This document shows positions 1 through 64,000 of a stretch of 64,000 nt of DNA, piece after piece. A program made the translations under genes and the position numbers. Each line of letters opens with the position of its first letter. The stretch's first letter is position 1. The stretch lies in assembly GCA_021847995.1 (NCBI GenBank), contig JAJZNE010000112.1:1-64000 (forward strand), given 5' to 3'. The stretch is from Pseudomonadota bacterium (GTDB lineage Bacteria > Pseudomonadota > Alphaproteobacteria > Acetobacterales > Acetobacteraceae). The notes under the pieces are model-generated. The model was not told the origin of the DNA and searched no databases. It saw nothing but the letters and a program-made list of their open reading frames with translations.

Positions 1-322
1 GGCTGCGCAGCGTGTTGAGATCGAGGCCGGGATCGAGGATGTCCTCTCCGTCCATCGTCACCTGTCCGGTCGCGCGCTGGCCGGGATAGAGATCGTACAT
101 CCGGTTCAGCACCCGCAGCAGCGTCGATTTGCCGCAGCCGGAGGGCCCGATCATCGCCGTCGCCTGCCGCGCCGGCAGGTCGAGGTCGATGCCCTTCAGC
201 GCGCGGTTCGTGCCGTAGAAGAAATCCAGGTTGCGGATCGCGATCTGAACCTGCATCGCCCCGCCCGCCGCCCCGGCCGCGCCGGCGGGGGCCTGGTCGA
301 TGCGTGTGCCGGTGTCCGCCAT
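1..322 (-). CDS. pstB: Phosphate ABC transporter ATPase PstB (3' end outside window)
   Basis: This is the N-terminal part of the ATPase of the high-affinity phosphate importer; the rest lies beyond base 1. The visible ~107 residues start with a short Ala/Gly-rich extension, then the PstB-typical segment [19 protein letters not shown], the Walker A loop GPSGCGKST, and [14 protein letters not shown], which is characteristic of PstB rather than of other ABC ATPases. It is the last visible gene of pstS-pstC-pstA-pstB. The ATG at 322 is preferred because GAGAGGGG lies just upstream; an in-frame ATG at 337 would overlap the pstA stop codon and is the alternative. It should act at the inner face of the membrane with PstA and PstC. 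Identification is firm; nothing can be said of its missing C-terminus. Confidence 0.95.
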
Positions 323-333
323 GGCGTCCCCTC

Positions 334-1179
334 TCATTGCCGCCGCCGCAGCGCCGCGCGCGCGCCCACGCTCAGGATCAGCACCACGGCCGTCATCAGC
401 AGCGCGCCCGCCCACGCCAGCCGGTGCCACTGTTCATAGGGGCTGAGCGCGAACTGGAAGATCACCACCGGGATGTTGGCGAGCGGGTTGGCCGGATCGA
501 CGGTCCAGTACTGGTTGTTGAGCGCCGTGAACAGCAGCGGCGCCGTCTCGCCGGAAATGCGCGCGATCGCGAGCAGGATGCCGGTGGTGATGCCGGTGCG
601 TGCCGCCGGCCAGATCACCAGCGTCACCATGCGCCATTTCGGCGCCCCCAGCGCCAGCGCCGCCTCCCGCAGGGTCGGGGGCACCAGACGCATGGTTTCG
701 TCGCTGGTCCGCACCACCACCGGCAGCATCAGCAGGGCGAGCGCGCCGCCGCCCGCCCAGCCCGAGAAATGCCCGCTGGTGCGCACCACCAGCGCATAGA
801 CGAACAGCCCGATGACGATGGAGGGTGCGGACAGCAGGATGTCATTGAGGAACCGGATCGCCTCGGCCAGCACCCGGCCGCGCGCATATTCGGCGAGCCA
901 GGTTCCCGCCATCACGCCGACCGGCGTGCCGAGCACGACGCCGAGCGCGATCATGATCACGCTGCCGACGATGGCATTAAGCAGCCCGCCGCTGGCGCCG
1001 GGGGGTGGGGTCATCTGCGTGAACAGCTTGGGATCGATCGCGCCGAGGCCGTTGGCGAGCGTGGTGCCCAGGATCCACACCAGCCAGATCAGCCCAAACA
1101 CCGTCGCCGCGGTCGCAACGCCGAGACCGAGCAGGTTGGCGGCGTGGCGCCGCCGATGGAGTGCGCGCGACACCGCCAT
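334..1179 (-). CDS. pstA: Phosphate ABC transporter permease PstA
   Basis: This 281-residue protein is the second inner-membrane permease of the phosphate importer. It has about six hydrophobic segments and the binding-protein-dependent permease signature around [22 protein letters not shown] (a 22-residue stretch, positions ~165-190), where the EAA loop docks on PstB. N-terminal residues [12 protein letters not shown] and the segment [18 protein letters not shown] match the PstA family. It begins two bases after the pstC stop and its stop overlaps a possible upstream start of pstB, so the genes are translationally coupled. Family assignment is based on motifs and on position in a complete pst set. 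Expression should follow the Pho box upstream of pstS. Confidence 0.95.
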
Positions 1180-1181
1180 GT

Positions 1182-2162
1182 TCAGCGCCCCGCCTGCCGG
1201 GCAAGGCGCAGCAGCAGCAGCCGCGCTGCTGCCAGCACCAGGAAGGTGACAACGAACAGCAGGAAGCCGAGTGCCATCAGCGATGAGCGGTAAAGATCGG
1301 AATCCGCCTCGGTGAACTCATTGGCGATGGCGGCGGCGATGGAGTTGCCGGGGGCGAGCAGGGAGATGTTGAAGTCATGGGAATTGCCGAGCACGAAGGT
1401 GACCGCCATCGTCTCGCCGAGGGCGCGGCCGAGGCCGAGGAAGATGCCGCCGACGACGGCGCTGCGGGTGTACGGCAGCATCACGCGGCGCACCACCTCC
1501 CACCGTGTCGCGCCGAGCGCGAATGCCGATTCGCGCAGCGGCGGCGGCACCAGCGCGAACACGTCGCGCATCACCGCGCTGATGAAAGGGATCACCATGA
1601 TGGCAAGGATGATGCCCGCGGTCAGCATGCCGATTCCCATCGGCGGCCCGCTGAACAGCGCGCCGACCCCCGGCAGCCCGCCCAGCGTCGCGTCGATCCA
1701 GGGATCGACATGGTCCGCCATGAACGGGACGAACACGAACAGGCCCCACATGCCGTAGATGATGGAGGGCACGCCGGCCAGCAGTTCGATCGCGGCGCCG
1801 ACCGGGCCGCGCATCCAGGCTGGCGCAACCTCGGTCAGGAACACGGCGATGCCGAACGAGACGGGAACGGCGATCAGCATCGCGATCGCGGCCGTGACCA
1901 GCGTCCCATAGATCGGCACCAAGGCGGCAAACCGCTTCGCCACCGGGTCCCATTCGGTGCCGTAGAGGAAGCGAAGCCCGAAACTGCGCAATGCCGGCAG
2001 CCCGCCCCACAGCATCGACGCGGCAACGAGACCGAGCAGCACCAGCACGAGCAGCGCCGCCGCCACGGCGGCGGCACGGAACGCCCCGTCCGCCGCCGCT
2101 TCCCGCGCCCGCGGAACGCCCCGGCCAGCGGCCGTAAACCTGCCCTGCACGGCAAAGGACAT
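1182..2162 (-). CDS. pstC: Phosphate ABC transporter permease PstC
   Basis: This 326-residue permease pairs with PstA to form the phosphate channel. It has a ~35-residue cytoplasmic N-terminus, a first membrane helix (AAVAAALLVLVLLGLVAA), a PstC-typical segment FLYGTEWDPVAKRFAALVPIYGT with ELLAGVPSIIYGMWGLFVF, and an EAA-type loop LRESAFALGATRWEVVRRVMLP near residue 215. Length and domain order are normal for the family. It follows pstS by 22 bases and precedes pstA by two bases. The start lacks a strong Shine-Dalgarno match, so the first few residues are the least certain part; coupling to pstS may help initiation. Confidence 0.95.
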   Translation of the reverse strand: MSFAVQGRFTAAGRGVPRAREAAADGAFRAAAVAAALLVLVLLGLVAASMLWGGLPALRSFGLRFLYGTEWDPVAKRFAALVPIYGTLVTAAIAMLIAVPVSFGIAVFLTEVAPAWMRGPVGAAIELLAGVPSIIYGMWGLFVFVPFMADHVDPWIDATLGGLPGVGALFSGPPMGIGMLTAGIILAIMVIPFISAVMRDVFALVPPPLRESAFALGATRWEVVRRVMLPYTRSAVVGGIFLGLGRALGETMAVTFVLGNSHDFNISLLAPGNSIAAAIANEFTEADSDLYRSSLMALGFLLFVVTFLVLAAARLLLLRLARQAGR

Positions 2163-2184
2163 CAGGATCGCCCGTCAACCATCA

Positions 2185-3213
2185 TCATTGGGTGCGGATA
2201 TTGGCCTGCCAGTATGCCTCGATCTGCTGCACCACCGCGGCGGGCAGCGGAATGTAGTCGAGCGCGTCCGCCGCCGCCTGCCCCTTTTCCAGCGCCCAGT
2301 GGAAGAAGCCGAGCGTCTCCCTGGTCCGTGCGGCATCCTTCGGCTGCCGGTGCATCAGGATGGAGGTGGACCCGGCGATCGGAAAGGCCGCTTCCCCCGG
2401 CGCGTTGGTCAGCACGAGGTAGAAATCCGGCGCCTTCGACCAGTCGGCGCTGGCCGCGGCGGCCTGAAAGCTCTGCTTGTTCGGCGCGACAAAGGCCCCG
2501 GCGGCGTTCTGCACCTGGGTCCAGGTCATCTTGTTCTGCATGACATAGGCGTATTCGACATATCCGATCGCGCCCTGGATGCGCTGCACATAGGCCGCGA
2601 CCCCCTCGTTGCCCTTGCCGCCGATGCCGGTCGGCCAGGCGACCGAGGTGCCTTCGCCGACCCGGTCGCGCCATTCCGCGCTGACCTTCGACAGATAGTT
2701 GGCCCAGATGAACGTGGTGCCCGACCCGTCGGAGCGATGCACCACCGTGATCCGCGTCGCCGGCAGCCTGAGGTCCGGGTTGGCGGCGGCGATGGCGGGG
2801 TCGTTCCAGACCTTCACCTTGCCGAGGAAGATATCGGCGAGCAGCGGTCCTGTCAGCTTGAGGTCGCCCGGCTTGACCCCGGGCAGGTTGACCACCGGCA
2901 CATCGGCGCCGATCACCACCGGGAATTGCGCCAGTCCGGCGGCAGCGAGATCCTGCGGCGGCAGCGGCATGTCGGTGGCGCCGAAATCGACGGTGCCGGC
3001 CTTGATCTGGGCGATGCCGCCGCCCGACCCGATCGACTGGTAGTTGACCTGCACGCTGCCCTGCTGCGCATAGGTGGCCGACCATTGCGACAGCACCGGA
3101 TACACGAAGGTCGAGCCGGCGCCCGTGATCTGCTTCTGCGCGCGGGCCGGTGCCGCGCCGCAGCCGACCGCGCCGGCGAGCGCGATCGCCAGCAAAGCCC
3201 CCGTGAACTTCAT
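2185..3213 (-). CDS. pstS: Periplasmic phosphate-binding protein PstS
   Basis: This 342-residue protein captures phosphate in the periplasm and delivers it to PstC/PstA. Residues 1-25 form a classical signal peptide ending ARA-QKQ. The mature part starts with ITGAGSTFVYPVLSQW, the phosphate-binding TGAGSTF loop of the PstS family, followed by SIGSGGGIAQIKAGTVDFGATDMPL and HRSDGSGTTFIWANYLS, which carries the conserved phosphate-contacting Arg, Asp, Ser, Gly and Thr. It is the first gene of the operon. A Pho box lies 75 bases upstream of the start codon, so phosphate starvation should induce it through PhoB. Nothing unusual is seen. Confidence 0.97.
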   Translation of the reverse strand: MKFTGALLAIALAGAVGCGAAPARAQKQITGAGSTFVYPVLSQWSATYAQQGSVQVNYQSIGSGGGIAQIKAGTVDFGATDMPLPPQDLAAAGLAQFPVVIGADVPVVNLPGVKPGDLKLTGPLLADIFLGKVKVWNDPAIAAANPDLRLPATRITVVHRSDGSGTTFIWANYLSKVSAEWRDRVGEGTSVAWPTGIGGKGNEGVAAYVQRIQGAIGYVEYAYVMQNKMTWTQVQNAAGAFVAPNKQSFQAAAASADWSKAPDFYLVLTNAPGEAAFPIAGSTSILMHRQPKDAARTRETLGFFHWALEKGQAAADALDYIPLPAAVVQQIEAYWQANIRTQ

Positions 3214-3287
3214 GCGTCCTCCTGATCCGCCGGCCGCCCGGCGCGGCGCACACTAGGTGCCAGGGGCGACCGCCGTGTTGCAAGGGG

Positions 3288-3305
3288 ATGACAGTTCAAT
3301 GACAA
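3288..3305 (-). promoter_or_regulatory. Pho box (PhoB-binding site) upstream of pstS
   Basis: On the minus strand this reads TTGTCAT-TGAA-CTGTCAT: two 7-base half-sites close or identical to the consensus CTGTCAT, separated by 4 bases, which is the canonical 11-base period of a PhoB site. The site begins 75 bases upstream of the pstS start, a position suited to activation. Only one of the 14 consensus half-site bases differs. Its match, spacing and position before a pst operon agree, so PhoB control is a confident inference. Confidence 0.88.
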
Positions 3306-3356
3306 TCATCCCCGCGCCTCTGTGGCATCGCATCGCCGCACGGCAAGGAAGGCGTG

Positions 3357-4595
3357 ATGCAGGATCCGACCCGCGAGGCGGCCTTCGCCGTGCTTTCCGC
3401 TGTGCTGGACCACCGCCGCACGCTGGACGAGGCGCTGGAGGCGCTGCCCAGGCTTGCGGCGCGCGACCGTGCCGCCGCGCATCGGCTGGCCGCGGCCGTG
3501 CTGCGCCGGCTCGGCTCGCTCGATGCGGCAATCGAACCGATGCTCGGCAGGGCGCCGCCGATCGCGGTACGGCATGTGCTGCGGCTCGGTGCCGCCGGCC
3601 TGCTGCTGCTCGGCACGCCGGCCCATGCCGCGGTGGCGACCGCGGTGGCGCTGGTCCGGACGCAGCGGCTCGCGCCGTTTGCCGGACTGGTCAACGCGGT
3701 GCTGCGCCGCCTCGCCGCGACGGGGGAGGGGGCGCTGGCCGGGCTGGACGGGCCGCGACTCGACACCCCCGCCTGGCTGTGGCGCGCCTGGGGGCCGGAG
3801 GCGCGGGCGATTGCCACCGCCCACCAGGAGGAGGCGCCGCTCGACCTGACCCTGGCAGCGGGGGCGGTGGCGCCGGAGGGTGGGGTGGAATTGCCCTCCG
3901 GCACCTGGCGCTACCCGCCCGGCACGCGGGTCACCGACCTGCCGGGCTTCGCCGAGGGAGGGTTTTGGGTGCAGGACGCCGCCGCCGCGCTGCCGGCCCG
4001 GCTGCTGGCGCCGGCGACGGGGATGCGGGTGCTCGATCTGTGCGCCGCTCCCGGCGGCAAGACCGCGCAATGCGCCGCCGCCGGCGCGCGGGTGACGGCG
4101 GTGGAGCGGGATCCGGCGCGACTCGATCGGCTGCGGGAGAATCTGACGCGGCTCCGTCTGCCGGCCGACCTGGTCTGCGCCGATGCGACGCAGTGGCAGC
4201 CGCCGGCGGCTGCCGATGCGGTGCTGCTGGACGCGCCGTGCAGCGCCACCGGCACCATCCGCCGCCATCCCGACATCCCGCATCTGAAACGCCCACGCGA
4301 CCTGCCGCCGCTGATCCTTCAGCAGGACCGGCTGCTGGACGCGGCCTGCGCCGCGCTGCGCCCCGGTGGGCGGCTGCTGTATGCGGTCTGCTCGCTGCTG
4401 GCGGAGGAAGGGCCGGCGCGCGCCGCCGCCGCCCTGGCCCGCCTGCCGCTCGACACCGATCCGGTCCGGCCGGAGGAGCTGCCCGACCTGGCCGCCGCGC
4501 TGACCCCGGAAGGGTGGGTGCGGACCACGCCGGCGCTGTGGGCGGAGCGCGGCGGGATGGACGGATTCTTCCTGGCGCGTTTCAATCGCCGCTGA
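3357..4595 (+). CDS. rsmB: 16S rRNA (cytosine-967-C5) methyltransferase RsmB
   Basis: This 412-residue protein methylates C967 of 16S rRNA using S-adenosylmethionine. Residues ~1-125 form a NusB-like RNA-binding domain. The Rossmann methyltransferase domain follows, with the SAM loop LDLCAAPGGKTAQ (~residues 227-239), motif IV DAPCSATGTIRRHPD and motif VI YAVCSL. The cysteine of motif VI is the family's catalytic nucleophile and the motif IV cysteine releases the product; both are present. The ATG at 3357 is preferred over a GTG at 3354 because AAGGAAGG then has normal spacing. It is the first gene of rsmB-rpe-heparinase, an arrangement seen in related alphaproteobacteria. It diverges from pstS; the 140-base gap holds the Pho box. 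Confidence 0.93.
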   Translation: MQDPTREAAFAVLSAVLDHRRTLDEALEALPRLAARDRAAAHRLAAAVLRRLGSLDAAIEPMLGRAPPIAVRHVLRLGAAGLLLLGTPAHAAVATAVALVRTQRLAPFAGLVNAVLRRLAATGEGALAGLDGPRLDTPAWLWRAWGPEARAIATAHQEEAPLDLTLAAGAVAPEGGVELPSGTWRYPPGTRVTDLPGFAEGGFWVQDAAAALPARLLAPATGMRVLDLCAAPGGKTAQCAAAGARVTAVERDPARLDRLRENLTRLRLPADLVCADATQWQPPAAADAVLLDAPCSATGTIRRHPDIPHLKRPRDLPPLILQQDRLLDAACAALRPGGRLLYAVCSLLAEEGPARAAAALARLPLDTDPVRPEELPDLAAALTPEGWVRTTPALWAERGGMDGFFLARFNRR

Positions 4596-4635
4596 TCGCT
4601 TGTGCGGCGCGGAGTCCGACGTCTAGAACCGCGCC

Positions 4636-5310
4636 ATGGCCGCGTCCGTGCCCCGCCCCCCCGTCATCGCCCCGAGCCTGCTGGCGGCCGATTTCGCCCG
4701 CCTGGGCGAGGAGGTTGCCGCGGTCGAGGCGGCGGGCGCCGACTGGCTGCATCTCGATGTCATGGACGGGCATTTCGTGCCCAACATCACCTTCGGCCCG
4801 TCCCTGATCGCCGGCCTGCGGCGGCGCACGCGCCTGCCCTTCGACGTGCATCTGATGATCGCGCCGGTCGATCCCTTCCTGCGCGATTTCGCCGAGGCGG
4901 GGGCCGATCATATCCTGATCCATCCCGAATCGGGTCCGCATCTGCACCGCTCCCTGCAAGCCATCCGCGCGCTGGACCGCATCCCGGGCGTGGTGCTCGA
5001 CCCGGCGACCCCGGTCGCGGTGCTGGACTGGGTGATCGACCTCATCGGCAGCGTGCTGGTGATGGGCGTCAATCCCGGCTTCGGCGGCCAGACCTTCATC
5101 GCCGGACAGCTCGGCAAGATCGCCGAGGTGCGGGCGCGGATCGCCGCGAGCGGTCGGACGATCCGCCTCGGGGTCGATGGCGGCGTCGGCCCGGCGACCG
5201 CACGCGCGATCCTGGAGGCCGGCGCCGACGTGCTGGTGGCGGGGAGTGCGGTGTTCGGCGCACCCGACTATGCCGCGGCGATCGCGGCGCTGCGCGGTGC
5301 GGGAGGGTGA
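4636..5310 (+). CDS. rpe: Ribulose-phosphate 3-epimerase
   Basis: This 224-residue TIM-barrel enzyme interconverts D-ribulose 5-phosphate and D-xylulose 5-phosphate in the cytosol (pentose phosphate pathway). The family signatures are all present: PSLLAADFARLGEE at the N-terminus, the metal-site strand HLDVMDGHFVPNITFGP, FDVHLMI, VLVMGVNPGFGGQTFI, and the phosphate-binding C-terminal segment LGVDGGVGPATA...AGADVLVAGSAVFG. The conserved His, Asp and second Asp needed for metal binding and acid/base catalysis are visible. Length is typical. It lies 40 bases after rsmB and only 2 bases before the heparinase-family gene, so all three are probably one transcript. Confidence 0.97.
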   Translation: MAASVPRPPVIAPSLLAADFARLGEEVAAVEAAGADWLHLDVMDGHFVPNITFGPSLIAGLRRRTRLPFDVHLMIAPVDPFLRDFAEAGADHILIHPESGPHLHRSLQAIRALDRIPGVVLDPATPVAVLDWVIDLIGSVLVMGVNPGFGGQTFIAGQLGKIAEVRARIAASGRTIRLGVDGGVGPATARAILEAGADVLVAGSAVFGAPDYAAAIAALRGAGG

Positions 5311-5312
5311 CG

Positions 5313-6908
5313 ATGCTCGACCCCAATCGCTGGATGCGCGACGCCCGTCGCACCCTGGCACGCCTGCCCTCGCTGCGCATGACCCGCATTCCCGATGCGC
5401 CGGCGCTGCCGGTGCGCGACCCGTGGCCGGGCGATCCGGCACGGGGGGCGGCACTGCTCAAGGGTGAGCTGGAGCTTGCCGGCTCGACGGGCGTGCTACG
5501 GCCGGGGCAGTTCGACACTCTTGCCGGATCGGTGCTGCTGCGAGCCTACGCACATGGTTTCGTCTGGCTGCGCGACCTGCGCGCGCTCGGCACCGACGCG
5601 GCACGCATGCGGGCGCGGGCGCTGGTACAGGAATGGATGGCGGGGGCCGGCAACACCGAGCTTGCGGAACGGCCTGATGTGGCCGGGGCGCGCATTGCCG
5701 CGTGGCTCGGCCATTACGACTTCTTCGCCGCCAGCGCCGATGACGGCTTCCGCCAGCGGCTGATGGCGCGGCTGGTGGGCGATGCGCGCGGCCTTGCCGC
5801 TGCTCTGCCGACCGAGGAACTGGACGCGCGGGCCCTGACCGCGCTCAAGGGCCTGATCGCGGCTGCGGTGGCGCTGCCGGAGCACGCCGCCTTCCTGACC
5901 CGCGCGCTCCGCGTGCTGCCGCAGGAGATCGCACGGCAGGTGCTGGCCGACGGGTGCCATGCCGAGCGCAGCCCGGCCCAGTTGCTGGCCGCGTTGCAGG
6001 ATCTGACGGAAATCCGCGCTCTGCTTCAGGCGGCACAGGTGGCGCCGCCGTCGCCGCTCACCGGCGCGATCGAGCGGATGGCGCCGGCGCTGCGCGGCCT
6101 GCGCCATGGCGATGGCGGGCTCGCGCTGTTCAACGGCAGCAAGGAGGATGGCGCCTCGCTGATCGATCTCGCGCTCAGCCAGGCGGGGCGGGCAGGACGG
6201 CCGATGACGGCGCTGCCGGAGGGCGGGTTCCATCGGCTACAGGCTGGCCGAAGCGTGCTGATCGTCGATTGCGGCGCGCCGGCGCCGCCGAAGCTCGACC
6301 GCTTCGCTCATGCCGGGACGCTTTCCTTCGAGCTGTCGATCGGGCGCGACCGGATGATCGTCAATGTCGGCGCGGCACCGGCCGCCGGTGCCGAATGGCG
6401 CGATGCGACGCGCGCGACGGCGGCGCATTCGACGCTGGTGATCGCCGATACCAGTTCCTCCGAACTGCGGGCGGACGGGCTCGGCCGGCGGCCCGAGCAG
6501 GTCGAGGCGCAGCACCAGGAGGCCAACGGCGCCCATTGGCTGGAGGCGAGCCACGACGGATATCTGCGCCCATTCGGGGCGACGCATCGCCGCCGGCTTT
6601 ACATGAGCGAGAGCGGCGAGGACATCCGCGGCGAGGATGCGGTGGAGGCAGCGGCGCCGCAGCCCTTCTCGGTGCGGTTCCATCTCCATCCCGATGTCGA
6701 TGCCAGCGTGCAGCAGGACGGGGAGGCGGTGCTGCTGCGGGTGCCGTCCGGCAGCGGATGGCGGCTGCGTGCCGACGGGGCACGGCTGGGGCTGGAGGAA
6801 AGCATCTATCTCGGCGGCCCGACGCCGCGGCGCACCGAGCAGGTGGTGCTGACCGGCTATCAGGACGGGCCGCAGCAGGTGAAGTGGGCGATCACCAAGG
6901 TCGGGTGA
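5313..6908 (+). CDS. Heparinase II/III family protein
   Basis: This 531-residue protein belongs to the heparinase II/III-like family, whose characterised members are polysaccharide lyases. The N-terminal ~300 residues are helix-rich (for example LAGSVLLRAYAHGFVWLRDL), and the C-terminal half is a beta-rich domain beginning near GGFHRLQAGRSVLIVDCG and containing HAGTLSFELSIGRDRMIVNVG and RATAAHSTLVIADTSSSE. No signal peptide is visible, so it may be cytoplasmic, unlike secreted lyases. The ATG at 5313 sits 2 bases after the rpe stop. Conservation next to rsmB and rpe in alphaproteobacteria suggests a core, perhaps envelope-related, role, but the substrate is unknown. Confidence 0.85.
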   Translation: MLDPNRWMRDARRTLARLPSLRMTRIPDAPALPVRDPWPGDPARGAALLKGELELAGSTGVLRPGQFDTLAGSVLLRAYAHGFVWLRDLRALGTDAARMRARALVQEWMAGAGNTELAERPDVAGARIAAWLGHYDFFAASADDGFRQRLMARLVGDARGLAAALPTEELDARALTALKGLIAAAVALPEHAAFLTRALRVLPQEIARQVLADGCHAERSPAQLLAALQDLTEIRALLQAAQVAPPSPLTGAIERMAPALRGLRHGDGGLALFNGSKEDGASLIDLALSQAGRAGRPMTALPEGGFHRLQAGRSVLIVDCGAPAPPKLDRFAHAGTLSFELSIGRDRMIVNVGAAPAAGAEWRDATRATAAHSTLVIADTSSSELRADGLGRRPEQVEAQHQEANGAHWLEASHDGYLRPFGATHRRRLYMSESGEDIRGEDAVEAAAPQPFSVRFHLHPDVDASVQQDGEAVLLRVPSGSGWRLRADGARLGLEESIYLGGPTPRRTEQVVLTGYQDGPQQVKWAITKVG

Positions 6909-6932
6909 AGGAACGATGCGGGGGAAGCCGGC

Positions 6933-6959
6933 CGCGGGCGGAGGCATCCGCCGCCCGCG
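6933..6959. terminator. GC-rich hairpin between convergent genes, possible bidirectional terminator
   Basis: A perfect 9-base inverted repeat (CGCGGGCGG at 6933-6941 and CCGCCCGCG at 6951-6959) lies between the heparinase-family stop (6908) and the ilvC stop (6969), which converge. An alternative, tighter hairpin GGCGGA-GGCA-TCCGCC (6937-6952) overlaps it. No run of T follows on either strand, so it is not a textbook intrinsic terminator; its position makes termination or 3'-end protection likely. Confidence 0.45.
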
Positions 6960-6968
6960 CCGCCGCGG

Positions 6969-8545
<1,577 letters not shown>

Positions 8546-8551
8546 GGCAGA

Positions 8552-10354
8552 TCACACCAGCGCGAGGCCGGCATCGGCAACCCCGGCCGCCGTCGCCTCA
8601 TGCTCCGGCCCCAGGATCATCTCGTTGTGCGGGGCGCCGCTCGGGATCATCGGGAAGCAGTTTTCCTTTTCATCGACGGCAATGTCGGCGATCACCGGAC
8701 CGTCGGCCGCCAGCATCGCCCTGATCGTCGCGTCCAGCTGATCGACGCTCTCCGCCCGCAGGCCGGTGGCATGGAAGCTTTCCGCAAGCTTGACGAAATC
8801 GGGCAGTGCCGCCGAATAGCTTTCCGAATACCGCCCGCCGTGCAGCAGCTCCTGCCACTGGCGCACCATCCCCATGTAGCGGTTGTTGAGGATGAACACT
8901 TTCACCGGCAGGCGGTACTGCGCCAGCGTGGACATCTCCTGGATGTTCATCAGGATGCTGGCCTCGCCGGCGATGTCGATGACGAGTGCTTCGGGGTGCG
9001 CGACCTGCACCCCCATCGCCGCCGGCAGCCCGTAGCCCATCGTGCCAAGGCCGCCGCTGGTCATCCAGCGGTTCGGCTGCTCGAAGCCGAAGAACTGCGC
9101 CGCCCACATCTGGTGCTGCCCGACTTCGGTCGTGATGTAGGTGGGGCGGCCGGATTCGCGGGTCAGCGCGTGCAGGCGCTGGATCGCATATTGCGGCTTG
9201 ATGATCGCACCGGCGGCGCGCGACTGCGTGTAGCGCAGACACTCCCTGGCGCGCCAGCCGTCGATCTGGCGCCACCATGCGGCAAGTGCGGTGCGATCCG
9301 GCGTCGCCCCATCCGCCTCCCATCCCGCGACCAGCGCCGACAGCGCGCGGCCGGCATCGGCGACGATCGGCAGATCGACCGGGACGTTCTTGTTGATGCT
9401 GGAGGGGTCGATGTCGATGTGGATCTTGCGCGACTGCGGGCTGAACGCCGCGAGCTTGCCGGTCACCCGGTCGTCGAACCGGGCGCCCACCGCCAGCATC
9501 ACGTCGCACCCGTGCATGGCGAGATTCGCCTCGTAGGTGCCGTGCATGCCGAGCATGCCGAGAAACCGCGGGTCGCTCGCCGGCAGGGCGCCGAGCCCCA
9601 TCAGCGTGCTGGTGGCGGGATAGCCGGTAAGCTGCACGAGGCGCCGCAGCGCCTCGCTGGCCGCGTCGCCGGCATTGATGACGCCGCCGCCGACATAGAT
9701 CACCGGCCGCTTCGCCCCCTTGAGCAGGGCCACCGCGCGGGCGATCGCGCCGCCGTCGGGTTCGGTCTGTGGACGGTAGCTGCGGTGCGGCGCGGCGGAG
9801 GGCGGCGAATACCGCGCGGGGCCGATCAGGATGTCCTTGGGCAGGTCGATGACGACGGGACCGGGCCGGCCGCTGCGTGCGACATAGAACGCCTCATGCA
9901 CCACCCGCGCCAGATCCTCGCTGCGCTTGACGAGATAGTTGTGCTTGGTGGCAGGGCGGGTGATGCCCGTCGTGTCGGCCTCCTGGAAAGCGTCGTTGCC
10001 GATCAGATGGGTCGGCACCTGCCCGGTCAGGCACACCACCGGAATGCTGTCCATCAGCGCATCGACGAGGCCGGTCACGGCGTTGGTCGCGCCCGGCCCG
10101 CTGGTCACCAGCACCACGCCGACGCGCCCGGTGGAGCGGGCATAGCCCTCCGCGGCATGCACCGCCGCCTGCTCATGGCGGACGAGAATGTGGCGGATCG
10201 CGTTCTGCTTGAAGATCGCATCGTAGATCGGCAGCACCGCGCCGCCGGGATAGCCGAACACGACCTCGACGCCCTGGTCCTTGAGGGCGCGCAGGAGAAT
10301 CTCGGCACCCGGCTGCAGGGCGTCGGCATCGGCGGCGGGGAGGGATGTGCTCAT
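8552..10354 (-). CDS. ilvB: Acetolactate synthase large (catalytic) subunit
   Basis: This 600-residue thiamine-diphosphate and FAD enzyme condenses pyruvate with pyruvate or 2-oxobutyrate at the entry of branched-chain amino-acid synthesis. Domains in order are the pyrimidine-binding domain (GVEVVFGYPGGAVLPIYDAI, with the catalytic Glu downstream in VRHEQAAVHAAEGYARSTG), the central FAD-contacting domain, and the pyrophosphate-binding domain (IDIAGEASILMNIQEMSTL ... FILNNRYMGMVRQWQ). The usual GDG of the Mg-diphosphate motif is GEA here; I believe this occurs in other alphaproteobacterial enzymes and keeps an acidic ligand. It starts 31 bases after miaA on the same strand, so miaA-ilvB-ilvN-ilvC may be co-transcribed. 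Confidence 0.97.
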   Translation of the reverse strand: MSTSLPAADADALQPGAEILLRALKDQGVEVVFGYPGGAVLPIYDAIFKQNAIRHILVRHEQAAVHAAEGYARSTGRVGVVLVTSGPGATNAVTGLVDALMDSIPVVCLTGQVPTHLIGNDAFQEADTTGITRPATKHNYLVKRSEDLARVVHEAFYVARSGRPGPVVIDLPKDILIGPARYSPPSAAPHRSYRPQTEPDGGAIARAVALLKGAKRPVIYVGGGVINAGDAASEALRRLVQLTGYPATSTLMGLGALPASDPRFLGMLGMHGTYEANLAMHGCDVMLAVGARFDDRVTGKLAAFSPQSRKIHIDIDPSSINKNVPVDLPIVADAGRALSALVAGWEADGATPDRTALAAWWRQIDGWRARECLRYTQSRAAGAIIKPQYAIQRLHALTRESGRPTYITTEVGQHQMWAAQFFGFEQPNRWMTSGGLGTMGYGLPAAMGVQVAHPEALVIDIAGEASILMNIQEMSTLAQYRLPVKVFILNNRYMGMVRQWQELLHGGRYSESYSAALPDFVKLAESFHATGLRAESVDQLDATIRAMLAADGPVIADIAVDEKENCFPMIPSGAPHNEMILGPEHEATAAGVADAGLALV

Positions 10355-10385
10355 GGCCGCGTGTTAGACGCCGCGCTGCGGTGCG

Positions 10386-11333
10386 TCAACCGATCCAGCG
10401 AAGAAAATTCATCAAATCAGCCATCTCTCTTGTCGAAAATTGCGCAAGACCCGTCACGCGCGCATGGATCGTATGCGTACGCGCCGCTTCGGCGAGCGGA
10501 TGGTGCCGGAACCAGGTGGCCTGCCGTTTCGTGTACTGGCCGGTGACGAGCCGGGTGCGCCGCGCAGCCTCCTCGCGCGTGATCTCGCCCCGCAGATGGG
10601 CGGCGAGTTCCGGCACGCCATGCGCGCGCATCGCCGGCAGGGCCGGATCGGGCGCCTGCGCCAGCAGCGACGCGACCTCCTCCAGCGCCCCCGCGTCGAG
10701 CATGGCGACCAGTCGCCGCGCGATCGCCTCGCGCAGCGCGGGGCGCGGCGGATCGAGCAGAATGGCGGCGACGTCCCACGGCACCGGCGCGCTCCGCTCC
10801 GCCTGCCAGGAGGCAAGGCCGCGGCCGGTGCCCGCCCACACTTCCCAGGCGCGGGCGAGGCGCTGGCGGTCGGTGGGGTGCAGCCGTGCCGCTGTGGCCG
10901 GATCGACGGCGGCGAGGGCGGCGTGCAGCGCCGCCGGCCCGTCCGCCGCCAACCGCCGCCGCGCCTCTGCGCGCGCTGCGGCGCCGGGGTCGGGAACGGG
11001 CGCAATGCCGCCGGCGAGTGCCGCGAGATAAAGGCCGCTGCCGCCGCACAGGATCGGCAGCCGCGCCGCTGCCATTTCCGCCAGCGCCGCATCGCGCCAC
11101 CAGGCGACGCTGCCGGGTTCGGTGGCCGGCCGCACGCCATAGAGGCGGTGCGGCACGCGCGCTTCCTCGGCTGGGGTCGGGCGCGCGGTGAGGATGCGCA
11201 GCTCGCGATAGACCTGCATGGCATCGGCGTTTATGATGGTGCCGCCGAGACGCTCGGCGAGCGCCAGCGCCAGTGCCGATTTGCCGCTCGCGGTCGGGCC
11301 GGCGACGATGAGGGCGCGCCGCCGATCAGTCAC
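10386..11333 (-). CDS. miaA: tRNA dimethylallyltransferase MiaA
   Basis: This 315-residue enzyme transfers a dimethylallyl group to N6 of adenosine-37 in tRNAs reading codons that begin with U. Visible are the P-loop IVAGPTASGKSALALALAERL, the substrate motif INADAMQVYRELRILTARPT, the LCGGSGLYLAAL segment, and the C-terminal GQYTKRQATWFRHH region. The start codon is GTG at 11333; serB diverges only 38 bases away, so the two promoters must overlap. Downstream are the ilv genes on the same strand. All key residues of the family, including the Asp of the NADAMQ motif and the Thr of the P-loop region, are present. Confidence 0.96.
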   Translation of the reverse strand: MTDRRRALIVAGPTASGKSALALALAERLGGTIINADAMQVYRELRILTARPTPAEEARVPHRLYGVRPATEPGSVAWWRDAALAEMAAARLPILCGGSGLYLAALAGGIAPVPDPGAAARAEARRRLAADGPAALHAALAAVDPATAARLHPTDRQRLARAWEVWAGTGRGLASWQAERSAPVPWDVAAILLDPPRPALREAIARRLVAMLDAGALEEVASLLAQAPDPALPAMRAHGVPELAAHLRGEITREEAARRTRLVTGQYTKRQATWFRHHPLAEAARTHTIHARVTGLAQFSTREMADLMNFLRWIG

Positions 11334-11371
11334 GCCTTGCCGTCCCGTGCCGCCATCGGCATAGGCGCGTC

Positions 11372-12247
11372 ATGTCGCATGTCCTGACCCTGGTTGCCGA
11401 CCGTGCCGCCACCACGCTCACCGCCTCCCTGATCGCCCGCGTGCGCGAGGCCGTCGGCGGTGCCGCGGCGCTGATCCTTTCGCCCGGCGAGGCAGCCGAC
11501 ATCCCCTGTTCCGCGCCCCCCGACCAGGCGGCCGTTGCGGCGGCGCTGGAGGGGGCGGCGGTCGATGCCATCACGACCCGCGCGCGCGGCCGGCGCAAGG
11601 GGCTGCTGGTGGCCGACATGGACAGCACCATCGTCACCGGCGAGACGCTGGATGAACTGGCGGCGTTTGCCGGCGTCGGCGACCGGGTTGCCGCGATCAC
11701 CCGCCGCAGCATGAACGGCGAGATCGATTTCGCCGAGGCGCTGCGCCAGCGCGTCGCCATGCTGCGCGGCCTCGCGCTCGATGCGCTGGAACAGACCTGG
11801 GCGCGCGTCCGCCTGACGCCGGGGGCGCGCGAGCTGGTGGCGACGATGCGCGCGCACAATGCGACGACGGCATTGGTGTCGGGCGGATTCACCTATTTCA
11901 CCAGCCGCGTCGCCGCCCTGCTCGGTTTCGACCAGCACCGCGCCAACGTGCTGCTCGATGACGGGACGTGCCTGACCGGAGAGGTCGCCGTCCCGATCCT
12001 GGATCGCGATGCCAAGCTCGCGACGCTGCGGGAACTGGCGGCGGCGCGGCGCCTGCGCCCGGCGGCGACGCTCGCGGTCGGCGATGGGGCGAACGATCTG
12101 GCGATGATCCGCGCGGCCGGGCTGGGCATCGCCTATCATGCCAAGCCGATCGTTGCCGCGGCGGCGCATGCGCGGGTCGATCACGCCTCCCTGCGCGCGC
12201 TGCTGTTCGCGCAGGGCTATCCGCTGAGCCGGATCGTCGCCGCATAG
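11372..12247 (+). CDS. serB: Phosphoserine phosphatase SerB
   Basis: This 291-residue HAD-family enzyme performs the last step of serine synthesis, hydrolysing phosphoserine. After an ~80-residue N-terminal region resembling a divergent ACT-like domain, the HAD core begins with LLVADMDSTIVTGETLDELA (nucleophile Asp in DMDST), followed by the SerB cap with RSMNGEIDFAEALRQRVAML, motif II ALVSGGFTYFT, and motif III-IV region AVGDGANDLAMIRAAGLGIAYHAKP. Everything expected of SerB is there. It diverges from miaA and converges with gatB across 57 bases in which I see no clear terminator. Confidence 0.95.
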   Translation: MSHVLTLVADRAATTLTASLIARVREAVGGAAALILSPGEAADIPCSAPPDQAAVAAALEGAAVDAITTRARGRRKGLLVADMDSTIVTGETLDELAAFAGVGDRVAAITRRSMNGEIDFAEALRQRVAMLRGLALDALEQTWARVRLTPGARELVATMRAHNATTALVSGGFTYFTSRVAALLGFDQHRANVLLDDGTCLTGEVAVPILDRDAKLATLRELAAARRLRPAATLAVGDGANDLAMIRAAGLGIAYHAKPIVAAAAHARVDHASLRALLFAQGYPLSRIVAA

Positions 12248-12304
12248 TCTCCAGACTCAATCAGTCCACCAGAGGACGACAGCGACGAGGGCGATGGCGG
12301 CGGT

Positions 12305-13762
12305 TCAGCCGCCATCGAGCCGGCGCCTGAGGGTGGCGTTGACGAGGGCGGGGTTGCCCTTGCCGGCCATCGCCTTCATCACCTGGCCGACGAAGAAGCC
12401 GAACAGCTTGTCCTTCCCGGCCTTGTATTCGGCGACCTTGTCGGCGTTGTTGGCCAGCACACCGGCGACCGCCGCCTCGATCGCACCGCCATCCGTCACC
12501 TGCCGCAGCCCGCGCTGTTCGACGATCGTCGCCGCATCGGCGCCGGTGTCCACCATCGCCTCGAACACGTCCTTGGCGATGCGGCCGTTGATCGTGCCGT
12601 CGGCCATCAGGTCGAGCAGACCGCCGAGTGCCGCGGCGGAAACCGGGCTGGTCGCGATGCTGCGGCCGGTGCGGTTCAAGGCGGCGAACAGATCGCCGAT
12701 CACCCAGTTCGCGGCGAGCCGCGCATCGCGGCCGCGCGCCACATGCTCGTAGTAATCCGCCGTCGCCTGCTCGGCCACCAGCACGCCGGCGTCATAGGCC
12801 GGCAGCCCGAAGTCGCGCATGAAGCGGGCGCGCTTGGCGTCCGGCAGTTCCGGCAGATCGCGGCGCAGCGCCGCCACCCACGCTTCATCGAGCACCAGCG
12901 GCAGCAGGTCGGGGTCGGGGAAATAGCGGTAGTCGTGCGCCTCCTCCTTGCTGCGCATGGAGCGGGTCTCGCCGCGGGCGGGATCATAGAGGCGGGTTTC
13001 CTGCTCCACCGTGCCGCCCGACTCCCAGACCTCGATCTGCCGCCGTGCCTCCGCCTCCACCGCCTGGATGACGAAGCGGATGGAGTTGACGTTCTTCACT
13101 TCGCAGCGCGTGCGGAATCCCTCGCCGGCCCGGCGGACGGAGACATTCACGTCGGCACGCATGGACCCTTCGTCCATGTTGCCGTCGCAGGTGCCGAGGT
13201 AGCGCAGGATGGTGCGCAGCTTGCGCAGATAGGCGCCGGCCTCCTCCGGGCTGCGCAGATCGGGTTCGCTGACGATCTCCATCAGCGCCACGCCGGCGCG
13301 GTTGAGGTCGATGTAGCTTTTCGTCGGGTGCTGGTCGTGCAGGCTCTTGCCGGCATCCTGTTCCAGATGCAGGCGGGTGATGCCGATGTCGCGCGTGCTG
13401 CCGTCCGCGAGCTCGATCGCGATCGTGCCGGTGCCGACGATCGGGTGCTGATACTGGCTGATCTGATAGCCGGCGGGCAGGTCGGCGTAGAAGTAGTTCT
13501 TGCGGTCGAAGCGGCTGACCAGATTGATCCCGGCATTGAGGCCGAGGCCGGTGCGCACCGCCTGGGCGACGCATTCGCGGTTGATGACGGGGAGCATGCC
13601 GGGAAACGCGGCATCGACGAAGCTCACCTGCCTGTTCGGCGCCGCCCCGAAAGTGGTCGCGGCGCCGGAGAACAGCTTGGCATTGCTGATCACCTGCGCA
13701 TGCACCTCGAGCCCGATCACCACTTCCCACGGCCCGGTGGCGCCTTCGATGGTGTAGGTCAT
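12305..13762 (-). CDS. gatB: Asp/Glu-tRNA amidotransferase subunit GatB
   Basis: This 485-residue subunit activates and amidates misacylated Glu-tRNA(Gln) and/or Asp-tRNA(Asn) with GatA and GatC. The N-terminal domain has [21 protein letters not shown], the [21 protein letters not shown] segment and EDAGKSLHD-like residues ([11 protein letters not shown]), then [12 protein letters not shown]; the C-terminal YqeY/GatB domain (~residues 340-485) ends [27 protein letters not shown]. The ATG at 13762 with AGGA nine bases upstream is preferred over an in-frame TTG at 13786. gatB is separated from gatA by 117 bases, in which I see no gene. Cells with GatCAB usually lack GlnRS, AsnRS or both. Confidence 0.97.
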
Positions 13763-13879
13763 GGGGTCGGTTCCTGTCCCTGGCAAGAAATGACGGCCAG
13801 TCCAATCCGGACGCCGATCGCCGCCGTGCGGCCGGTGGCCTCGCTTCTGCGGACAATCCGTGCCATCCGCGGGCCGTTC

Positions 13880-15343
13880 CTATCCTGCCGCCGGCGCGGC
13901 GGTGAATCCGGCGGCGTGTTCGATCGCGGTGCCGACGGCGAACACGGTTTCCTCGTCGAACGGCCGGCCGAGGATCTGCAGGCCGAGCGGCAGGCCCTGG
14001 GCATCGAGGCCGGCCGGCACCGACAGGCCCGGAATCCCCGCCATGTTGGCCGGCACGGTGAACACGTCGTTCAGATACATCGTGACCGGGTCGTCCATCT
14101 TCTCGCCCTGCGCAAATGCCGCCGAGGGTGCGGTCGGCGTCAGCAGCGCGTCGCACTCCCGGAACGCCTCGGTGAAGTCGCTCAGGATCAGGGCACGCAC
14201 CTTCTGCGCCCGCAGGTAATAGGCGTCGTAATACCCGGCCGACAGCACATAGGTGCCGATCATGATGCGCCGCCGCACCTCGGCGCCGAAGCCCGCTGCG
14301 CGCGTGTTCTCATAAAGTCCGGTCAGGTCCTCGCCCTCCGCGCGCAGGCCGAAGCGCACGCCATCGTACCGGGCGAGGTTGGACGACGCCTCGGCCGGGG
14401 CGACGATGTAGTAGGTGGCTAGTGCGTATTTCGTGTGCGGCAGGGAGATGTCGATGACCTCGGCGCCGGCGTCGCGCAGCCATGCGATGCCCTGCTGCCA
14501 CAGCGCCCCGATCTCCGGCGCCATGCCGTCGCTGCGGTATTCGCGCGGGATGCCGATGCGCAGGCCCCTGACGCCGCGCGTGCAGGCGGCGGCGAAATCG
14601 GGCACGGGGATGTCGGCCGACGTCGAATCGCGGTCGTCGTGCCCGGCCATCGCGCCGAGCAGGATGGCGCAATCCTCCACCGTGCGCGCGAACGGACCCG
14701 CCTGATCGAGCGAGGAGGCGAAGGCGACGATCCCCCAACGGCTGCACCGCCCATAGGTCGGCTTGAGACCGGCGATGCCGCAGAAGCTTGCCGGCTGGCG
14801 AATCGAGCCGCCGGTGTCGGTTCCGGTCGCGCCGAGCGCGAGCCGCGCCGCCACCGCGGCCGCCGATCCCCCGGAGGAGCCGCCCGGTACCAGCGGCGCG
14901 TTGTCGCCGCGCCGCGTCCACGGGTTCGTCACCGGCCCGAACGCCGAGGTCATGTTCGATGACCCCATCGCGAACTCATCCAGATTGGTCTTGCCGAGGA
15001 ACACCGCGCCGGCGTCGCGCAGGCGTGCGGTGACGGTGCTTTCATAGGGCGGCACGAAGGGTCCGAGGATGCGGCTCGCCGCGGTGGTGCGCACCCCCGC
15101 GGTGCAGAACAGATCCTTGATGCCGAGCGGAATGCCGGTCAGCGCACCGTGCGCGCCGCGCCGCAATGCCGCGTCGGCCGCATCCGCCTGCGCGCGGGCC
15201 AGTTCCGGCGTCACCGTGATGAAGGCATTGAGCCGCGGGTTGAGGGCGGCAATGGCATCGAGATGCGCGTCGGTGAGTTCGCGCGCCGACAGCGCGCCGC
15301 TGCGCAGCGCCGTGCGCGCAGCGGCGATGGTGAGGTCACGCAT
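13880..15343 (-). CDS. gatA: Asp/Glu-tRNA amidotransferase subunit GatA (amidase)
   Basis: This 487-residue amidase releases ammonia from glutamine for the GatB reaction. The Ser-cisSer-Lys triad is readable: Lys in [15 protein letters not shown], and both serines in the Gly/Ser-rich signature [13 protein letters not shown] plus [43 protein letters not shown] follows. Length is standard. The ATG at 15343 overlaps the gatC stop as TGATG, which favours it over the adjacent GTG at 15346. The operon order is gatC-gatA-gatB. Confidence 0.97.
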
Positions 15344-15630
15344 CACTCGACGACCTTGGGCACGACGAAATAGTCGCCGGCGCGTTCGGGGGCGTTGGCC
15401 AGCACCGCCTCGTGCATATCGCCGTCGGTGACGATGTCGGCGCGCATCTTCAGCGCCATCTGGGCCCCGCCCGTCAGCGGCGCGACACCGGCGACATCGA
15501 CCTCGTTCAGCTGCTCGATCCAGCCCAGGATGCCGTTCAGTTCCTGCGCGAGCTGCGGCACCTCCGCCTCATCGAGGCGGATGCGGGCGAGCCGGGCGAT
15601 GCGGCGCACGGTCGCGGGATCGAGCGACAT
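15343..15630 (-). CDS. gatC: Asp/Glu-tRNA amidotransferase subunit GatC
   Basis: This 95-residue protein is the small stabilising subunit that wraps GatA and links it to GatB. It starts [21 protein letters not shown], a typical GatC helix pair, continues with [22 protein letters not shown], and ends with the extended [10 protein letters not shown] tail. It is the first gene of the gat operon and diverges from ruvX across 47 bases. The stop overlaps the gatA start, which favours equimolar synthesis. Confidence 0.95.
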
Positions 15631-15677
15631 GCGGTCTCCTCTTGGTGCGGGAAGTGCGGCGGACCATAACGGCGGCC

Positions 15678-16145
15678 ATGCCGATCATCAACCTGACCGA
15701 CCTTCGCGCCGCCCTGCCCAGGGGCATACGGCTGATCGGCCTCGATCCGGGGCAGCGGACCATCGGGGTCGCGCTGTCGGACACGACGCTGATGATCGCC
15801 AGCCCCTATGGCAGCCTGCGGCGCGGCAGGCTGGCCGCGACGGCAGCCGAGATCGCGGCGATCGCGCGGCGGGAGGGGGCAGGGGGACTGGTGATCGGCC
15901 TGCCGCTTGCGATGGACGGCACGGCGGGACGGGCGGCGCAGGCGGCGCGGGACTGGACGCATGCACTCTCGGCTGCGACCGGCCTGCCCGCCGCGCTGTG
16001 GGATGAGCGGCTGTCGACCGCGGCGGTGACGCGCGTGCTGATCGGGGAGGCCGATCTGTCGCGCCGCCGCCGGGCGGAGGTGGTGGATCGGGCGGCGGCG
16101 GCGTGGCTGCTGCAAGGGGCGCTGGACGCGCTGGCGGGCGCATAA
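15678..16145 (+). CDS. ruvX: YqgF/RuvX family RNase H-fold nuclease (putative Holliday junction resolvase)
   Basis: This 155-residue protein has the YqgF fold: LIGLDPGQRTIGVALSD at the N-terminus with the first catalytic Asp, GLVIGLPLAMDGTAGRAAQAA, the WDERLSTAAVTR motif with Glu, and VVDRAAAAWLLQGALD with the last Asp. Proteins of this family are reported to act in Holliday junction resolution and in 16S rRNA 5'-end maturation. The ATG at 15678 gives a normal N-terminus. It diverges from gatC, a neighbourhood found in other alphaproteobacteria, and converges with dhaL. Confidence 0.92.
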   Translation: MPIINLTDLRAALPRGIRLIGLDPGQRTIGVALSDTTLMIASPYGSLRRGRLAATAAEIAAIARREGAGGLVIGLPLAMDGTAGRAAQAARDWTHALSAATGLPAALWDERLSTAAVTRVLIGEADLSRRRRAEVVDRAAAAWLLQGALDALAGA

Positions 16146-16188
16146 GCGGCGAAACGGCGTGCCGCCTCATGCGGTGATCGTGCGCCGC

Positions 16189-16830
16189 TCACGTCATCCG
16201 CCGCTTCAGCGCCGCCGCCAGGGTCTGGAGGATCAGGCAGCACGATGCCGCACCGGCGTCCAGCACGCCGCGCGAGCGCTCGCCGAGCCGGGCGGCGCGG
16301 CCGACCTTCGCCACCATCTCGCGCGTCGCGTCGCGCCCGCGCTCGGCCGCCGCCGCCATCGCGTCGAGACAGGCGGCGAAGTCGGCACCGGCGGCCCGGG
16401 CGGCATCGAACGCCGCGACCGCCGGCACCAGCGCGTCCAGCATCGTCTTGTCGCCCGGCTTCGCGCCCCCCAGCTCCGCGACCCCGGCAAGCCCGGCATG
16501 CAGCATCCGCCCGCATCCCGCGACATCGAGCGTGGCGGCGCCGGACAGGGCGTTCGCCATCTCCAGGAAGAAGGTGCCGTAGAGCGGCCCCATCGAGCCG
16601 CCGATGCCGCCGAGCAGCGTATCGCCGAGCAGCGTGAAGGAGGCCGCCAGCCCCTCGGTCGCCGGGCCGAGGGCCGACGACGCCTGCATGAACCCCTTGG
16701 CCATGTTGATGCCGTGATCGCCGTCGCCGATCGCGCCGTCGATCTCCGACAGCCAGGCGCGCTTGTCGCTGATCGCGGCGGCGAGTTCCGTCACCACGCC
16801 GCCGGCCTCCGCCAGCACCACTGCGCTCAT
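16189..16830 (-). CDS. dhaL: Dihydroxyacetone kinase ADP/ATP-binding subunit DhaL
   Basis: This 213-residue all-helical subunit holds the nucleotide that phosphorylates a substrate bound to DhaK. The Mg-nucleotide motif LSEIDGAIGDGDHGINMAKG with its three Asp residues is intact, as are GGIGGSMGPLYGTFFLEMA and LGGAKPGDKTMLDALVPA. Its start overlaps the dhaK stop as ATGA. No PTS-type DhaM phosphotransfer subunit is in the window, so the pair may use ATP directly, or rely on a DhaM elsewhere. With RpiB next door, the substrate could be a tetrulose rather than dihydroxyacetone; family members of both kinds are known. Confidence 0.9.
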   Translation of the reverse strand: MSAVVLAEAGGVVTELAAAISDKRAWLSEIDGAIGDGDHGINMAKGFMQASSALGPATEGLAASFTLLGDTLLGGIGGSMGPLYGTFFLEMANALSGAATLDVAGCGRMLHAGLAGVAELGGAKPGDKTMLDALVPAVAAFDAARAAGADFAACLDAMAAAAERGRDATREMVAKVGRAARLGERSRGVLDAGAASCCLILQTLAAALKRRMT

Positions 16831-17831
16831 GGCGCGATGCGCGTCAGGCCGACCGAGCGTGCCGGCGCAGCCATCAGCCGGTCGAGCTCGCCGTCCAGCC
16901 GCAGCAGGGTCAGCGTCACCCCCATCATGTCGAGCGAGGTGAAGTAGTTGCCGATGAAGATATGGCGGATCGCCATGCCGCGCGCCTCCAGGCCCTCGGC
17001 GATCCGGTCATAGAGGATGTAGAGTTCCATGATCGGCGTGGCGCCGAGGCCGGAGATCAGCACCGCCAGATCATCGCCGCGCCCGAACGGCAGGTCGGGC
17101 AGCACCGTGTCCAGCATCAGATCGGCCATCGCGCGCGCCGGGCGCACCGGCTCGACCGCGATGCCGGGTTCGCCGTGATGGCCGATGCCGACCTCCATCA
17201 TGCCGTCGGCGATGGTGAAATTCGGCTTGCCGACGGCGGGGATGGTGCAGGGGGCGAGGCCGATGCCGATGCTGCGCGTCTGGTCGATCGCCTTCTGCGC
17301 CGCCGCGATCACCTGCTCCAGCGCCGCCCCTTCCGCCGCGCGGGCGCCGCCGGCCTTCCACATCAGGATCTCCCCGGCGACGCCGCGGCGACGCGCGCGG
17401 TCATCCGCCGGCGCGCTCGGCACATCGTCGTTGGCGACTACGGTCCGCACCTCCAGCCCATGCTGCGACGCCTGCCGCACCGCCATCTTCACGTTCATGT
17501 TGTCGCCGGCATAGTTGCCATAGAGGCAGGCGACCCCGCGCCCGCCATCGGCGGCGGCGAAGGCGTCGTGGAAGCTCCGTGCGGTGGGGGAGGAGAAGAT
17601 TTCGCCGATCGCGACGGCGTCCACCATGCCGTCCCCGACATAGCCGAGGAATGCCGGCTCATGGCCGGACCCGCCGCCGGTGACGATGCCGACCCTGCCC
17701 GGCTCGGGCGCGCGGCGGCGGCGGATCACGCGGGGGTTGTCGGTCGGCGCCACCATGTCGGCATGCGCGCGCAGCCAGCCGCGCACGGCATCCTCGACCA
17801 CGCTGTCGGGATCGTTGATGATACGGTTCAT
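16827..17831 (-). CDS. dhaK: Dihydroxyacetone kinase substrate-binding subunit DhaK
   Basis: This 334-residue subunit binds dihydroxyacetone or a related ketose covalently through a histidine. Signatures: MNRIINDPDSVVEDAVRGW, VGIVTGGGSGHEPAFLGYVG (substrate loop), CLYGNYAGDNMNVKMA, and MEVGIGHHGEPGIAV, where the hemiaminal-forming His lies. Length is typical for split DhaK. It precedes dhaL with a 4-base overlap and diverges from rpiB across 101 bases. The DhaK/DhaL plus RpiB combination resembles tetritol pathways in which DhaK-like kinases make tetrulose phosphates for RpiB-like isomerases; that link is inference. Confidence 0.9.
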   Translation of the reverse strand: MNRIINDPDSVVEDAVRGWLRAHADMVAPTDNPRVIRRRRAPEPGRVGIVTGGGSGHEPAFLGYVGDGMVDAVAIGEIFSSPTARSFHDAFAAADGGRGVACLYGNYAGDNMNVKMAVRQASQHGLEVRTVVANDDVPSAPADDRARRRGVAGEILMWKAGGARAAEGAALEQVIAAAQKAIDQTRSIGIGLAPCTIPAVGKPNFTIADGMMEVGIGHHGEPGIAVEPVRPARAMADLMLDTVLPDLPFGRGDDLAVLISGLGATPIMELYILYDRIAEGLEARGMAIRHIFIGNYFTSLDMMGVTLTLLRLDGELDRLMAAPARSVGLTRIAP

Positions 17832-17932
17832 CGGCGTCTCCTTCCTCGCGGGGCAGCGTTCCGACCGCGCCGGAGGTTGTCAAGCGGCGGGTGCGGCGCC
17901 CATATCGGCGGCAGAGCGGCGGAGGGACCGGG

Positions 17933-18382
17933 ATGCGCATCGCGATCGGCTGCGACGAGGCGGCCTATGACCTGAAGCAGACGCTGAAGGCGATGCTGGA
18001 TGGTCTCGGCCATCAGGTCGAGGATTACGGCACCCACGACGGACGGCCGGTGCTCTATCCGGACATCGCCTTCGCGCTGGCCGAGGCGGTGGCGGCGGGG
18101 CGGCATGCGCGCGGCGTGCTGCTGTGCGGCACCGGCATCGGCATGGCGATCAGCGCCAACAAGGTTCCCGGCATCCGCGCCGCGCAGTGCCACGACACCT
18201 ATTCGGCGGAACGCGCACGCAAGAGCAATGATGCCCAGATCATCACCATGGGCGCGCGCGTGGTCGGGCCGGAACTGGCCAAGAGCATTCTCGCCGCCTG
18301 GCTCGATGCGGAATTCGAGGCCGGGCGGTCGGCGCCGAAAGTGGCGCGGATCAGCGAATACGAGGCACGCCGGACGGCATGA
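17933..18382 (+). CDS. rpiB: RpiB/LacAB family sugar-phosphate isomerase
   Basis: This 149-residue enzyme has the RpiB fold: MRIAIGCDEAAYDLKQTLKAML, the YPDIAFALAEAVAAG segment, the phosphate/anion loop LLCGTGIGMAISANKVPGIRAA with the catalytic Cys, and HDTYSAERARKSNDAQIITMGARV. RpiB interconverts ribose 5-phosphate and ribulose 5-phosphate; close relatives (EryI/DerI types) act on tetrose phosphates. GGAGGGA lies just before the ATG. It diverges from dhaKL. Its last 32 bases overlap the 3' end of the opposite-strand glycosyltransferase gene. Confidence 0.9.
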   Translation: MRIAIGCDEAAYDLKQTLKAMLDGLGHQVEDYGTHDGRPVLYPDIAFALAEAVAAGRHARGVLLCGTGIGMAISANKVPGIRAAQCHDTYSAERARKSNDAQIITMGARVVGPELAKSILAAWLDAEFEAGRSAPKVARISEYEARRTA

Positions 18383-19277
18383 GGGGGCGGGCGCGCGCTG
18401 CCATCTCCTGCCAGCCGCGGCGCACGGCGCGCCATGCCCACGCGCTCGGCCGGGTACGGTGCAGGATGTCGGCCTCCTCCGCCAGGGCCGCCAGCACGCC
18501 GAGGCCGAGCCGCCCCGCGTCGAGATCCTGGCGCAGCCAGCGGTTGAGCAGCCAGCTTCGCACGTCCCTGTGCTGCGCCATCGCATCGACCACGGTATTG
18601 CCATAGCCGGCATTCGCGCCGGGCGGACGGTGATGGTAGAAGGCGAGATGCTCCGGCACCACCGCGATCTCGAAGCGCGCGCAGAAGCGCAGGTTGAAAT
18701 CCCAGTCGCCGAGGACCGGCAGCGCCGGGTCGAACCCGCCCGCCGCCACCGCCGCCGCGCGGGCAAACACGAACGAGATCGGCGGAAAGAGGTTCTTTTG
18801 CAGCAGCCGCCACAATTCCACCGTCCGCAGCCCGCCATTGTAGCTGATCCGCCGCAGCGTCCGGACCTGCTCACCCTCGATCCGTTCGACGACGCGCGTC
18901 GTCCAGGCGATGCCACCCTGGCATTCAGGCAGCGGATGGGCGCGGATCGCCGCCAGCGTGCGGGCGAGGAAGGCCGGGTGCCAGGAATCGTCGTCGTCAT
19001 GGACCGCGAGCCACGCCGACTGCGACGCGGCGATGCCGGCGTTGGAGGCGCCCTCCATGCCGGCCGGAACGGCGTGATGCAGCACCTGCATCCGGCCGCG
19101 GTAGGCGGCGCTGTGGCGTTCCACCAGTGCCGTCACCGCGGCCGGGTCGCCGCCGTCGTTGACGATCACGTGCACCCAGTCGTCATGCGTCTGGCCGAGC
19201 ACGCTGGCGACGGCGCGGGCGAGCAGCAGGGGACGGTTGCGGGTACGCGTGATGACCGCGACACGGTCGTTGCTCAT
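18351..19277 (-). CDS. Glycosyltransferase family 2 protein
   Basis: This 308-residue protein is a GT-A fold glycosyltransferase. It begins MSNDRVAVITRTRNRPLLLARAVASVLGQTH, then has SNAGIAASQSAWLAVHDDDDSWHPAFL with the metal-binding DDDD region (~residues 98-101), and GGFDPALPVLGDWDFNLRF as acceptor-side motif. The C-terminal ~80 residues are helical. The ATG at 19277 agrees with the family N-terminus. It diverges from the next glycosyltransferase gene (87-base gap), so the two may serve the same surface glycan. Its 3' end overlaps rpiB. Donor and acceptor cannot be told. Confidence 0.88.
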   Translation of the reverse strand: MSNDRVAVITRTRNRPLLLARAVASVLGQTHDDWVHVIVNDGGDPAAVTALVERHSAAYRGRMQVLHHAVPAGMEGASNAGIAASQSAWLAVHDDDDSWHPAFLARTLAAIRAHPLPECQGGIAWTTRVVERIEGEQVRTLRRISYNGGLRTVELWRLLQKNLFPPISFVFARAAAVAAGGFDPALPVLGDWDFNLRFCARFEIAVVPEHLAFYHHRPPGANAGYGNTVVDAMAQHRDVRSWLLNRWLRQDLDAGRLGLGVLAALAEEADILHRTRPSAWAWRAVRRGWQEMAARARPLMPSGVPRIR

Positions 19278-19364
19278 CGGGGCCTGGCGCGGCAGTGGCG
19301 GGTGAAGTCTGGCCGGCGGGTGGCGCGCTGCCAACCCCCGGCAGGCGCTGCCGGATAGCCGCAG

Positions 19365-21167
19365 ATGTCACGCTGCGAGGAGGATGGCGGCCTTGCGGCG
19401 CTGCTGGCGCCCGGGCTTGCGCCACTGTTCACCCCCCCGCCGGCATCGGCGTCCTCGGCCCATGCCCCCTTCCTGCACTGGCTGCTGCCCGCCCTCGCGG
19501 CCGGGCAGGTGGGTGCGGCGGGGCAGGGTAGGGCGGTGACGGCGGCGCTGCGGGCGGCGGCGGCGCGGATGCAGCCCGCGCCGGGCTGGACGGATGTGCC
19601 CGCGCCCGGCACCGACCTGCTGCTGATCGAGGCGGCAGCCGACCCGCGTGCGGTGCTCGCGGCCTGGACGCCGCAGCTGAGCGGCCGGGCCGTCGTGCTG
19701 CTGGCGGGCGGCGGCGCGGATACGGGGCTGACGGACGCCGGACAGCCGCATTTCGTGTTTGACCATGACGGCGGGCTTGTCGTGCTCGCGGTCGGGGCGA
19801 TGGTGCCCGGCCCGGTCGCGGCACTGTGCCGGCTGCCCGACCCGGCCGCCTGCCGCGCCCGCTTCGCCGGCCTCGGGGCGGCCTGGCAGCTTGCGGCGGA
19901 GGCGGGGGACGCTGCGGTGCTGCGGGCGGACCTGGCGGCGCTGCTGGCTTCCTCCTCATGGCGGCTGACGGCGCCGGTGCGGGCGGTGCTGGAACGCCTG
20001 CGCCGCCCGGCCGCTCCGCCCGCGCTGCCCGCCGCGGCGCCCCGCTTCCGCCGGCGGCGCGGGGACGCGGCCGTCCCGCAGGCGCTGTTCGTCGCGGCCG
20101 AACCGCAGACGCCGGGCGCGCTCTATCGCTGCGTCCGCCCCGCCGCCGCCGCCGCCGCCGGCGGATGGCAGGCGCGATGGCGCCCGCTCGACCGGACCGG
20201 GCCGGCACAGGCGGCCCGTGCCGACGTGCTGGTGCTGTGGCGCGGCGCGTGGGGGGAGCGGGTGGCGGCGCTGGTCGCGGCGGCGCGAAGCGGCGGGGCG
20301 AAGATCGTGCTCGACCTCGACGATCTGGTAAGCGACCCCGATCTCGTGCGCCCCGAGGTGATCGATGCGATCCGCACCGGCGTCGTCGATCAGGCGGCGG
20401 CGCGGCTGCATGCCGAGCGGCTGCGCCGCATCCTGCGCGATGCCGACGCCGCCTTCGCCGCCACCGCGCCGCTCGCCGCGCATCTGCGCGCCGCGATGCC
20501 CGGCCGTCCGGTGTTCGTGCTGCCCAATGCCTTCGACGCGGCGGCGCATGCGCGGGCACGGCGGGCGGCGCGGGCGCGGGCGCGGGCGGTGCCGGACGGG
20601 CGGCTGCGCATCGGCTATGCCGGCGGCACCCGCACGCATCAGCGGGACTTCGCCGCCGCCGCCCCCGCCGTCGCCCGCCTGCTGGCCGAGCGGCAGGAGG
20701 CACTGCTGGTGCTGTTCACCGGCGCCGACGGTGCCGCCCTGCTGGACCCTGCGGCCTTCCCCGAGCTTGCCCGGCATGGCGGGCAGATCGAATGGCGCCG
20801 GGCCGTCACTCTGTCCGACCTGCCGGACGAGCTGGCACGGTTCGACATCAATCTCGCCCCGCTCGATGCCGGCAACCCGTTCTGCGAGGCCAAGAGCGAG
20901 ATTAAATTCGTCGAGGCTGCCCTGGTCGGCGTGCCGACCATCGCCTCCCCCACCGAGCCGCTCGCCGCCGCGATCGCCGACGGCACCACCGGGCGACTCG
21001 CCGGCGATGCCGCCGCCTGGCAGGCGGCGCTCGGCGAGCTGGCGGCGGATGCCGTGCTGCGCCGGCGTCTGGCCGCCGCCGCCTATGACGACGTGCTGCG
21101 GCGCTTCGGGCCGGAGCGGGCGGCCGATGCGACGGTGGCTGCACTCGATGCGGTGCGGGACGGTTGA
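19365..21167 (+). CDS. Glycosyltransferase family 4-like protein with an unassigned N-terminal half
   Basis: This 600-residue protein has a C-terminal half (~residues 230-600) of GT-B type: DVLVLWRGAWGERVAALV, KIVLDLDDLV, VFVLPNAFDAAAHARARR, LRIGYAGGTRTHQRDF, and FDINLAPLDAGNPFCEAKSE followed by KFVEAALVGVPTIAS, where the nucleotide-sugar-binding Glu residues are expected. The N-terminal ~220 residues are Ala-rich and I could not assign them. Short Ala and Arg-Ala tracts (near residues 260-265 and 400-410) come from GCC and GCG repeats. The gene ends with a TTGA overlap with ccrM. Substrates are unknown. Confidence 0.8.
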   Translation: MSRCEEDGGLAALLAPGLAPLFTPPPASASSAHAPFLHWLLPALAAGQVGAAGQGRAVTAALRAAAARMQPAPGWTDVPAPGTDLLLIEAAADPRAVLAAWTPQLSGRAVVLLAGGGADTGLTDAGQPHFVFDHDGGLVVLAVGAMVPGPVAALCRLPDPAACRARFAGLGAAWQLAAEAGDAAVLRADLAALLASSSWRLTAPVRAVLERLRRPAAPPALPAAAPRFRRRRGDAAVPQALFVAAEPQTPGALYRCVRPAAAAAAGGWQARWRPLDRTGPAQAARADVLVLWRGAWGERVAALVAAARSGGAKIVLDLDDLVSDPDLVRPEVIDAIRTGVVDQAAARLHAERLRRILRDADAAFAATAPLAAHLRAAMPGRPVFVLPNAFDAAAHARARRAARARARAVPDGRLRIGYAGGTRTHQRDFAAAAPAVARLLAERQEALLVLFTGADGAALLDPAAFPELARHGGQIEWRRAVTLSDLPDELARFDINLAPLDAGNPFCEAKSEIKFVEAALVGVPTIASPTEPLAAAIADGTTGRLAGDAAAWQAALGELAADAVLRRRLAAAAYDDVLRRFGPERAADATVAALDAVRDG

Positions 21168-22309
21168 CGCGACCTCGGCCGGCTCGTCACCATGCGCACC
21201 CGCCCGCCGGAGCCGCGCCCGCATTGGAACTCGTCCGCGAACTGCCGCTCGATCAGGTGCTGCTGGGCGATGCCGTGCGCGTCATGCGCATGCTGCCGGC
21301 CGCCTCCGTCCATTGCGTCTTCGCCGACCCGCCGTACAACCTCCAGCTGCGCGGCGAACTGCGGCGGCCGGACGACAGCCTGGTCGATGGTGTCGATGAG
21401 GCGTGGGACCGATTCACCGATTTCGCCACCTATGACGCCTTCACCCGCGAATGGCTCGGCGAGTGCCGCCGGCTGCTGCGCAAGGACGGCACGCTGTGGG
21501 TGATCGGCTCCTATCACAATATCTTCCGCATCGGCGCGATTCTCCAGGATCTCGGCTTCTGGGTGCTCAACGACATCATCTGGCGCAAGGCCAACCCGAT
21601 GCCGAATTTCCGCGGCCGGCGCTTCACCAACGCGCATGAGACGCTGATCTGGGCGGCGCGCGGGCAGGATTCGCGGCATCGCTTCAACTATCAGGCGATG
21701 AAGGCGATGAACGACGACATCCAGATGCGCAGCGACTGGTTCATCCCGCTCTGCACCGGCGCCGAGCGGCTGCGCAACGCCCACGGCCTCAAGCTGCACC
21801 CGACCCAGAAGCCGGAGGCGCTGCTGCACCGCATCCTGCTCGCCAGCACCGCGCCGGGGGACATCGTGCTCGATCCGTTCCTCGGCACCGGCACCACCGC
21901 GGCCGTCGCGCGCCGCCTCCGTCGCCACTACATCGGCATCGAGCGCCATCCTGCCTATGTCGAGGCGGCGCTGGGCCGGGTGCGGCGGGTCCGCCCGGCG
22001 GCGGCGGAGGCGCTGGCGGTGACGGCGGGCCGGCGGGAGGTGCCGCGGGTGCCGTTCGGCAGCCTTGTCGAGCGCGGCGTGCTGCCCCCGGGCACCAGAC
22101 TGACCGACCGCAACCGCCGCGTGGAGGCAGTGGTGGTTGCCGACGGCACCATCCGCGTCGGCCCGCTGCAAGGCTCCATCCACAAGGTCGGGGCCGAGGT
22201 GCAGCATGCGCCGGCCTGCAACGGCTGGCTGTTCTGGCACGTGGAGCGTGACGGCGCGCTGGTGGCGATCGACGGGCTGCGCATCCTTCCCGCCGACCCG
22301 ACCGAGTAA
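21164..22309 (+). CDS. ccrM: CcrM-type DNA adenine methyltransferase (GANTC)
   Basis: This protein of up to 381 residues methylates adenine, by homology in GANTC, and in alphaproteobacteria is a cell-cycle regulator. Catalytic motif IV is ADPPYNLQLRGEL, and the SAM loop VLDPFLGTGTTAAVA comes later, the order of beta-class enzymes. GLKLHPTQKPEALLHRIL and IGIERHPAYVEAAL are typical. The C-terminal ~90 residues (from VPFGSLVERGVLPPGTRL to the end) form the RAMA-like domain required for DNA binding in CcrM. The listed start is a TTG overlapping the upstream stop; a nearby downstream start is possible because the first ~20 residues are not conserved. Confidence 0.93.
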   Translation: MTRPRPARHHAHPPAGAAPALELVRELPLDQVLLGDAVRVMRMLPAASVHCVFADPPYNLQLRGELRRPDDSLVDGVDEAWDRFTDFATYDAFTREWLGECRRLLRKDGTLWVIGSYHNIFRIGAILQDLGFWVLNDIIWRKANPMPNFRGRRFTNAHETLIWAARGQDSRHRFNYQAMKAMNDDIQMRSDWFIPLCTGAERLRNAHGLKLHPTQKPEALLHRILLASTAPGDIVLDPFLGTGTTAAVARRLRRHYIGIERHPAYVEAALGRVRRVRPAAAEALAVTAGRREVPRVPFGSLVERGVLPPGTRLTDRNRRVEAVVVADGTIRVGPLQGSIHKVGAEVQHAPACNGWLFWHVERDGALVAIDGLRILPADPTE

Positions 22310-22350
22310 GCTGAACGGACGCGACCCGGCTTGACTCGCGCGCCGTATTC

Positions 22351-22384
22351 TGAAAATATTTTCTCCATTGAGGAAAAAATTTCA
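22351..22384. promoter_or_regulatory. AT-rich 34-base dyad, probable operator of the SorC-family regulator
   Basis: In a ~70% G+C region this stretch is strikingly A/T-rich and forms an imperfect 34-base inverted repeat (26 of 34 positions self-complementary) with outer arms TGAAA/TTTCA. Nested inside is the perfect 12-base palindrome GAAAATATTTTC (22352-22363). It ends 15 bases before the regulator's ATG, so a bound protein would block transcription or sit in the promoter. SorC-family proteins bind such A/T-rich dyads as tetramers. A GANTC site (GACTC, 22333-22337) lies just upstream. Confidence 0.6.
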
Positions 22385-22399
22385 CCACAAGGGTGAACG

Positions 22400-23395
22400 A
22401 TGGAGGGTTCGGTCCACGACACCGCGCTGCCCGGCAGCGAGGAGGCGGCCCTGGCGACGCGCGCCGCCTGGCTCTATCACGCCGGCGGCTTCACGCAGTC
22501 GGAAGTGGCGGAAAGGCTCGGCATCGCCGCCGCCAAGGCGCACCGGCTGATCGCCCGGGCGACCCGTGCCGGCCTCGTGCGCGTGTTCGTCGAAGGACCG
22601 ATCGGCGGCTGCATCGCGCTCGAAGATGCGCTGAGCGCCCGCCATGCACTGACGATCTGCCGCGTCGTCCCGGCGCTCGGGGAGCGTGGACTGCCGCTGC
22701 GCGCGCTCGGGACCGCCGCCGCATCATTCCTGCGTGAGGCGCTGGAGCGTGGCGCGCATCGCGTGATCGGTCTCGGCCACGGCCGCACGCTCGCCGCGGC
22801 CGTCGATTTCCTGCCGCCGACGCCGGCGCCGCAGGTCCGCCTGGTTTCGCTGCTCGGCGGCCTGCCGCGGCGTATCCGCACCGGGCCGTTCGACGTGATC
22901 CATCGCGTTGCCGAGAAGACCGGCTCCGACGCCTATCTGCTGCCGGTACCGATGTTCGCCGACAGCGAGGCGGATGCCGCGGTGCTGCGCCGCCAGCGCG
23001 GCGTTGCCGAAACGCTGGCGCTCGCCGCGGAGGCGTCGCTGGTGCTCGCCGGCATCGGCCCGATCGCCGAAGCGGCGTTTCTGCCGATGGCCGGCATGGT
23101 GACGCAGGACGAAGTGCGGGCGCTGCGCGACGCCGGTGCCGCGGGCGAGATGCTCGGCCGCTATTTCGCCGCCGACGGCAGCCCGATCGCGACCGATCTG
23201 CACGACCGGCTGATCGCGCTGCCGCCGCGCCAGGGCGGCGGCGTGGTCGCCGTCGCCGGCGGGACGGAGAAGATCGATGCCATCCGGGCCGTGCTCGCCA
23301 GCCGCGTGCTGGCCGGCCTGATCACCGACGAGCCGACCGCGCGCCGGCTCCTCGACCCACCCGACATGCCGCGCGAGATGAGGGAGAGAGACTGA
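22400..23395 (+). CDS. SorC/DeoR-family sugar-responsive transcriptional regulator (EryD-like)
   Basis: This 331-residue protein has an N-terminal helix-turn-helix (~residues 20-60: LYHAGGFTQSEVAERLGIA followed by KAHRLIARATRAGLVRVFVEG), which is the SorC-family arrangement, and a ~260-residue sugar-binding domain with IGLGHGRTLAAAVDFLP, VSLLGGLPRR, and VVAVAGGTEKIDAIRAVLASRVLAGLITDE near the C-terminus. Such regulators respond to sugar phosphates; EryD of rhizobia and Brucella belongs to this family. It is the first gene of the polyol operon and overlaps the next start as TGATG, so it is probably autoregulated through the dyad at 22351-22384. Repressor versus activator cannot be told from sequence. 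Confidence 0.85.
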   Translation: MEGSVHDTALPGSEEAALATRAAWLYHAGGFTQSEVAERLGIAAAKAHRLIARATRAGLVRVFVEGPIGGCIALEDALSARHALTICRVVPALGERGLPLRALGTAAASFLREALERGAHRVIGLGHGRTLAAAVDFLPPTPAPQVRLVSLLGGLPRRIRTGPFDVIHRVAEKTGSDAYLLPVPMFADSEADAAVLRRQRGVAETLALAAEASLVLAGIGPIAEAAFLPMAGMVTQDEVRALRDAGAAGEMLGRYFAADGSPIATDLHDRLIALPPRQGGGVVAVAGGTEKIDAIRAVLASRVLAGLITDEPTARRLLDPPDMPREMRERD

Positions 23396-24831
23396 TGGAC
23401 GAGAAGGCCAGGGACCTGTTCGACGCCTTTGTCGCAGGCAATGTCGGGCGACGGGAACTGATCCGCCGCGCCGCCGCACTCGGCATCGGGGCGGCGGCGG
23501 CGGGGACGTTCCTGAACGCGGCACAAAGCCGCGCGCTCGCCGCCGACTACAACTGGAAGGCGCACCAGGGCACGGCGCTGAAGCTGCTGCTGAACAAGCA
23601 TCCGTATGCCGACGCGATGATCGCCGATATCGAAAGCTTCAAGTCGTTGACCGGCATGTCGGTGACGTGGGACATTTTCCCCGAGGATGTCTATTTCGAC
23701 AAGGTGACGGCGGCGCTGTCGTCACACTCCACCGAATACGACGCCTTCATGACCGGCGCCTATCAGACCTGGCAGTACGGTCCCGCCGGCTGGCTGGTCG
23801 ATCTCAACGAATACCTCAGGAACGGCGCCAGGACCGCGCCGAACTACGACTGGGAAGGCGTGCTGGAGGGGCTGCGTGCCTCCACCGCGTGGTCGGGCAA
23901 GCCGGGCGACGCGCTGGGCGGCGCGGGGGCGAAGCAGTGGTGCGTGCCGTGGGGATTCGAGCTCAACAACATCAGCTATAATCAGACGATCTTCGACAAG
24001 GTCGGCGTCAAGGTGCCGAAGAACCTGCCGGAGATGCTGGAGATCGCTGCCAAGATCACCAGGGATGCCGGCGGACCCTATGGCATCGGTGTGCGTGGCA
24101 GCCGCTCCTGGGCAACCATCCATCCCGGCTTCCTGTCCGGCTATACCAACTATGGCGGCCACGACTTCGTGATGCAGGGCGGCAAGCTCAAGGCCGCGAT
24201 GAATTCGCCGCAATCGAAGGCGTTCACCAAACTCTGGGTCGAGATGATCCAGCAAAGCGGGCCGAAGAACTGGGCCACCTACACCTGGTACCAGGTCGGC
24301 ACCGATCTCGGCGCCGGTGCTTCGGGCATGATCTACGATGCCGACATCCTCGGCTATTTCATGGACGGCGGCGACAACAAGGAGCGCGGGCACCTCGCCT
24401 ATGCCGCCTTCGCCGCCAATCCGGAGGCCACCGCGCCGACCGCCAATGTCTGGATCTGGTCGCTCGCGATGTCCAACTTCTCCAGGAAGAAGGATGCGGC
24501 CTGGGACTTCATCCAGTGGGCGACCGGGACCGACCATCTGCTGTATGGCGCGCGCAAGCAGGACATGGTGAACCCGGTGCGCACCAAGGTCTGGGAGGAT
24601 CCCGAATTCAAGGAGAAGATCGGCAAATACCCCGGCTACCTCGACGAGTACACCGAGACGGCGCCGAAGGCCAAGATCTATTTCACGCCGCAGCCGCTGT
24701 TCTTCAACCTGACGACCGACTGGGCGGCGGCGTTGCAGCAGATGGTGGCGAAGCAGATCCCGGTCGATGAGGGGCTGGACAAGCTGGCGGAAAGCATCAA
24801 CCGTCAGCTCAAGAGCGCAGGACTGGGCTGA
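23395..24831 (+). CDS. ABC transporter sugar/polyol-binding protein (family 1), Tat-type leader
   Basis: This 478-residue periplasmic protein should capture the substrate of the first CUT1 importer. The leader has a twin-arginine stretch (NVGRRELIRRAAALGIGAAAAG, residues ~16-37), followed by a hydrophobic core and LNAAQSRALA, so export in folded form through Tat is likely. The mature protein starts ADYNWKAHQG and shows family 1 features: TALKLLLNKHPYADAM, DIFPEDVYFDKVTAAL, GGAGAKQWCVPWGFELNN and an Asn/Trp-rich C-terminal domain. It shares only family-level features with the binding protein of the second importer. A strong hairpin follows the gene before the permeases. Confidence 0.87.
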   Translation: MDEKARDLFDAFVAGNVGRRELIRRAAALGIGAAAAGTFLNAAQSRALAADYNWKAHQGTALKLLLNKHPYADAMIADIESFKSLTGMSVTWDIFPEDVYFDKVTAALSSHSTEYDAFMTGAYQTWQYGPAGWLVDLNEYLRNGARTAPNYDWEGVLEGLRASTAWSGKPGDALGGAGAKQWCVPWGFELNNISYNQTIFDKVGVKVPKNLPEMLEIAAKITRDAGGPYGIGVRGSRSWATIHPGFLSGYTNYGGHDFVMQGGKLKAAMNSPQSKAFTKLWVEMIQQSGPKNWATYTWYQVGTDLGAGASGMIYDADILGYFMDGGDNKERGHLAYAAFAANPEATAPTANVWIWSLAMSNFSRKKDAAWDFIQWATGTDHLLYGARKQDMVNPVRTKVWEDPEFKEKIGKYPGYLDEYTETAPKAKIYFTPQPLFFNLTTDWAAALQQMVAKQIPVDEGLDKLAESINRQLKSAGLG

Positions 24832-24895
24832 GGCGGCATCGCCCGCGCCGACCCCTGGCCCGCCCCCGCCCCCCGGGGGCGAGCGGTCGGGGCCT

Positions 24896-24928
24896 CCCGC
24901 TCCGTCTCCCCGCGCGGGAGGGAGCGGG
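24896..24928 (+). promoter_or_regulatory. Intercistronic hairpin after the binding-protein gene
   Basis: CCCGCTCC-GT-CTCCC (24896-24910) pairs with GGGAG-GGAGCGGG (24916-24928) around a CGCGC loop: 13 base pairs with a two-base bulge. A smaller palindrome (CGCCCCC/GGGGGCG, 24867-24881) lies just before it. The gap between the binding-protein stop (24831) and the permease start (24989) is the only long gap in an otherwise overlapping operon. Such elements commonly stabilise or terminate upstream mRNA so that the binding protein is made in excess. No T-run follows. Confidence 0.6.
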
Positions 24929-24988
24929 AGGAGGGGCGTCGCCCGATCGTGGGAGCCGCGTGGCAGGTAGCAGGAAAGCCCGACCGTC

Positions 24989-25924
24989 ATGTCCGACATC
25001 GCTCATCCCGCCACCTCGGCCGCCCGTGTCCACGCGGCCGGGCCGCGTGCGGCGCGGCTGCTGCCGTATCTGCTCAGCCTGCCGGCGCTGCTGGTGTGCA
25101 TCGGCATCCTGGTGCCGTTCGGCACCGCGGCATGGTACAGCCTGCAACGCTACAACCTGGCGATGCCGTTCATGCGCGGCTTCGTCGGCTTCGACACCTA
25201 TCTCGATTTTCTCGGCGATCCGGACTTCTGGAACACCGTCGAGGTTTCGGCGATTTACACAGCGGCGACGGTGATCCTGGAACTGCTGCTCGGGCTCGCC
25301 ATCGCGCTGCTGCTGCGCGAACGCAGCCCGCTCAACAACGCCATTTCGGTGGCGTTGCTGCTGCCGCTGATGACGGCGCCGGCGATCGCGGCGCTGATGT
25401 GGAAGCTGATGACCAATCCCGGCTTCGGGGTGCTGAGCTGGCTGGTCAGCCGCTTCGGGCTGGCCGATTTCAAATGGGCGTCCGACCCGCACACGGCGAT
25501 GCTGACCGTCGTGCTGGTCGATATCTGGGTCTATACGCCGTTCATAATGATCCTGCTGCTGGCCGGCCTACGCAGCCTGCCGACGCAGCCGTTCGAGGCG
25601 GCACGGCTCGATGGCGTGCCGGCGCGCTTCGTGTTCTTCCGCATCACGCTGCCGATGCTGATGCCCTACATCGTCACCGCGACGCTGTTCCGCCTGCTCG
25701 ATTCGATCCAGCAGTTCGACATCGTCTATGCCATGACGCAGGGCGGCCCTGGCGACAGCCTGATGGTGTTCCAGGTGCGCGCCTATCTGGAGTTTTTCCA
25801 GTATACCAATGTCGGCCGCTCGGCGGCACTGATGATGATCCTGTGGGCGCTGACCTACGCCCTCTCCAACGTATTCGTCAAGCAATGGCTTAGGCTGAGG
25901 GAGCGGACGCATGGCGCGTATTGA
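24989..25924 (+). CDS. CUT1 ABC transporter permease, MalF/UgpA-type
   Basis: This 311-residue inner-membrane protein is the first permease of the importer. It has six predicted helices, starting LLPYLLSLPALLVCIGILVPFG, and the ATPase-docking EAA loop FEAARLDGVPARFVFFRITLP (a 21-residue stretch near residue 205), then LLDSIQQFDIVYAMTQGGPG, a signature of this permease type in sugar importers. The stop overlaps the next permease start by 14 bases. Family is certain; substrate can only be guessed from the catabolic genes downstream. Confidence 0.92.
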   Translation: MSDIAHPATSAARVHAAGPRAARLLPYLLSLPALLVCIGILVPFGTAAWYSLQRYNLAMPFMRGFVGFDTYLDFLGDPDFWNTVEVSAIYTAATVILELLLGLAIALLLRERSPLNNAISVALLLPLMTAPAIAALMWKLMTNPGFGVLSWLVSRFGLADFKWASDPHTAMLTVVLVDIWVYTPFIMILLLAGLRSLPTQPFEAARLDGVPARFVFFRITLPMLMPYIVTATLFRLLDSIQQFDIVYAMTQGGPGDSLMVFQVRAYLEFFQYTNVGRSAALMMILWALTYALSNVFVKQWLRLRERTHGAY

Positions 25925-26780
25925 CGGAACTTCCGCCTTCCTGGCGCGCGGGCTGCGCACGCTGGCGCTCGCGGTGATCGTGCTCTTCTTCCTCTTCCCG
26001 ATCCTGTGGATCGTGCTGATGAGCTTTCAGACCAACGAGCAGATCCTGCGCATCCCGCCGAGTCTGCTCTTCGACCCGACGATCGTGAACTACCGCGCAC
26101 TGATCTCGGGCAAGCTGGTGACGGCGGCCGGCCAGCTTGATCTGCCGTTCATGCGCAACCTCGGCAACTCCGTGCTGCTGTCATCGGTCTCGGTGCTGCT
26201 GTCGCTGGTGCTCGGCGTGCCGGCGGCCTATGCGTTTGCCCGCTTCCGCTTCCGCCTGGGGGAGAATATCGCCTTCACGCTGCTGTCGTTCCGGTTCGCG
26301 CCGCCGCTGCTGGTGCTGCTGCCGCTGTCGCTCTATTTCCAGGATCTCGGCCTCGCCAACACCTACACTGGCCTCGTCTGGGTCTATCAGCTGATCTGCC
26401 TGCCGCTGATCCTGTGGATCGTGCGCGGCTATTTCGAGGATGCCAGTCCCGATATCGAATATGCCTATCGCGTCGATGGTCATTCGTGGTGGCGGGCCTT
26501 CACCCGCATCGCCATCCCGCTCGCCGGGCCGGGCATCGCCGCGGCCGGGCTGCTCGCCTTCATCTTTGCTTGGAACAACTTCGTCTTCGCCCTCATCCTC
26601 GCCTCCGCTGACAAGCAGCCTGTGACGGTTGGCGCGCTCGCCTTCGTCACCGCGTCCGGCATCCAGTACGGGCAGATCGCCGCCGCCATCGTGCTCTCCA
26701 TCCTGCCCACGCTCGCGCTCGCGCTCTATGCCCAGCGCTGGCTGGTGGAAGGCCTCAGCCTGGGAGCGGTCAAGGGATGA
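25911..26780 (+). CDS. CUT1 ABC transporter permease, MalG/UgpE-type
   Basis: This 289-residue protein is the second permease, pairing with the product of the preceding gene. The N-terminal helix (LALAVIVLFFLFPILWIVLMSF) and FQTNEQILRIPPSLLF match MalG-type permeases. The EAA loop region is degenerate: DIEYAYRVDGHSWWRAFTRIAIP replaces the usual EAA-x3-G by EYAYRVDG. The C-terminal SLGAVKG resembles the usual GAVKG ending of MalG-type proteins. It overlaps its neighbours on both sides, so translation is coupled. Confidence 0.92.
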   Translation: MARIDGTSAFLARGLRTLALAVIVLFFLFPILWIVLMSFQTNEQILRIPPSLLFDPTIVNYRALISGKLVTAAGQLDLPFMRNLGNSVLLSSVSVLLSLVLGVPAAYAFARFRFRLGENIAFTLLSFRFAPPLLVLLPLSLYFQDLGLANTYTGLVWVYQLICLPLILWIVRGYFEDASPDIEYAYRVDGHSWWRAFTRIAIPLAGPGIAAAGLLAFIFAWNNFVFALILASADKQPVTVGALAFVTASGIQYGQIAAAIVLSILPTLALALYAQRWLVEGLSLGAVKG

Positions 26781-27883
26781 GCGCCGATCCGGGACTTGCC
26801 GTCCGCGCCCTCTCGGTCACATTCGGTCGCAACCATCTGCTGCGCGGCATCGATTTCGATGTCGCGGAGGGCGAGACGCTGGTGCTGTTCGGCCCTTCGG
26901 GCGTCGGCAAGACGGTATTGCTGCGCGCGATCGCCGGGCTGGAGCCGGCGGCGCGCGGCGAGGTGCGGGTTGCCGGGCGCGACGTCTCGATGCGCGGGCC
27001 GGAGGCGCGTGGCATCGGCATGGCGTTCCAGAACTTCGCGCTTTATCCGCACATGTCGGCCCGCGACAATATCGCCAGCCCGCTGCGCGCGCGCGGGGTT
27101 TCCCGCGCCGAGATCGAGCGGCGCGTCGGCGCCGTCGCCGACCTGCTGCGTATCGGCCACGTGCTCGGCCACGCGCCGAAGGAGCTTTCCAACGGGCAGA
27201 AGCAGCGCACTGCGCTCGCCCGCGCCCTGGTCGGCGAGCCGCGCGTGCTGCTGCTCGATGATCCGCTGCGCAATGTCGATGCCAAGCTGCGCTATGAAAT
27301 GCGGCTCGAATTCCCCCGCCTGCTGCGCACCGCCGGGGCCGCGACGCTGTACGTGACGCAGGATTACCGGGAGGCGATGGCGCTCGGCGACCGCGTGGCA
27401 ATCCTGCTCGACGGGCGGATCGCGCAGACGGCACCGCCGGAGACGGTGTACGAGCATCCCGACTCGGTCGCCGTCGCACGGCTGTTCGGCGATCCGCCGA
27501 TCAACCTTCTGCCCTGCCGCCCGACGGAGAGCACCGGCGGCGTGCAGGTCGCGGCGGCGGGGCTGCGCCTGACGCTGCCGGCAGCGCAGCACGCGATCGG
27601 GCGGGACTGCCTGCTCGGCCTGCGGCCGGAGGCGATCGCGGTGCATGCGGCGGCGCTGCCGGGGGCCGCGCCGGCGCAGCTCAACGCCACCACGCCGCTG
27701 CACGAACGCCTCGTCGTGCTGCTGCGGGCGGGCGGCGAGGAGGTGGTGGCGAGCGTGCTGGGCGAGGTGCCGGTACCGGGCAGCGCCGTCTGGATCAGCG
27801 CCGACCCGGCGCAGGCGACGCTGTTCGATGCTGGTTCCGGTGCCCGCATCGCCGCCCCCGCGCCGGTGCGGGAGGCAGCATGA
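26777..27883 (+). CDS. CUT1 ABC transporter ATPase 1, with degenerate catalytic residues
   Basis: This 368-residue MalK/UgpC-type ATPase has an intact Walker A (GPSGVGKT, residues 39-46) and Q-loop (Gln85 in AFQNFALYP), with the D-loop Asp at 168. The signature is LSNGQ (137-141) instead of LSGGQ. The Walker B is LLLDDP, so the catalytic Glu is Asp162, and the switch histidine is Gln195 (YVTQDYREA). A C-terminal TOBE-like regulatory domain (~240-368) follows. It overlaps the next ATPase gene by 4 bases. Together with that gene it probably forms a heterodimer in which this subunit's own ATP site hydrolyses poorly. Confidence 0.9.
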   Translation: MSADPGLAVRALSVTFGRNHLLRGIDFDVAEGETLVLFGPSGVGKTVLLRAIAGLEPAARGEVRVAGRDVSMRGPEARGIGMAFQNFALYPHMSARDNIASPLRARGVSRAEIERRVGAVADLLRIGHVLGHAPKELSNGQKQRTALARALVGEPRVLLLDDPLRNVDAKLRYEMRLEFPRLLRTAGAATLYVTQDYREAMALGDRVAILLDGRIAQTAPPETVYEHPDSVAVARLFGDPPINLLPCRPTESTGGVQVAAAGLRLTLPAAQHAIGRDCLLGLRPEAIAVHAAALPGAAPAQLNATTPLHERLVVLLRAGGEEVVASVLGEVPVPGSAVWISADPAQATLFDAGSGARIAAPAPVREAA

Positions 27884-28977
27884 GCCTTCTCCTCGACCGG
27901 CTCAGCAAGACCTATCCCGGCCGCGACGGGCACCCGGTGCGCGCCGTGCTCGGCCTCGATCTGCATGTCGAGGACGGCGAGATCGTCGCGCTGCTCGGCT
28001 CCTCCGGCTGCGGCAAGACGTCGACCCTGCGCATGATCGCGGGGTTCGAGAGCGTCACCGCCGGCACGATCACGCTGGCAGGGCGGCGCATCGACGGGCA
28101 GCCGCCGGACCGGCGCGGGGTGGCGATGGCGTTCGAGGGATATGCGCTGTACCCGCCGCTCACCATCGCCGAGAATATCGGCTTCGGCCTCGTCCGCGAC
28201 AAGCGCGGCCTGTCGCGCGAGGCGGCAGCGCAGCGGGTGCGGGAGATGGCCGAGATGCTTGAGATTGCGCCGCTGCTGGCGCGCCGTCCCGGCGGGCTGT
28301 CCGGCGGGCAGCAGCAGCGGGCCAGCCTGGCGCGGGCGCTGGCGCGCGATGCCGCGCTCTATCTGCTGGACGAGCCGATGGGGCAGTTGGAACCGCAACT
28401 GCGCGCGGTGCTGCGCGGGCGGGTCAAGGCGGCGCTGAAATCCCGCGGCTGCACGGCGCTGCTCGTCACCCACGACCAGACCGAGGCGAACGCGATGGCG
28501 GATCGCATCGCGGTGATGGAAGGGGGCGTGCTGCAACAATACGGCCCGCCCGCCGTGCTGCGGGAGCGGCCGGCCAATCTGTTCGTCGCGACCTTCCTCG
28601 GCGAGCCGCCGATGAACGCGCTCGCGGCGAAAGTGCAGCCGGAGGGGCTCAGTCTCGCCGATGCCGCCGGTCAGTGCATCCCGCTGCCCGGCGTCAAGCT
28701 GCCGCCGGACGGCGTCAACGTCGTGCTCGGCGTTCGCCCGCATCATCTGCACCTCGGCGAAGGCCCGCTCTCCGGCACCGTGATCTCCAACCAGTGGCTC
28801 GGCGATCAGGCGCATGTGGTGATCGAGCTGCGCGAGAAGATCATCGTCGCCGTCAGCCACACGCGGGTGAAGCTGCGCGCGGGGGAGCGCATCGCCTTCG
28901 GTTTCCGGCCTGCCCACGCGCACATCTTCGACGGCCAGACCGGGCGGGCGCTGGCGCATGGACCGCAGCCGGCATGA
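27880..28977 (+). CDS. CUT1 ABC transporter ATPase 2
   Basis: This 365-residue partner ATPase has a normal Walker A (GSSGCGKT, 40-47), signature LSGGQ (140-144), Walker B with catalytic Glu165 (LYLLDEP) and switch His198 (LVTHDQ). Its deviations are in other places: the Q-loop residue is Glu86 (AFEGYALYP) and the D-loop Asp is Glu171 (QLEPQLR). These differences are complementary to those of ATPase 1. A TOBE-type regulatory domain occupies ~240-365 (GVRPHHLHLGEGPLSGTVIS, FGFRPAHAHIFDGQTGRAL). CUT1 importers with two distinct ATPases include the rhizobial glycerol transporter GlpST. It overlaps the kinase gene downstream by 4 bases. Confidence 0.9.
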   Translation: MSLLLDRLSKTYPGRDGHPVRAVLGLDLHVEDGEIVALLGSSGCGKTSTLRMIAGFESVTAGTITLAGRRIDGQPPDRRGVAMAFEGYALYPPLTIAENIGFGLVRDKRGLSREAAAQRVREMAEMLEIAPLLARRPGGLSGGQQQRASLARALARDAALYLLDEPMGQLEPQLRAVLRGRVKAALKSRGCTALLVTHDQTEANAMADRIAVMEGGVLQQYGPPAVLRERPANLFVATFLGEPPMNALAAKVQPEGLSLADAAGQCIPLPGVKLPPDGVNVVLGVRPHHLHLGEGPLSGTVISNQWLGDQAHVVIELREKIIVAVSHTRVKLRAGERIAFGFRPAHAHIFDGQTGRALAHGPQPA

Positions 28978-30548
28978 GACGCCCGGTCATCGTCGCGCTC
29001 GATTCCGGCACCTCCGTGGTCAAGGCGGTGGCGTTCACCGATCACGGCGACATTCTTGCCGCGTCGTCGCGGCCGAATGCCTATGTCACCCTGCCGGGCG
29101 GCGGCGTCGAGCAGGACATGCGGCGCAGTTGGCAGGATGCCGCGGCGGTGCTGCGTGCACTGGCCGAAGACCTCGCCGCACGGCATGCGGGGGTGGAGAT
29201 CGTTGCCCTCGGCATCACCGGCCAGGGCGACGGCACCTGGCTGATCGATGCTGCCGGCGAGCCGGTCGGCGACGGCTGGCTGTGGCTCGATGCGCGGGCT
29301 GCCGCGATCGTCGAGGAACTGAAGGTGACCGGCGCCGCGGCGGCGGCCTTCGCACATACCGGCACCGGCCTTGCCGCCTGCCAGCAGGGACCGCAACTGC
29401 TGTGGCTGCAACGCCACCGTCCGGACCTGCTGGCGCGCGCGGCAGCGGCGCTGCATCCCAAGGATTACCTCTATTTCCGCGCCACCGGGCAGCGCCGCAC
29501 CAGCCCGTGCGAGGGCTGCTTCAGCTTCGGCGACTTCCGCACCCGTACCTATTGCGACGAGGTACTGCGCGCGATCGGCCTTGCCGATGCGCGCCGCCTG
29601 CTGCCGCCGATGCAGGACGGCACGCTCGCCGCCGATCCGTTGTCGGACGAGGCGGCGCGGCAGACCGGACTGCCGGCGGGGCTGCCGGTGGTGCTCGGCT
29701 ATGTCGATGTGCTGTGCACGTCGCTCGGCGCCGGGCTGTACGGCACCGGTCCTGATGTCGGCGTCTCGATCGTCGGCAGCACGGGCATGCACATGCGGCT
29801 GGTGCCCGATGTCGCAGCGGTGGCGCCGAGTGCCGCGATGACCGGCTACTGCATGGCATTTCCGGTGCCAGGGCACACCATGCAGGCACAGACCAACATG
29901 GCGGCGACGCTGAACATCGACTGGCTCGCCGACATCGTGGCCGATGCGGCGTCACTCGTCGGGACGGCGCCGGGCCGGGAGGAGATCGTGCGCGCGCTAG
30001 GCCCGCTCGCGCAGGCGGCGCAGCCCGGGGCGGCGCTGTTCCATCCGTTCATCTCCGCCGCCGGCGAACGCGGACCGTTCACCGATGCCGCCGCGCGTGC
30101 GTCGCTGCTCGGTCTCGATCAATCGGTGCGTCTGCCCGCCCTTGCGCGCGCGGTGTTCGAGGGGCTGGGGCTGGCGGCGCGCGACTGCTATGACGCGATC
30201 GGCGGGGCGCCGGGCGATATCCGGCTGACCGGCGGGGCCGCACGGTCGCCGGTGATCCGGCAAATCCTGGCCGCCTGTCTCGATCGTCCGGTACGCGTCG
30301 CGTCGCAGCCGGAGGCAGGGGCGGCCGGGGTGGCGATGATGGCGGCGGTGTGCATCGGCCTTCATCCCGACATGGCCGCCTGCGCGCAGGCTTTCGTCGC
30401 CGCCCGGCTGGAAGCGCCGCTCGATCCCGCGCCGCAACTGGTCAGGCTGTACCGGGCGCTCTTTCCGGTTTACCGGGACGCCTATGCCGCGCTGCCCACC
30501 ATCTGGCGCAGGCTGCGCGAGGTGCAGGAGATGCAGGATGGCCGATGA
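28974..30548 (+). CDS. FGGY-family carbohydrate kinase, erythritol kinase (EryA)-like
   Basis: This 524-residue cytosolic kinase probably phosphorylates the imported polyol. The N-terminal ATPase motif is VIVALDSGTSVVKAVAFTDHG; the EryA-type segment ITGQGDGTWLIDAAGEP, followed by DGWLWLDARAAAIVEEL, distinguishes it from glycerol kinase. FHPFISAAGERGPFTD and the adenosine loop DIRLTGGAARSPVIRQIL follow in the C-terminal half. Its start overlaps the ATPase 2 stop as ATGA and its 3' end overlaps the next gene by 11 bases. EryA makes an erythritol phosphate; xylitol-type and other polyol kinases share the subfamily, so the exact substrate is open. Confidence 0.8.
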   Translation: MRRPVIVALDSGTSVVKAVAFTDHGDILAASSRPNAYVTLPGGGVEQDMRRSWQDAAAVLRALAEDLAARHAGVEIVALGITGQGDGTWLIDAAGEPVGDGWLWLDARAAAIVEELKVTGAAAAAFAHTGTGLAACQQGPQLLWLQRHRPDLLARAAAALHPKDYLYFRATGQRRTSPCEGCFSFGDFRTRTYCDEVLRAIGLADARRLLPPMQDGTLAADPLSDEAARQTGLPAGLPVVLGYVDVLCTSLGAGLYGTGPDVGVSIVGSTGMHMRLVPDVAAVAPSAAMTGYCMAFPVPGHTMQAQTNMAATLNIDWLADIVADAASLVGTAPGREEIVRALGPLAQAAQPGAALFHPFISAAGERGPFTDAAARASLLGLDQSVRLPALARAVFEGLGLAARDCYDAIGGAPGDIRLTGGAARSPVIRQILAACLDRPVRVASQPEAGAAGVAMMAAVCIGLHPDMAACAQAFVAARLEAPLDPAPQLVRLYRALFPVYRDAYAALPTIWRRLREVQEMQDGR

Positions 30549-31599
30549 AGAAGGTGCCGCACGCTGCGAGGTGGCGATCGTCGGTGACAATTTCATGCTG
30601 CCCGAGACGTTCGAGCGCGCCATCCTCGCCGCCTGCGGCGATCGCGTGCGCCTGCGCAGCCTGCGCCTGCCGTGGCCCGATGCCCCGATGGAGCATGGCT
30701 ATGCCCGGGCGGGCGTTGCCGGGCTCAAGGAATACCAGGGCGATCCCGATGCCATCGTCGATTTCGTCGCCGCCGCGGAGGTGCTGGTCACCCAGCTTGC
30801 GCCGCTGTCGGCAGCGATGCTCGATCGGTTGCCGGCATTGCGGCTGGTGGCCGTCTCGCGCGGCGGGCCGGTCAACATCGACATGGCGGCGGCGCGGGCG
30901 CGTGGCGTGCGCGTGGTCAATACCCCGGGCCGCAACGCCTCCGCCGTCGCCGAATTCACCATCGGCGCGATCCTTGCCGAAACCAGACTGATCCGTGCCG
31001 GGCACGAGGCGTTGCGGGCCGGCGAATGGCGCGGCGATCTCTATCGCGCCGATCGGACCGGGCGGGAATTGTCCGAACTCACTGTCGGCGTGGTCGGCTA
31101 TGGCCAGGTCGGTACGCGGGTGGTGCGCCTGTTGAAGGCATTCGGCTGCCGCATTCTGGTGGCCGACCCGTATGTCCAGCTCTCCGCCGCCGACCGTGAC
31201 GACGGCGTCGCGCATGTCCCGCTGGAGCGTGTGTTGGCCGAGGCCGATGTGGTGTCGCTGCATGCCCGGGTGACGGCGGAGACGACGGGCTTCATCGGCC
31301 GCGCGCAGTTGGCGGCGATGAAGCCGGGTGCGCTGCTCGTCAACACCGCGCGCGGGCCGCTGCTGGACTATGCGGCGCTCTATGAGGCCCTTTCCTCCGG
31401 CCATCTCGGTGGCGCGATGCTGGAGACGTTTGCCGTGGAGCCGGTGCCGCCCGACTGGAAGCTGCTGCAACTGCCGAACGTGACGCTGACGCCGCACATC
31501 GCAGGCGCCTCGGTGAAAACCGTGACCATCGCAGCACAGGCGGCGGCGGAGGAAGTGCGACGCCACATCGCCGGCCAACCGCCGCTCAATCCGTGCTGA
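30538..31599 (+). CDS. D-isomer-specific 2-hydroxyacid dehydrogenase (PGDH-like)
   Basis: This 353-residue NAD(P)-dependent enzyme has the two-domain fold of phosphoglycerate and glyoxylate reductases. The dinucleotide loop is LTVGVVGYGQVGTRVVRLL (~residue 181 on); the catalytic Arg is in VNTARGPLLDYAALYEAL, the Glu in ETFAVEPVP and the His in LTPHIAGAS, all intact. It sits between the EryA-like kinase and the EryB-like dehydrogenase, so it may oxidise or reduce a hydroxyacid made from the same polyol. Such a gene is not part of the standard erythritol pathway. The ATG at 30538 is inside the kinase gene's 3' end, in another frame. Confidence 0.85.
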   Translation: MADEEGAARCEVAIVGDNFMLPETFERAILAACGDRVRLRSLRLPWPDAPMEHGYARAGVAGLKEYQGDPDAIVDFVAAAEVLVTQLAPLSAAMLDRLPALRLVAVSRGGPVNIDMAAARARGVRVVNTPGRNASAVAEFTIGAILAETRLIRAGHEALRAGEWRGDLYRADRTGRELSELTVGVVGYGQVGTRVVRLLKAFGCRILVADPYVQLSAADRDDGVAHVPLERVLAEADVVSLHARVTAETTGFIGRAQLAAMKPGALLVNTARGPLLDYAALYEALSSGHLGGAMLETFAVEPVPPDWKLLQLPNVTLTPHIAGASVKTVTIAAQAAAEEVRRHIAGQPPLNPC

Positions 31600-31606
31600 G
31601 CGGCAC

Positions 31607-33097
31607 ATGAACGATCCGTTCGACCTTCTCGTCATCGGCGGCGGCGTCAACGGCGCCGGCATCGCGCGCGATGCCGCCGGGCGCGGCCTGTCGGTGATGC
31701 TGGCGGAGAAGGGCGATCTGGCGGAGGGCACGTCGTCGCGCTCCGGCAAGCTGATCCACGGCGGGCTGCGCTATCTCGAATACTACGAATTCCGCCTCGT
31801 GCGGGAGGCGCTGATCGAGCGCGAGGTGCTGCTGCGCGCGGCACCGCACATCGTCTGGCCGCTGCGCTTCGTGCTGCCGCACAGCGCCGAGCAGCGGCCG
31901 GCCTGGCTGGTTCGGCTGGGCCTGTTCCTTTATGACCATCTCGGCGGACGCGAGCGTCTGCCGGGCACGCGCCGGCTCGATCTGCGCCGCGCACCGGAGG
32001 GGGCGGCGATCCGCCCGGCCTATCGCACGGCATTCGAATATTCCGACTGCTGGGTGGACGATGCCAGGCTGGTCGTGCTCAACGCGCTCGATGCGGCGGC
32101 ACGCGGGGCGGCCGTGCGCTTGCGGACCGCCGTGGTTTCGGCGCGGCGCACCGGCGGGCTGTGGCAGGCGACGCTGCGTGCCGCGGACGGCATCACGGAA
32201 ACGCTGCATGCGCGCGCGCTGGTGAACGCCGCCGGGCCGTGGGTGGAACAGGTGATCTCCGGCGTGCTCGGCGCGAATGCGTCGCGGCGCGTGCGGCTGG
32301 TCAAGGGCAGCCATATCGTCGTGCGCAAGTTCTGGGACGGGCCGCACGCCTATCTTCTGCAGAACGACGACAGGCGGGTGATCTTCGTCAATCCGTACGA
32401 GGGCGATCTCTGCCTGATCGGCACGACCGACATTCCCTATGACGGTGCCGCCGAGGAGGTGGCGATCGACGACGGGGAACGCGCCTATCTCTGCCGCGTC
32501 GTCAACCGCTACATGCGGCAGGAAATCACGCCCGCCGACATCCTGCATGAGTTTTCCGGCGTGCGTCCGCTCTATGACGACAACGCCGCGAATCCCTCGG
32601 CGGTGACGCGGGACTACGTGTTCGATGTGGAGGCGGCCGTGGGCCAGGCACCGCTGCTGTCGGTGTTCGGCGGCAAGATCACCACCTACCGCCGGCTGGC
32701 CGAGCATGCGTTGCAGAAACTCGGGGCGTTCCTTCCGAACATGGCGGGGGACTGGACGCGCGCCGCGCCGCTGCCCGGCGGCGATCTTCCGGACGCGGAT
32801 TTCGCCGCCTGGCTTGCGGCCTTCCGGCGTCGCCATCCGTTCCTGCCGCCGGCGCTGGCGCATCACTATGCGCGGCTCTACGGCACACGCGCAGACGCGC
32901 TGCTGGAAGGTGCCCGCGGCCTTGCCGATCTCGGACGGCACTTCGGCGCGCTGCTGTATGAGCGGGAGGCGGACTTCCTCAGGCGGACGGAATGGGCGCA
33001 GAATGCCGAGGACGTGCTGTTCCGCCGCACCAAGCACCATTTGCACATGACCGCGGCCGAGCGCGACGCGTTCGCTGCCTGGATGGCACACGCATGA
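31607..33097 (+). CDS. FAD-dependent glycerol-3-phosphate/polyol-phosphate dehydrogenase (GlpD/EryB-like)
   Basis: This 496-residue flavoprotein oxidises a polyol phosphate to a ketose phosphate and passes electrons to quinone at the membrane. It has the FAD loop LLVIGGGVNGAGIARDAAGRG (21 residues, ~8-28), the GlpD signature SSRSGKLIHGGLRYLEYYE, substrate-site IGTTDIPYDGAAEEV, and VFGGKITTYRRLAEHAL. The C-terminal helical domain ends RTKHHLHMTAAERDAF, with the RRTK motif typical of GlpD. EryB of the erythritol pathway is a GlpD homologue that sits beside EryA, as here; glycerol 3-phosphate remains possible, but the adjacent kinase is not GlpK. Confidence 0.87.
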   Translation: MNDPFDLLVIGGGVNGAGIARDAAGRGLSVMLAEKGDLAEGTSSRSGKLIHGGLRYLEYYEFRLVREALIEREVLLRAAPHIVWPLRFVLPHSAEQRPAWLVRLGLFLYDHLGGRERLPGTRRLDLRRAPEGAAIRPAYRTAFEYSDCWVDDARLVVLNALDAAARGAAVRLRTAVVSARRTGGLWQATLRAADGITETLHARALVNAAGPWVEQVISGVLGANASRRVRLVKGSHIVVRKFWDGPHAYLLQNDDRRVIFVNPYEGDLCLIGTTDIPYDGAAEEVAIDDGERAYLCRVVNRYMRQEITPADILHEFSGVRPLYDDNAANPSAVTRDYVFDVEAAVGQAPLLSVFGGKITTYRRLAEHALQKLGAFLPNMAGDWTRAAPLPGGDLPDADFAAWLAAFRRRHPFLPPALAHHYARLYGTRADALLEGARGLADLGRHFGALLYEREADFLRRTEWAQNAEDVLFRRTKHHLHMTAAERDAFAAWMAHA

Positions 33098-34083
33098 ACG
33101 GCATTGCCGACGATCCGGAATTCCGCGCCCTGCGCCGCTACAGTGCGGTGATCGGGGCTGATGCGGCGCTGGTGCAGGGTGCCGGCGGCAACGTTTCGCT
33201 CAAGCGCGATGGCGTGCTGTGGGTGAAGGCGTCGGGCACCTGGCTCGCGCGTGCCGAGGCGCAGGACATCATGGTGCCGGTGGCGCTCGATCCCCTGCTG
33301 GCCGCGATCTATGCCGACGACGCGGTGGCGATGGAGGATGCCGCGCGGTTCGTGCCGGCGGCGCGCAACCCGGCAGGGCTGCGCCCGTCGATCGAGACGA
33401 CCATGCACGCGCTGCTGCCGCATCCGGTGGTGGTGCATGTCCATTGCGTGGAAACGATCGCCTGGTCCTGCCGCACGGATGCCGCGACGGCTCTGGCCCC
33501 GCTGCTGGCGGGACTGGCGTGGAGCTTCGTGCCCTATGTCCGCCCGGGGGCGCCGCTGGCGCGGGCGATGCGCCTGCGCCCCGGCGCGCGGCCGGACGTG
33601 ATCGTGCTCGGCAATCATGGCCTGGTGGTCGGTGCGGGGAACACCGCGGCGGCGGCGGCGCTGGTGGCGGAGGTGGCAACCCGGCTGCGCCGTTCCCCGC
33701 GCGCGGCGCCGCCGCCGGGTCTGCTGCCGCTGCTGGCGGGTTATCGCCCGGCGGCGGATGCGCGGACGCATGGCGTGGCGACCGATCCGCGCGCGCTCGC
33801 CGTGGCGCGGCGCGGGTCGCTGTATCCCGATCACGTCATCTTTCTCGGACGTGGCATCGGCGAGCCGCCGGCGCGCGATGCGGCGCTGCTGGCGGTGGCG
33901 GGGTGCGGCGTGCTGCTGCGTGCCGATGCGTCGGCCGGGGCGGTCGCGCTCGCGCGCTGCCTTGCCGACGTGACCGCGCGGCTTGATCCGGCCGAAGATT
34001 TGCGGGTGCTGACGGCGGACGAGGAAGCCGCGCTGCTCGGCTGGGACGCCGAGCAGTACCGGCAATCGCTGGACCGTCGATGA
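33094..34083 (+). CDS. Class II aldolase/adducin family protein
   Basis: This 329-residue protein has the zinc-dependent class II aldolase fold. Residues AALVQGAGGNVSLKRDGVLWVKASGTWL form the N-terminal substrate pocket; the zinc-binding histidines are in ETTMHALLPHPVVVHVHCVE (HVH) and in VIVLGNHGLVVG, with a Glu for acid/base chemistry in the first. About 100 further residues after the usual domain make it longer than fuculose-phosphate aldolase and closer to the long RhaD-like form. It could cleave a ketose phosphate to two-carbon and three-carbon units or decarboxylate a keto acid phosphate. Both ends overlap neighbours as ATGA. Confidence 0.82.
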   Translation: MNGIADDPEFRALRRYSAVIGADAALVQGAGGNVSLKRDGVLWVKASGTWLARAEAQDIMVPVALDPLLAAIYADDAVAMEDAARFVPAARNPAGLRPSIETTMHALLPHPVVVHVHCVETIAWSCRTDAATALAPLLAGLAWSFVPYVRPGAPLARAMRLRPGARPDVIVLGNHGLVVGAGNTAAAAALVAEVATRLRRSPRAAPPPGLLPLLAGYRPAADARTHGVATDPRALAVARRGSLYPDHVIFLGRGIGEPPARDAALLAVAGCGVLLRADASAGAVALARCLADVTARLDPAEDLRVLTADEEAALLGWDAEQYRQSLDRR

Positions 34084-35330
34084 GCGGGGTCGCGATCGGG
34101 ATCGACATCGGCACGTCCGGCGTGCGGGCGGCGCTGGTCGATGCGACGGGGGCGGCGGTCGCTTTCGCGGCGGCGCCAATCCCGCCTGCCGCCCGGCGTG
34201 ACCCGCAAGCCCTGTGGCAGGCGGCCGGTGCGGTGCTGGCGGCCCTGGGCGCGCGGGCACCGCTCGCGGCGGTGCGGGCGCTGGCGGTCGATGGCACGTC
34301 GGGCACGGTCCTGCCGGTCGATCGTGCCGGCACGCCGCTCGCCCCTGCCAGCCTGTACAGCGATCCGGCCCCGCCCGACGCGCTCGCCCGCATCGCCGCG
34401 GCGGCGCCGGAGGACAGTGCCGCGCACGGCGCCGCCTCACCGGCGGCAAAGGCGCTGGCGTGGCAGGATCACGCCGGTCTGGCCTGGGTGCTGCACGAGG
34501 CGGATTGGCTGGCCGGCCGGTTCTGCGGCCGGTTCGGCGTGTCGGACGAGAACAATGCGCTCAAGACCGGCTATGATCCGCGTGCCCGCTGCTGGCCGGC
34601 ATGGCTGCGCACGATCGGCCTGGAGGTGGCGCGCCTGCCGCAGGTGCAACCGCCGGGTGCGCCGCTTGCACCCGTGCGGCCGGAGGTCGCAGCCCGCTTC
34701 GGCCTGCCGGCGGCAATCCTTGTCGTCTCCGGGACCACCGACGGCTGCGCCGCCTTTCTGGCAACCGGGGCCAACGCGGTCGGGGAGGGGGTGACCTCGC
34801 TCGGTTCGACGCTGACGATCAAGCTGCTGTCGGACCGGCCGGTGTTCGCGCCGCGATATGGCATCTACAGCCATCGCCTCGGCGATCGCTGGCTGCCGGG
34901 CGGGGCGTCCAATACCGGAGGGGCGGCGCTGGCGCGGCATTTTGACCCGGCTGCGCTGGAACGCCTGTCGGCCGGCATCGATCCCGCCACGGCCAGCGGC
35001 CTCGACTATTACCCGCTGCCGGCGCCGGGGGAGCGGTTCCCGATCGCCGATCCGGCCATGCCGCCGCGGGAAGATCCCCGGCCGGCGGGGGAGGTGGCGT
35101 TCCTGCATGGCTTGCTGGAGGGGATCGCGCGGATCGAGGCGCTGGCGTATCGTCGGTTGGCGGAGCTCGGCGCGCCGGCCGTCCGGAGCGTGCGCAGCGT
35201 CGGCGGCGGCGCGGCCAATCCGGCATGGACGGCGCTGCGCGCGCGCCATCTCGGTGTTCCCATGCTGCCGCCGCGGGCGGAGGAGGCGGCGGCGGGAACG
35301 GCCGGATTGGCGCTTCGGGGGGTGGGATGA
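34080..35330 (+). CDS. FGGY-family kinase, D-ribulokinase-like
   Basis: This 416-residue kinase is the second FGGY enzyme in the operon and is shorter than the first. It starts VAIGIDIGTSGVRAALVDATG, has AVDGTSGTVLPVDRAGTPL and the segment TSLGSTLTIKLLSDRPVF followed by YGIYSHRLGDRWLPGGASNTGG, which resembles the plant/cyanobacterial D-ribulose kinase subfamily. The adenosine loop VRSVGGGAANPAWTALRARHLG is present. Having two different FGGY kinases suggests two entry substrates or two branches. Ribulose 5-phosphate would feed Rpe and RpiB encoded nearby. Specificity is inferred from motif resemblance only. Confidence 0.75.
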   Translation: MSGVAIGIDIGTSGVRAALVDATGAAVAFAAAPIPPAARRDPQALWQAAGAVLAALGARAPLAAVRALAVDGTSGTVLPVDRAGTPLAPASLYSDPAPPDALARIAAAAPEDSAAHGAASPAAKALAWQDHAGLAWVLHEADWLAGRFCGRFGVSDENNALKTGYDPRARCWPAWLRTIGLEVARLPQVQPPGAPLAPVRPEVAARFGLPAAILVVSGTTDGCAAFLATGANAVGEGVTSLGSTLTIKLLSDRPVFAPRYGIYSHRLGDRWLPGGASNTGGAALARHFDPAALERLSAGIDPATASGLDYYPLPAPGERFPIADPAMPPREDPRPAGEVAFLHGLLEGIARIEALAYRRLAELGAPAVRSVRSVGGGAANPAWTALRARHLGVPMLPPRAEEAAAGTAGLALRGVG

Positions 35331-36157
35331 TCGTGCTGCCGGGCATCGATGGGTTGCTCGCGCACCATGCTGCCTTCCTGATCGATCAGTTCGGCACGCT
35401 GCACGACGGCACCACCGCCTATCCCGGTGCCGCCGCGGCGCTGCTGCGCATGAGGGCGGCAGGAAAGCGCGTGGTGCTGCTGTCCAACTCGGCGCGGCAG
35501 GCGGCGCCGAACGCGCGGCGGCTGGCGCGGCTCGGCTTCGCGCCGGAGGCGTATGACCTGCTGCTCACTTCCGGCGAGGTGGCGCGGCGGCTGCTGCTGG
35601 CGGGTGCCGTGCCGGCGGCCCGCGGTGCGCGGCGCTGCCTGCTGCTGGAACGTCCCGGCGAAGGCTCCGCCCTGGACGGGATCGACCTCACGCCGGTGGG
35701 GCCGGAGGCGGCGGAACTGGTGGTGATCGCCGGCAGCGAGGGGGAGCGGCACACGCTCGACTGGTATGCGGATATGCTCGCCGGTCCGGCGCGGCGTGGC
35801 GTGCCGGCCCTCTGCCTCAATCCCGACCGCACCATGCTGACGTCGTCCGGCCTCGCCTTCGCGGCGGGGCGGATCGCCGAACTCTATCAGGAAATGGGCG
35901 GCGAGGTGACGTGGATCGGCAAGCCCCATCCGGCGATCTATGCGATGGCCATGGAAGCGCTTGGCGGCGTGCCGGCATCGCAGGTTGCGGGCGTCGGGGA
36001 TTCGATCGAACATGACGTGGCCGGCGCGCGGGCGGCCGGCTGCGGCGCGTGGCTGGTGCGCACCGGGATCATCCGCGGCTGGAGCGACTCGGCGATCGTC
36101 GCCGAGTGCCGGCGCCTCGGCGTGATGCCGGACGGGGTGGTGCAAGCGTTCGCCTGA
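35327..36157 (+). CDS. HAD-superfamily IIA phosphatase (TIGR01459-type)
   Basis: This 276-residue HAD hydrolase has motif I as FLIDQFGTLHDGTTAYPGA, where the nucleophile Asp is present but the second Asp of DxD is Phe, as in the NagD-like subgroup that has DxWG; motif II VVLLSNSARQ; and motifs III/IV WIGKPHPAIYAMAMEAL and VAGVGDSIEHDVAGARAAGC. The C2 cap lies between. It probably dephosphorylates a sugar phosphate, either recycling dead-end intermediates or making a free ketose. It overlaps the ribulokinase-like gene as ATGA and is followed 17 bases later by the isomerase-like gene. Confidence 0.8.
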   Translation: MIVLPGIDGLLAHHAAFLIDQFGTLHDGTTAYPGAAAALLRMRAAGKRVVLLSNSARQAAPNARRLARLGFAPEAYDLLLTSGEVARRLLLAGAVPAARGARRCLLLERPGEGSALDGIDLTPVGPEAAELVVIAGSEGERHTLDWYADMLAGPARRGVPALCLNPDRTMLTSSGLAFAAGRIAELYQEMGGEVTWIGKPHPAIYAMAMEALGGVPASQVAGVGDSIEHDVAGARAAGCGAWLVRTGIIRGWSDSAIVAECRRLGVMPDGVVQAFA

Positions 36158-36174
36158 CGCCGGAGGGGGGCACG

Positions 36175-37053
36175 ATGAAGGTTGGCTTCAATCTGCTGCT
36201 CTGGACCACCCATGTGGAGGAGCAGCATCTGCCGCAGATCGCGGCCCTGAAGGCGGCCGGGTATGACGGGGTGGAAGTGCCGATGTTCGGCGGCGATGCC
36301 GGGCATTACCGCCGGCTCGGTGCGCGCATCCGCGACCTCGGGCTGGCCGCCACCGCGGTCACCGTCATCCCCGACGCGGCCCGCAACCCGCTCAGTGCCG
36401 ACCCCGCGCATCGCCGCGCCGCCGTCGCGCATCTGACGGCGGCGGCCGAATGGGCGGCGGAACTCGGGTCCACGCTGCTGTGCGGGCCGATCGGCCAGCC
36501 GCTCGGCCTGTTCACCGGAGCCGCGCCGACCGAGGCGGAGAAATCCCGCCTCGCCGAGGTGCATCACGCCGCCGCCGAGGCCGCGGCCCGGCACCGGCTG
36601 GTACTGGTGATGGAATATCTGAACCGGTTCGAATCCTACATCGTCAACACGATGGCCGACGCCCTGGCGCACGCCGCGCGGGTCGATCATGCGAATTTCG
36701 GCATCATGCACGATACCTTCCACGCCAATCTGGAGGAGAAAGATCCGGTCGGCATCATCTTCCAGGCGGCGCCGAAGCTGCGCCACGTGCATATCTCGGA
36801 GAACGACCGCGGCACCCCGGGACGCGGGCATATCCCGTTCGCGGCGCATTTCAAGGCGTTGCGCGCGATCGGCTATGACGGCTGGCTGGTGGTGGAGGCG
36901 TTCGGCCGCGCCCTGCCCGATCTGGCCGCGGCAACGCGCGTGTGGCGGGATTTCGCGCCGAACGAGGCCCAGATCTACAACGAGGCGATCCGTCTGATCC
37001 GCGACCTGTGGGCGGCCGCCGGACCGGCGGGAGCGGCGGGTCGATCGAACTGA
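36175..37053 (+). CDS. Hydroxypyruvate isomerase/EryC-like TIM-barrel isomerase
   Basis: This 292-residue protein belongs to the xylose-isomerase-like/AP-endonuclease 2 TIM-barrel superfamily. Metal and catalytic residues are visible in VEVPMFGGDAGHYRRLG, VLVMEYLNRFESYIVN (first Glu), NFGIMHDTFHANLEEKD (Asp, His), LRHVHISENDRGTPGRGHIPF (His, Glu, Asp, Arg) and WLVVEAFG (second Glu), as in tagatose 3-epimerase and Hyi-type enzymes. EryC, the tetrulose-phosphate racemase of Brucella, belongs to this superfamily. GGAGGGGGG directly precedes the ATG. It is the last gene of the operon and converges with the second transporter operon across 35 bases without a clear terminator. Confidence 0.8.
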   Translation: MKVGFNLLLWTTHVEEQHLPQIAALKAAGYDGVEVPMFGGDAGHYRRLGARIRDLGLAATAVTVIPDAARNPLSADPAHRRAAVAHLTAAAEWAAELGSTLLCGPIGQPLGLFTGAAPTEAEKSRLAEVHHAAAEAAARHRLVLVMEYLNRFESYIVNTMADALAHAARVDHANFGIMHDTFHANLEEKDPVGIIFQAAPKLRHVHISENDRGTPGRGHIPFAAHFKALRAIGYDGWLVVEAFGRALPDLAAATRVWRDFAPNEAQIYNEAIRLIRDLWAAAGPAGAAGRSN

Positions 37054-37088
37054 AGCCGCTGTCGCTGCCGGCGGATCGCTGCCGATTG

Positions 37089-37400
37089 CTAATCCCCCGG
37101 CGCCACCCATGCGGCATAGAGCACCGCCGCCCCGAGCGAGAGTGCGGTGACGACTGCGAAGATCACCACGATCACGAGCACGGCCCGCGCCAGCGCGCCC
37201 CATGTCACGCCCGGGCGGCACAGCGGCACCAGATTGAACAGCAATCCGACGATCACGATCGCCGCCGCGCCGACGCTGAACAGGCCGAGCGAGAACGGCT
37301 GGAAGATCAGCACCAGCGCCAGCAGGCTCGCGGCGACGATCGTCACCTCCAGCGCCCGCGCGCTTCCCGCCGAGAAGCCGCGCCCCGAGGAACCGCTCAT
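37089..37400 (-). CDS. Small three-helix membrane protein of the second ABC operon
   Basis: This 103-residue protein starts MSGSSGRGFSAGSARALEV and has three hydrophobic segments: VTIVAASLLALVLIFQPF, LGLFSVGAAAIVIVGLLFN and ARAVLVIVVIFAVVTALSLG. Its ATG overlaps the ATPase gene stop as ATGA, so it is co-translated with the transporter. I do not recognise the family. By position it resembles GlpU, the small unknown membrane protein in the rhizobial glycerol importer operon, but I see no sequence resemblance. A role as an accessory subunit of the importer is inference. Confidence 0.7.
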   Translation of the reverse strand: MSGSSGRGFSAGSARALEVTIVAASLLALVLIFQPFSLGLFSVGAAAIVIVGLLFNLVPLCRPGVTWGALARAVLVIVVIFAVVTALSLGAAVLYAAWVAPGD

Positions 37401-38515
37401 GCCACCCGCACCCCCGCGGCATCGAACACATGCAACTGGCCAGGCTTGCAGCACAGGCCGACCGTTTCGCCGGCCGCGATCCTGGTCGTGTGGGGAACCA
37501 CGCAGCGCAGATCGGCGCCCTCCCGGACCAGATGCAGCAGCATTTCCGCCCCCATTGGCTCGATCAGATCAACCGTTGCGGCGAGCGCGCCCGGCGCGTC
37601 CTGCGATGCCGGCAGGAAGCTGCGCGGCCGGATGCCAAGCGTGACGGCACTCCCCGGTGCCAGTTGGCGCACCGCCGCCGGCGCCGTTGCCGCCAGCGCG
37701 CCGCCGAGCACGGCAAAGCGTGCCACGGCGCCGCCCGGCCCATCCGGCCCATCGGGCCCAACCGGCGCAGCGTCGGCGAGTGTCGCCGGCAGCAGGTTCA
37801 TCTGCGGCGTGCCGATGAAGCCGGCGACGAACGTGTCAGCCGGCTGGGCGAACAGGTCGTGCGGCGTTGCCACCTGAGCGATGCGGCCGTCGCGCATCAC
37901 GGCGATGCGATCGGCCATCGTCAGCGCCTCGATCTGGTCGTGGGTGACGATCACCGTCGGCTTGTCCAGCCGTTCCAGCACTTCCTTGATCTGCGTGCGC
38001 ATCTGCTGGCGAAGCTGGATGTCGAGCCGGCTCAGCGGTTCGTCGAACAGGAAGCAGGTGGGCTGCCGGACGATCGAGCGGCCGACCGCGACACGCTGCT
38101 TCTCGCCCTCGCCGAGCTGATGGGGGCGCCGCGCCAGAATCCCCTCAAGGTCGAGCACGCGGGCGACATCGGCGATGCGGGCAGCGATCGCGGCCCGGTC
38201 CAGTCCGTCGGCATGCAGCGGATAGGCGAGGTTCTCCGCCACCGTCAGGCTCGGGTAGAGGGCATAGAACTGGAATGTCATGGCGACATTGCGTGCCCGC
38301 GCCGGCAGGTCGTTGACGCGGCGGCCGGCGATCAGGATGTCACCCGCAGTCGCCCGCTCCAGCCCCGCGATCATGCGCAGCGTCGTCGTCTTGCCGCAGC
38401 CGGAGGGGCCGAGCAGACACATCACTTCGCCGGCCGCGACATCGAGATCGACGCGATCAACCGCCCGCAGGCTGCCGAACTGCTTGGTCACGCCGGTGAG
38501 GCGGATTTCGGACAT
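37397..38515 (-). CDS. CUT1 ABC transporter ATPase 3, degenerate signature motif
   Basis: This 372-residue MalK-type ATPase has normal Walker A (GPSGCGKT, 36-43), Q-loop Gln82, Walker B with Asp158-Glu159 (CFLFDEP), D-loop Asp165 and switch His192 (IVTHDQ). The signature motif is LGEGE (134-138) in place of LSGGQ, losing the Ser and a Gly that contact ATP. The TOBE region contains a Pro/Gly/Asp repeat (VGPDGPDGPGG, ~residues 251-261) encoded by a small GGCCCATCC-type repeat near 37735-37760. The ATG at 38515 overlaps nothing; the permease gene ends 11 bases upstream. It probably dimerises with ATPase 4 of the same operon. Confidence 0.9.
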   Translation of the reverse strand: MSEIRLTGVTKQFGSLRAVDRVDLDVAAGEVMCLLGPSGCGKTTTLRMIAGLERATAGDILIAGRRVNDLPARARNVAMTFQFYALYPSLTVAENLAYPLHADGLDRAAIAARIADVARVLDLEGILARRPHQLGEGEKQRVAVGRSIVRQPTCFLFDEPLSRLDIQLRQQMRTQIKEVLERLDKPTVIVTHDQIEALTMADRIAVMRDGRIAQVATPHDLFAQPADTFVAGFIGTPQMNLLPATLADAAPVGPDGPDGPGGAVARFAVLGGALAATAPAAVRQLAPGSAVTLGIRPRSFLPASQDAPGALAATVDLIEPMGAEMLLHLVREGADLRCVVPHTTRIAAGETVGLCCKPGQLHVFDAAGVRVA

Positions 38516-38526
38516 TCCCCTGTCTT

Positions 38527-39399
38527 TCAGCGGCGGATGGTGCCGAAGGTGACGCCGCGCAGCAACTGATTCTGCAATGCGAACGTGACCAGCACGACGG
38601 GAATGATGAACAGCGTCTCCAGCGCCGACAGCAGGCCCCAATCGACGCCCATCGCGCCGCCGATGGTCCGCACGATCTGCACCGGCACCGTGCGCGTCTC
38701 CGTCCCCGTCAGCAGCAGGGCGAAGACGAACTCGTTCCAGGTCAGGATGACGGCGAAGACGAAGGTGGCAGCAAGGCCGGCATAGATCTGCGGCAGGCAG
38801 ACGCGGCGGAAGACGCGCCATTCGCCGCTTCCGTCCATGCGCGCCGCATCCTCGATGTCGCGGTCTAGGTCGTCGAAGAAGCTTTTGACCATCCAGATCG
38901 AGAACGGCAGGTTGAACGCGGTGTAGAGCGCGATGATGCCCTGATAGGTGCCGGACAGACCGAAGATGCGAAACAGCACGAAGATCGGGATGATGGCGAT
39001 GATCGGCGGCATCATCCGCGTCGTCAGGATCATGAAAAGGTAGGTATCGTTGCCGCGCAGCGGAAAGCGGGAAAAGCCGTAGGCGGCGGCAGTGCCGATG
39101 ACGAGGGCGAGCAGTACGCTCGATCCGCCGATGAACATGCTGTTGAAGAAGTAGCGGCCGAAACCGGTCGCCTCCGCCGCCCCGCCCTCGACGCTGACCC
39201 GGAAGAACACCGAGACGAAATTGTCGAGCGTCGGTGTGAACACGAACTTCACCGGCCAGGTCAGAATGTCCTGGCGTGTCTTGAAGGCGGCCAGGATGAT
39301 GAACAGCACCGGGAAGAAATAGAGAATGCTGACCGCGGCGGCGCCGAGCGTGCGTCCCCAGCCGGCCTGTCCGATGCTGCGCACCTCGCGCGCGCTCAT
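38527..39399 (-). CDS. CUT1 ABC transporter permease, MalG-type
   Basis: This 290-residue inner-membrane protein is the second permease of the leftward importer. It starts MSAREVRSIGQAGWGRTLG, has YFFPVLFIILAAFKTRQDIL and a family-typical loop FDDLDRDIEDAARMDGSGEW preceding VFRRVCLPQIYAGL, with EDAARMDG as the EAA motif. The C-terminus NQLLRGVTFGTIRR is nearly identical in kind to that of the lone permease encoded at 43234-44109, which shows they are paralogues. It overlaps the upstream permease gene as ATGA. Confidence 0.92.
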   Translation of the reverse strand: MSAREVRSIGQAGWGRTLGAAAVSILYFFPVLFIILAAFKTRQDILTWPVKFVFTPTLDNFVSVFFRVSVEGGAAEATGFGRYFFNSMFIGGSSVLLALVIGTAAAYGFSRFPLRGNDTYLFMILTTRMMPPIIAIIPIFVLFRIFGLSGTYQGIIALYTAFNLPFSIWMVKSFFDDLDRDIEDAARMDGSGEWRVFRRVCLPQIYAGLAATFVFAVILTWNEFVFALLLTGTETRTVPVQIVRTIGGAMGVDWGLLSALETLFIIPVVLVTFALQNQLLRGVTFGTIRR

Positions 39400-40373
39400 G
39401 GCTGCTCGCTCCGCCGCGTCTGGATGGCATAGAGATAGAGGCTGGTCAGCACGATCACCCCGAACAGCACGATATAGCCGAGCGCGGAGGCGCGGCCGGT
39501 CTGGAAATAGTTGAAGGCGACACGGAACAGATAGACCGAGACCGTCTCGGTCGACGTTCCGGGGCCGCCTTCGGTCAGCACATAGGGAACGTCGAAGATC
39601 TTGAAGGTCTCGATGGTGCGGAACAGCAGGGCGAGCAGCAGCAGGCTGCGGATATAGGGGAAGGTGATGGTACGGAATCGCCGCCATGCGCCGGCGCGGT
39701 CGATCTCCGCTGCCTCATAGAGGTATTTCGGCACGCTGACGAGGCCGGCGAGCACCAGCAGCATGACGAACGGCGACCACATCCAGGCATCGGCGCAGAC
39801 GATGGCGGCCATCGCCTTCACCGGGGTATCGAGGATCACCACCGGCTGGCCGGTGAACTCCTGCACGAGGCGCGGGATGAAGCCGAAGGTCGGTTCGTAG
39901 AACAGCTTGAAGAACACCCCGACGGCGGAGAGCGACAGCATCATCGGGGCCAGCACCAGCATGAGCAGATAGCGGCGCAGCGGAAACTCCCGCGCGAACA
40001 GCAGCGCCAGCAGGAAGCCGACGATCAGTTGCAGGGTGACGCTGCCGATGACGATGACCGCGGTGTTGACGAAGCGGCCCCACACGTCAGCATCGCTGAA
40101 CAGGTCGGTGTAGTTGGCAAGCCCGACCCAGCGCGGCGGCACCGCGATGCGCTTGGCATTGTAGTTGAAGAAACTCAGCCCGTACGACCACAGCAGGGGA
40201 AAGACATTGACGATGACGAGCGTTGCGATCGCCGGGGCAACCAGCAGCGGCCCCCGCCGCTCCGGCGCCATCAGCCAGCCGAGGAAGCCTCGCGCACTGC
40301 GCCGCATTGGCGTGGCGGCGATGGTTTCCGGTGGCGGGGAAAGCGGCTGGATATGGGTCATGCGGCTCAACAT
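39396..40373 (-). CDS. CUT1 ABC transporter permease, MalF-type
   Basis: This 325-residue permease has a ~45-residue cytoplasmic N-terminus, then LLVAPAIATLVIVNVFPLLW and five further helices. The docking loop is YEAAEIDRAGAWRRFRTITFP (21 residues, ~210-230), and IETFKIFDVPYVLTEGGPG is the usual MalF-type C-terminal signature. Start choice is uncertain: ATG at 40373 or the ATG at 40361 (MTHIQPL), neither with a good Shine-Dalgarno match. A perfect hairpin lies between this gene and the binding-protein gene upstream. Confidence 0.9.
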   Translation of the reverse strand: MLSRMTHIQPLSPPPETIAATPMRRSARGFLGWLMAPERRGPLLVAPAIATLVIVNVFPLLWSYGLSFFNYNAKRIAVPPRWVGLANYTDLFSDADVWGRFVNTAVIVIGSVTLQLIVGFLLALLFAREFPLRRYLLMLVLAPMMLSLSAVGVFFKLFYEPTFGFIPRLVQEFTGQPVVILDTPVKAMAAIVCADAWMWSPFVMLLVLAGLVSVPKYLYEAAEIDRAGAWRRFRTITFPYIRSLLLLALLFRTIETFKIFDVPYVLTEGGPGTSTETVSVYLFRVAFNYFQTGRASALGYIVLFGVIVLTSLYLYAIQTRRSEQP

Positions 40374-40391
40374 GTGACAGGCGGCGAACGC

Positions 40392-40424
40392 GGCGGCGCC
40401 GTCCCGGGCGGGGGCGGCGCCGCC
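40392..40424 (-). promoter_or_regulatory. Intercistronic hairpin after the second binding-protein gene
   Basis: A perfect 10-base inverted repeat (GGCGGCGCCG at 40392-40401 and CGGCGCCGCC at 40415-40424) with a 13-base loop occupies the 68-base gap between the binding-protein stop (40442) and the permease start (40373). Both arms are themselves rich in self-complementary GGCGCC. There is no T-run. As in the first importer operon, the position directly after the binding-protein gene fits differential expression by mRNA stabilisation or partial termination. Confidence 0.6.
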
Positions 40425-40441
40425 TTCGGCGCAGGGTCAGG

Positions 40442-41869
40442 TCAGTGGATGCGGCCGTCCTCGCGCAGCATCTTGTCCTGGAACGCGGCCACGGTGTCCA
40501 GCGCCTGCCTGGCGGAAATCTGGCCTGTGATCGCCTTGTCGAACTGCTCCTGCTGCTCGGTCAGCAGCGGGAAGAATTCGGGGATGTGCCAGATGTCCTT
40601 CTGCCATTGCAGGTTGTCGGCGAAGGCGCGGGAGAATGGCGCCCACGTGGCATAGGCCGGGTCGTTCAGCACGCTCAGCATGCCGCTCTCGCCGCCGCCG
40701 TGCTTGACGAAATTCACCTGTGTCGGCGTGGACAGCCACCACTTCACCACCTCCAGCGACTCGTGGACCACTTCCTCGCTGTTCCAGGTGGTGAGCACGA
40801 AGGGCTGGCCGCCGATATTGGCCCAGCGGCTGATCGACCCGTCCGGCCGGCGGGTGCCGGGGGATTGGGCAAAGGCGGATCTGTCGGCGACCTTGGACAC
40901 TTTGGGATCGACCACCGGCCCGGCAACGCCGACCCAGTCCACCACCGCCGCCACCTTACCCTGCATGTAGAGATCCTGCACGACGAAGATGTCCATCTGC
41001 CCGGTCCGGGCGACCGGCGGCGCCCATTTCAGCAGGTCGAGGTATTTCTGCATCGCCTTGACGGCGATCGGCGAGTTGACGACGCCGGACGCCGGTTTGG
41101 TATTCGTCTCATCCCAGATATCGCCGCCGTAGTCCCACACCAGCGTGTTGATCTGCATGGAGGAGAAGTCGTAGCCCTTGCCGGCCTGAAAGGCGACGCC
41201 ATAGATATCGTCATCGGCCACGCCGTTGCCGAGTTGCGCACCCTTCTTGCGGGTGAAAAACTCACCGATCTGGCCCCATTCATCCCAATCCACGTCCTGC
41301 CATTCATTGTAGTAGCACGGCAGAGCGCGATGATATTTGGCCTGGAAATTGGCGCGCTCGGTCTTGTTGCAGAACAAATCCGTGCGATAGAATGTCACCA
41401 GATTGTCGGGAAACTGCGGGAATCCGTAGTAATTGGTCGATTTGTAAGGATAGCTGGAGGAAGTGTCCTTCAGGACCTGATGCATGTCGGCCATGATGGC
41501 TTGCAGTTCCGGATCCTTGTCGATGTATTTGTTCAATTTCAGGTAGTGGCCACCCTCGACGAAGTCACCGAGCCACTGGCTGTCGGTCACGATCATCTGG
41601 TATTTCTTCTCGCCCGAGGACAGCGAGGCGGCGACGCGCTGGTAGAAGCTCGGCCACGGGATGAAGTCGATCACCAGCTTCACGTCGTTGCCGCTTTTCG
41701 CCTTGTAGGTGCGGTTGAACTCCTCCTGCATGAAGCGGGTCGGCAGCCAGTCCGGTGCTGCCATGTTGATGACGATCTCCTTCGCCGCGGCGGGCGACGG
41801 CAGTGCGGTGCCGGCGAGCAGCATCGATGCCGCCGCCAACGCCGTGAAGCCCGAGTACAGCCCTTTCAT
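40442..41869 (-). CDS. ABC transporter substrate-binding protein (family 1), second importer
   Basis: This 475-residue periplasmic protein has a Sec-type signal peptide (MKGLYSGFTALAAASMLLAG ... PAAA-KEIVINMAAP). The mature part has family 1 features: LVIDFIPWPSFYQRVAASLSSG, SQWLGDFVEGGHYLKLNKYI, and a Trp/Tyr-rich sugar-site region (WQDVDWDEWGQIGEF, INTLVWDYGGDIWDE). Cysteines at two sites (DLFCNKTER, ALPCYYNEW) may form a disulfide. Part of the gene (about 41270-41530) has visibly lower G+C than its neighbours. Gene order and two-ATPase design suggest a polyol or glycerol-like substrate; this is inference. Confidence 0.87.
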   Translation of the reverse strand: MKGLYSGFTALAAASMLLAGTALPSPAAAKEIVINMAAPDWLPTRFMQEEFNRTYKAKSGNDVKLVIDFIPWPSFYQRVAASLSSGEKKYQMIVTDSQWLGDFVEGGHYLKLNKYIDKDPELQAIMADMHQVLKDTSSSYPYKSTNYYGFPQFPDNLVTFYRTDLFCNKTERANFQAKYHRALPCYYNEWQDVDWDEWGQIGEFFTRKKGAQLGNGVADDDIYGVAFQAGKGYDFSSMQINTLVWDYGGDIWDETNTKPASGVVNSPIAVKAMQKYLDLLKWAPPVARTGQMDIFVVQDLYMQGKVAAVVDWVGVAGPVVDPKVSKVADRSAFAQSPGTRRPDGSISRWANIGGQPFVLTTWNSEEVVHESLEVVKWWLSTPTQVNFVKHGGGESGMLSVLNDPAYATWAPFSRAFADNLQWQKDIWHIPEFFPLLTEQQEQFDKAITGQISARQALDTVAAFQDKMLREDGRIH

Positions 41870-41935
41870 CGCTCCTGATCTCCCTTGGACGTTGTGGTTC
41901 TTGCCCTCGTCGTCGCCGCGCCGGACCTGGCCGGC

Positions 41936-43060
41936 TCAGCCCCCCGCCGCCGTCCCGTCGCGCGGGATCGCCGTGCCGGTCTCGTGCGCAAAAAGGCAGA
42001 TCTGGTCGGCATCGACAGTGCAGTCGATGGTGTCATCGACGGCGATGCGCCAGGCCTGCTCCTGCGGCAGCACCATGCGCAGCCGCGTCTCGCCATGCGC
42101 CAGAATGTCGAGGATGGTCACGTCGCCCAGCGGTTCGGTCAGGAACACGCGGGCGGTGAAGGCGGGACCGTCGGGTTCGGCGGTGACCGGGCGGATCGCC
42201 TGCGGACGCAACCCGACGGTCAGGCGCGTGCCGGCACCGAAGCCGTCCAGCACGGCATGCCACGGCCCTGCGTCGATTCCCATGAACGGCAGGTCGATGC
42301 GCGTGCCGGAATGCGTTGCGCGCAGGGTGCCGGGCAGCAGGTTGATCGGCGGGTCGCCGACCAGACCGGCGACGAAATCGTCTCCCGGCGTGCGATAGAG
42401 CGCATCGGGCGTGTCAACCTGGACGATCCGCCCGGCGCGCAGCACGCCGATGCGCTGTCCCATACTGAGCGCCTCCAACTGGTCGGGGGTGGCATAAATA
42501 ATGGTGGTGCTGCCGAGCTCGCGATGCAGCCGCTTGAACTCGGCGCGGGTGTCATGGCGCAGCTTGGCGTCGAGATTGGTCAGCGGTTCATCGAGCAGCA
42601 GCAGGCGCGGACGGCGGATCAGGGCGCGGCCGATCGCGCAGCGCTGCTGCTCGCCGCCCGAGAGCGTGCCGGGCTTGCGGGCCAGCGTGTGCGACAGCCG
42701 CAGCATCTCCGCCACTTCGTTGACGCGGCGCGCGATCTCGGCGCGAGGGGTGCGCTGCTCGCGCAGCGGATAGGCGAGGTTCTCGAAGGTCGTCAGATGC
42801 GGATAGAGGGCGAAGGTCTGGAACACCATGGCGGTGTTGCGCGCCCGCACCGGCAGCGACGCCACGTCCTGCCCGCCGAGCCGCACGCTGCCGGAATCGG
42901 CGTGTTCGATGCCCGCGACGATGCGCAGCAGGGTCGTCTTGCCGGCCCCGGAGGGGCCAAGAATGGCGAAGAACTCCCCCGCATCGACGGCGAGCGAAAC
43001 ACCCTGCAGGGCCGCAACGCGGCCGAAATTGCGGCAGAGGTCGCTGACCGTAACGTCCAT
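41936..43060 (-). CDS. CUT1 ABC transporter ATPase 4, switch histidine replaced by proline
   Basis: This 374-residue ATPase is the first gene of the leftward operon. Walker A (GPSGAGKT, 35-42), Q-loop Gln81, signature LSGGE (133-137), Walker B Asp157-Glu158 (LLLLDEP) and D-loop Asp164 are all normal. The switch histidine expected in VTHDQ is Pro192 (IIYATPDQLEAL). The loss is complementary to ATPase 3, whose signature is degenerate but whose His is intact. A TOBE-type domain occupies ~235-374. The ATG at 43060 has GGGAGAG upstream and corresponds to the family N-terminus. Confidence 0.9.
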   Translation of the reverse strand: MDVTVSDLCRNFGRVAALQGVSLAVDAGEFFAILGPSGAGKTTLLRIVAGIEHADSGSVRLGGQDVASLPVRARNTAMVFQTFALYPHLTTFENLAYPLREQRTPRAEIARRVNEVAEMLRLSHTLARKPGTLSGGEQQRCAIGRALIRRPRLLLLDEPLTNLDAKLRHDTRAEFKRLHRELGSTTIIYATPDQLEALSMGQRIGVLRAGRIVQVDTPDALYRTPGDDFVAGLVGDPPINLLPGTLRATHSGTRIDLPFMGIDAGPWHAVLDGFGAGTRLTVGLRPQAIRPVTAEPDGPAFTARVFLTEPLGDVTILDILAHGETRLRMVLPQEQAWRIAVDDTIDCTVDADQICLFAHETGTAIPRDGTAAGG

Positions 43061-43123
43061 CGAACGTCGCTCTCCCCTGGCGCCGGGCGCCATCGCGGCG
43101 GGCCGTTTAGGGTGCCCGCCCCC

Positions 43124-43152
43124 TTGACAGCATTCGTATGACAACATTGACA
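43124..43152. promoter_or_regulatory. Cluster of TGACA repeats in the divergent intergenic region
   Basis: Within 29 bases there are two copies of TTGACA (43124-43129 and 43147-43152) and one TGACAA (43138-43143). The first TTGACA and TGACAA form an imperfect inverted repeat. The 173-base gap separates ATPase 4 (leftward) from the lone permease (rightward), so this is where promoters and operators for both must lie. TTGACA equals the -35 consensus, but I find no convincing -10 box at 16-18 bases for either copy. The spacing is not that of a Pho box. Confidence 0.4.
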
Positions 43153-43233
43153 CGGTGCGCAACGGGCATTTTCGTGTCCGGCGGGCCTGACGGCTTGCGC
43201 GGTCGGGCAGGGGCGCCGCAAACTCGCGCCACC

Positions 43234-44109
43234 ATGCGCGAGGGAGACGGTCATCCGCTGTTCCGCCCGGCGACGTGGCGCCGCAGCCTCGGCGGCGCGG
43301 CGGTGGGCGCGCTGTATTTCCTGCCGGTGGCATGGATGCTGCTCGCCGCCGTCAAGACCCGGCAGGACGCGCTCGCGGTGCCGCCGAAGCTGCTGTTCCA
43401 TCCGACCTTCGCGCATTTCCGCAGCCTGTTCACTGGCCTGACCGAGGATGGGCGGCAGGTGTTCCCGAGCGGCTTTGCGCATTACATCGCCAATTCGCTG
43501 CTGATCTGCGGCGCCGGCGTCGGGCTGGCGCTGCTGCTCGGCACCCTGGCCGCCTACGGCTTCGCGCGGCTGCCGGTGCGCGGTGCGGGGCCGTTGCTGT
43601 TCCATGTGCTGGTGCTGCGGATGATCCCGCCGCTCAGCGCCATCGTCCCGCTCTATGTGCTGTTCAGCCGCATCGGCCTCGGCGGCAGCTATGCCGGGCT
43701 GATCCTGGTCTATACGGCGTTCAACCTGCCCTTCGCGATCTGGATGCTGCGCAGTTTCATCCTCGAACTGCCCCGCGCCGCGGAGGAGGCGGCCTGGCTC
43801 GACGGTTCCTCCCATCTCGCGGTGCTGCGCCGCATCTGCCTGCCGCAGATGCGTGCCGGCCTTGCCGCCACCGCGATCATCGCCTTCGTGTTCACCTGGA
43901 ACGATTTTCTGTTCAGCCAGATGCTGAGCGGGGTCGATACCCACACCATCCCGGTTGCCATGCTGCGCGTGCTGGGGGCCGATTTCGGCACCGACTGGGG
44001 CCTCTTCGCCGCCGCCGGCGCGATCTACCTGGCGCCGGTGCTGCTGGTCGCGCTGCTGTTGCAGAACCAGTTGCTGCGCGGTGCCACGTTCGGCACGCTC
44101 GCGCGTTGA
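43234..44109 (+). CDS. Orphan CUT1 ABC transporter permease, MalG-type
   Basis: This 291-residue membrane protein is a paralogue of the permease encoded at 38527-39399: both share an ALYFLPVAWMLLAAVKTRQD-like first helix (YFFPVLFIILAAFKTRQD in the other), a LPRAAEEAAWLDGSSHLAVL docking loop, and the ending NQLLRGATFGTLAR. It has no MalF partner, ATPase or binding protein on its strand. The ATG at 43234 aligns with the paralogue's start, although no clear Shine-Dalgarno sequence precedes it. It may replace the other MalG-type subunit under some conditions, or be a relic. The reading frame is intact. Confidence 0.87.
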   Translation: MREGDGHPLFRPATWRRSLGGAAVGALYFLPVAWMLLAAVKTRQDALAVPPKLLFHPTFAHFRSLFTGLTEDGRQVFPSGFAHYIANSLLICGAGVGLALLLGTLAAYGFARLPVRGAGPLLFHVLVLRMIPPLSAIVPLYVLFSRIGLGGSYAGLILVYTAFNLPFAIWMLRSFILELPRAAEEAAWLDGSSHLAVLRRICLPQMRAGLAATAIIAFVFTWNDFLFSQMLSGVDTHTIPVAMLRVLGADFGTDWGLFAAAGAIYLAPVLLVALLLQNQLLRGATFGTLAR

Positions 44110-44135
44110 TCCAACCGGCCGAGGAACCTGCCCGC

Positions 44136-44825
44136 ATGGCGAAACTGAAGCTCGTCACCATCCCCGTCACCCCGTTCCAGCAGAACTGCGCCCTGCTGTG
44201 GGCGGAGGACACGCGGCGCGGCGCGGTGATCGACCCGGGCGGGGAAGCGGCGCGGATCCTGGCCGCGGTGCATTCGCACGGCGTGACGGTGGAAAGCATC
44301 CTGCTCACTCACGGCCACCTCGATCATGCCGGGGGCGCCGAAGAACTCCGGCGGCTGCTGGCGGCGGCGGGGCAGGCGGCGCCGATCGTCGGGCCGGACC
44401 CGCGCGACCGCTTCCTGCTCGACGCCATCGCGAACCAGGCGCGCGGCTACGGAATTCCCGGCCTCGACAACGCCACCCCCGACCGCTGGCTTGCCGAGGG
44501 CGAGCAGGTCACGGTCGGCGGCATTGCCTTCGATGTGCTGCACTGTCCCGGCCACACACCGGGCCATGTCGTGTTCGTCGCCCCCACCCTGCGCCTCGCC
44601 GTTCTGGGGGACGTGCTGTTCCGCGGCAGCATCGGGCGCACCGATTTCCCCTATGGCGACCAGGAGGCGCTGCTGCACGCGATCGCCGCCAAGGTGCTGC
44701 CGCTCGGCGACGACGTGCGCTTCCTGTGCGGTCACGGCCCGGCCTCCACCATCGGTGAGGAGCGGCGCAGCAATCCGTTCCTCGCCGGGCTGCGGGCGGG
44801 AACCGGAACCGCCGGCGGCGTTTGA
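44136..44825 (+). CDS. Metallo-beta-lactamase-fold hydrolase, glyoxalase II-like
   Basis: This 229-residue protein has the MBL dinuclear metal motif LLTHGHLDHAGGAEEL, further histidines in VLHCPGHTPGHVVFV and LCGHGPASTIGEE, and an Asp in AVLGDVLFRGSIGRTDFPYGD. The pattern and length match the YcbL-type glyoxalase II-like subgroup (S-lactoylglutathione or other thioester hydrolysis). Residues TPFQQNCALLWAEDTRRGAVIDPGGEA are typical of its N-terminus. The ATG at 44136 gives this N-terminus. It follows the orphan permease by 26 bases and precedes the lipoprotein pair by 6 bases. Confidence 0.88.
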   Translation: MAKLKLVTIPVTPFQQNCALLWAEDTRRGAVIDPGGEAARILAAVHSHGVTVESILLTHGHLDHAGGAEELRRLLAAAGQAAPIVGPDPRDRFLLDAIANQARGYGIPGLDNATPDRWLAEGEQVTVGGIAFDVLHCPGHTPGHVVFVAPTLRLAVLGDVLFRGSIGRTDFPYGDQEALLHAIAAKVLPLGDDVRFLCGHGPASTIGEERRSNPFLAGLRAGTGTAGGV

Positions 44826-44831
44826 AGCGGA

Positions 44832-45356
44832 ATGCGTACCGGTTCGGCTGCCCGCCTGATCTTCCCCGCTCTGCTGCTCGTTGCCGGCGCGCTCGGCGGC
44901 TGCGGCTCGGTCCTGACCGAGGGCACGGCGACCGGCGCCGGCATCGCCGGGGCCGGCATTGCCGGGGCGGTGTCGAAGAACGCGACGGTCGGTGCGGCAA
45001 TCGGCCTTGGCGTCGCCGCAGGGGCGAATGCGGGGCTGCTCTATGTCGAGCGCAACGTCCACAACAAGACGCAGGACAGCATCGCCGCCGTCGCCGGCCC
45101 GCTGCCGGAAGGCGCAGTCGCCGCCTGGAGCGTCACCCACACGATCCCGATCGAGTTGAACCAGCACGGCGAGGTCGCGGTCAGCCGCGCGATCGAGGGG
45201 CCGGATTTCGCCTGCAAGGAAATCATCTTCTCGGTCGATGCCGACCACAACACCTCGGAACGGTCGTTCTTCCTCGCCTATATCTGCCGCGACGGCGACA
45301 AATGGCGCTGGGCGTCGGCCGAGCCGGCGACGGCGCGCTGGGGCGCGCTGCAATGA
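44832..45356 (+). CDS. Predicted lipoprotein, first of a tandem paralogous pair
   Basis: This 174-residue protein has a lipoprotein signal (LLLVAGALGGC, with the lipobox Cys near residue 24), followed by a Gly/Ala-rich zipper-like stretch (GTATGAGIAGAGIAGAVS) that could insert in a membrane, then a soluble domain. The domain contains WSVTHTIPIELNQHGEVAVSR, CKEIIFSVD, YICRDGDKWRWASAEPATARWG. The same order of motifs is in the next gene, so they are duplicates. I do not recognise a named family. Function unknown; an envelope role is likely. Confidence 0.8.
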   Translation: MRTGSAARLIFPALLLVAGALGGCGSVLTEGTATGAGIAGAGIAGAVSKNATVGAAIGLGVAAGANAGLLYVERNVHNKTQDSIAAVAGPLPEGAVAAWSVTHTIPIELNQHGEVAVSRAIEGPDFACKEIIFSVDADHNTSERSFFLAYICRDGDKWRWASAEPATARWGALQ

Positions 45357-45865
45357 GGCGGGGCTCTGCCTGGGCCGCTTCCATGCTGCCGCTGCTGCTG
45401 CTCGCCGCCTGCCAGAGCGGCAGCGGCACCACGGCGGAACTGACCGGCCTCGCCACCGGCGGCGTGGCGGGGGCGGCGACCGCCAATCCCGCGATCGGCT
45501 ATGCCGTCGCCATCGGCACCGCCGCCGGTGCCGATGCGGCGCTGAAATGGTACGGCCGCTCGCGCCAGCATTCCGAGCAGCAGGCGATCGCCGATGTCGC
45601 CGCCGCCCTGGCCACCGGCGATGCGGCGCCGTGGCGGGTGCGCCATCTGATTCCCTACGGCAACGAGCACGGGCAGGTGCGGGTGGTCCGCGTCATCGAC
45701 ACGCCCCTCGTGCAATGCCGGGAGATCGTGTTCTCGGTCGAAGACGCGCCGACCCCTCCCGCGTGGTACGCCACCAGCATCTGCCGGGCCGACAGCGGCT
45801 GGCACTGGGCACTGGCGGAACCGGCGGTGGAGCGCTGGGGCTACCTGCAACAGGCGATCCCGTAG
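45353..45865 (+). CDS. Predicted lipoprotein, second of a tandem paralogous pair
   Basis: This 170-residue protein starts MRRGSAWAASMLPLLLLAAC, a lipoprotein signal ending LLAAC, then SGSGTTAELTGLATGGVAGAA, a Gly/Ala zipper-like stretch. The domain repeats the motifs of the preceding protein: WRVRHLIPYGNEHGQVRVVR, CREIVFSVED, SICRADSGWHWALAEPAVERWG. The two cysteines in CREI and SICR match those of the partner (CKEI, YICR) and may form a disulfide in the periplasm. Its ATG overlaps the upstream stop as ATGA. It converges with the next gene with only 3 bases between. Confidence 0.8.
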   Translation: MRRGSAWAASMLPLLLLAACQSGSGTTAELTGLATGGVAGAATANPAIGYAVAIGTAAGADAALKWYGRSRQHSEQQAIADVAAALATGDAAPWRVRHLIPYGNEHGQVRVVRVIDTPLVQCREIVFSVEDAPTPPAWYATSICRADSGWHWALAEPAVERWGYLQQAIP

Positions 45866-45868
45866 CGG

Positions 45869-46366
45869 CTATTTCTCCTCGGCGGTGTGCAGCTTCTTCT
45901 TCGGCCCGGCGCATTCGCTGACCGTGATCGGCTGCGGGAAGGATTTGCTCTCGGCATAGGTGGGCAGATCCTTGCCGGTGCGCAGCGCCATCACCTCGTC
46001 GAACATGGCCATGTGCTGCTGGCAGAACAGCGTGCCCTGCTGGATGCCGGCATCGGATTCGGCATTGGCAAGGTTGGTGATATAGCTGTCGTGCTCCTGC
46101 TGCGCATGGCGGCCGGCGGTGCGCGCGAAATAGTTGTTCAGCATTCGCTCATCGGCCTGCAGGTCGTGCTGGTAGCGGCTGATGAAGCTGTTATAGCGGT
46201 CCTGCGCCTGACAGGCGATCGCCACCACCATCAGTTCGCTTTTCAGCCCGGCGACATCGAATGCCTCCTTCTCCGCCGGACGGGCGCAGGCGTCGGCATG
46301 TGCCGGGTCGGGACTGGTCGCGGCGAGCAGCGCCGCGGCGGCGAGACTGGAGACGAGGAGGCGCAT
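45869..46366 (-). CDS. Secreted protein of unknown function
   Basis: This 165-residue protein has a Sec signal peptide (MRLLVSSLAAAALLAATSP ... AHA-DACARP). The mature part is largely helical and has four cysteines (DACARP, AIACQAQ, TLFCQQH, SECAGP). Segments QDRYNSFISRYQHDLQADERM and NNYFARTAGRHAQQEHDSY are rich in Gln, Arg and aromatic residues. I do not recognise the family; similar small secreted proteins occur in acetic acid bacteria as far as I recall. It diverges from the ATP-grasp gene across a 273-base gap with no other feature I can support. Confidence 0.75.
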   Translation of the reverse strand: MRLLVSSLAAAALLAATSPDPAHADACARPAEKEAFDVAGLKSELMVVAIACQAQDRYNSFISRYQHDLQADERMLNNYFARTAGRHAQQEHDSYITNLANAESDAGIQQGTLFCQQHMAMFDEVMALRTGKDLPTYAESKSFPQPITVSECAGPKKKLHTAEEK

Positions 46367-46639
46367 GGGATGCTCCCGGCAAGCAACGAAAACTGGATCG
46401 GCGGATCGGCGGCGAGGCCGGGCCTGGCGGCGGCATGATCGCCCCGGCCACCGGTCGCCGGCACGCTGGACGCCCGACTGTCTAGCGCCCCGGTGCCGAT
46501 TCCGCCAACCCCGCCCCCGCGCACAACCCGCGGAGGCCGCCTGGGCGGTGGGAGTTGCCAGCCGGGCGATTCCGGTATGCTATTTGCTTCGTGATGGGCG
46601 GCCGGGCGGTGCCGCCCGGTGTCCGGCAACGGGAGGCGC

Positions 46640-48118
46640 ATGCAGCTCGGCCCCGACGATCCTTTCCGAGACTACCGGCCCGGCGGCTATTTCTGCGAGC
46701 TGACGGCAGCGCGCGACGACGGCGGCGCCGCGGCAACGGTGCGGGCGCGCATCGCCGCGATCGGCCTCGATGCCCTGCGCGCCCGCGCCGCGGCGGCGGA
46801 AACCGAGCTGATCAATCTCGGGGTCACCTTCACGGTCTATTCCGAGGCGGCGGCGATCGACCGCATCCTGCCGTTCGATTGCATCCCGCGCCTCATCACC
46901 GCCGCCGAGTGGCAGATTCTGGAGGCGGGGGTTCAGCAGCGGGTGGCGGCGCTCAACGCCTTCCTGCACGATATCTACCACGCCGGCCACATTGTCCGTG
47001 ACGGCACGGTGCCGCGGGAACTGGTGTTCGGCAACGCCGGGTATCGCCCGGAAATGCAGGATTTCCCGGTCCGTTTCGGTACCTATGTCCATATCTGCGG
47101 CACCGACATCGTGCGCGATGCGGCGGGCGACTTCCTGGTGCTGGAGGACAATGCGCGCACGCCCTCGGGCGTATCCTACGTGGTCGAGAACCGGCACCTG
47201 ATGTCGCGCGCCTTTCCCGACCTGATGACGGCGATGGCGCTGCGTCCGGTGGACGATTACGGCCGCCGCCTGCTCGCCGCGATGATGGAAATCGCGCCGG
47301 AAGGCGTGAGCGACCCGCAGGTCGTGCTGCTGTCGCCCGGGATCTACAATTCCGCCTATTTCGAGCACGTTTTCCTGGCGCGCGAGATGGGGGTGCCGCT
47401 GGTCGGCGGCGCCGACCTGTTCGTGGAGGACGATGCCGTCTGGATGCGCACGACGGCAGGGCGGCGGCAGGTGCACACGATCTATCGCCGCATCGGCGAC
47501 GATTTCCTCGATCCGACGGTATTCCGCCCGGATTCGCTGCTCGGCGTCCCGGGGCTGATGCAGGCATGGCGGCGCGGCAGCGTCACGCTCGCCAATGCCG
47601 TCGGCACCGGGGTCGCGGACGACAAGGCGGTCTATGCCTACATGCCGCGCATTATCCGCTACTACCTCGACGAGGATCCCATCCTGCCCAACGTGCAGAC
47701 CTGGATCTGCCGGGAGAGGGAAGGGCTTTCCCACACGCTCGCGAATCTGGAACGGCTGGTGGTCAAGCCGGTGGGCGAATCGGGCGGCTACGGCATCACC
47801 ATCGGGCCGCGTGCCTCCCGCGCCGGGATCGCCGCGGCGCGCGCCGCGCTGCTCGCCGACCCGGCGAACTGGATCAGCCAGCCGGTGGTGGCGCTCTCGG
47901 TCGGACCCACACTGACCGAGCAGGGTATCCGCCCCCGCCATCTCGATCTGCGCCCGTTCGCGGTCACCGGCCGGGACACCTGGGTATTGCCCGGCGGACT
48001 GTCCCGTGTGGCTTTGCAGGAAGGCAGCCTGGTGGTGAATTCCTCGCAGGGTGGCGGGTCGAAAGACACCTGGGTGCTGGACGCCGGCGCCGCGCCGGCG
48101 GCGGGGCCGGGCACATGA
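46640..48118 (+). CDS. Circularly permuted ATP-grasp family protein
   Basis: This 492-residue protein is a circularly permuted ATP-grasp (DUF404/DUF407 type), a predicted amide- or peptide-bond-forming ligase. Family segments seen: ELINLGVTFTVYSEAAAIDR, FDCIPRLITAAEWQILEAGV, RPEMQDFPVRFGTYVHICG, ADLVLEDNARTPSGVSYV in the form LVLEDNARTPSGVSYV, GGADLFVEDDAVWMRTTAG, and KPVGESGGYGITIGP. The last third ends SQGGGSKDTWVL. The ATG at 46640 follows GGGAGG closely; GTG at 46619 is the alternative. It overlaps the alpha-E gene as ATGA. Such pairs are usually accompanied by a transglutaminase-like protein, absent here. Confidence 0.88.
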   Translation: MQLGPDDPFRDYRPGGYFCELTAARDDGGAAATVRARIAAIGLDALRARAAAAETELINLGVTFTVYSEAAAIDRILPFDCIPRLITAAEWQILEAGVQQRVAALNAFLHDIYHAGHIVRDGTVPRELVFGNAGYRPEMQDFPVRFGTYVHICGTDIVRDAAGDFLVLEDNARTPSGVSYVVENRHLMSRAFPDLMTAMALRPVDDYGRRLLAAMMEIAPEGVSDPQVVLLSPGIYNSAYFEHVFLAREMGVPLVGGADLFVEDDAVWMRTTAGRRQVHTIYRRIGDDFLDPTVFRPDSLLGVPGLMQAWRRGSVTLANAVGTGVADDKAVYAYMPRIIRYYLDEDPILPNVQTWICREREGLSHTLANLERLVVKPVGESGGYGITIGPRASRAGIAAARAALLADPANWISQPVVALSVGPTLTEQGIRPRHLDLRPFAVTGRDTWVLPGGLSRVALQEGSLVVNSSQGGGSKDTWVLDAGAAPAAGPGT

Positions 48119-49146
48119 GCGTGGCGCGCGACCCGCCGCTGCTCGCGCGGGATGCCGAAAGCCTGTTCTGGATGGCGCGCTATATGGAGCGGGTGGAGAA
48201 TCAGGCGCGCCTGATCGATGTCACGCAGACCTTCGAGGCACCGGGGCGGGATGCGGAAAGCTGGTTCGCGCTGGTGCGCATCAACGCCGACGAAGCCGCC
48301 TTCGCTGCCCGCGCCGCGGTCCCGTCGGCCGAAGCGGTGAAGCGCTTCTATCTGCTGGACGCCGCCAACCCGACCAGCATCCCCGCGAGCCTGGAGGCCG
48401 CGCGTACCAATGCGCGCACCCTGCGGCCCCTGATCTCGACCGAGATGTGGATGCAGGTCAACGTGTTCCATCGCGACATGCAGGCGATCGGGCCGGAGGC
48501 GCTGCACGGCGACCGGCTGTCGCGTCTGTGCCGTCTGCTCAAGGAGGGCGTGCAGACCCATACCGGCATCACCGAGGGCACGTTCTTCCGTGACCAGGGC
48601 TGGCTGTTCTACCAGCTCGGCCGGCTGGTCGAGCGTGCCGACCAGACCACGCGGCTGCTCGACATCCGCTATCACCTGCTGGTGCCGGCGGCGAGCGAGG
48701 AACGGCGGGTTGCGGAATTGACGCAGTGGGGCGCGGTGCTGCGCGGCGCCGCCGGCTATCATGCGTTTCGCCGCGTGGCCCCGCCGGGGTTCACCCCTAC
48801 CGATGTGGTGGCGTTCCTGCTGGTCGATACCGCTTTCCCGCGCAGTGTGCTGTTGTGTGTCGAGCAGATGGAATGGCTGCTCGGCCGGCTGCGTGGCCGC
48901 TATGGCCTGCGCGGCACGATGACGGCGCTGGAGCGCATCGAGGAACTGCGGGCCGGCCTGCTGGGGCGTTCGGTGGAGCGTATCATCGCCGACGGCCTGC
49001 ACGGCTTCCTGGATGCCGTCCAGCGCGACCTGACCCTGCTCGCCGCCGAGATCGGCACCGCCTTCTTCCGCGACTGGCGCCCGCTGGCCGCGCCGGCGGA
49101 CGGCCCGCCATCGGGCCAGGCGCAGACGCAGGGCGCGACGCGCTAA
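48115..49146 (+). CDS. Alpha-E domain protein (DUF403), partner of the ATP-grasp protein
   Basis: This 343-residue helical protein belongs to the alpha-E family, found almost always beside the circularly permuted ATP-grasp. It begins MSVARDPPLLARDAESLFW, continues ARYMERVENQARLIDVTQTF, and has WMQVNVFHRDMQAIGPEALH, TEGTFFRDQGWLFYQLGRLVE with RADQTTRLLDIRYH, and FPRSVLLCVEQMEWLL. The several Glu/Arg pairs (YMERVENQAR, LVERADQTTR) define the family. Function is unknown; co-occurrence predicts it acts with the ATP-grasp on an unidentified peptide or amide product. Confidence 0.9.
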   Translation: MSVARDPPLLARDAESLFWMARYMERVENQARLIDVTQTFEAPGRDAESWFALVRINADEAAFAARAAVPSAEAVKRFYLLDAANPTSIPASLEAARTNARTLRPLISTEMWMQVNVFHRDMQAIGPEALHGDRLSRLCRLLKEGVQTHTGITEGTFFRDQGWLFYQLGRLVERADQTTRLLDIRYHLLVPAASEERRVAELTQWGAVLRGAAGYHAFRRVAPPGFTPTDVVAFLLVDTAFPRSVLLCVEQMEWLLGRLRGRYGLRGTMTALERIEELRAGLLGRSVERIIADGLHGFLDAVQRDLTLLAAEIGTAFFRDWRPLAAPADGPPSGQAQTQGATR

Positions 49147-49168
49147 CGCCGCTGGTCCGCGCCGGCCG

Positions 49169-52100
49169 CTATCGCGCCACCGGCGCCGATGCGCGGTGCA
49201 GCGCCCTCGCCAGGCTGTCGGCCAGGTCGGCGGCGGCAAACGGCTTGCGCAGGACCGGCAGACCATCCTGCGCCAGCGCGGCGAAATCGGCGTAGCCGGT
49301 CATCAGCACAACCGGCAGCCGGGGCCGCAGCGTCCGCAGCCGCGCCGCTGTCTCGCGCCCGTTGAGGCCGGGCATGGCGTAGTCCAGCAGCGCCGCGTCC
49401 ACCGCCGCACCGCCGGCCAGCAGATCGATCGCGGCCCTCCCGCTTGCCGCCGCCTGCACCGTGCAGCCGAGTTCGCACAACAGAGCCGCCGCCACCTCGC
49501 GCACCGCGTCGTCGTCGTCCACCACCAGCACGGTGGCACCCCGCAGGCCGTCGTCCGGTGCTGCGCGGGGGGCGGCGGGCACGGCCTGTCCGGCCGGTTC
49601 CTCGGCAGGCGGCAGATGCAGCTCGACCGTGGTGCCTCCGTCCGGCCGGGTGAGCACACGCACGCCGCCGCCCAGCTGCTTCGCCACGCCCAGCACCTGC
49701 GGCAGCCCGAGGCCGGAGCCGCGGCCGACATCCTTGGTGGTGAAGAACGGCTCGAAAATGCGCGCCCGCACCTCCGGCGTCATGCCGTGTCCGCAGTCAT
49801 GCACGGCGACCACGATATGCCGCCCGGCCGGCGGATCCTCCCCGCTCTGCGGCGGGCCGGCCAGCACCTCGGCGGTGCTGATGGTGATCGTGCCGCCGTC
49901 CGGCATCGCGTCGCGGGCATTGATCGCGATGTTCAGGATGGCGAGTTCCACCTGGGTCGCATCGGCGAATGCAGCCGGCAGCGCCGGGGCCAGACGGGTC
50001 TGCACGTCCACCGCGCCGCCGAGCGTGCTGTGCAGCAGGCCGGCCATGCCCGCCACCAGCGCGTTGAGATCGAGCGGCTGCGGCGCCAGTTGCTGGCGGC
50101 GCGCGAAGGCAAGCAACTGGCCGGTCAGCTTCGCCCCGCGCTCGATGCCGCGCTCTGCCGCCGCCAGCCGCCGCCGCCCGCGCTCCGTCGTCACGTCCTG
50201 CGCCAGCAGTTGCAGCGAACCGCCGATGGCGGCCAGCAGATTGTTGAAGTCGTGTGCCACGCCGCCGGTGATCTGACCGATCGCCTGCATCTTCTGCGTC
50301 TGCCGCAGTTCCTCCTCCAGCCGCACCTGTTCCGTCACTTCGCGCGAGGAACCGAGAATGCGGACGACGCGGCCGGCCGCATCGCGCACCGGCACCATCA
50401 CCGTGTCGAACACGCCGTCGCCGGCGGGAAAGGCGATCCGCTCGGTGCAGCGGCGCTTGCCGTGGTCGCGCACGGTGGCGAGCGCCCGCTCCATCGCCCC
50501 AGCGGTTTCCGGCGCCATGAATGCCGAAGGCGGCAGGCCGCGGATGCGGGCGTTGTCATAGCCGGTGCGCCGCTCGCCGTGCGGGTTGTAGCCTTCGTGC
50601 AGGAAGCGTCCGTCCTCCGTCACCGCGAGCGTGAACACGCAATCCTCCACCCCCTCGAAATAGGCGCGGAAGCGGGCCTCGCTCTCGGCAAGCTGAGCCG
50701 TGCGCTCGGCGACGCGCAGCTCCAGTTCCTCGGCGGCGCGGCGCAGCGCGGTCTCCGTCCGCTTGCGGGGGGTGATGTCGATCGTGGTGCCGATGGCACG
50801 AAGACCGTTGCCCTGATCATCGAAGAACGCGCGACCCTTGGCGGCGACCCAGCGCTCGATCCCGTCTTCGCGCCCGATGGTGCGATATTCCACGTCGTAA
50901 TCGCCGCGCACCGCGGGATCGATCGCGGCGGCGAACCGGGCGCTGATCGCGGCGCGATCATCGGGGTGCAGGCAGTCGTAGAAATCCTGCATGCTGACCG
51001 GCACATCCGTCGAGATGCCGAACATCGCCCTGCAGCGGTCCGACCAGTGCAGTTCCTGCGTGCGCAGGTTCAGATCCCACAGGCCGAGCTCGGTTGCCTC
51101 CACCGCAAGCCGCAGCGTCTCCTCGCCCATCCGCTGCGCCGCCAGCGCCGCCCGCGCCTCAGTGACATCGACGCAGGAACCGATGAAGCCCACGAAACGC
51201 CCGTCCTCGGCGTGGCGCGGTGCGCCGGTTTCCTCCATCACGCGCCAGGCGCCGTCCGCACGGCGCAGCCGGTAGTCCATGCGGTAGCGCCGGCGCGCGG
51301 CCAGGGCGGCGCGGAAGACGCGCAGGCAGCCGGGGAGATCGTCGGGATGCACGCTCGCCATCCAGCCGTCGCCGAGTTCCTCCTCCAGACTGCGGCCGGT
51401 GAGATCGAGCCACGGGCGGTTGACCCAGAGCATCTGGCCAACGGCATCGGATTCCCAGATCAGTACCGGGGCGCTGTCGGCCACGGCGCGGAACCGTGCC
51501 TCGCTGGTGCGCAGATGCTCCTCGGCGCGCTTGCGGTCATCGATGTCGAAGGCGATTCCCCACCAGCGCAGCAACGGCGTCCCGCCCGTCGGCACGGCAA
51601 CGGAGCGGAACAGGAACCAGCGCCACGCGCCGTCGCTGCGCCGCACCTGCAACTCGCATTCGACGGGATACGGGCAGCCCGAGGCGGACGCCTGTTCCGC
51701 CGGCAGCTGCGCGGCGGCCAGTTGCTCGGTCCGCATCACCTTCCGCCAGCCGTCGCCGAGCAGCGCCTCCGCCGGCAGCCCGGTATAGTCCTGGAAATAG
51801 CGGTTGACGAACAGGCTGCCGTCGGTCGAACCCTCGAACACCAGTCCCGGCGCAGCATCGGCGAGGGTGCGGAACCGCGCCTCGCTGGCGGCCAGCACCT
51901 TTTCCGCCGCCCGCCGCCAGGAGATATCGACGACGATGAAGCTGGCCCGCGCACACCCGTCCGCGCCGCGGGGCAGCGGCACATAGGCGCCGAAATACCA
52001 TCCCGCGACGCGGCCCGGGGCGCCGAAGGGATGCTCGCTCGCCTGCGCCGCTCCGGTCGCGTCGGCAAGACGCAGTTTGGCAACACAGGCGGCGATCTGC

Positions 52101-52396
52101 GCGGGATCGAGACCGAGTTCCCGCGCCCGCATGCCCGCCAGCCTGCGGCCGAACCAGGCCTCGGTTGCCGCACTGGCCTGTTCGTAGCGATAATCCGCGC
52201 CGTCCGGGCCGCTCGCGTCGGCGATGACGCCCTGGAAGATTTCGGGCGAGTCGCCGGCGGTAACGGGATCAGCCTCCGCCGATCCTCCGACCTCGGCGCG
52301 CAAGGCCGCGAGTTCAGCCTCCAGGGCGCGGATGCGCGCGCGGGCAGCCTGATCGCGTTCGGCTTCGGCGGGCAGAGCAGGCAGAACCGCGTCCAA
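49169..52396 (-). CDS. Hybrid sensor histidine kinase with five PAS domains and a receiver
   Basis: This 1075-residue protein is a cytoplasmic sensor (no membrane helix). Five PAS-type domains precede the kinase: a divergent first one, then ones starting EARFRTLADAAPGLVFEGS, EARFRAVADSAPVLIWESD, EETLRLAVEATELGLWDLN and EARFRAYFEGVEDCVFTLA. The kinase core has the H-box GGVAHDFNNLL (His ~715), N-box NIAINARDAMPDGG and G-box GRGSGLGLPQV. The C-terminal receiver (~953-1075) has VLVVDDDDAVREV, phosphoacceptor Asp ~1005 in LLDYAMPGLNG, and Lys in LRKPF. No DNA-binding partner is adjacent. The start is a TTG supported by AGGAGGAGGT; ATG codons at 52438 and 52474 are in frame. Confidence 0.9.
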   Translation of the reverse strand: MDAVLPALPAEAERDQAARARIRALEAELAALRAEVGGSAEADPVTAGDSPEIFQGVIADASGPDGADYRYEQASAATEAWFGRRLAGMRARELGLDPAQIAACVAKLRLADATGAAQASEHPFGAPGRVAGWYFGAYVPLPRGADGCARASFIVVDISWRRAAEKVLAASEARFRTLADAAPGLVFEGSTDGSLFVNRYFQDYTGLPAEALLGDGWRKVMRTEQLAAAQLPAEQASASGCPYPVECELQVRRSDGAWRWFLFRSVAVPTGGTPLLRWWGIAFDIDDRKRAEEHLRTSEARFRAVADSAPVLIWESDAVGQMLWVNRPWLDLTGRSLEEELGDGWMASVHPDDLPGCLRVFRAALAARRRYRMDYRLRRADGAWRVMEETGAPRHAEDGRFVGFIGSCVDVTEARAALAAQRMGEETLRLAVEATELGLWDLNLRTQELHWSDRCRAMFGISTDVPVSMQDFYDCLHPDDRAAISARFAAAIDPAVRGDYDVEYRTIGREDGIERWVAAKGRAFFDDQGNGLRAIGTTIDITPRKRTETALRRAAEELELRVAERTAQLAESEARFRAYFEGVEDCVFTLAVTEDGRFLHEGYNPHGERRTGYDNARIRGLPPSAFMAPETAGAMERALATVRDHGKRRCTERIAFPAGDGVFDTVMVPVRDAAGRVVRILGSSREVTEQVRLEEELRQTQKMQAIGQITGGVAHDFNNLLAAIGGSLQLLAQDVTTERGRRRLAAAERGIERGAKLTGQLLAFARRQQLAPQPLDLNALVAGMAGLLHSTLGGAVDVQTRLAPALPAAFADATQVELAILNIAINARDAMPDGGTITISTAEVLAGPPQSGEDPPAGRHIVVAVHDCGHGMTPEVRARIFEPFFTTKDVGRGSGLGLPQVLGVAKQLGGGVRVLTRPDGGTTVELHLPPAEEPAGQAVPAAPRAAPDDGLRGATVLVVDDDDAVREVAAALLCELGCTVQAAASGRAAIDLLAGGAAVDAALLDYAMPGLNGRETAARLRTLRPRLPVVLMTGYADFAALAQDGLPVLRKPFAAADLADSLARALHRASAPVAR

Positions 52397-52400
52397 GTGA

Positions 52401-52410
52401 ACCTCCTCCT
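52401..52410 (-). promoter_or_regulatory. Strong ribosome binding site deciding a TTG start
   Basis: On the minus strand AGGAGGAGGT ends 4 bases before the TTG at 52396. This is a near-perfect complement to the 16S rRNA tail with workable spacing, while the in-frame ATG codons further upstream (52438, 52474) have no such match. It therefore favours translation of the histidine kinase from the TTG. Confidence 0.6.
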
Positions 52411-52555
52411 CCGCGCGCCGGCGCCTGGCGGTCGGCATCCGACACCAAATCCGGCTGACCGCCAAGTCAATCATGCCCGGCCGATCCGCGCCGCCTGTAA
52501 CGCGCCCACCCGGCCGCGAGACAGCCGGATATAGCAAACCGGCGGGAGAGGCGGG

Positions 52556-53260
52556 ATGGCCATCGGATGGCGCGGAGCGGGAACGCTGGCGGCGGCGCTG
52601 CTGCTTTCGACCACGGTATCGGCACAGGCGCCGCCGCATCGCCCGGTGGTGGCGGAGCTGTTCACGTCCGAGGGCTGCTCCTCCTGTCCGCCGGCCGAGG
52701 CGGTGGTGGCGGAGCTTGCGCGATCGCGGCCGGATGTGCTGGCGCTCGCGTTCCATGTCACCTACTGGGACCGGCTCGGCTGGGCCGATCGCTTCGGGCT
52801 GGCGGCGGCAACCGTGCGGCAGCAACACTACGCGGCGCAATTCCTCCAGGACTCGGTCTATACGCCGGAACTTGTCATCGACGGCTGGCGGCAGGCGGTG
52901 GGCAGCGACCGGCCGGCAGTGCTGGCGGCGCTCCATGCCGCCGCGGTGGAGCAGGCGCCGGCGGTTGCCCTCACGCTCGGCCGCGCCGGCGGGCGCGTGC
53001 GGGTGGATGTCGGCAGCGGGGCGGGGCGCGGAACGGTGCTGCTGGTCGGCTTCGATTCGTGGCATCGGACGCCGGTCGCGCGGGGGGAGAACGGCGGGCA
53101 GACGCTGACCGAGGCGAACGTCGTGCGTGCCCTGGCCGTGCTCGGCCCCTGGCAGGGCGCGGCGCTGATGGACGAGGCGGCGGCGCCGGCGGGCGAGCAT
53201 CTCGCGGCGCTGTTGCAGGCGCCGGACGGGCGCATCCTGGGGGCTGCGGTGCTGCCGTAA
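52556..53260 (+). CDS. DUF1223 thioredoxin-like secreted protein
   Basis: This 234-residue protein has a signal peptide (GTLAAALLLSTTVSAQA) and the DUF1223 core: VVAELFTSEGCSSCPPAEAV with a thioredoxin-like CxxC, FHVTYWDRLGWADRFGL, and QDSVYTPELVIDGWRQAVG. The C-terminal ~90 residues form the family's second domain (VLLVGFDSWHRTPVARGENGG, NVVRALAVLGPWQG). The CxxC and periplasmic location suggest a redox role, but no function is established to my knowledge. It diverges from the histidine kinase. Confidence 0.9.
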   Translation: MAIGWRGAGTLAAALLLSTTVSAQAPPHRPVVAELFTSEGCSSCPPAEAVVAELARSRPDVLALAFHVTYWDRLGWADRFGLAAATVRQQHYAAQFLQDSVYTPELVIDGWRQAVGSDRPAVLAALHAAAVEQAPAVALTLGRAGGRVRVDVGSGAGRGTVLLVGFDSWHRTPVARGENGGQTLTEANVVRALAVLGPWQGAALMDEAAAPAGEHLAALLQAPDGRILGAAVLP

Positions 53261-53401
53261 TGCCGGCCCAACCGGCCGATCGGGCGTGACGGCATCGGCG
53301 TTCGCGCGCGGGCGGAGGAGGCGGCAGGCAGGGCAGGGCGGGGGCAGCGCCGGCGGGAACCGCGGCTCGGGGCCGCCGTTGGCCGCGCAGGAGGTGGCTG
53401 C

Positions 53402-53710
53402 ATGCGTCCTCGTCTTCGACCTGCCGGCCTGGTCGTGGGGCTGGGCCTGTCATTCGTCGCAACCGCCGTCCCGGCGCGGGCACAACCGCCGGCACCGAAT
53501 GCGGCACCGCCCAGCGTTCCGCCGCCCGCCGCCGCCACCCCGCCCCCGGCGGCCGGGGCGGGCGGATCGGGCGTGATCCGGCCGCCGGCCGGCGTCGATC
53601 CCGGTATCGATCGTGGACCGCCGCCGGCGGGAACGCAGGGTGCGGACCCGATGCCGGTCTATCGCCCGCCCGGCACACCGGGCGGCAACCCGAACGTGGT
53701 GCCGAAATAG
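53402..53710 (+). CDS. Small proline-rich secreted protein
   Basis: This 102-residue protein has a signal peptide (RPAGLVVGLGLSFVATAVPARA-QPP) followed by a mature chain almost entirely of Pro, Ala and Gly (PPSVPPPAAATPPPAAGAGG ... PVYRPPGTPGGNPNVVPK), so it is probably disordered or extended in the periplasm. AGGAGGT lies seven bases before the ATG, which supports expression. I do not recognise a family. It converges with the next gene. Confidence 0.65.
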   Translation: MRPRLRPAGLVVGLGLSFVATAVPARAQPPAPNAAPPSVPPPAAATPPPAAGAGGSGVIRPPAGVDPGIDRGPPPAGTQGADPMPVYRPPGTPGGNPNVVPK

Positions 53711-53727
53711 CGGCCCGGCCTTCGCGT

Positions 53728-54051
53728 TCACCGCTTCTTCGGCCGCTTCGTCACCCGCTTCGCCTCGCTCTCACGTGGCGGCGCGGTCTGCGGCACTTCG
53801 TCGGTGGCGGCCGATTTCCGGGCGGCGCGCGCGCCGGCGGCGCGGGCGGCCCGCACCGGGTGTGCGCTCTGTTGCGGCGTCATGGCAGGCGTGCTTCCGG
53901 CCGTTTCGCCGCAAGGCGCCGCATCCTGGGTGTCGTCGGCGATCTCGCGGCGTGCCGCGAACCAGAATTCCTCGCCGCGGCCATGCGGCCGGCCGGCCTG
54001 TTCCCAGAGCTGATAGGCACGGTCGCGGATGCGCTGCTCGATGTCCGACAT
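53728..54051 (-). CDS. DUF2934 domain protein
   Basis: This 107-residue protein begins with a ~40-residue DUF2934 motif, EQRIRDRAYQLWEQAGRPHG followed by RGEEFWFAARREI, which is common in short proteins of alphaproteobacteria and plant-associated bacteria. The C-terminal half is low-complexity and basic, rich in Ala, Arg and Lys, ending KRVTKRPKKR, and may bind nucleic acid. No function is known. It diverges from the Hint-domain gene; the gap holds the dyad at 54159-54187. Confidence 0.8.
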   Translation of the reverse strand: MSDIEQRIRDRAYQLWEQAGRPHGRGEEFWFAARREIADDTQDAAPCGETAGSTPAMTPQQSAHPVRAARAAGARAARKSAATDEVPQTAPPRESEAKRVTKRPKKR

Positions 54052-54158
54052 CGGTCTTCCCCTGATCGACGGCCCTGTTCTGCCTGACGCATCGGAACCG
54101 CGCCGGTTGCCTCCGCCCGGCGCTTCGCCGCCTGTGCGAATACCCTGCGGTCGGCACT

Positions 54159-54187
54159 AGTTTCGCTTGCAATCCATAACCGAAACT
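54159..54187. promoter_or_regulatory. Inverted repeat upstream of the Hint-domain gene, candidate operator
   Basis: A perfect 7-base inverted repeat AGTTTCG (54159-54165) and CGAAACT (54181-54187) has its arms 22 bases apart, about two helical turns, in an A/T-rich patch unlike the surrounding DNA. TTGCAA (54167-54172) inside it could act as a -35 element; a weak GATAGT-type -10 follows around 54189. The dyad ends 35 bases before the GTG start at 54223. No regulator gene is adjacent. Confidence 0.4.
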
Positions 54188-54222
54188 TGATAGTTTGCCG
54201 ATCGCGGCGAAGGGGGGTGGGG

Positions 54223-57099
54223 GTGAGCGGCTCGGTCAGTTGGAACGGCGGCAGCGGCGCCTGGAGCGATCCGACGAAATGGAGTTCGCTGGCGGTGCCG
54301 GGCGCGAACAATAGCGTAACGATCGACGTCGCCGGCAGCGAGGTGACGCTGGACACTGCCGGGGCGGCCGCAGCGCTGCTGCTCGCGGCTGGCACGCTCG
54401 ATCTGACGGGCCAGTTGACGGCGACCGGCTCGGTTTCGCTGGAAGGCGGCACGCTCGACCTTGCCGGCACGCTCAGCGGCGGCACGCTCGCGCCTGGCGC
54501 TGCGGGCGGGCTGGTCGGGCAGGGGGGGATGCTTGCGGGGGTGTACCTGCCGGCGGCCCTGTTCGATCTTGGCGGCCTCTCCATCGATCCCGCGACCGCG
54601 TCACGCGATACCGCGACCACCCTGGCGCCGGACGGCACGCTGACGCTGGCCGGTGGCATCTACACGGGCGACCACTTCCTGCTCGACCCGCAGCAACTGG
54701 CGCCACCCGGCGGCAGCGCTGAACTGGACGCCGCCCTCGGCGCGACCGTGACGCTGGGCAGCGGCACCACGCTCGACCTCTCCGATGATGCGGCAAGAGG
54801 CGCGGCACAGCCGAGCGGGCCGGTGGCCGGGGATGCGGTGGCACTCGGCGGCGGCACGTTCGTCAATCAGGGGATCATCACCTCGAACTTCAGCAATTCC
54901 GGCAGCGGCGACCTCGCCATCACCGCGGCGGCGTTCACCAATGCCGGCACGATGTCGTTCGGGGCGATGACAGTAGGTAAATCGGCCAACGTGCCATATG
55001 CCATCAACCCCAGGGGTGGCGGCTATCTCTACAGTCCCCTGGGCTGGAATCAGGCGTACGCGCCGACGCTCGACGTGAGTTCGCCGCAATTCGTCAACAG
55101 CAATGCGCTCACCCTCGAAGGCGGTACCCTGGCGTTTTCCGGGGCATCCTTCGCCAACAGCGGAACGGTGGCAGGCCAACTGATAACCACGTCAACGCTC
55201 GACTATCTGGATCCCCTGTACACGATCGGCACCGAAGTGCTGCCCGGCACCGTCGCGTTCGGTGCCGGTGTAACCAGCTTCAGCAACACCGGCCTCATCG
55301 TCGGCAACACCATCGCCTTCGCCAACGACATCAGCCTTTCCAGCCTCGGCCACATCAGCCTCGATCCGGCCGGCGGGCCGAACGGGGAACTTGCCTTCAC
55401 CGGCACGTTCGATCTCGGCGGCGGCGTGCTCAGCGCCTTCAATTACGGCGTGCCGGGGTTCGGCTCCACGATCCTGCTCGGCGGCCTGGTGGAGAACGGC
55501 ACCGTCAGCGCCGGCGTCGGCACGCTCGCGCTCGATGGCGCCACGCTCGACAACGTGACGGTCGCGTCGGGCGGATCGCTCACTGCGACCGGCCCGATCA
55601 CGCTGATCGATCCGCCGGCATCGACCCGGCAGGTGACGCTGAACGGCACCACGACGGAACTTGCCTTCGATGCCGGTACCAGCATCGGCACGCTGCTGGT
55701 GACGGCGGCGACGGCGGGCGTCAGCGCGACGCTCGCGGAACTCGGCACCGGCACGCTGACCCTCGGCAGCGGGTTCTCGCTCGACGTGTCCGCCGGCACT
55801 GTCGATCTCACCGGCAACGGCAGCGTCCTCGATGACGGGACGATCACGGTCAGCGGCTCCGGCACCCGCCTGACGGTGGCGCCGACGCTCGACGGCACCG
55901 GCACCATCACGATCGAGGGCGGGGCGCAGGTGGCGCTCGATGCCCTGGCGCCGGATGCGGCGCTGACGGTGGTGTTCGGTGCCGGCGCGGGGCTGCTGTC
56001 GATGCCGGGCAATGGTACCGGATTGACGCTGGTCGGGCTGCAGCCGGGCGATCTGATCGACTTCACCAGCCTGTCCGGTCAAGCGGGCTCGACCTTCGCG
56101 CAGCCGGGGGCGACCATCAGCGCCGGCACGCTCGACGTGACGGCGGCATCAGCGGAAACGGCGCGCGTGCCGGTGAGCAATGCGGCATCCGGGCTGACCT
56201 TCAGCGTCGAGGTCGGTGCCGGCGGCAGCACCCTGGTCACCGCGTCCTGCTTCCGCCGCGGCACCCGGATCGCGACGCCGCGCGGCGAGGTGCCGGTGGA
56301 GCGGCTGCGCATCGGCGATCCGGTGCTGACCGCGGACGGCGGGGTCGGGCCGATCAAATGGATCGGCCGACGGCGGTATCCGGCGGCGCAGGTGGCGGCG
56401 CACCCCGAATTGCGGCCGGTGCGGATCGCCGCTGGTGCCCTCGCGCCGGGCCTGCCGCGCCGGGCGCTGGAGGTTTCGCCCGAACACGCGCTGCTGGTCG
56501 ATGGCGTGCTGATCCCGGCCGGCGCGCTGGTCAACGGCCAAACCATCACCCGAGTCGCGGCGGCGGAGGAGGTGGCGTATCTGCATATCGAACTCGGACG
56601 CCATGCGCTGGTGCTGGCCGAAGGGGCCGCGGCGGAGACCTTCGTGCCGCTCGCCGGACGCGCCCTGTTCGAGAATGCCGCTGAATACGCGGCCCTTTAC
56701 GGCACCGGGCCGGAGCAGCGTCCGCCCGACCTGCCGCGAGAGGACGGCGGCGCTGCCGTCGAACGGGCCTGTGCCGCGCTGCGCCGGCGCGCCGGTCTGC
56801 CAATGCTTCGCCCCGCCGCCGGCCGGCTGCGCGGCCATATCGAGCACATCGCCGACGGGATGATGCTCGGATGGGCCTGCGATGACGCCGTACCGCTTCG
56901 GCCGGTGGCGCTGGAGCTGCGCTTCGGCGGTGTCGTGCACGGCATCGTGCTGGCCAACCGCTATCGCATCGACCTCGATCATCATGGTCTGCCGCCGTGC
57001 GGCTTTCGCGCCAGCGTGCCGCGCGGGGCAGCGGCAACGCTGCATCACGCCGCCAGCGGCGAAACCCTGCCGGCCGCTCCGCACGCCCGCGCCGCCTGA
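54223..57099 (+). CDS. Large repetitive protein with C-terminal Hint domain
   Basis: This 958-residue protein has a beta-solenoid-like N-terminal ~660 residues made of Gly/Thr/Leu repeats of the type GGTLDLAGTLSGGTL and FTNAGTMSFG. Then comes a Hint (Hedgehog/intein, Hint_2 type) domain starting at ASCFRRGTRIATPRGEVPVE, continuing IGDPVLTADGGVGPIKWIG, VSPEHALLVDGVLIPAGALV and FVPLAGRALFENAAEYAALYG, and a ~110-residue C-terminal tail with GWACDDAVPLRPVALEL. The catalytic Cys of Hint domains is present in ASCFRRG and the His in SPEHALL. No Sec signal is seen, so type I secretion is likely. The GTG at 54223 follows AGGGGGG; a TTG at 54187 is in frame. Confidence 0.82.
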   Translation: MSGSVSWNGGSGAWSDPTKWSSLAVPGANNSVTIDVAGSEVTLDTAGAAAALLLAAGTLDLTGQLTATGSVSLEGGTLDLAGTLSGGTLAPGAAGGLVGQGGMLAGVYLPAALFDLGGLSIDPATASRDTATTLAPDGTLTLAGGIYTGDHFLLDPQQLAPPGGSAELDAALGATVTLGSGTTLDLSDDAARGAAQPSGPVAGDAVALGGGTFVNQGIITSNFSNSGSGDLAITAAAFTNAGTMSFGAMTVGKSANVPYAINPRGGGYLYSPLGWNQAYAPTLDVSSPQFVNSNALTLEGGTLAFSGASFANSGTVAGQLITTSTLDYLDPLYTIGTEVLPGTVAFGAGVTSFSNTGLIVGNTIAFANDISLSSLGHISLDPAGGPNGELAFTGTFDLGGGVLSAFNYGVPGFGSTILLGGLVENGTVSAGVGTLALDGATLDNVTVASGGSLTATGPITLIDPPASTRQVTLNGTTTELAFDAGTSIGTLLVTAATAGVSATLAELGTGTLTLGSGFSLDVSAGTVDLTGNGSVLDDGTITVSGSGTRLTVAPTLDGTGTITIEGGAQVALDALAPDAALTVVFGAGAGLLSMPGNGTGLTLVGLQPGDLIDFTSLSGQAGSTFAQPGATISAGTLDVTAASAETARVPVSNAASGLTFSVEVGAGGSTLVTASCFRRGTRIATPRGEVPVERLRIGDPVLTADGGVGPIKWIGRRRYPAAQVAAHPELRPVRIAAGALAPGLPRRALEVSPEHALLVDGVLIPAGALVNGQTITRVAAAEEVAYLHIELGRHALVLAEGAAAETFVPLAGRALFENAAEYAALYGTGPEQRPPDLPREDGGAAVERACAALRRRAGLPMLRPAAGRLRGHIEHIADGMMLGWACDDAVPLRPVALELRFGGVVHGIVLANRYRIDLDHHGLPPCGFRASVPRGAAATLHHAASGETLPAAPHARAA

Positions 57100-57113
57100 C
57101 CGGGCCCGTCGCC

Positions 57114-59210
57114 TCAGCCCCCGATGAAACGCGGATCACGCAGCACCGCGCCGACCGCCTCGGCGTCGATGCGCCAGGTGTTGCCGTGGACCCAGGTGTC
57201 CCGCGTCACCGTCTCCCCGACGACGCAGCCATAGGACAGGCCGCGCAGCGCCGCGAGGCGGCGGAACGACCATTGCAGATAGCTGTCCATGTGCAGCTCG
57301 CACAGCTTCGTCCCCGGCCGGCAGAAGCCGATATTGGTCAGGCCGGCACCGTGCGGCGCCAGGATGTGCGTCGCCTCCGCGAACAGCCGCGCCTGCTCGC
57401 CGACCGACAGACGGCCCAGTTCCACCGGCGTGAACCCGGCGGCCTCGGCGCGCGCCATCACCTCGGCCTCGTTCAGCAGCCGGCGCTGCGCAGTGTCGGT
57501 GCGCGCGACATAGAGCCGCCGCCACGGCGGCACCGACCGTTCATGGTGGGCGCCGAGGGCAGCGACGCGGATCGCATCGAACACGCGGAGCAGCGCACTG
57601 TGCGGCAGATGGCCGCCGCCGCTCAGGTCGGGGATGAACAGCAGCCGCTGCACGAACGCGATCCCCCCGGCGGTGAGGGCAATGCGCGGAACCGTGTCGG
57701 GCAGCAGAAGGTTGAGCGTCTCCCACTTCCACGCCATGTCGAGTTCGGGCACCAGCATCACCGGCGCACCCGGCGCCTGCTGGGCCGCGCCCAGGGCCGC
57801 GAAGCGGTCGGCGCTGTAGCGGCCGGCGACATCGATCAGCCAGTGGAAATAGTTGGTCAGGTTGCAGGCGAGCAGATGGCACGCAACCGGCAGCGTCGCC
57901 ACGCGGGCGCGCTGCGGCAGACGAAGATGGTCCGCGCCGTCGGGGCCGGCGCCGGGCAGGCGGTGCAGCGGCAGGTGATGCAGCGTTTCCGCCAGCACAT
58001 CCCCGTCCTGGGTGACGATGCCGTACTGGCCATGCACGGTCACGTCCCGCAGGATCCAGGCAGGGACCGGCGGGCGGTGCAGCCGCGCGCCCGCCGCCTC
58101 TGCCGCCAGCGCCGCCGCCACCGCTGCCTGCGCCGATGCAGTGCTGCCATAGGTGAACGGGGGCAGCACCAGCGTCTCCGCCGCGGCATACGGCGATGCC
58201 TCGACCCTCGCCCGCCCGTCCGCCATCGTTGTCCCACGCGCCGCGAGTTCCTCCAGTGCCGCGCGGCGGTAGCGATCGGTGCGCGGCTTCGGCGGCTCGC
58301 CTGCCTCGATCATCCGGCCATGCGCGATCGCGATCTCCTCCGCCGCCGCAAGCGTCTGAGAAAGCGCACGGGCGGCGTAATCGGCCGCTCCGGTGTAGCG
58401 CAGCGGCGCGCCGAGATAGGGCAGCGGATCATCGATCAGCGCCGGATCGGCCGCTGGCGCCGCCCCGGCGCCGGCGAGCCAGCCGCGTGGATCGGCCTTG
58501 AACTGCCGGATGAACGGCGCGTAATGGCCCGAGGTGCCGCCACCCCATAGCCGCTCCCCGGCCGCCAGGACCTTGAGCCAGCCGATCGTCGCCTTGCCCG
58601 CCCAGTGGAATGGCGAACGGTTGGGATAATGGCCGAGCACGATCGCATCCTGGCGCAGCGGCGGGCGCACGGCGCCATCGACGAAGATCTGGTGATTGCC
58701 GTGATCGACCTCGATCGCGCCGGGATCGGTGCGGCCACGCACGATCACCTTCCAGACATCCGTCGGCGCGCTCCCCCGCCGCGTCAGGCGCCGCAGCACA
58801 TTGCGCTCCCCCGCGCCCTCCGGCGCCCCGGCGTCGTAGTTGCGCAACTGCATGCCGACGCTCGGATGCTCCGTGCCGATGCCCGCGAGCACTTGCGCAA
58901 GGCTCGCGAAGCCGCGCGGATCGATGAACTCGTCGGCGTCGAGGAACACCACCCAGTCGGCGCCGAGCGCCGTACAGGCATGACGATAAAGCCGCGTGTT
59001 GTGCTGCGCGTCGGCAAAATGGGCAGTGCCGTCGCTGATCACATGCAGCGCCAATCCTTCGTCGCGCAGCGCGGCAAGAATCGCCTGCGTCGCATCGGTG
59101 CTGCCGTTGTCGAGCAGCAGATGCGCATCGACCAGCGCCGCATGATGGCGGATTTGCGCCTCGATGATGTCGTCCTCGTTGCGAACACGGGTGGCGGCGA
59201 CGATGCGCAT
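57114..59210 (-). CDS. Fused GT2-like and GT61 (DUF563) glycosyltransferase
   Basis: This 698-residue protein has two halves. Residues ~1-330 are a GT2-like domain: MRIVAATRVRNEDDIIEAQI, LLLDNGSTDATQAIL, and WVVFLDADEFIDPRG with the metal-binding DADE. Residues ~370-690 are a GT61/DUF563 domain: NLTNYFHWLIDVAGRYS, RRLYVARTDTAQRRLLNEAEV and APHGAGLTNIGFCRPGTKLCEL. Each half looks complete and the frame is open throughout, so this is a true fusion. It begins 4 bases after the EamA gene stop. A surface polysaccharide or protein glycan is the probable product. Confidence 0.85.
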   Translation of the reverse strand: MRIVAATRVRNEDDIIEAQIRHHAALVDAHLLLDNGSTDATQAILAALRDEGLALHVISDGTAHFADAQHNTRLYRHACTALGADWVVFLDADEFIDPRGFASLAQVLAGIGTEHPSVGMQLRNYDAGAPEGAGERNVLRRLTRRGSAPTDVWKVIVRGRTDPGAIEVDHGNHQIFVDGAVRPPLRQDAIVLGHYPNRSPFHWAGKATIGWLKVLAAGERLWGGGTSGHYAPFIRQFKADPRGWLAGAGAAPAADPALIDDPLPYLGAPLRYTGAADYAARALSQTLAAAEEIAIAHGRMIEAGEPPKPRTDRYRRAALEELAARGTTMADGRARVEASPYAAAETLVLPPFTYGSTASAQAAVAAALAAEAAGARLHRPPVPAWILRDVTVHGQYGIVTQDGDVLAETLHHLPLHRLPGAGPDGADHLRLPQRARVATLPVACHLLACNLTNYFHWLIDVAGRYSADRFAALGAAQQAPGAPVMLVPELDMAWKWETLNLLLPDTVPRIALTAGGIAFVQRLLFIPDLSGGGHLPHSALLRVFDAIRVAALGAHHERSVPPWRRLYVARTDTAQRRLLNEAEVMARAEAAGFTPVELGRLSVGEQARLFAEATHILAPHGAGLTNIGFCRPGTKLCELHMDSYLQWSFRRLAALRGLSYGCVVGETVTRDTWVHGNTWRIDAEAVGAVLRDPRFIGG

Positions 59211-59214
59211 GGCG

Positions 59215-60180
59215 TCACGCCGCCCTGGTCTCGCGCCGCCAGATGTAAAGCCCGGCGGCAATCAGCACGGCGATGCCGGCGATGCTCCAGCGGTCCGGCA
59301 TCTCCCCCCACAGCAGCGCGCCGAGCAGCGTCGCATGCACGATCGCGCCATACTCGAACGGCGCCACCGCCGTCGCCTCTCCGCCGCGGTAGCCTTCGGT
59401 CATCAGCCACTGCGCCGCGGCGGTGACGAGGCCGGCGGCGAGCAGCAGCGCCGCGTCGCGCGGCGCCGGGGCGACCCACACGGGCAGCGCGAGCACCAGC
59501 GCGATCGCAAGGCTGCCGAGGCTGTACCACAGGACGATGGTCGCGTTCCGCTCCCCGGCGGCGCCGAGGCGGCGGATGGTGATGGTGGTGAGCGACCAGG
59601 TGAACACGCCGGCCAGGACGAGGAGGACCACACCGAGCGGGGCCGTGCGCGAGTCATGCCACGGCCGCACGATCATCAGCACCCCGCCCAGGCCGACCAG
59701 CACCGCGAGCCAGCGCCGCCACCCGACCCGCTCCCCCAGCAGCGGCACCGAGAGCACGGTGAGGAACAGCGGCATGGCGAAGTTGAGCGCGGTGACGGTG
59801 GCGAGCGGCAGGCGCAGATAGCCGAGATAGGACGTGGTCATCCCGAAGAAGCCGAGCAGCGTGCGCACGGCATGGCCCACCGGATGGCGCGTGCGCAACA
59901 TGCCGACAAGGCCGAGGCCGCCGCGGCGCAGCAGCGCCATCATCACCAGCACGATGACGATGCTGCGGAACACCACCATCTCGCTCAGGGGAACCCCGGA
60001 ATGCCGCATCGTCTTGATCAGGGCGGCGGCGAGCGCGAAGCAGAACCCTTCGCCCAGCACGCACAGGATCGCGCGTCTGCGCTGAGCGGAGGGAGGGGGC
60101 AGCGTCGGCAGCGCCGCAAGCGACGTTTCCATGCCGGCAGGATAGGCGGGACGCGGCCGCCTGGCACGCACCACGCTCAT
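59215..60180 (-). CDS. EamA/DMT-family transporter
   Basis: This 321-residue inner-membrane protein has the ten-helix duplicated EamA fold of drug/metabolite exporters. N-terminal FCFALAAALIKTMRHSGVPL and VVFRSIVIVLVMMALLRRGG, and LATVTALNFAMPLFLTVLSVPLLGERVGWRR are typical; the second repeat ends LLGALLWGEMPDRWSIAGIAVLIAAGLYIWRRE. The ATG at 60180 has TGAGG nine bases upstream and follows the acetyltransferase stop by 7 bases. An in-frame ATG at 60132 is less likely. It probably exports a small metabolite; which one cannot be told. Confidence 0.88.
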   Translation of the reverse strand: MSVVRARRPRPAYPAGMETSLAALPTLPPPSAQRRRAILCVLGEGFCFALAAALIKTMRHSGVPLSEMVVFRSIVIVLVMMALLRRGGLGLVGMLRTRHPVGHAVRTLLGFFGMTTSYLGYLRLPLATVTALNFAMPLFLTVLSVPLLGERVGWRRWLAVLVGLGGVLMIVRPWHDSRTAPLGVVLLVLAGVFTWSLTTITIRRLGAAGERNATIVLWYSLGSLAIALVLALPVWVAPAPRDAALLLAAGLVTAAAQWLMTEGYRGGEATAVAPFEYGAIVHATLLGALLWGEMPDRWSIAGIAVLIAAGLYIWRRETRAA

Positions 60181-60187
60181 GGCGGCC

Positions 60188-62470
60188 TCATTTCGCGCCC
60201 CTTTCCGCCGCCACCGTGCAACGCACCTCCACCACCGTCTCGTCGTCCGGCGCGCGGTGGAGGGTGAAGCCGAGCCGGCGCATCAGGGCCAGCATGGGGG
60301 CATTGTCGGCCAGCACCTGCCCGACGATCTCCACCACTCCCCGCGCCGCCGCCCAGCCGAACAGCCGCCGCATCAGATGCGTCGCCAGCCCCTGTCCCTT
60401 TGCGTCCGGCTGCACCACGATCGCGAATTCCGCCGTGCCGTCGGCGGCATCCTGCACCAGCCGCGCCACTCCCACCGTCTCTTGCCGTGCCGGGCGGATG
60501 GCGATGAAGGCGATTTCGCGGTCGTAATCGACCTGCGTCAGGCGCACGATCTGCTCGTCGGACAGCGCCCGCATCGCCGAGAAGAAGCGGAAGCGCACGT
60601 CCTGCGGCGGCAGACGGGCGAACAGCGCGGCATGGGCCGCCGCGTCCTCCGGCCGGATCGGGCGGATCAGGAAGCTCTCGCGCGCGCCCCGGAACGTGCC
60701 GGTCAGCTCGGCAGGATAGGGGGCGATCGCGAGCCGCGACGCCGCCATGCCGGGCGGGCGCAACCGCAGCCGCGGCGGCGCCGGCCAGGCCAGTTCGACG
60801 GTCGCGAGGTCGGGGAGATCGACGACGAACTGACTGAGCCGCAGCAGCGCGTCGGCGACCGGTGCAGCCGGGATGCCCGGCGGCAGCCCGGCACGCGCAA
60901 CCATCGCCGCGGACAATGCCGGGTTGAGCGGGGGCAGGTCGAATACCGTGCCGCCGGCGCCGCCCAGCACCAGCACCGGGCCGAACACCGCATCCTGCAT
61001 GACTGCGAGGTTCACCCCGTCGGGCACCGCGATCGCATAGGCGCCGAGCGCCGCCCGCGCCTCGCCGGCATCGAGCATCTCGCGCCCGGCGGCACGGGCG
61101 GCGGCGCAGGCAGCGGCGGCGGCGGCGCGGTCGGGGGCAATCTCCAGTACCGCGGAGGGCGGCAACTCGCCGGCGGCGGCGCGGCTGCGCCGGTCGCGGG
61201 CCAGATGCGCAAAGCCGCGTACCGCATCCTCCGGCATCAGAAATACCGGCACGCCGGACGCTGCCAGTGTCGCCCGTTGCGCCGCGCCGGAGCTTTCCCC
61301 CAGCGCCGCCACCAGGATCGGCACCGGCGCGGCCCGCACCGCAGCCGCCAGCGCCGCGATGTCATCCGCCTCCCCGGTCGGAACCGGGGCATGCACCACC
61401 AGCACACCGCCGACTTCCGGTGCGGCAGCGAGGCGCGCGGCGGCGTCGGCCAGGCTGAGGCCGGAAGCGGCGCCGGCATGGACGATTCCGGCAACGGCCC
61501 GGGCATCGGGCCGATGCACCGGTGCCGCCAGCGCCGGCCCCAGCGCCGCCCGCGTGTCGGGCGCAAGGGTGGCCAGTTGCAGCCCTTCGCGCAGCGCCGC
61601 ATCGGCGGCGAGCCAGGCCGGGCCGACCGCATTGGTGGCGATCGCCAGCGCCTCGCCGCGCAGGCGTCGCGCGCGGGTCAGCGTCTCGGCCGCGGCCAGC
61701 ATATCGGTAAGGCGGGTGACGGTCAGCACGCCGCTGCGGTGCAGCGCCGACTCCAGCACCGCATCCTGGGTGCCGGACGGATCGAGCAGCCGACCGCCGG
61801 GACGGATCGCCACCACCGGGCGCAGCCGCGCCGCCGCCCGCGCGGCTGAGAGGAAGCGGCGGGCATCCTTGATCCGCCGCAGATCGAGCAGGATCGCACC
61901 GGTGCCGCTGTCGCGGCTCAGCCAGTCAAGGACGGCGGCGAAGCCGAGATCGCCGTTGCCACCAAGCCCGACGATATGGCTGAAGCCGACCCCGTTCGGC
62001 CCCGCCCAGTCGAGGACCGCGCGGCACATCGAGGCCGATTGCGAGACGAGCGCGAGCCGCCCCGGTGGCGCCGGCAGATGCCCACGGCTGGCATCGAGCC
62101 CGATCGAGGGCACGACGAGGCCGAACGACCCGGGGCCGAGCGCGCGCAGGCCGGTCTGCCGCGCCAGCGCGCCGACATCCTCCGCCATACCGAACACGAT
62201 CGCCGCGCGCGTGCCGCGGCGGGCGAGGGTGGTGAACGACGCCGCGACCGCTTCGCCGTCCTGGCAGATCAGCGCCAGATCGGGGACCGGCAGCGGCGGC
62301 AGTGCGGTGGCATCGGCCGCCGCCAGGATCGTGCCGCCAAACCCCCCGGCGCGGAGATTGGCCAGGACCAGCCGCCCGTGCGGGCTCGCCGCGCCGATCA
62401 CGGCGACGGACGCCGGATGGAACAGCTTCTCCGCCCGGAAGCGGCCCAGCAGGGAGGCGTGCGGCGCCAT
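60188..62470 (-). CDS. Shortened Pat/PatZ-like protein: acyl-CoA-ligase-type domains plus GNAT acetyltransferase
   Basis: This 760-residue protein has the layout of protein lysine acetyltransferases Pat/PatZ: a CoA-binding Rossmann domain (HPASVAVIGAASPHGRLVL, ~residues 18-110), succinyl-CoA-synthetase-like domains (LVSQSASMCRAVLDWAGPNG, GLGGNGDLGFAAVLDWLSRD), a much reduced ATP-grasp segment (QDAVFGPVLVLGGAGGTVFDLPPLN) and a C-terminal GNAT (~598-760; VQPDAKGQGLATHLMRRLFG is the acetyl-CoA loop). The SHTGA-type loop carrying the catalytic His of true ADP-forming ligases is missing (RPGGRLLDPSGTQDAVLESA is in its place), so it should not make acetyl-CoA. It probably acetylates enzymes such as acetyl-CoA synthetase. 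Confidence 0.83.
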   Translation of the reverse strand: MAPHASLLGRFRAEKLFHPASVAVIGAASPHGRLVLANLRAGGFGGTILAAADATALPPLPVPDLALICQDGEAVAASFTTLARRGTRAAIVFGMAEDVGALARQTGLRALGPGSFGLVVPSIGLDASRGHLPAPPGRLALVSQSASMCRAVLDWAGPNGVGFSHIVGLGGNGDLGFAAVLDWLSRDSGTGAILLDLRRIKDARRFLSAARAAARLRPVVAIRPGGRLLDPSGTQDAVLESALHRSGVLTVTRLTDMLAAAETLTRARRLRGEALAIATNAVGPAWLAADAALREGLQLATLAPDTRAALGPALAAPVHRPDARAVAGIVHAGAASGLSLADAAARLAAAPEVGGVLVVHAPVPTGEADDIAALAAAVRAAPVPILVAALGESSGAAQRATLAASGVPVFLMPEDAVRGFAHLARDRRSRAAAGELPPSAVLEIAPDRAAAAAACAAARAAGREMLDAGEARAALGAYAIAVPDGVNLAVMQDAVFGPVLVLGGAGGTVFDLPPLNPALSAAMVARAGLPPGIPAAPVADALLRLSQFVVDLPDLATVELAWPAPPRLRLRPPGMAASRLAIAPYPAELTGTFRGARESFLIRPIRPEDAAAHAALFARLPPQDVRFRFFSAMRALSDEQIVRLTQVDYDREIAFIAIRPARQETVGVARLVQDAADGTAEFAIVVQPDAKGQGLATHLMRRLFGWAAARGVVEIVGQVLADNAPMLALMRRLGFTLHRAPDDETVVEVRCTVAAERGAK

Positions 62471-62539
62471 CGCCGCGCCGCATACACCGGCGCCGCCGAC
62501 GGCGCTATCCCGCGGGCGGCACGGCGTCGTGCGCCACGG

Positions 62540-63931
62540 TCAGGGCGAGATCAGTTCCAGCGGCAGCCCGCGCGTGCGCGGTCCGAACAGGCCGATCGAC
62601 AGCACCACCACCAGCATCGCCGCGCCGATGAACGCGAACACCCCGGGTGCGCCGGAGCGGGCCAGGAAGAATGCGATCATGAAGCTGCTGAACACGGTGG
62701 ACAGCCGGCTGAACGAATAGACGAAGCCGACGGCACGCGCGCGCACCCGCGTCGGGAACAGTTCCGGCTGATAGGCATGCAGGGCGTAGGACAGCAGATT
62801 GTTCGAGGTGGTGATGCCGATGCCGCACAGGATCAGCCACAGCGGACTCGCCGACAGGGCGAACAGGGCGCCGAACCCGGCGGTGCCGCAGGCCGCCGCG
62901 ACGATCTGCCATTTCCGTTCGGTGCGGTCGGCGAACAGCAGGAACAGGAACGGCATGGTCGGGCTGGCGAGCGCGATCACGAACGAATATTGCAGGCTGC
63001 GGGTGAAGCCCGCCCCCTGCGCCGCCAGCAGCGCCGGCACCCAGTTATTGAACCCATAGAACCCGATCGTCTGGCAGAAATTGAAGACCATCAGCATGAT
63101 GGTGCGCCGCCGGTAGGGGGGCACCCAGATTTCGGCGAGCGTTTCGCGCGCCCCGGCGATCTCGGCGGGCGCCGGTTCCGGTGCGGGCAGGGGCGCCTTC
63201 GACTGCGCCGCCACCCGCGCCTCGATCGCCTCGATGACGCGCGCCGCCTCCGCCCCGCGCCCCTGCCGGGCGAGCCAGCGCGGGCTTTCCGGCACGGCGC
63301 GGCGGATATACCAAACGACGATCGCCGCCAGCGCCGGAAACGCCGCCACGAACCGCCAGCCGGCGATGCCGAACGGGTCGATGGGCACGAAGATCCACCC
63401 CATCAGCGCCGCCATCGGCACGGAGGCAAACTGGATCGCCTGGTTCACGGTGAATGCCCGGCCGCGCAGCCGCTTCGGCACCAGTTCGGCGAGGTAGCTG
63501 TCGATCGTGACCAGCTCGACCCCGACCCCGACGCCGGCGATGAAGCGCCAGAGATCGACGCCGAGCACCGTGCTGCGTGTCGCCATGACCAAAGTTGCCG
63601 CCGAGTACCACAGCAGCGCATAGGTGAAGATGGCGCGGCGCCCGTAGCGGTCGGCAACATAGCCGAACCCGATCGTGCCGACGAACAGCCCGGCAAAGGT
63701 GATGGAGGCGAACGCCGCCTGATCGCTCAGGCCAAGGAATCCCTGGGCGCCGGGATGAAAGATGCCGGCGCGGATCAGGCCGGGGCTGACATAGGCGGTC
63801 ATCAGCAGATCGTAGAGCTCGAAACAGCCACCGACCGAGAGCAGCAGAACCAGTTTCCAGATATGCCGGGTCGCCGGCAGCCGGTCGAGCCGCGCCGTGA
63901 TCGCCGCCGCCGTCGGCATGGTGTCCTGCAT
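62540..63931 (-). CDS. MFS transporter (sugar/organic acid symporter type)
   Basis: This 463-residue inner-membrane protein has twelve predicted helices in two halves. The MFS motif A is GFGYVADRYGRRAIFTYALL; a further conserved charged loop is ELVPKRLRGRAFTVNQAIQF. RRAVPESPRWLARQGRG precedes the long cytoplasmic loop, as in sugar-porter and aromatic-acid:H+ symporter subfamilies. The start (ATG at 63931) overlaps the upstream stop as TGATG; a second ATG lies four codons later. Substrate is not predictable. Confidence 0.9.
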   Translation of the reverse strand: MQDTMPTAAAITARLDRLPATRHIWKLVLLLSVGGCFELYDLLMTAYVSPGLIRAGIFHPGAQGFLGLSDQAAFASITFAGLFVGTIGFGYVADRYGRRAIFTYALLWYSAATLVMATRSTVLGVDLWRFIAGVGVGVELVTIDSYLAELVPKRLRGRAFTVNQAIQFASVPMAALMGWIFVPIDPFGIAGWRFVAAFPALAAIVVWYIRRAVPESPRWLARQGRGAEAARVIEAIEARVAAQSKAPLPAPEPAPAEIAGARETLAEIWVPPYRRRTIMLMVFNFCQTIGFYGFNNWVPALLAAQGAGFTRSLQYSFVIALASPTMPFLFLLFADRTERKWQIVAAACGTAGFGALFALSASPLWLILCGIGITTSNNLLSYALHAYQPELFPTRVRARAVGFVYSFSRLSTVFSSFMIAFFLARSGAPGVFAFIGAAMLVVVLSIGLFGPRTRGLPLELISP

Positions 63932-64000
63932 CAGACTGCGCGCCTCCCCCTGAGTGCCGCCGCCAGCGTGCCGTCATCGAGCACCTCCAGCGCGCCGCCG
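63931..64000 (-). CDS. C-terminal end of an unidentified gene, truncated by the window edge
   Basis: Only the last 22 residues are visible (GGALEVLDDGTLAAALRGRR, then AV and TGA). They are too few to recognise a family. The stop overlaps the MFS transporter start as TGATG, so the two genes are translationally coupled and the missing product may act with the transporter, for example as an enzyme or regulator for its substrate. Confidence 0.5.
   Translation of the reverse strand, partial: GGALEVLDDGTLAAALRGRRAV

Follow-up and report, generated by a model that had tools for sequence, protein, structure and literature searches.

The polyol locus of the root-nodule bacterium Sinorhizobium meliloti has been mapped genetically for the use of erythritol, ribitol (adonitol) and L-arabitol (Geddes and co-workers 2013, PMC3599248), and its Mpt transporter is reported to carry the same three polyols (PMC3599248; PMC10433430). 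This locus contains eryD, mptABCDE, eryA, rbtA, eryB, lalA, rbtB and rbtC, together with fucA1, eryC, eryR and tpiB. Erythritol loci of the Brucella/R. leguminosarum type consist of eryEFG, eryABCD and eryR-tpiB-rpiB. A further grouping in PMC3599248, termed category 3, denotes loci of the ribitol/L-arabitol type without erythritol-specific genes; Table 2 of that report places Bradyrhizobium BTAi1 and ORS278, Acidiphilium and Verminephrobacter in this category, cautioning that some of the hosts had not been described as polyol users.

Positions 22400-37053 of the window (the whole stretch of 64,000 nucleotides analysed) hold thirteen genes, all on the + strand, preceded by a promoter-like match and a candidate operator. 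Gene families are consistent in Pfam and NCBIfam searches. Identities in the following list refer to four reference loci: L095 (S. meliloti-like), L019 (S. fredii NGR234), L014 (S. meliloti Ak57) and L050.

22331..22360, + strand: sigma-70-like promoter match, TTGACT, 18-nt spacer, AATATT (consensus match only)
22352..22380, + strand: eryO-like candidate EryD operator, a pair of AT-rich GAAA half-sites spaced by roughly two turns of the helix (pattern match to the published EryD site)
22400..23395, + strand: eryD, SorC-family regulator (48-56% identity to EryD of the four reference loci)
23395..24831, + strand: mptA, CUT1 solute-binding protein (65-69%, four reference loci)
24989..25924, + strand: mpt permease 1 (71-78%)
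25911..26780, + strand: mpt permease 2 (80-81% in three reference loci; 87% over a fragment in L014)
26777..27883, + strand: mpt ATPase 1 (52-54%)
27880..28977, + strand: mpt ATPase 2 (53-55%)
28974..30548, + strand: eryA, FGGY polyol kinase (48-51%)
30538..31599, + strand: rbtA, D-2-hydroxyacid-dehydrogenase-family protein (72-73%)
31607..33097, + strand: eryB, GlpD-family FAD polyol-phosphate dehydrogenase (66-68%)
33094..34083, + strand: lalA, class II (zinc) aldolase, closest to RhaD-type aldolase domains (51-52%, three reference loci with lalA in view)
34080..35330, + strand: rbtB, short FGGY kinase (52-58%)
35327..36157, + strand: rbtC, HAD-IIA hydrolase TIGR01459, motif I DQFG (51-53% in L095 and L019; fragments only in L014, 47%, and L050, 44%)
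36175..37053, + strand: gene 13, TIM barrel similar to ketose 3-epimerases, probable neighbour of the operon (homology and neighbourhood comparison)

With the gene starts as refined in the present analysis, on which junction lengths depend, nine of the twelve junctions are overlaps of 1-14 bases, as had been predicted for most of them, and the other three are gaps of 157, 7 and 17 bases. The original prediction of a SorC regulator, an EryA-like kinase, a GlpD/EryB-like dehydrogenase, a CUT1 importer, a 2-hydroxyacid dehydrogenase, a class II aldolase and a HAD protein agrees with the Pfam and NCBIfam assignments. The closest solved structure to the mptA product is the sorbitol-binding protein 4rya.

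Genes 1-12 (22400-36157) match eryD-mptABCDE-eryA-rbtA-eryB-lalA-rbtB-rbtC one for one, in the order and strand of the S. meliloti locus. The sequence in which the cut-off list of PMC3599248 names its proteins (EryA, RbtA, EryB, LalA, RbtB, RbtC, EryC) likewise corresponds to the gene order in the window. Identities to the S. meliloti-like L095, with the published cut-offs in brackets, are MptA 66% (56%), EryD 48% (44%), EryA 48% (46%), RbtA 72% (50%), EryB 68% (65%), LalA 51% (49%), RbtB 54% (51%) and RbtC 51% (40%); all eight of the twelve cut-offs that concern proteins present in the window are thus passed, our values being best tblastn segments against L095 and those of PMC3599248 deriving from BLASTP against S. 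meliloti proteins. In contrast to the S. meliloti locus, that of the window lacks fucA1, eryC, eryR and tpiB, and gene 13 adjoins its 3′ end. Across the columns of Table 2 in PMC3599248, its presence/absence pattern is identical to that of the category 3 loci. We assign the window locus as a 12-gene, category 3 member of the S. meliloti-type locus that most likely serves ribitol and L-arabitol, with a probability of roughly 0.78; both substrates are extrapolated from S. meliloti genetics.

Comparison with further loci delimits what is peculiar to this one. S. fredii NGR234, which according to PMC3599248 holds every locus gene except fucA1, is collinear over genes 1-12, with the small aldolase fucA1 alone missing, and continues with EryC, EryR, TpiB and RpiB. 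The S. meliloti Ak57 locus could be tied to published gene numbers at three exact anchors (HAD=SMc01617, eryB=SMc01620, polyol ATPase=SMc01624), while a fourth, ribH2=SMc01609, fits only with one number left unassigned. In BTAi1, lalA, rbtB and rbtC are found on the strand opposite to eryD, upstream of it, and, unlike in the window, fucA1 is kept. A genome of the same genus (G002, locus L106 on the same contig as L028) carries all 12 genes in order at 68-90% identity, but retains fucA1 between rbtA and eryB. The peculiarity of the window locus is the loss of this small aldolase. More broadly, we examined 80 loci out of 282 candidate rbtA relatives; among the 63 in full view, eryD, mptA and eryA each occur in 62, eryB in 60, rbtB in 43 and rbtC in 40, lalA is in view in 19, and gene 13 is found in none.

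The operon had been proposed to encode a new pathway, but its genes and their order are already those of the S. meliloti-type mpt/ery/rbt/lal locus, which without eryC, eryR and tpiB is category 3. Neighbourhood comparison, suggested as a check, recovered the set in known loci of this type. Since gene set and order are shared, the CUT1 importer, 2-hydroxyacid dehydrogenase, aldolase, second FGGY kinase and HAD protein are no sign of a novel system. The same genes might nevertheless have been re-aimed in this bacterial family at another or a branched polyol, a reading that we regard as unlikely. Consistent with it, RbtA proteins of the family form their own clade in the RbtA tree and EryA is just 48-51% identical to the reference loci; however, at 65-69% the binding protein and at 71-81% the permeases resemble their mapped counterparts more than the kinase does, the rbt/lal set is kept complete, and category 3 loci are already listed for Acidiphilium in PMC3599248.

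A full erythritol pathway, in which the EryC, EryH and EryI steps would be filled by gene 13 and enzymes encoded elsewhere in the genome, is suggested by the EryA, EryB and EryD homologues that the window has in common with the Brucella/R. leguminosarum-type locus. Compared with that type, however, the window holds a CUT1 importer of the MptABCDE kind, rbtABC and lalA, and lacks EryC, EryR and a TpiB-grade isomerase. We searched the host genome (94% complete) against the cut-offs of PMC3599248 for EryC (68%), EryR (61%), TpiB (69%) and EryG (73%). EryC gave no match in the genome, although the query matched both positive-control genomes expected to have it, and EryR gave none in a search run without a positive control. 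EryG of the CUT2 importer EryEFG reached 30% at best. The sole triose-phosphate isomerase match lies on another contig at 41% to TpiB, and no TpiB-like gene is present at the locus, which bears out the predicted absence of an EryH-type gene there. Of the Brucella-type downstream enzymes, EryC and a TpiB-grade isomerase (EryH) were not found in the genome, and the failure of all four proteins to reach their cut-offs is the category 3 pattern. PMC3599248 further describes LalA-RbtABC as unused for erythritol, and we consider the full erythritol pathway very unlikely. The predicted relation to, yet distinctness from, Brucella-type erythritol catabolism holds, with a pentitol as the likely substrate.

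Pertinent both to the category 3 assignment and to an erythritol reading is the candidate operator upstream of eryD. The eryO-like pattern has a single match in the whole 64-kb window, at 22352-22380, and such a pair occurs close to the start of eryD in 12 of 73 loci (the window counted) versus 17 of 7200 random stretches from the same loci; the pattern was defined only once the window's site was known and the published EryD site had been read, and most loci have no match. The pair is absent from BTAi1, NGR234 and most Bradyrhizobium and Mesorhizobium loci among the 73 scanned; when four Brucella-type loci were scanned over their full length, L021 alone contained it. An earlier, strict palindrome expression, later replaced by the pair pattern, had matched one or more half-operator palindromes in 19 of 75 loci and a pair in 7 of them, counts that include duplicate genomes. 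The sigma-70-like promoter pattern matched twice in the 15.3 kb scanned, against 1.1 matches expected in shuffles.

Ketose 3-epimerases, such as those for D-tagatose and D-allulose, act on free sugars. Gene 13 resembles these enzymes (E=5e-38 to 5zfs), but scores 131 bits against an NCBIfam cut-off of 300. It had been called an EryC-like isomerase and shares a Pfam family with EryC, yet the likeness ends at the AP_endonuc_2 superfamily; because the EryC query misses gene 13 while matching both genomes in which EryC was expected, its identity as EryC is ruled out. In G002, gene 13 sits on another contig, away from the operon, between ccrM on one side and genes found further along in the window on the other, next to a metallo-beta-lactamase-fold gene, and this makes its operon membership doubtful. 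Of the thirteen-gene coupled operon originally proposed, the same-strand run of thirteen genes stands, whereas a fixed place for the thirteenth is disfavoured by neighbourhoods: elsewhere gene 13 follows gyrB (G031) or other genes (G001, G004, G116), and it is present in G001 and G004, which have no rbtA match. One genome, G145, in which gene 13 directly follows the HAD gene, counts against a mere-neighbour reading. We regard gene 13 as a probable host gene beside the operon.

For the ribitol/L-arabitol locus, the most likely mechanism that we infer is kinase-first. EryD would repress at the eryO-like candidate site until the polyol arrives, MptABCDE would import it, and EryA would phosphorylate it first. 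EryB and/or RbtA would then oxidise the carbon next to the phosphate, converting ribitol to D-ribulose-1-phosphate and L-arabitol to L-xylulose-1-phosphate. The stereochemical reasoning behind these assignments is our own, drawn from Fischer projections. In the L-arabitol branch, the RhaD-like aldolase LalA would cleave L-xylulose-1-phosphate to DHAP and glycolaldehyde; in the ribitol branch, RbtC would remove and RbtB replace the phosphate, yielding D-ribulose-5-phosphate. The route fits the naming of lalA as the L-arabitol gene, the dispensability of fucA1 in S. meliloti and its absence from the window locus. No account of the biochemistry of LalA or RbtABC was found in the literature searched by title and abstract. 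It is possible, and we propose it tentatively, that rbt/lal constitutes a phosphorylate-first pentitol route that we did not find described in the literature consulted. In it the intact pentitol would be phosphorylated and then oxidised to a ketose-1-phosphate, with RbtA as a 2-hydroxyacid-dehydrogenase-family enzyme acting on the polyol phosphate, followed either by epimer-matched class II aldolases (RhaD-type LalA for L-xylulose-1-phosphate, FucA1 for D-ribulose-1-phosphate, each giving DHAP and glycolaldehyde) or by a HAD/FGGY move of the phosphate from C1 to C5.

Evidence on the enzymes themselves is mixed. LalA is best matched by RhaD-type models (71 bits versus a curated cut-off of 931 for the best); as no AraD model was matched at E up to 0.001, a role as AraD-type L-ribulose-5-phosphate 4-epimerase is disfavoured. 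FucA1 is best matched by FucA and ribulose-1-phosphate aldolase models (222 bits versus 264), and a FucA homologue acting on ribulose-1-phosphate has been published (PMC9700705). In all 28 RbtC sequences compared, Phe/Tyr occupies the usual second-Asp position of HAD phosphatases, which makes the phosphatase role doubtful. RbtA might instead handle a two-carbon product (glycolaldehyde, glycolate or glyoxylate) and leave pentitol phosphate oxidation to EryB alone, an alternative that we take seriously while giving it less than even odds. Searches that included a PDB search with a single protein returned glyoxylate reductases and glycerate and phosphoglycerate dehydrogenases as RbtA relatives, and R272, E301 and H320 are each conserved at at least 95% across 87 sequences, an Arg/Glu/His set that, judged from sequence, would also suit a true 2-hydroxy acid substrate. 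However, in the 20-26 kb visible at four loci (L023, L094, L097 and L137), EryA, RbtA and an aldolase are present but nothing matches GlpD/EryB, which leaves RbtA as the sole dehydrogenase found between the kinase and the aldolase. The window operon keeps both EryB and RbtA.

What looked like a new pathway is thereby placed in a locus type known from earlier genetic mapping. The system, found here in a relative of the acetic acid bacteria, is largely ordinary and not new. It adds a category 3 locus in a family that includes named Acetobacteraceae. For a locus that scores of genomes carry, judging by the 80 loci examined, the comparison also proposes testable enzyme assignments for rbtA, lalA, rbtB and rbtC. 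If the phosphorylate-first route is true, it would involve two unusual enzymes, a HAD protein lacking the second Asp typical of such phosphatases and an FGGY kinase of reduced length.

The region at 22400-37053 holds 13 reading frames on one strand, and Pfam and NCBIfam bear out the families named in the original prediction: a SorC regulator, a CUT1 binding protein, two permeases and two MalK-type ATPases (genes 1-6); an FGGY kinase, a D-2-hydroxyacid dehydrogenase, GlpD and a class II aldolase (genes 7-10); and a second, shorter FGGY kinase, a TIGR01459 HAD protein and a xylose-isomerase-like TIM barrel (genes 11-13). The earlier statement that most junctions overlap by 1-14 bases also holds, as nine of 12 do so with refined starts, the remaining gaps measuring 157, 7 and 17 bases.

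Features of the window
21164-22309: CcrM-type adenine methyltransferase gene (ccrM), directly upstream of the operon
22352-22380: putative EryD operator
22400-36157, plus: operon, genes 1-12 (eryD-mptABCDE-eryA-rbtA-eryB-lalA-rbtB-rbtC)
35327-36157, plus: rbtC, HAD gene
36175-37053, plus: gene 13, TIM barrel
37397-43333, minus, plus-strand permease at 43138-44109: second sugar ABC block (MalK-type ATPases, permease, binding protein) that converges on the operon
43275-44825: metallo-beta-lactamase-fold gene
47566-49146: Alpha-E domain protein
49169-53200, on the strand opposite to the Alpha-E gene: long PAS/histidine kinase/receiver hybrid protein

In a tblastn search with the 13 window proteins, genes 1-12 were found in identical order in Sinorhizobium fredii NGR234 (pNGR234b) and S. 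meliloti Ak57, and gene 13 was absent from both loci. The S. meliloti locus serves erythritol, adonitol and L-arabitol (Geddes, Hausner and Oresnik 2013, PMC3599248), and the available text of that paper lists eryD, the transporter genes mptABCDE, eryA, rbtA, fucA1, eryB, lalA, rbtB, rbtC, eryC, eryR, tpiB and rpiB, all but fucA1 being ascribed to NGR234. In line with this, Ak57 carries a small class II aldolase gene between the dehydrogenase and GlpD genes, exactly that gene is missing from NGR234, and EryC, EryR, TpiB and RpiB lie downstream in the latter. Reported MptABCDE substrates are erythritol, adonitol/ribitol and L-arabitol (PMC10433430; one sentence there has D-arabitol). The suggestion of a new pathway thus gives way to a locus type already described: the window operon is ordinary in kind, a further member of this type that has lost fucA1 and adjoins an epimerase-like gene.

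The available text of PMC3599248 does not give the families of RbtABC and LalA, and these names were mapped by gene order. The cut-offs there are listed as EryA, RbtA, EryB, LalA, RbtB, RbtC, EryC, which is the order in Ak57 and NGR234 (FGGY, hydroxyacid dehydrogenase, GlpD, large aldolase, short FGGY, HAD, EryC). The reported numbers for the HAD hydrolase (SMc01617; PMC3272708), eryB (SMc01620) and a polyol ATPase (SMc01624; PMC12542648) match the Ak57 order exactly; ribH2 (SMc01609; PMC12542648) does so provided that one of the numbers between it and the locus stays unassigned, Ak57 having an inserted transposase there and an incomplete gene table. Bradyrhizobium BTAi1 is listed as a LalA carrier, and there the gene for the large aldolase adjoins the HAD gene. 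We infer the name-to-family mapping from these orders, which constrain it tightly.

Membership was assessed against a S. meliloti-like locus (L095), since MptA and RbtC are fragmented in Ak57.

Identity of window proteins to L095 (from best tblastn segments instead of a BLASTP comparison with strain 1021) and cut-offs from the available text of PMC3599248
MptA: 66%, cut-off 56
EryD: 48%, cut-off 44
EryA: 48%, cut-off 46
RbtA: 72%, cut-off 50
EryB: 68%, cut-off 65
LalA: 51%, cut-off 49
RbtB: 54%, cut-off 51
RbtC: 51%, cut-off 40

The margin is only 2-4 points for LalA, RbtB, EryA, EryB and EryD. In the host assembly (94% complete), an EryC query found no match, while both expected-positive genomes matched and three further expected negatives did not; an EryR query, run without a positive control, likewise found none, and the best EryG match reached only 30%. 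The sole triose-phosphate isomerase match, on another contig, shares 41% identity with TpiB. The earlier statement that no EryH-type gene is present at the locus stands, but its EryC-like label for gene 13 does not: the EryC query does not match gene 13, ruling it out as EryC. Judged by sequence, this pattern of presence and absence is that of category 3 of PMC3599248, whose hosts in the available text are Bradyrhizobium BTAi1 and ORS278, Acidiphilium and Verminephrobacter.

Scanning GTDB genomes with an RbtA alignment gave 282 candidate relatives, the best 80 of which were examined as loci. Counting was confined to the 63 loci whose sequence extends 9 kb or more before rbtA and 6 kb or more past it, with 17 shorter loci set aside beforehand, and it takes in genes within view only; the lalA of BTAi1, for example, falls outside. 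Among these 63 from the best 80 of 282, eryD, mptA and eryA each occur in 62, eryB in 60, rbtB in 43, rbtC in 40, fucA1 in 38, eryC in 27, tpiB in 26, eryR in 22, lalA in 19 and gene 13 in none. Within the window's own family, 12 of 200 sampled genomes, the host included, have an RbtA match (E up to 1e-60). In an 87-row RbtA tree the window pairs with a genome of the same genus, G002 (support 100/81), and both fall in a clade of 13 rows (100/94) together with named Acetobacteraceae. A lalA-rbtB-rbtC trio apart from ery/mpt genes occurs in two Aminobacter strains, Shinella, Sinorhizobium sp. B11 and G029 (L013, L015, L017, L018; L109); the four annotated plasmids have CUT2-type transporter and DeoR regulator genes next to it, with rhamnose-type genes near in three of the four.

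Gene 13 resembles ketose 3-epimerases (5zfs, E=5e-38), scoring 131 bits against an NCBIfam cut-off of 300. In G002 the operon is on a different contig, and gene 13 directly follows ccrM and precedes a metallo-beta-lactamase-fold gene, both of which also occur around the window operon. Gene 13 follows gyrB in G031 and other genes in further genomes; G001 and G004 carry it without an RbtA match, G001 having, on a separate contig, genes resembling rbtB and rbtC. From these neighbourhoods, the operon was most likely inserted between ccrM and gene 13. Against insertion counts G145, where a HAD gene also adjoins gene 13, across a longer gap. The 17-base gap in the window allows read-through. The second sugar ABC block lies beside gene 13 in G031 and G145 as well.

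EryA and EryB are reported to convert erythritol through L-erythritol-4-phosphate to L-3-tetrulose-4-phosphate (PMC5992420). Numbered from the phosphate end, this product is D-erythrulose-1-phosphate, and by the same handedness ribitol would yield D-ribulose-1-phosphate and L-arabitol L-xylulose-1-phosphate, in our own derivation from Fischer projections. The stereochemistry of the former fits the FucA substrate, that of the latter the RhaD substrate. The best models for FucA1 are FucA and, lower down, ribulose-1-phosphate aldolase, and those for LalA are RhaD-type aldolase domains, all below curated cut-offs; pairwise, LalA is nearer to bifunctional RhaD (26% over 204 columns, E=2e-10) than to FucA1 (E=0.004). 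Its E101, H115, H117 and H175 are likely zinc ligands, each at least 95% conserved across 38 sequences. A FucA homologue with ribulose-1-phosphate aldolase activity has been published (PMC9700705), and PMC3599248, in its available text, terms lalA an L-arabitol gene and fucA1 dispensable in S. meliloti. The former would follow from the match of RhaD-like LalA to L-xylulose-1-phosphate, the latter because RbtC and RbtB could instead shift the phosphate to C5 in the ribitol branch. As fucA1 is missing from the locus, the window would rely on this shift unless a FucA-like gene (50%) on host contig C75, with a ketose-epimerase paralogue and a xylulokinase gene next to it, substitutes. That cluster (L138, 5299-10847; LacI-type regulator, ketose 3-epimerase-like protein, xylulokinase, second FGGY kinase, FucA-like aldolase) is possibly another ketopentose or pentitol pathway.

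In an Ochrobactrum erythritol cluster, the site bound by EryD is 29 bases long, lies between -35 and -10 and has two half-sites of GAAA plus A/T (PMC10190533). A similar GAAA pair lies at 22352-22380, right after TTGACT, and is the sole match in the 64-kb window. Of 73 loci, the window among them, 12 have such a pair near the eryD start, versus 17 of 7200 random stretches from the same loci, for a pattern defined once the site in the window had been viewed; BTAi1, NGR234, the majority of Bradyrhizobium and Mesorhizobium loci and three of four Brucella-type loci do not match it.

Two proteins fit the route less readily. Motif I of RbtC reads DQFG or DQYG in all 28 sequences examined, and that of the nearest solved structure, 6nq4, reads DVWG. 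HAD phosphatases usually carry a second Asp in this motif, which RbtC is without. RbtA keeps the 2-hydroxyacid dehydrogenase residues R272, E301 and H320, and its substrate may be a two-carbon acid or aldehyde rather than a polyol phosphate; against this, four loci (L023, L094, L097, L137) hold EryA, RbtA and an aldolase with no GlpD/EryB match in view, which favours RbtA as the polyol-phosphate dehydrogenase. In two of them, L023 (5285-15271) and L137 (7555-12047), the genes are EryD, EryA, RbtA and FucA1. Parts of the rbt/lal enzymology may already be in print. The interest left in the operon is the enzymology of its proteins, and the reduced loci L023 and L137 may reveal the role of RbtA.
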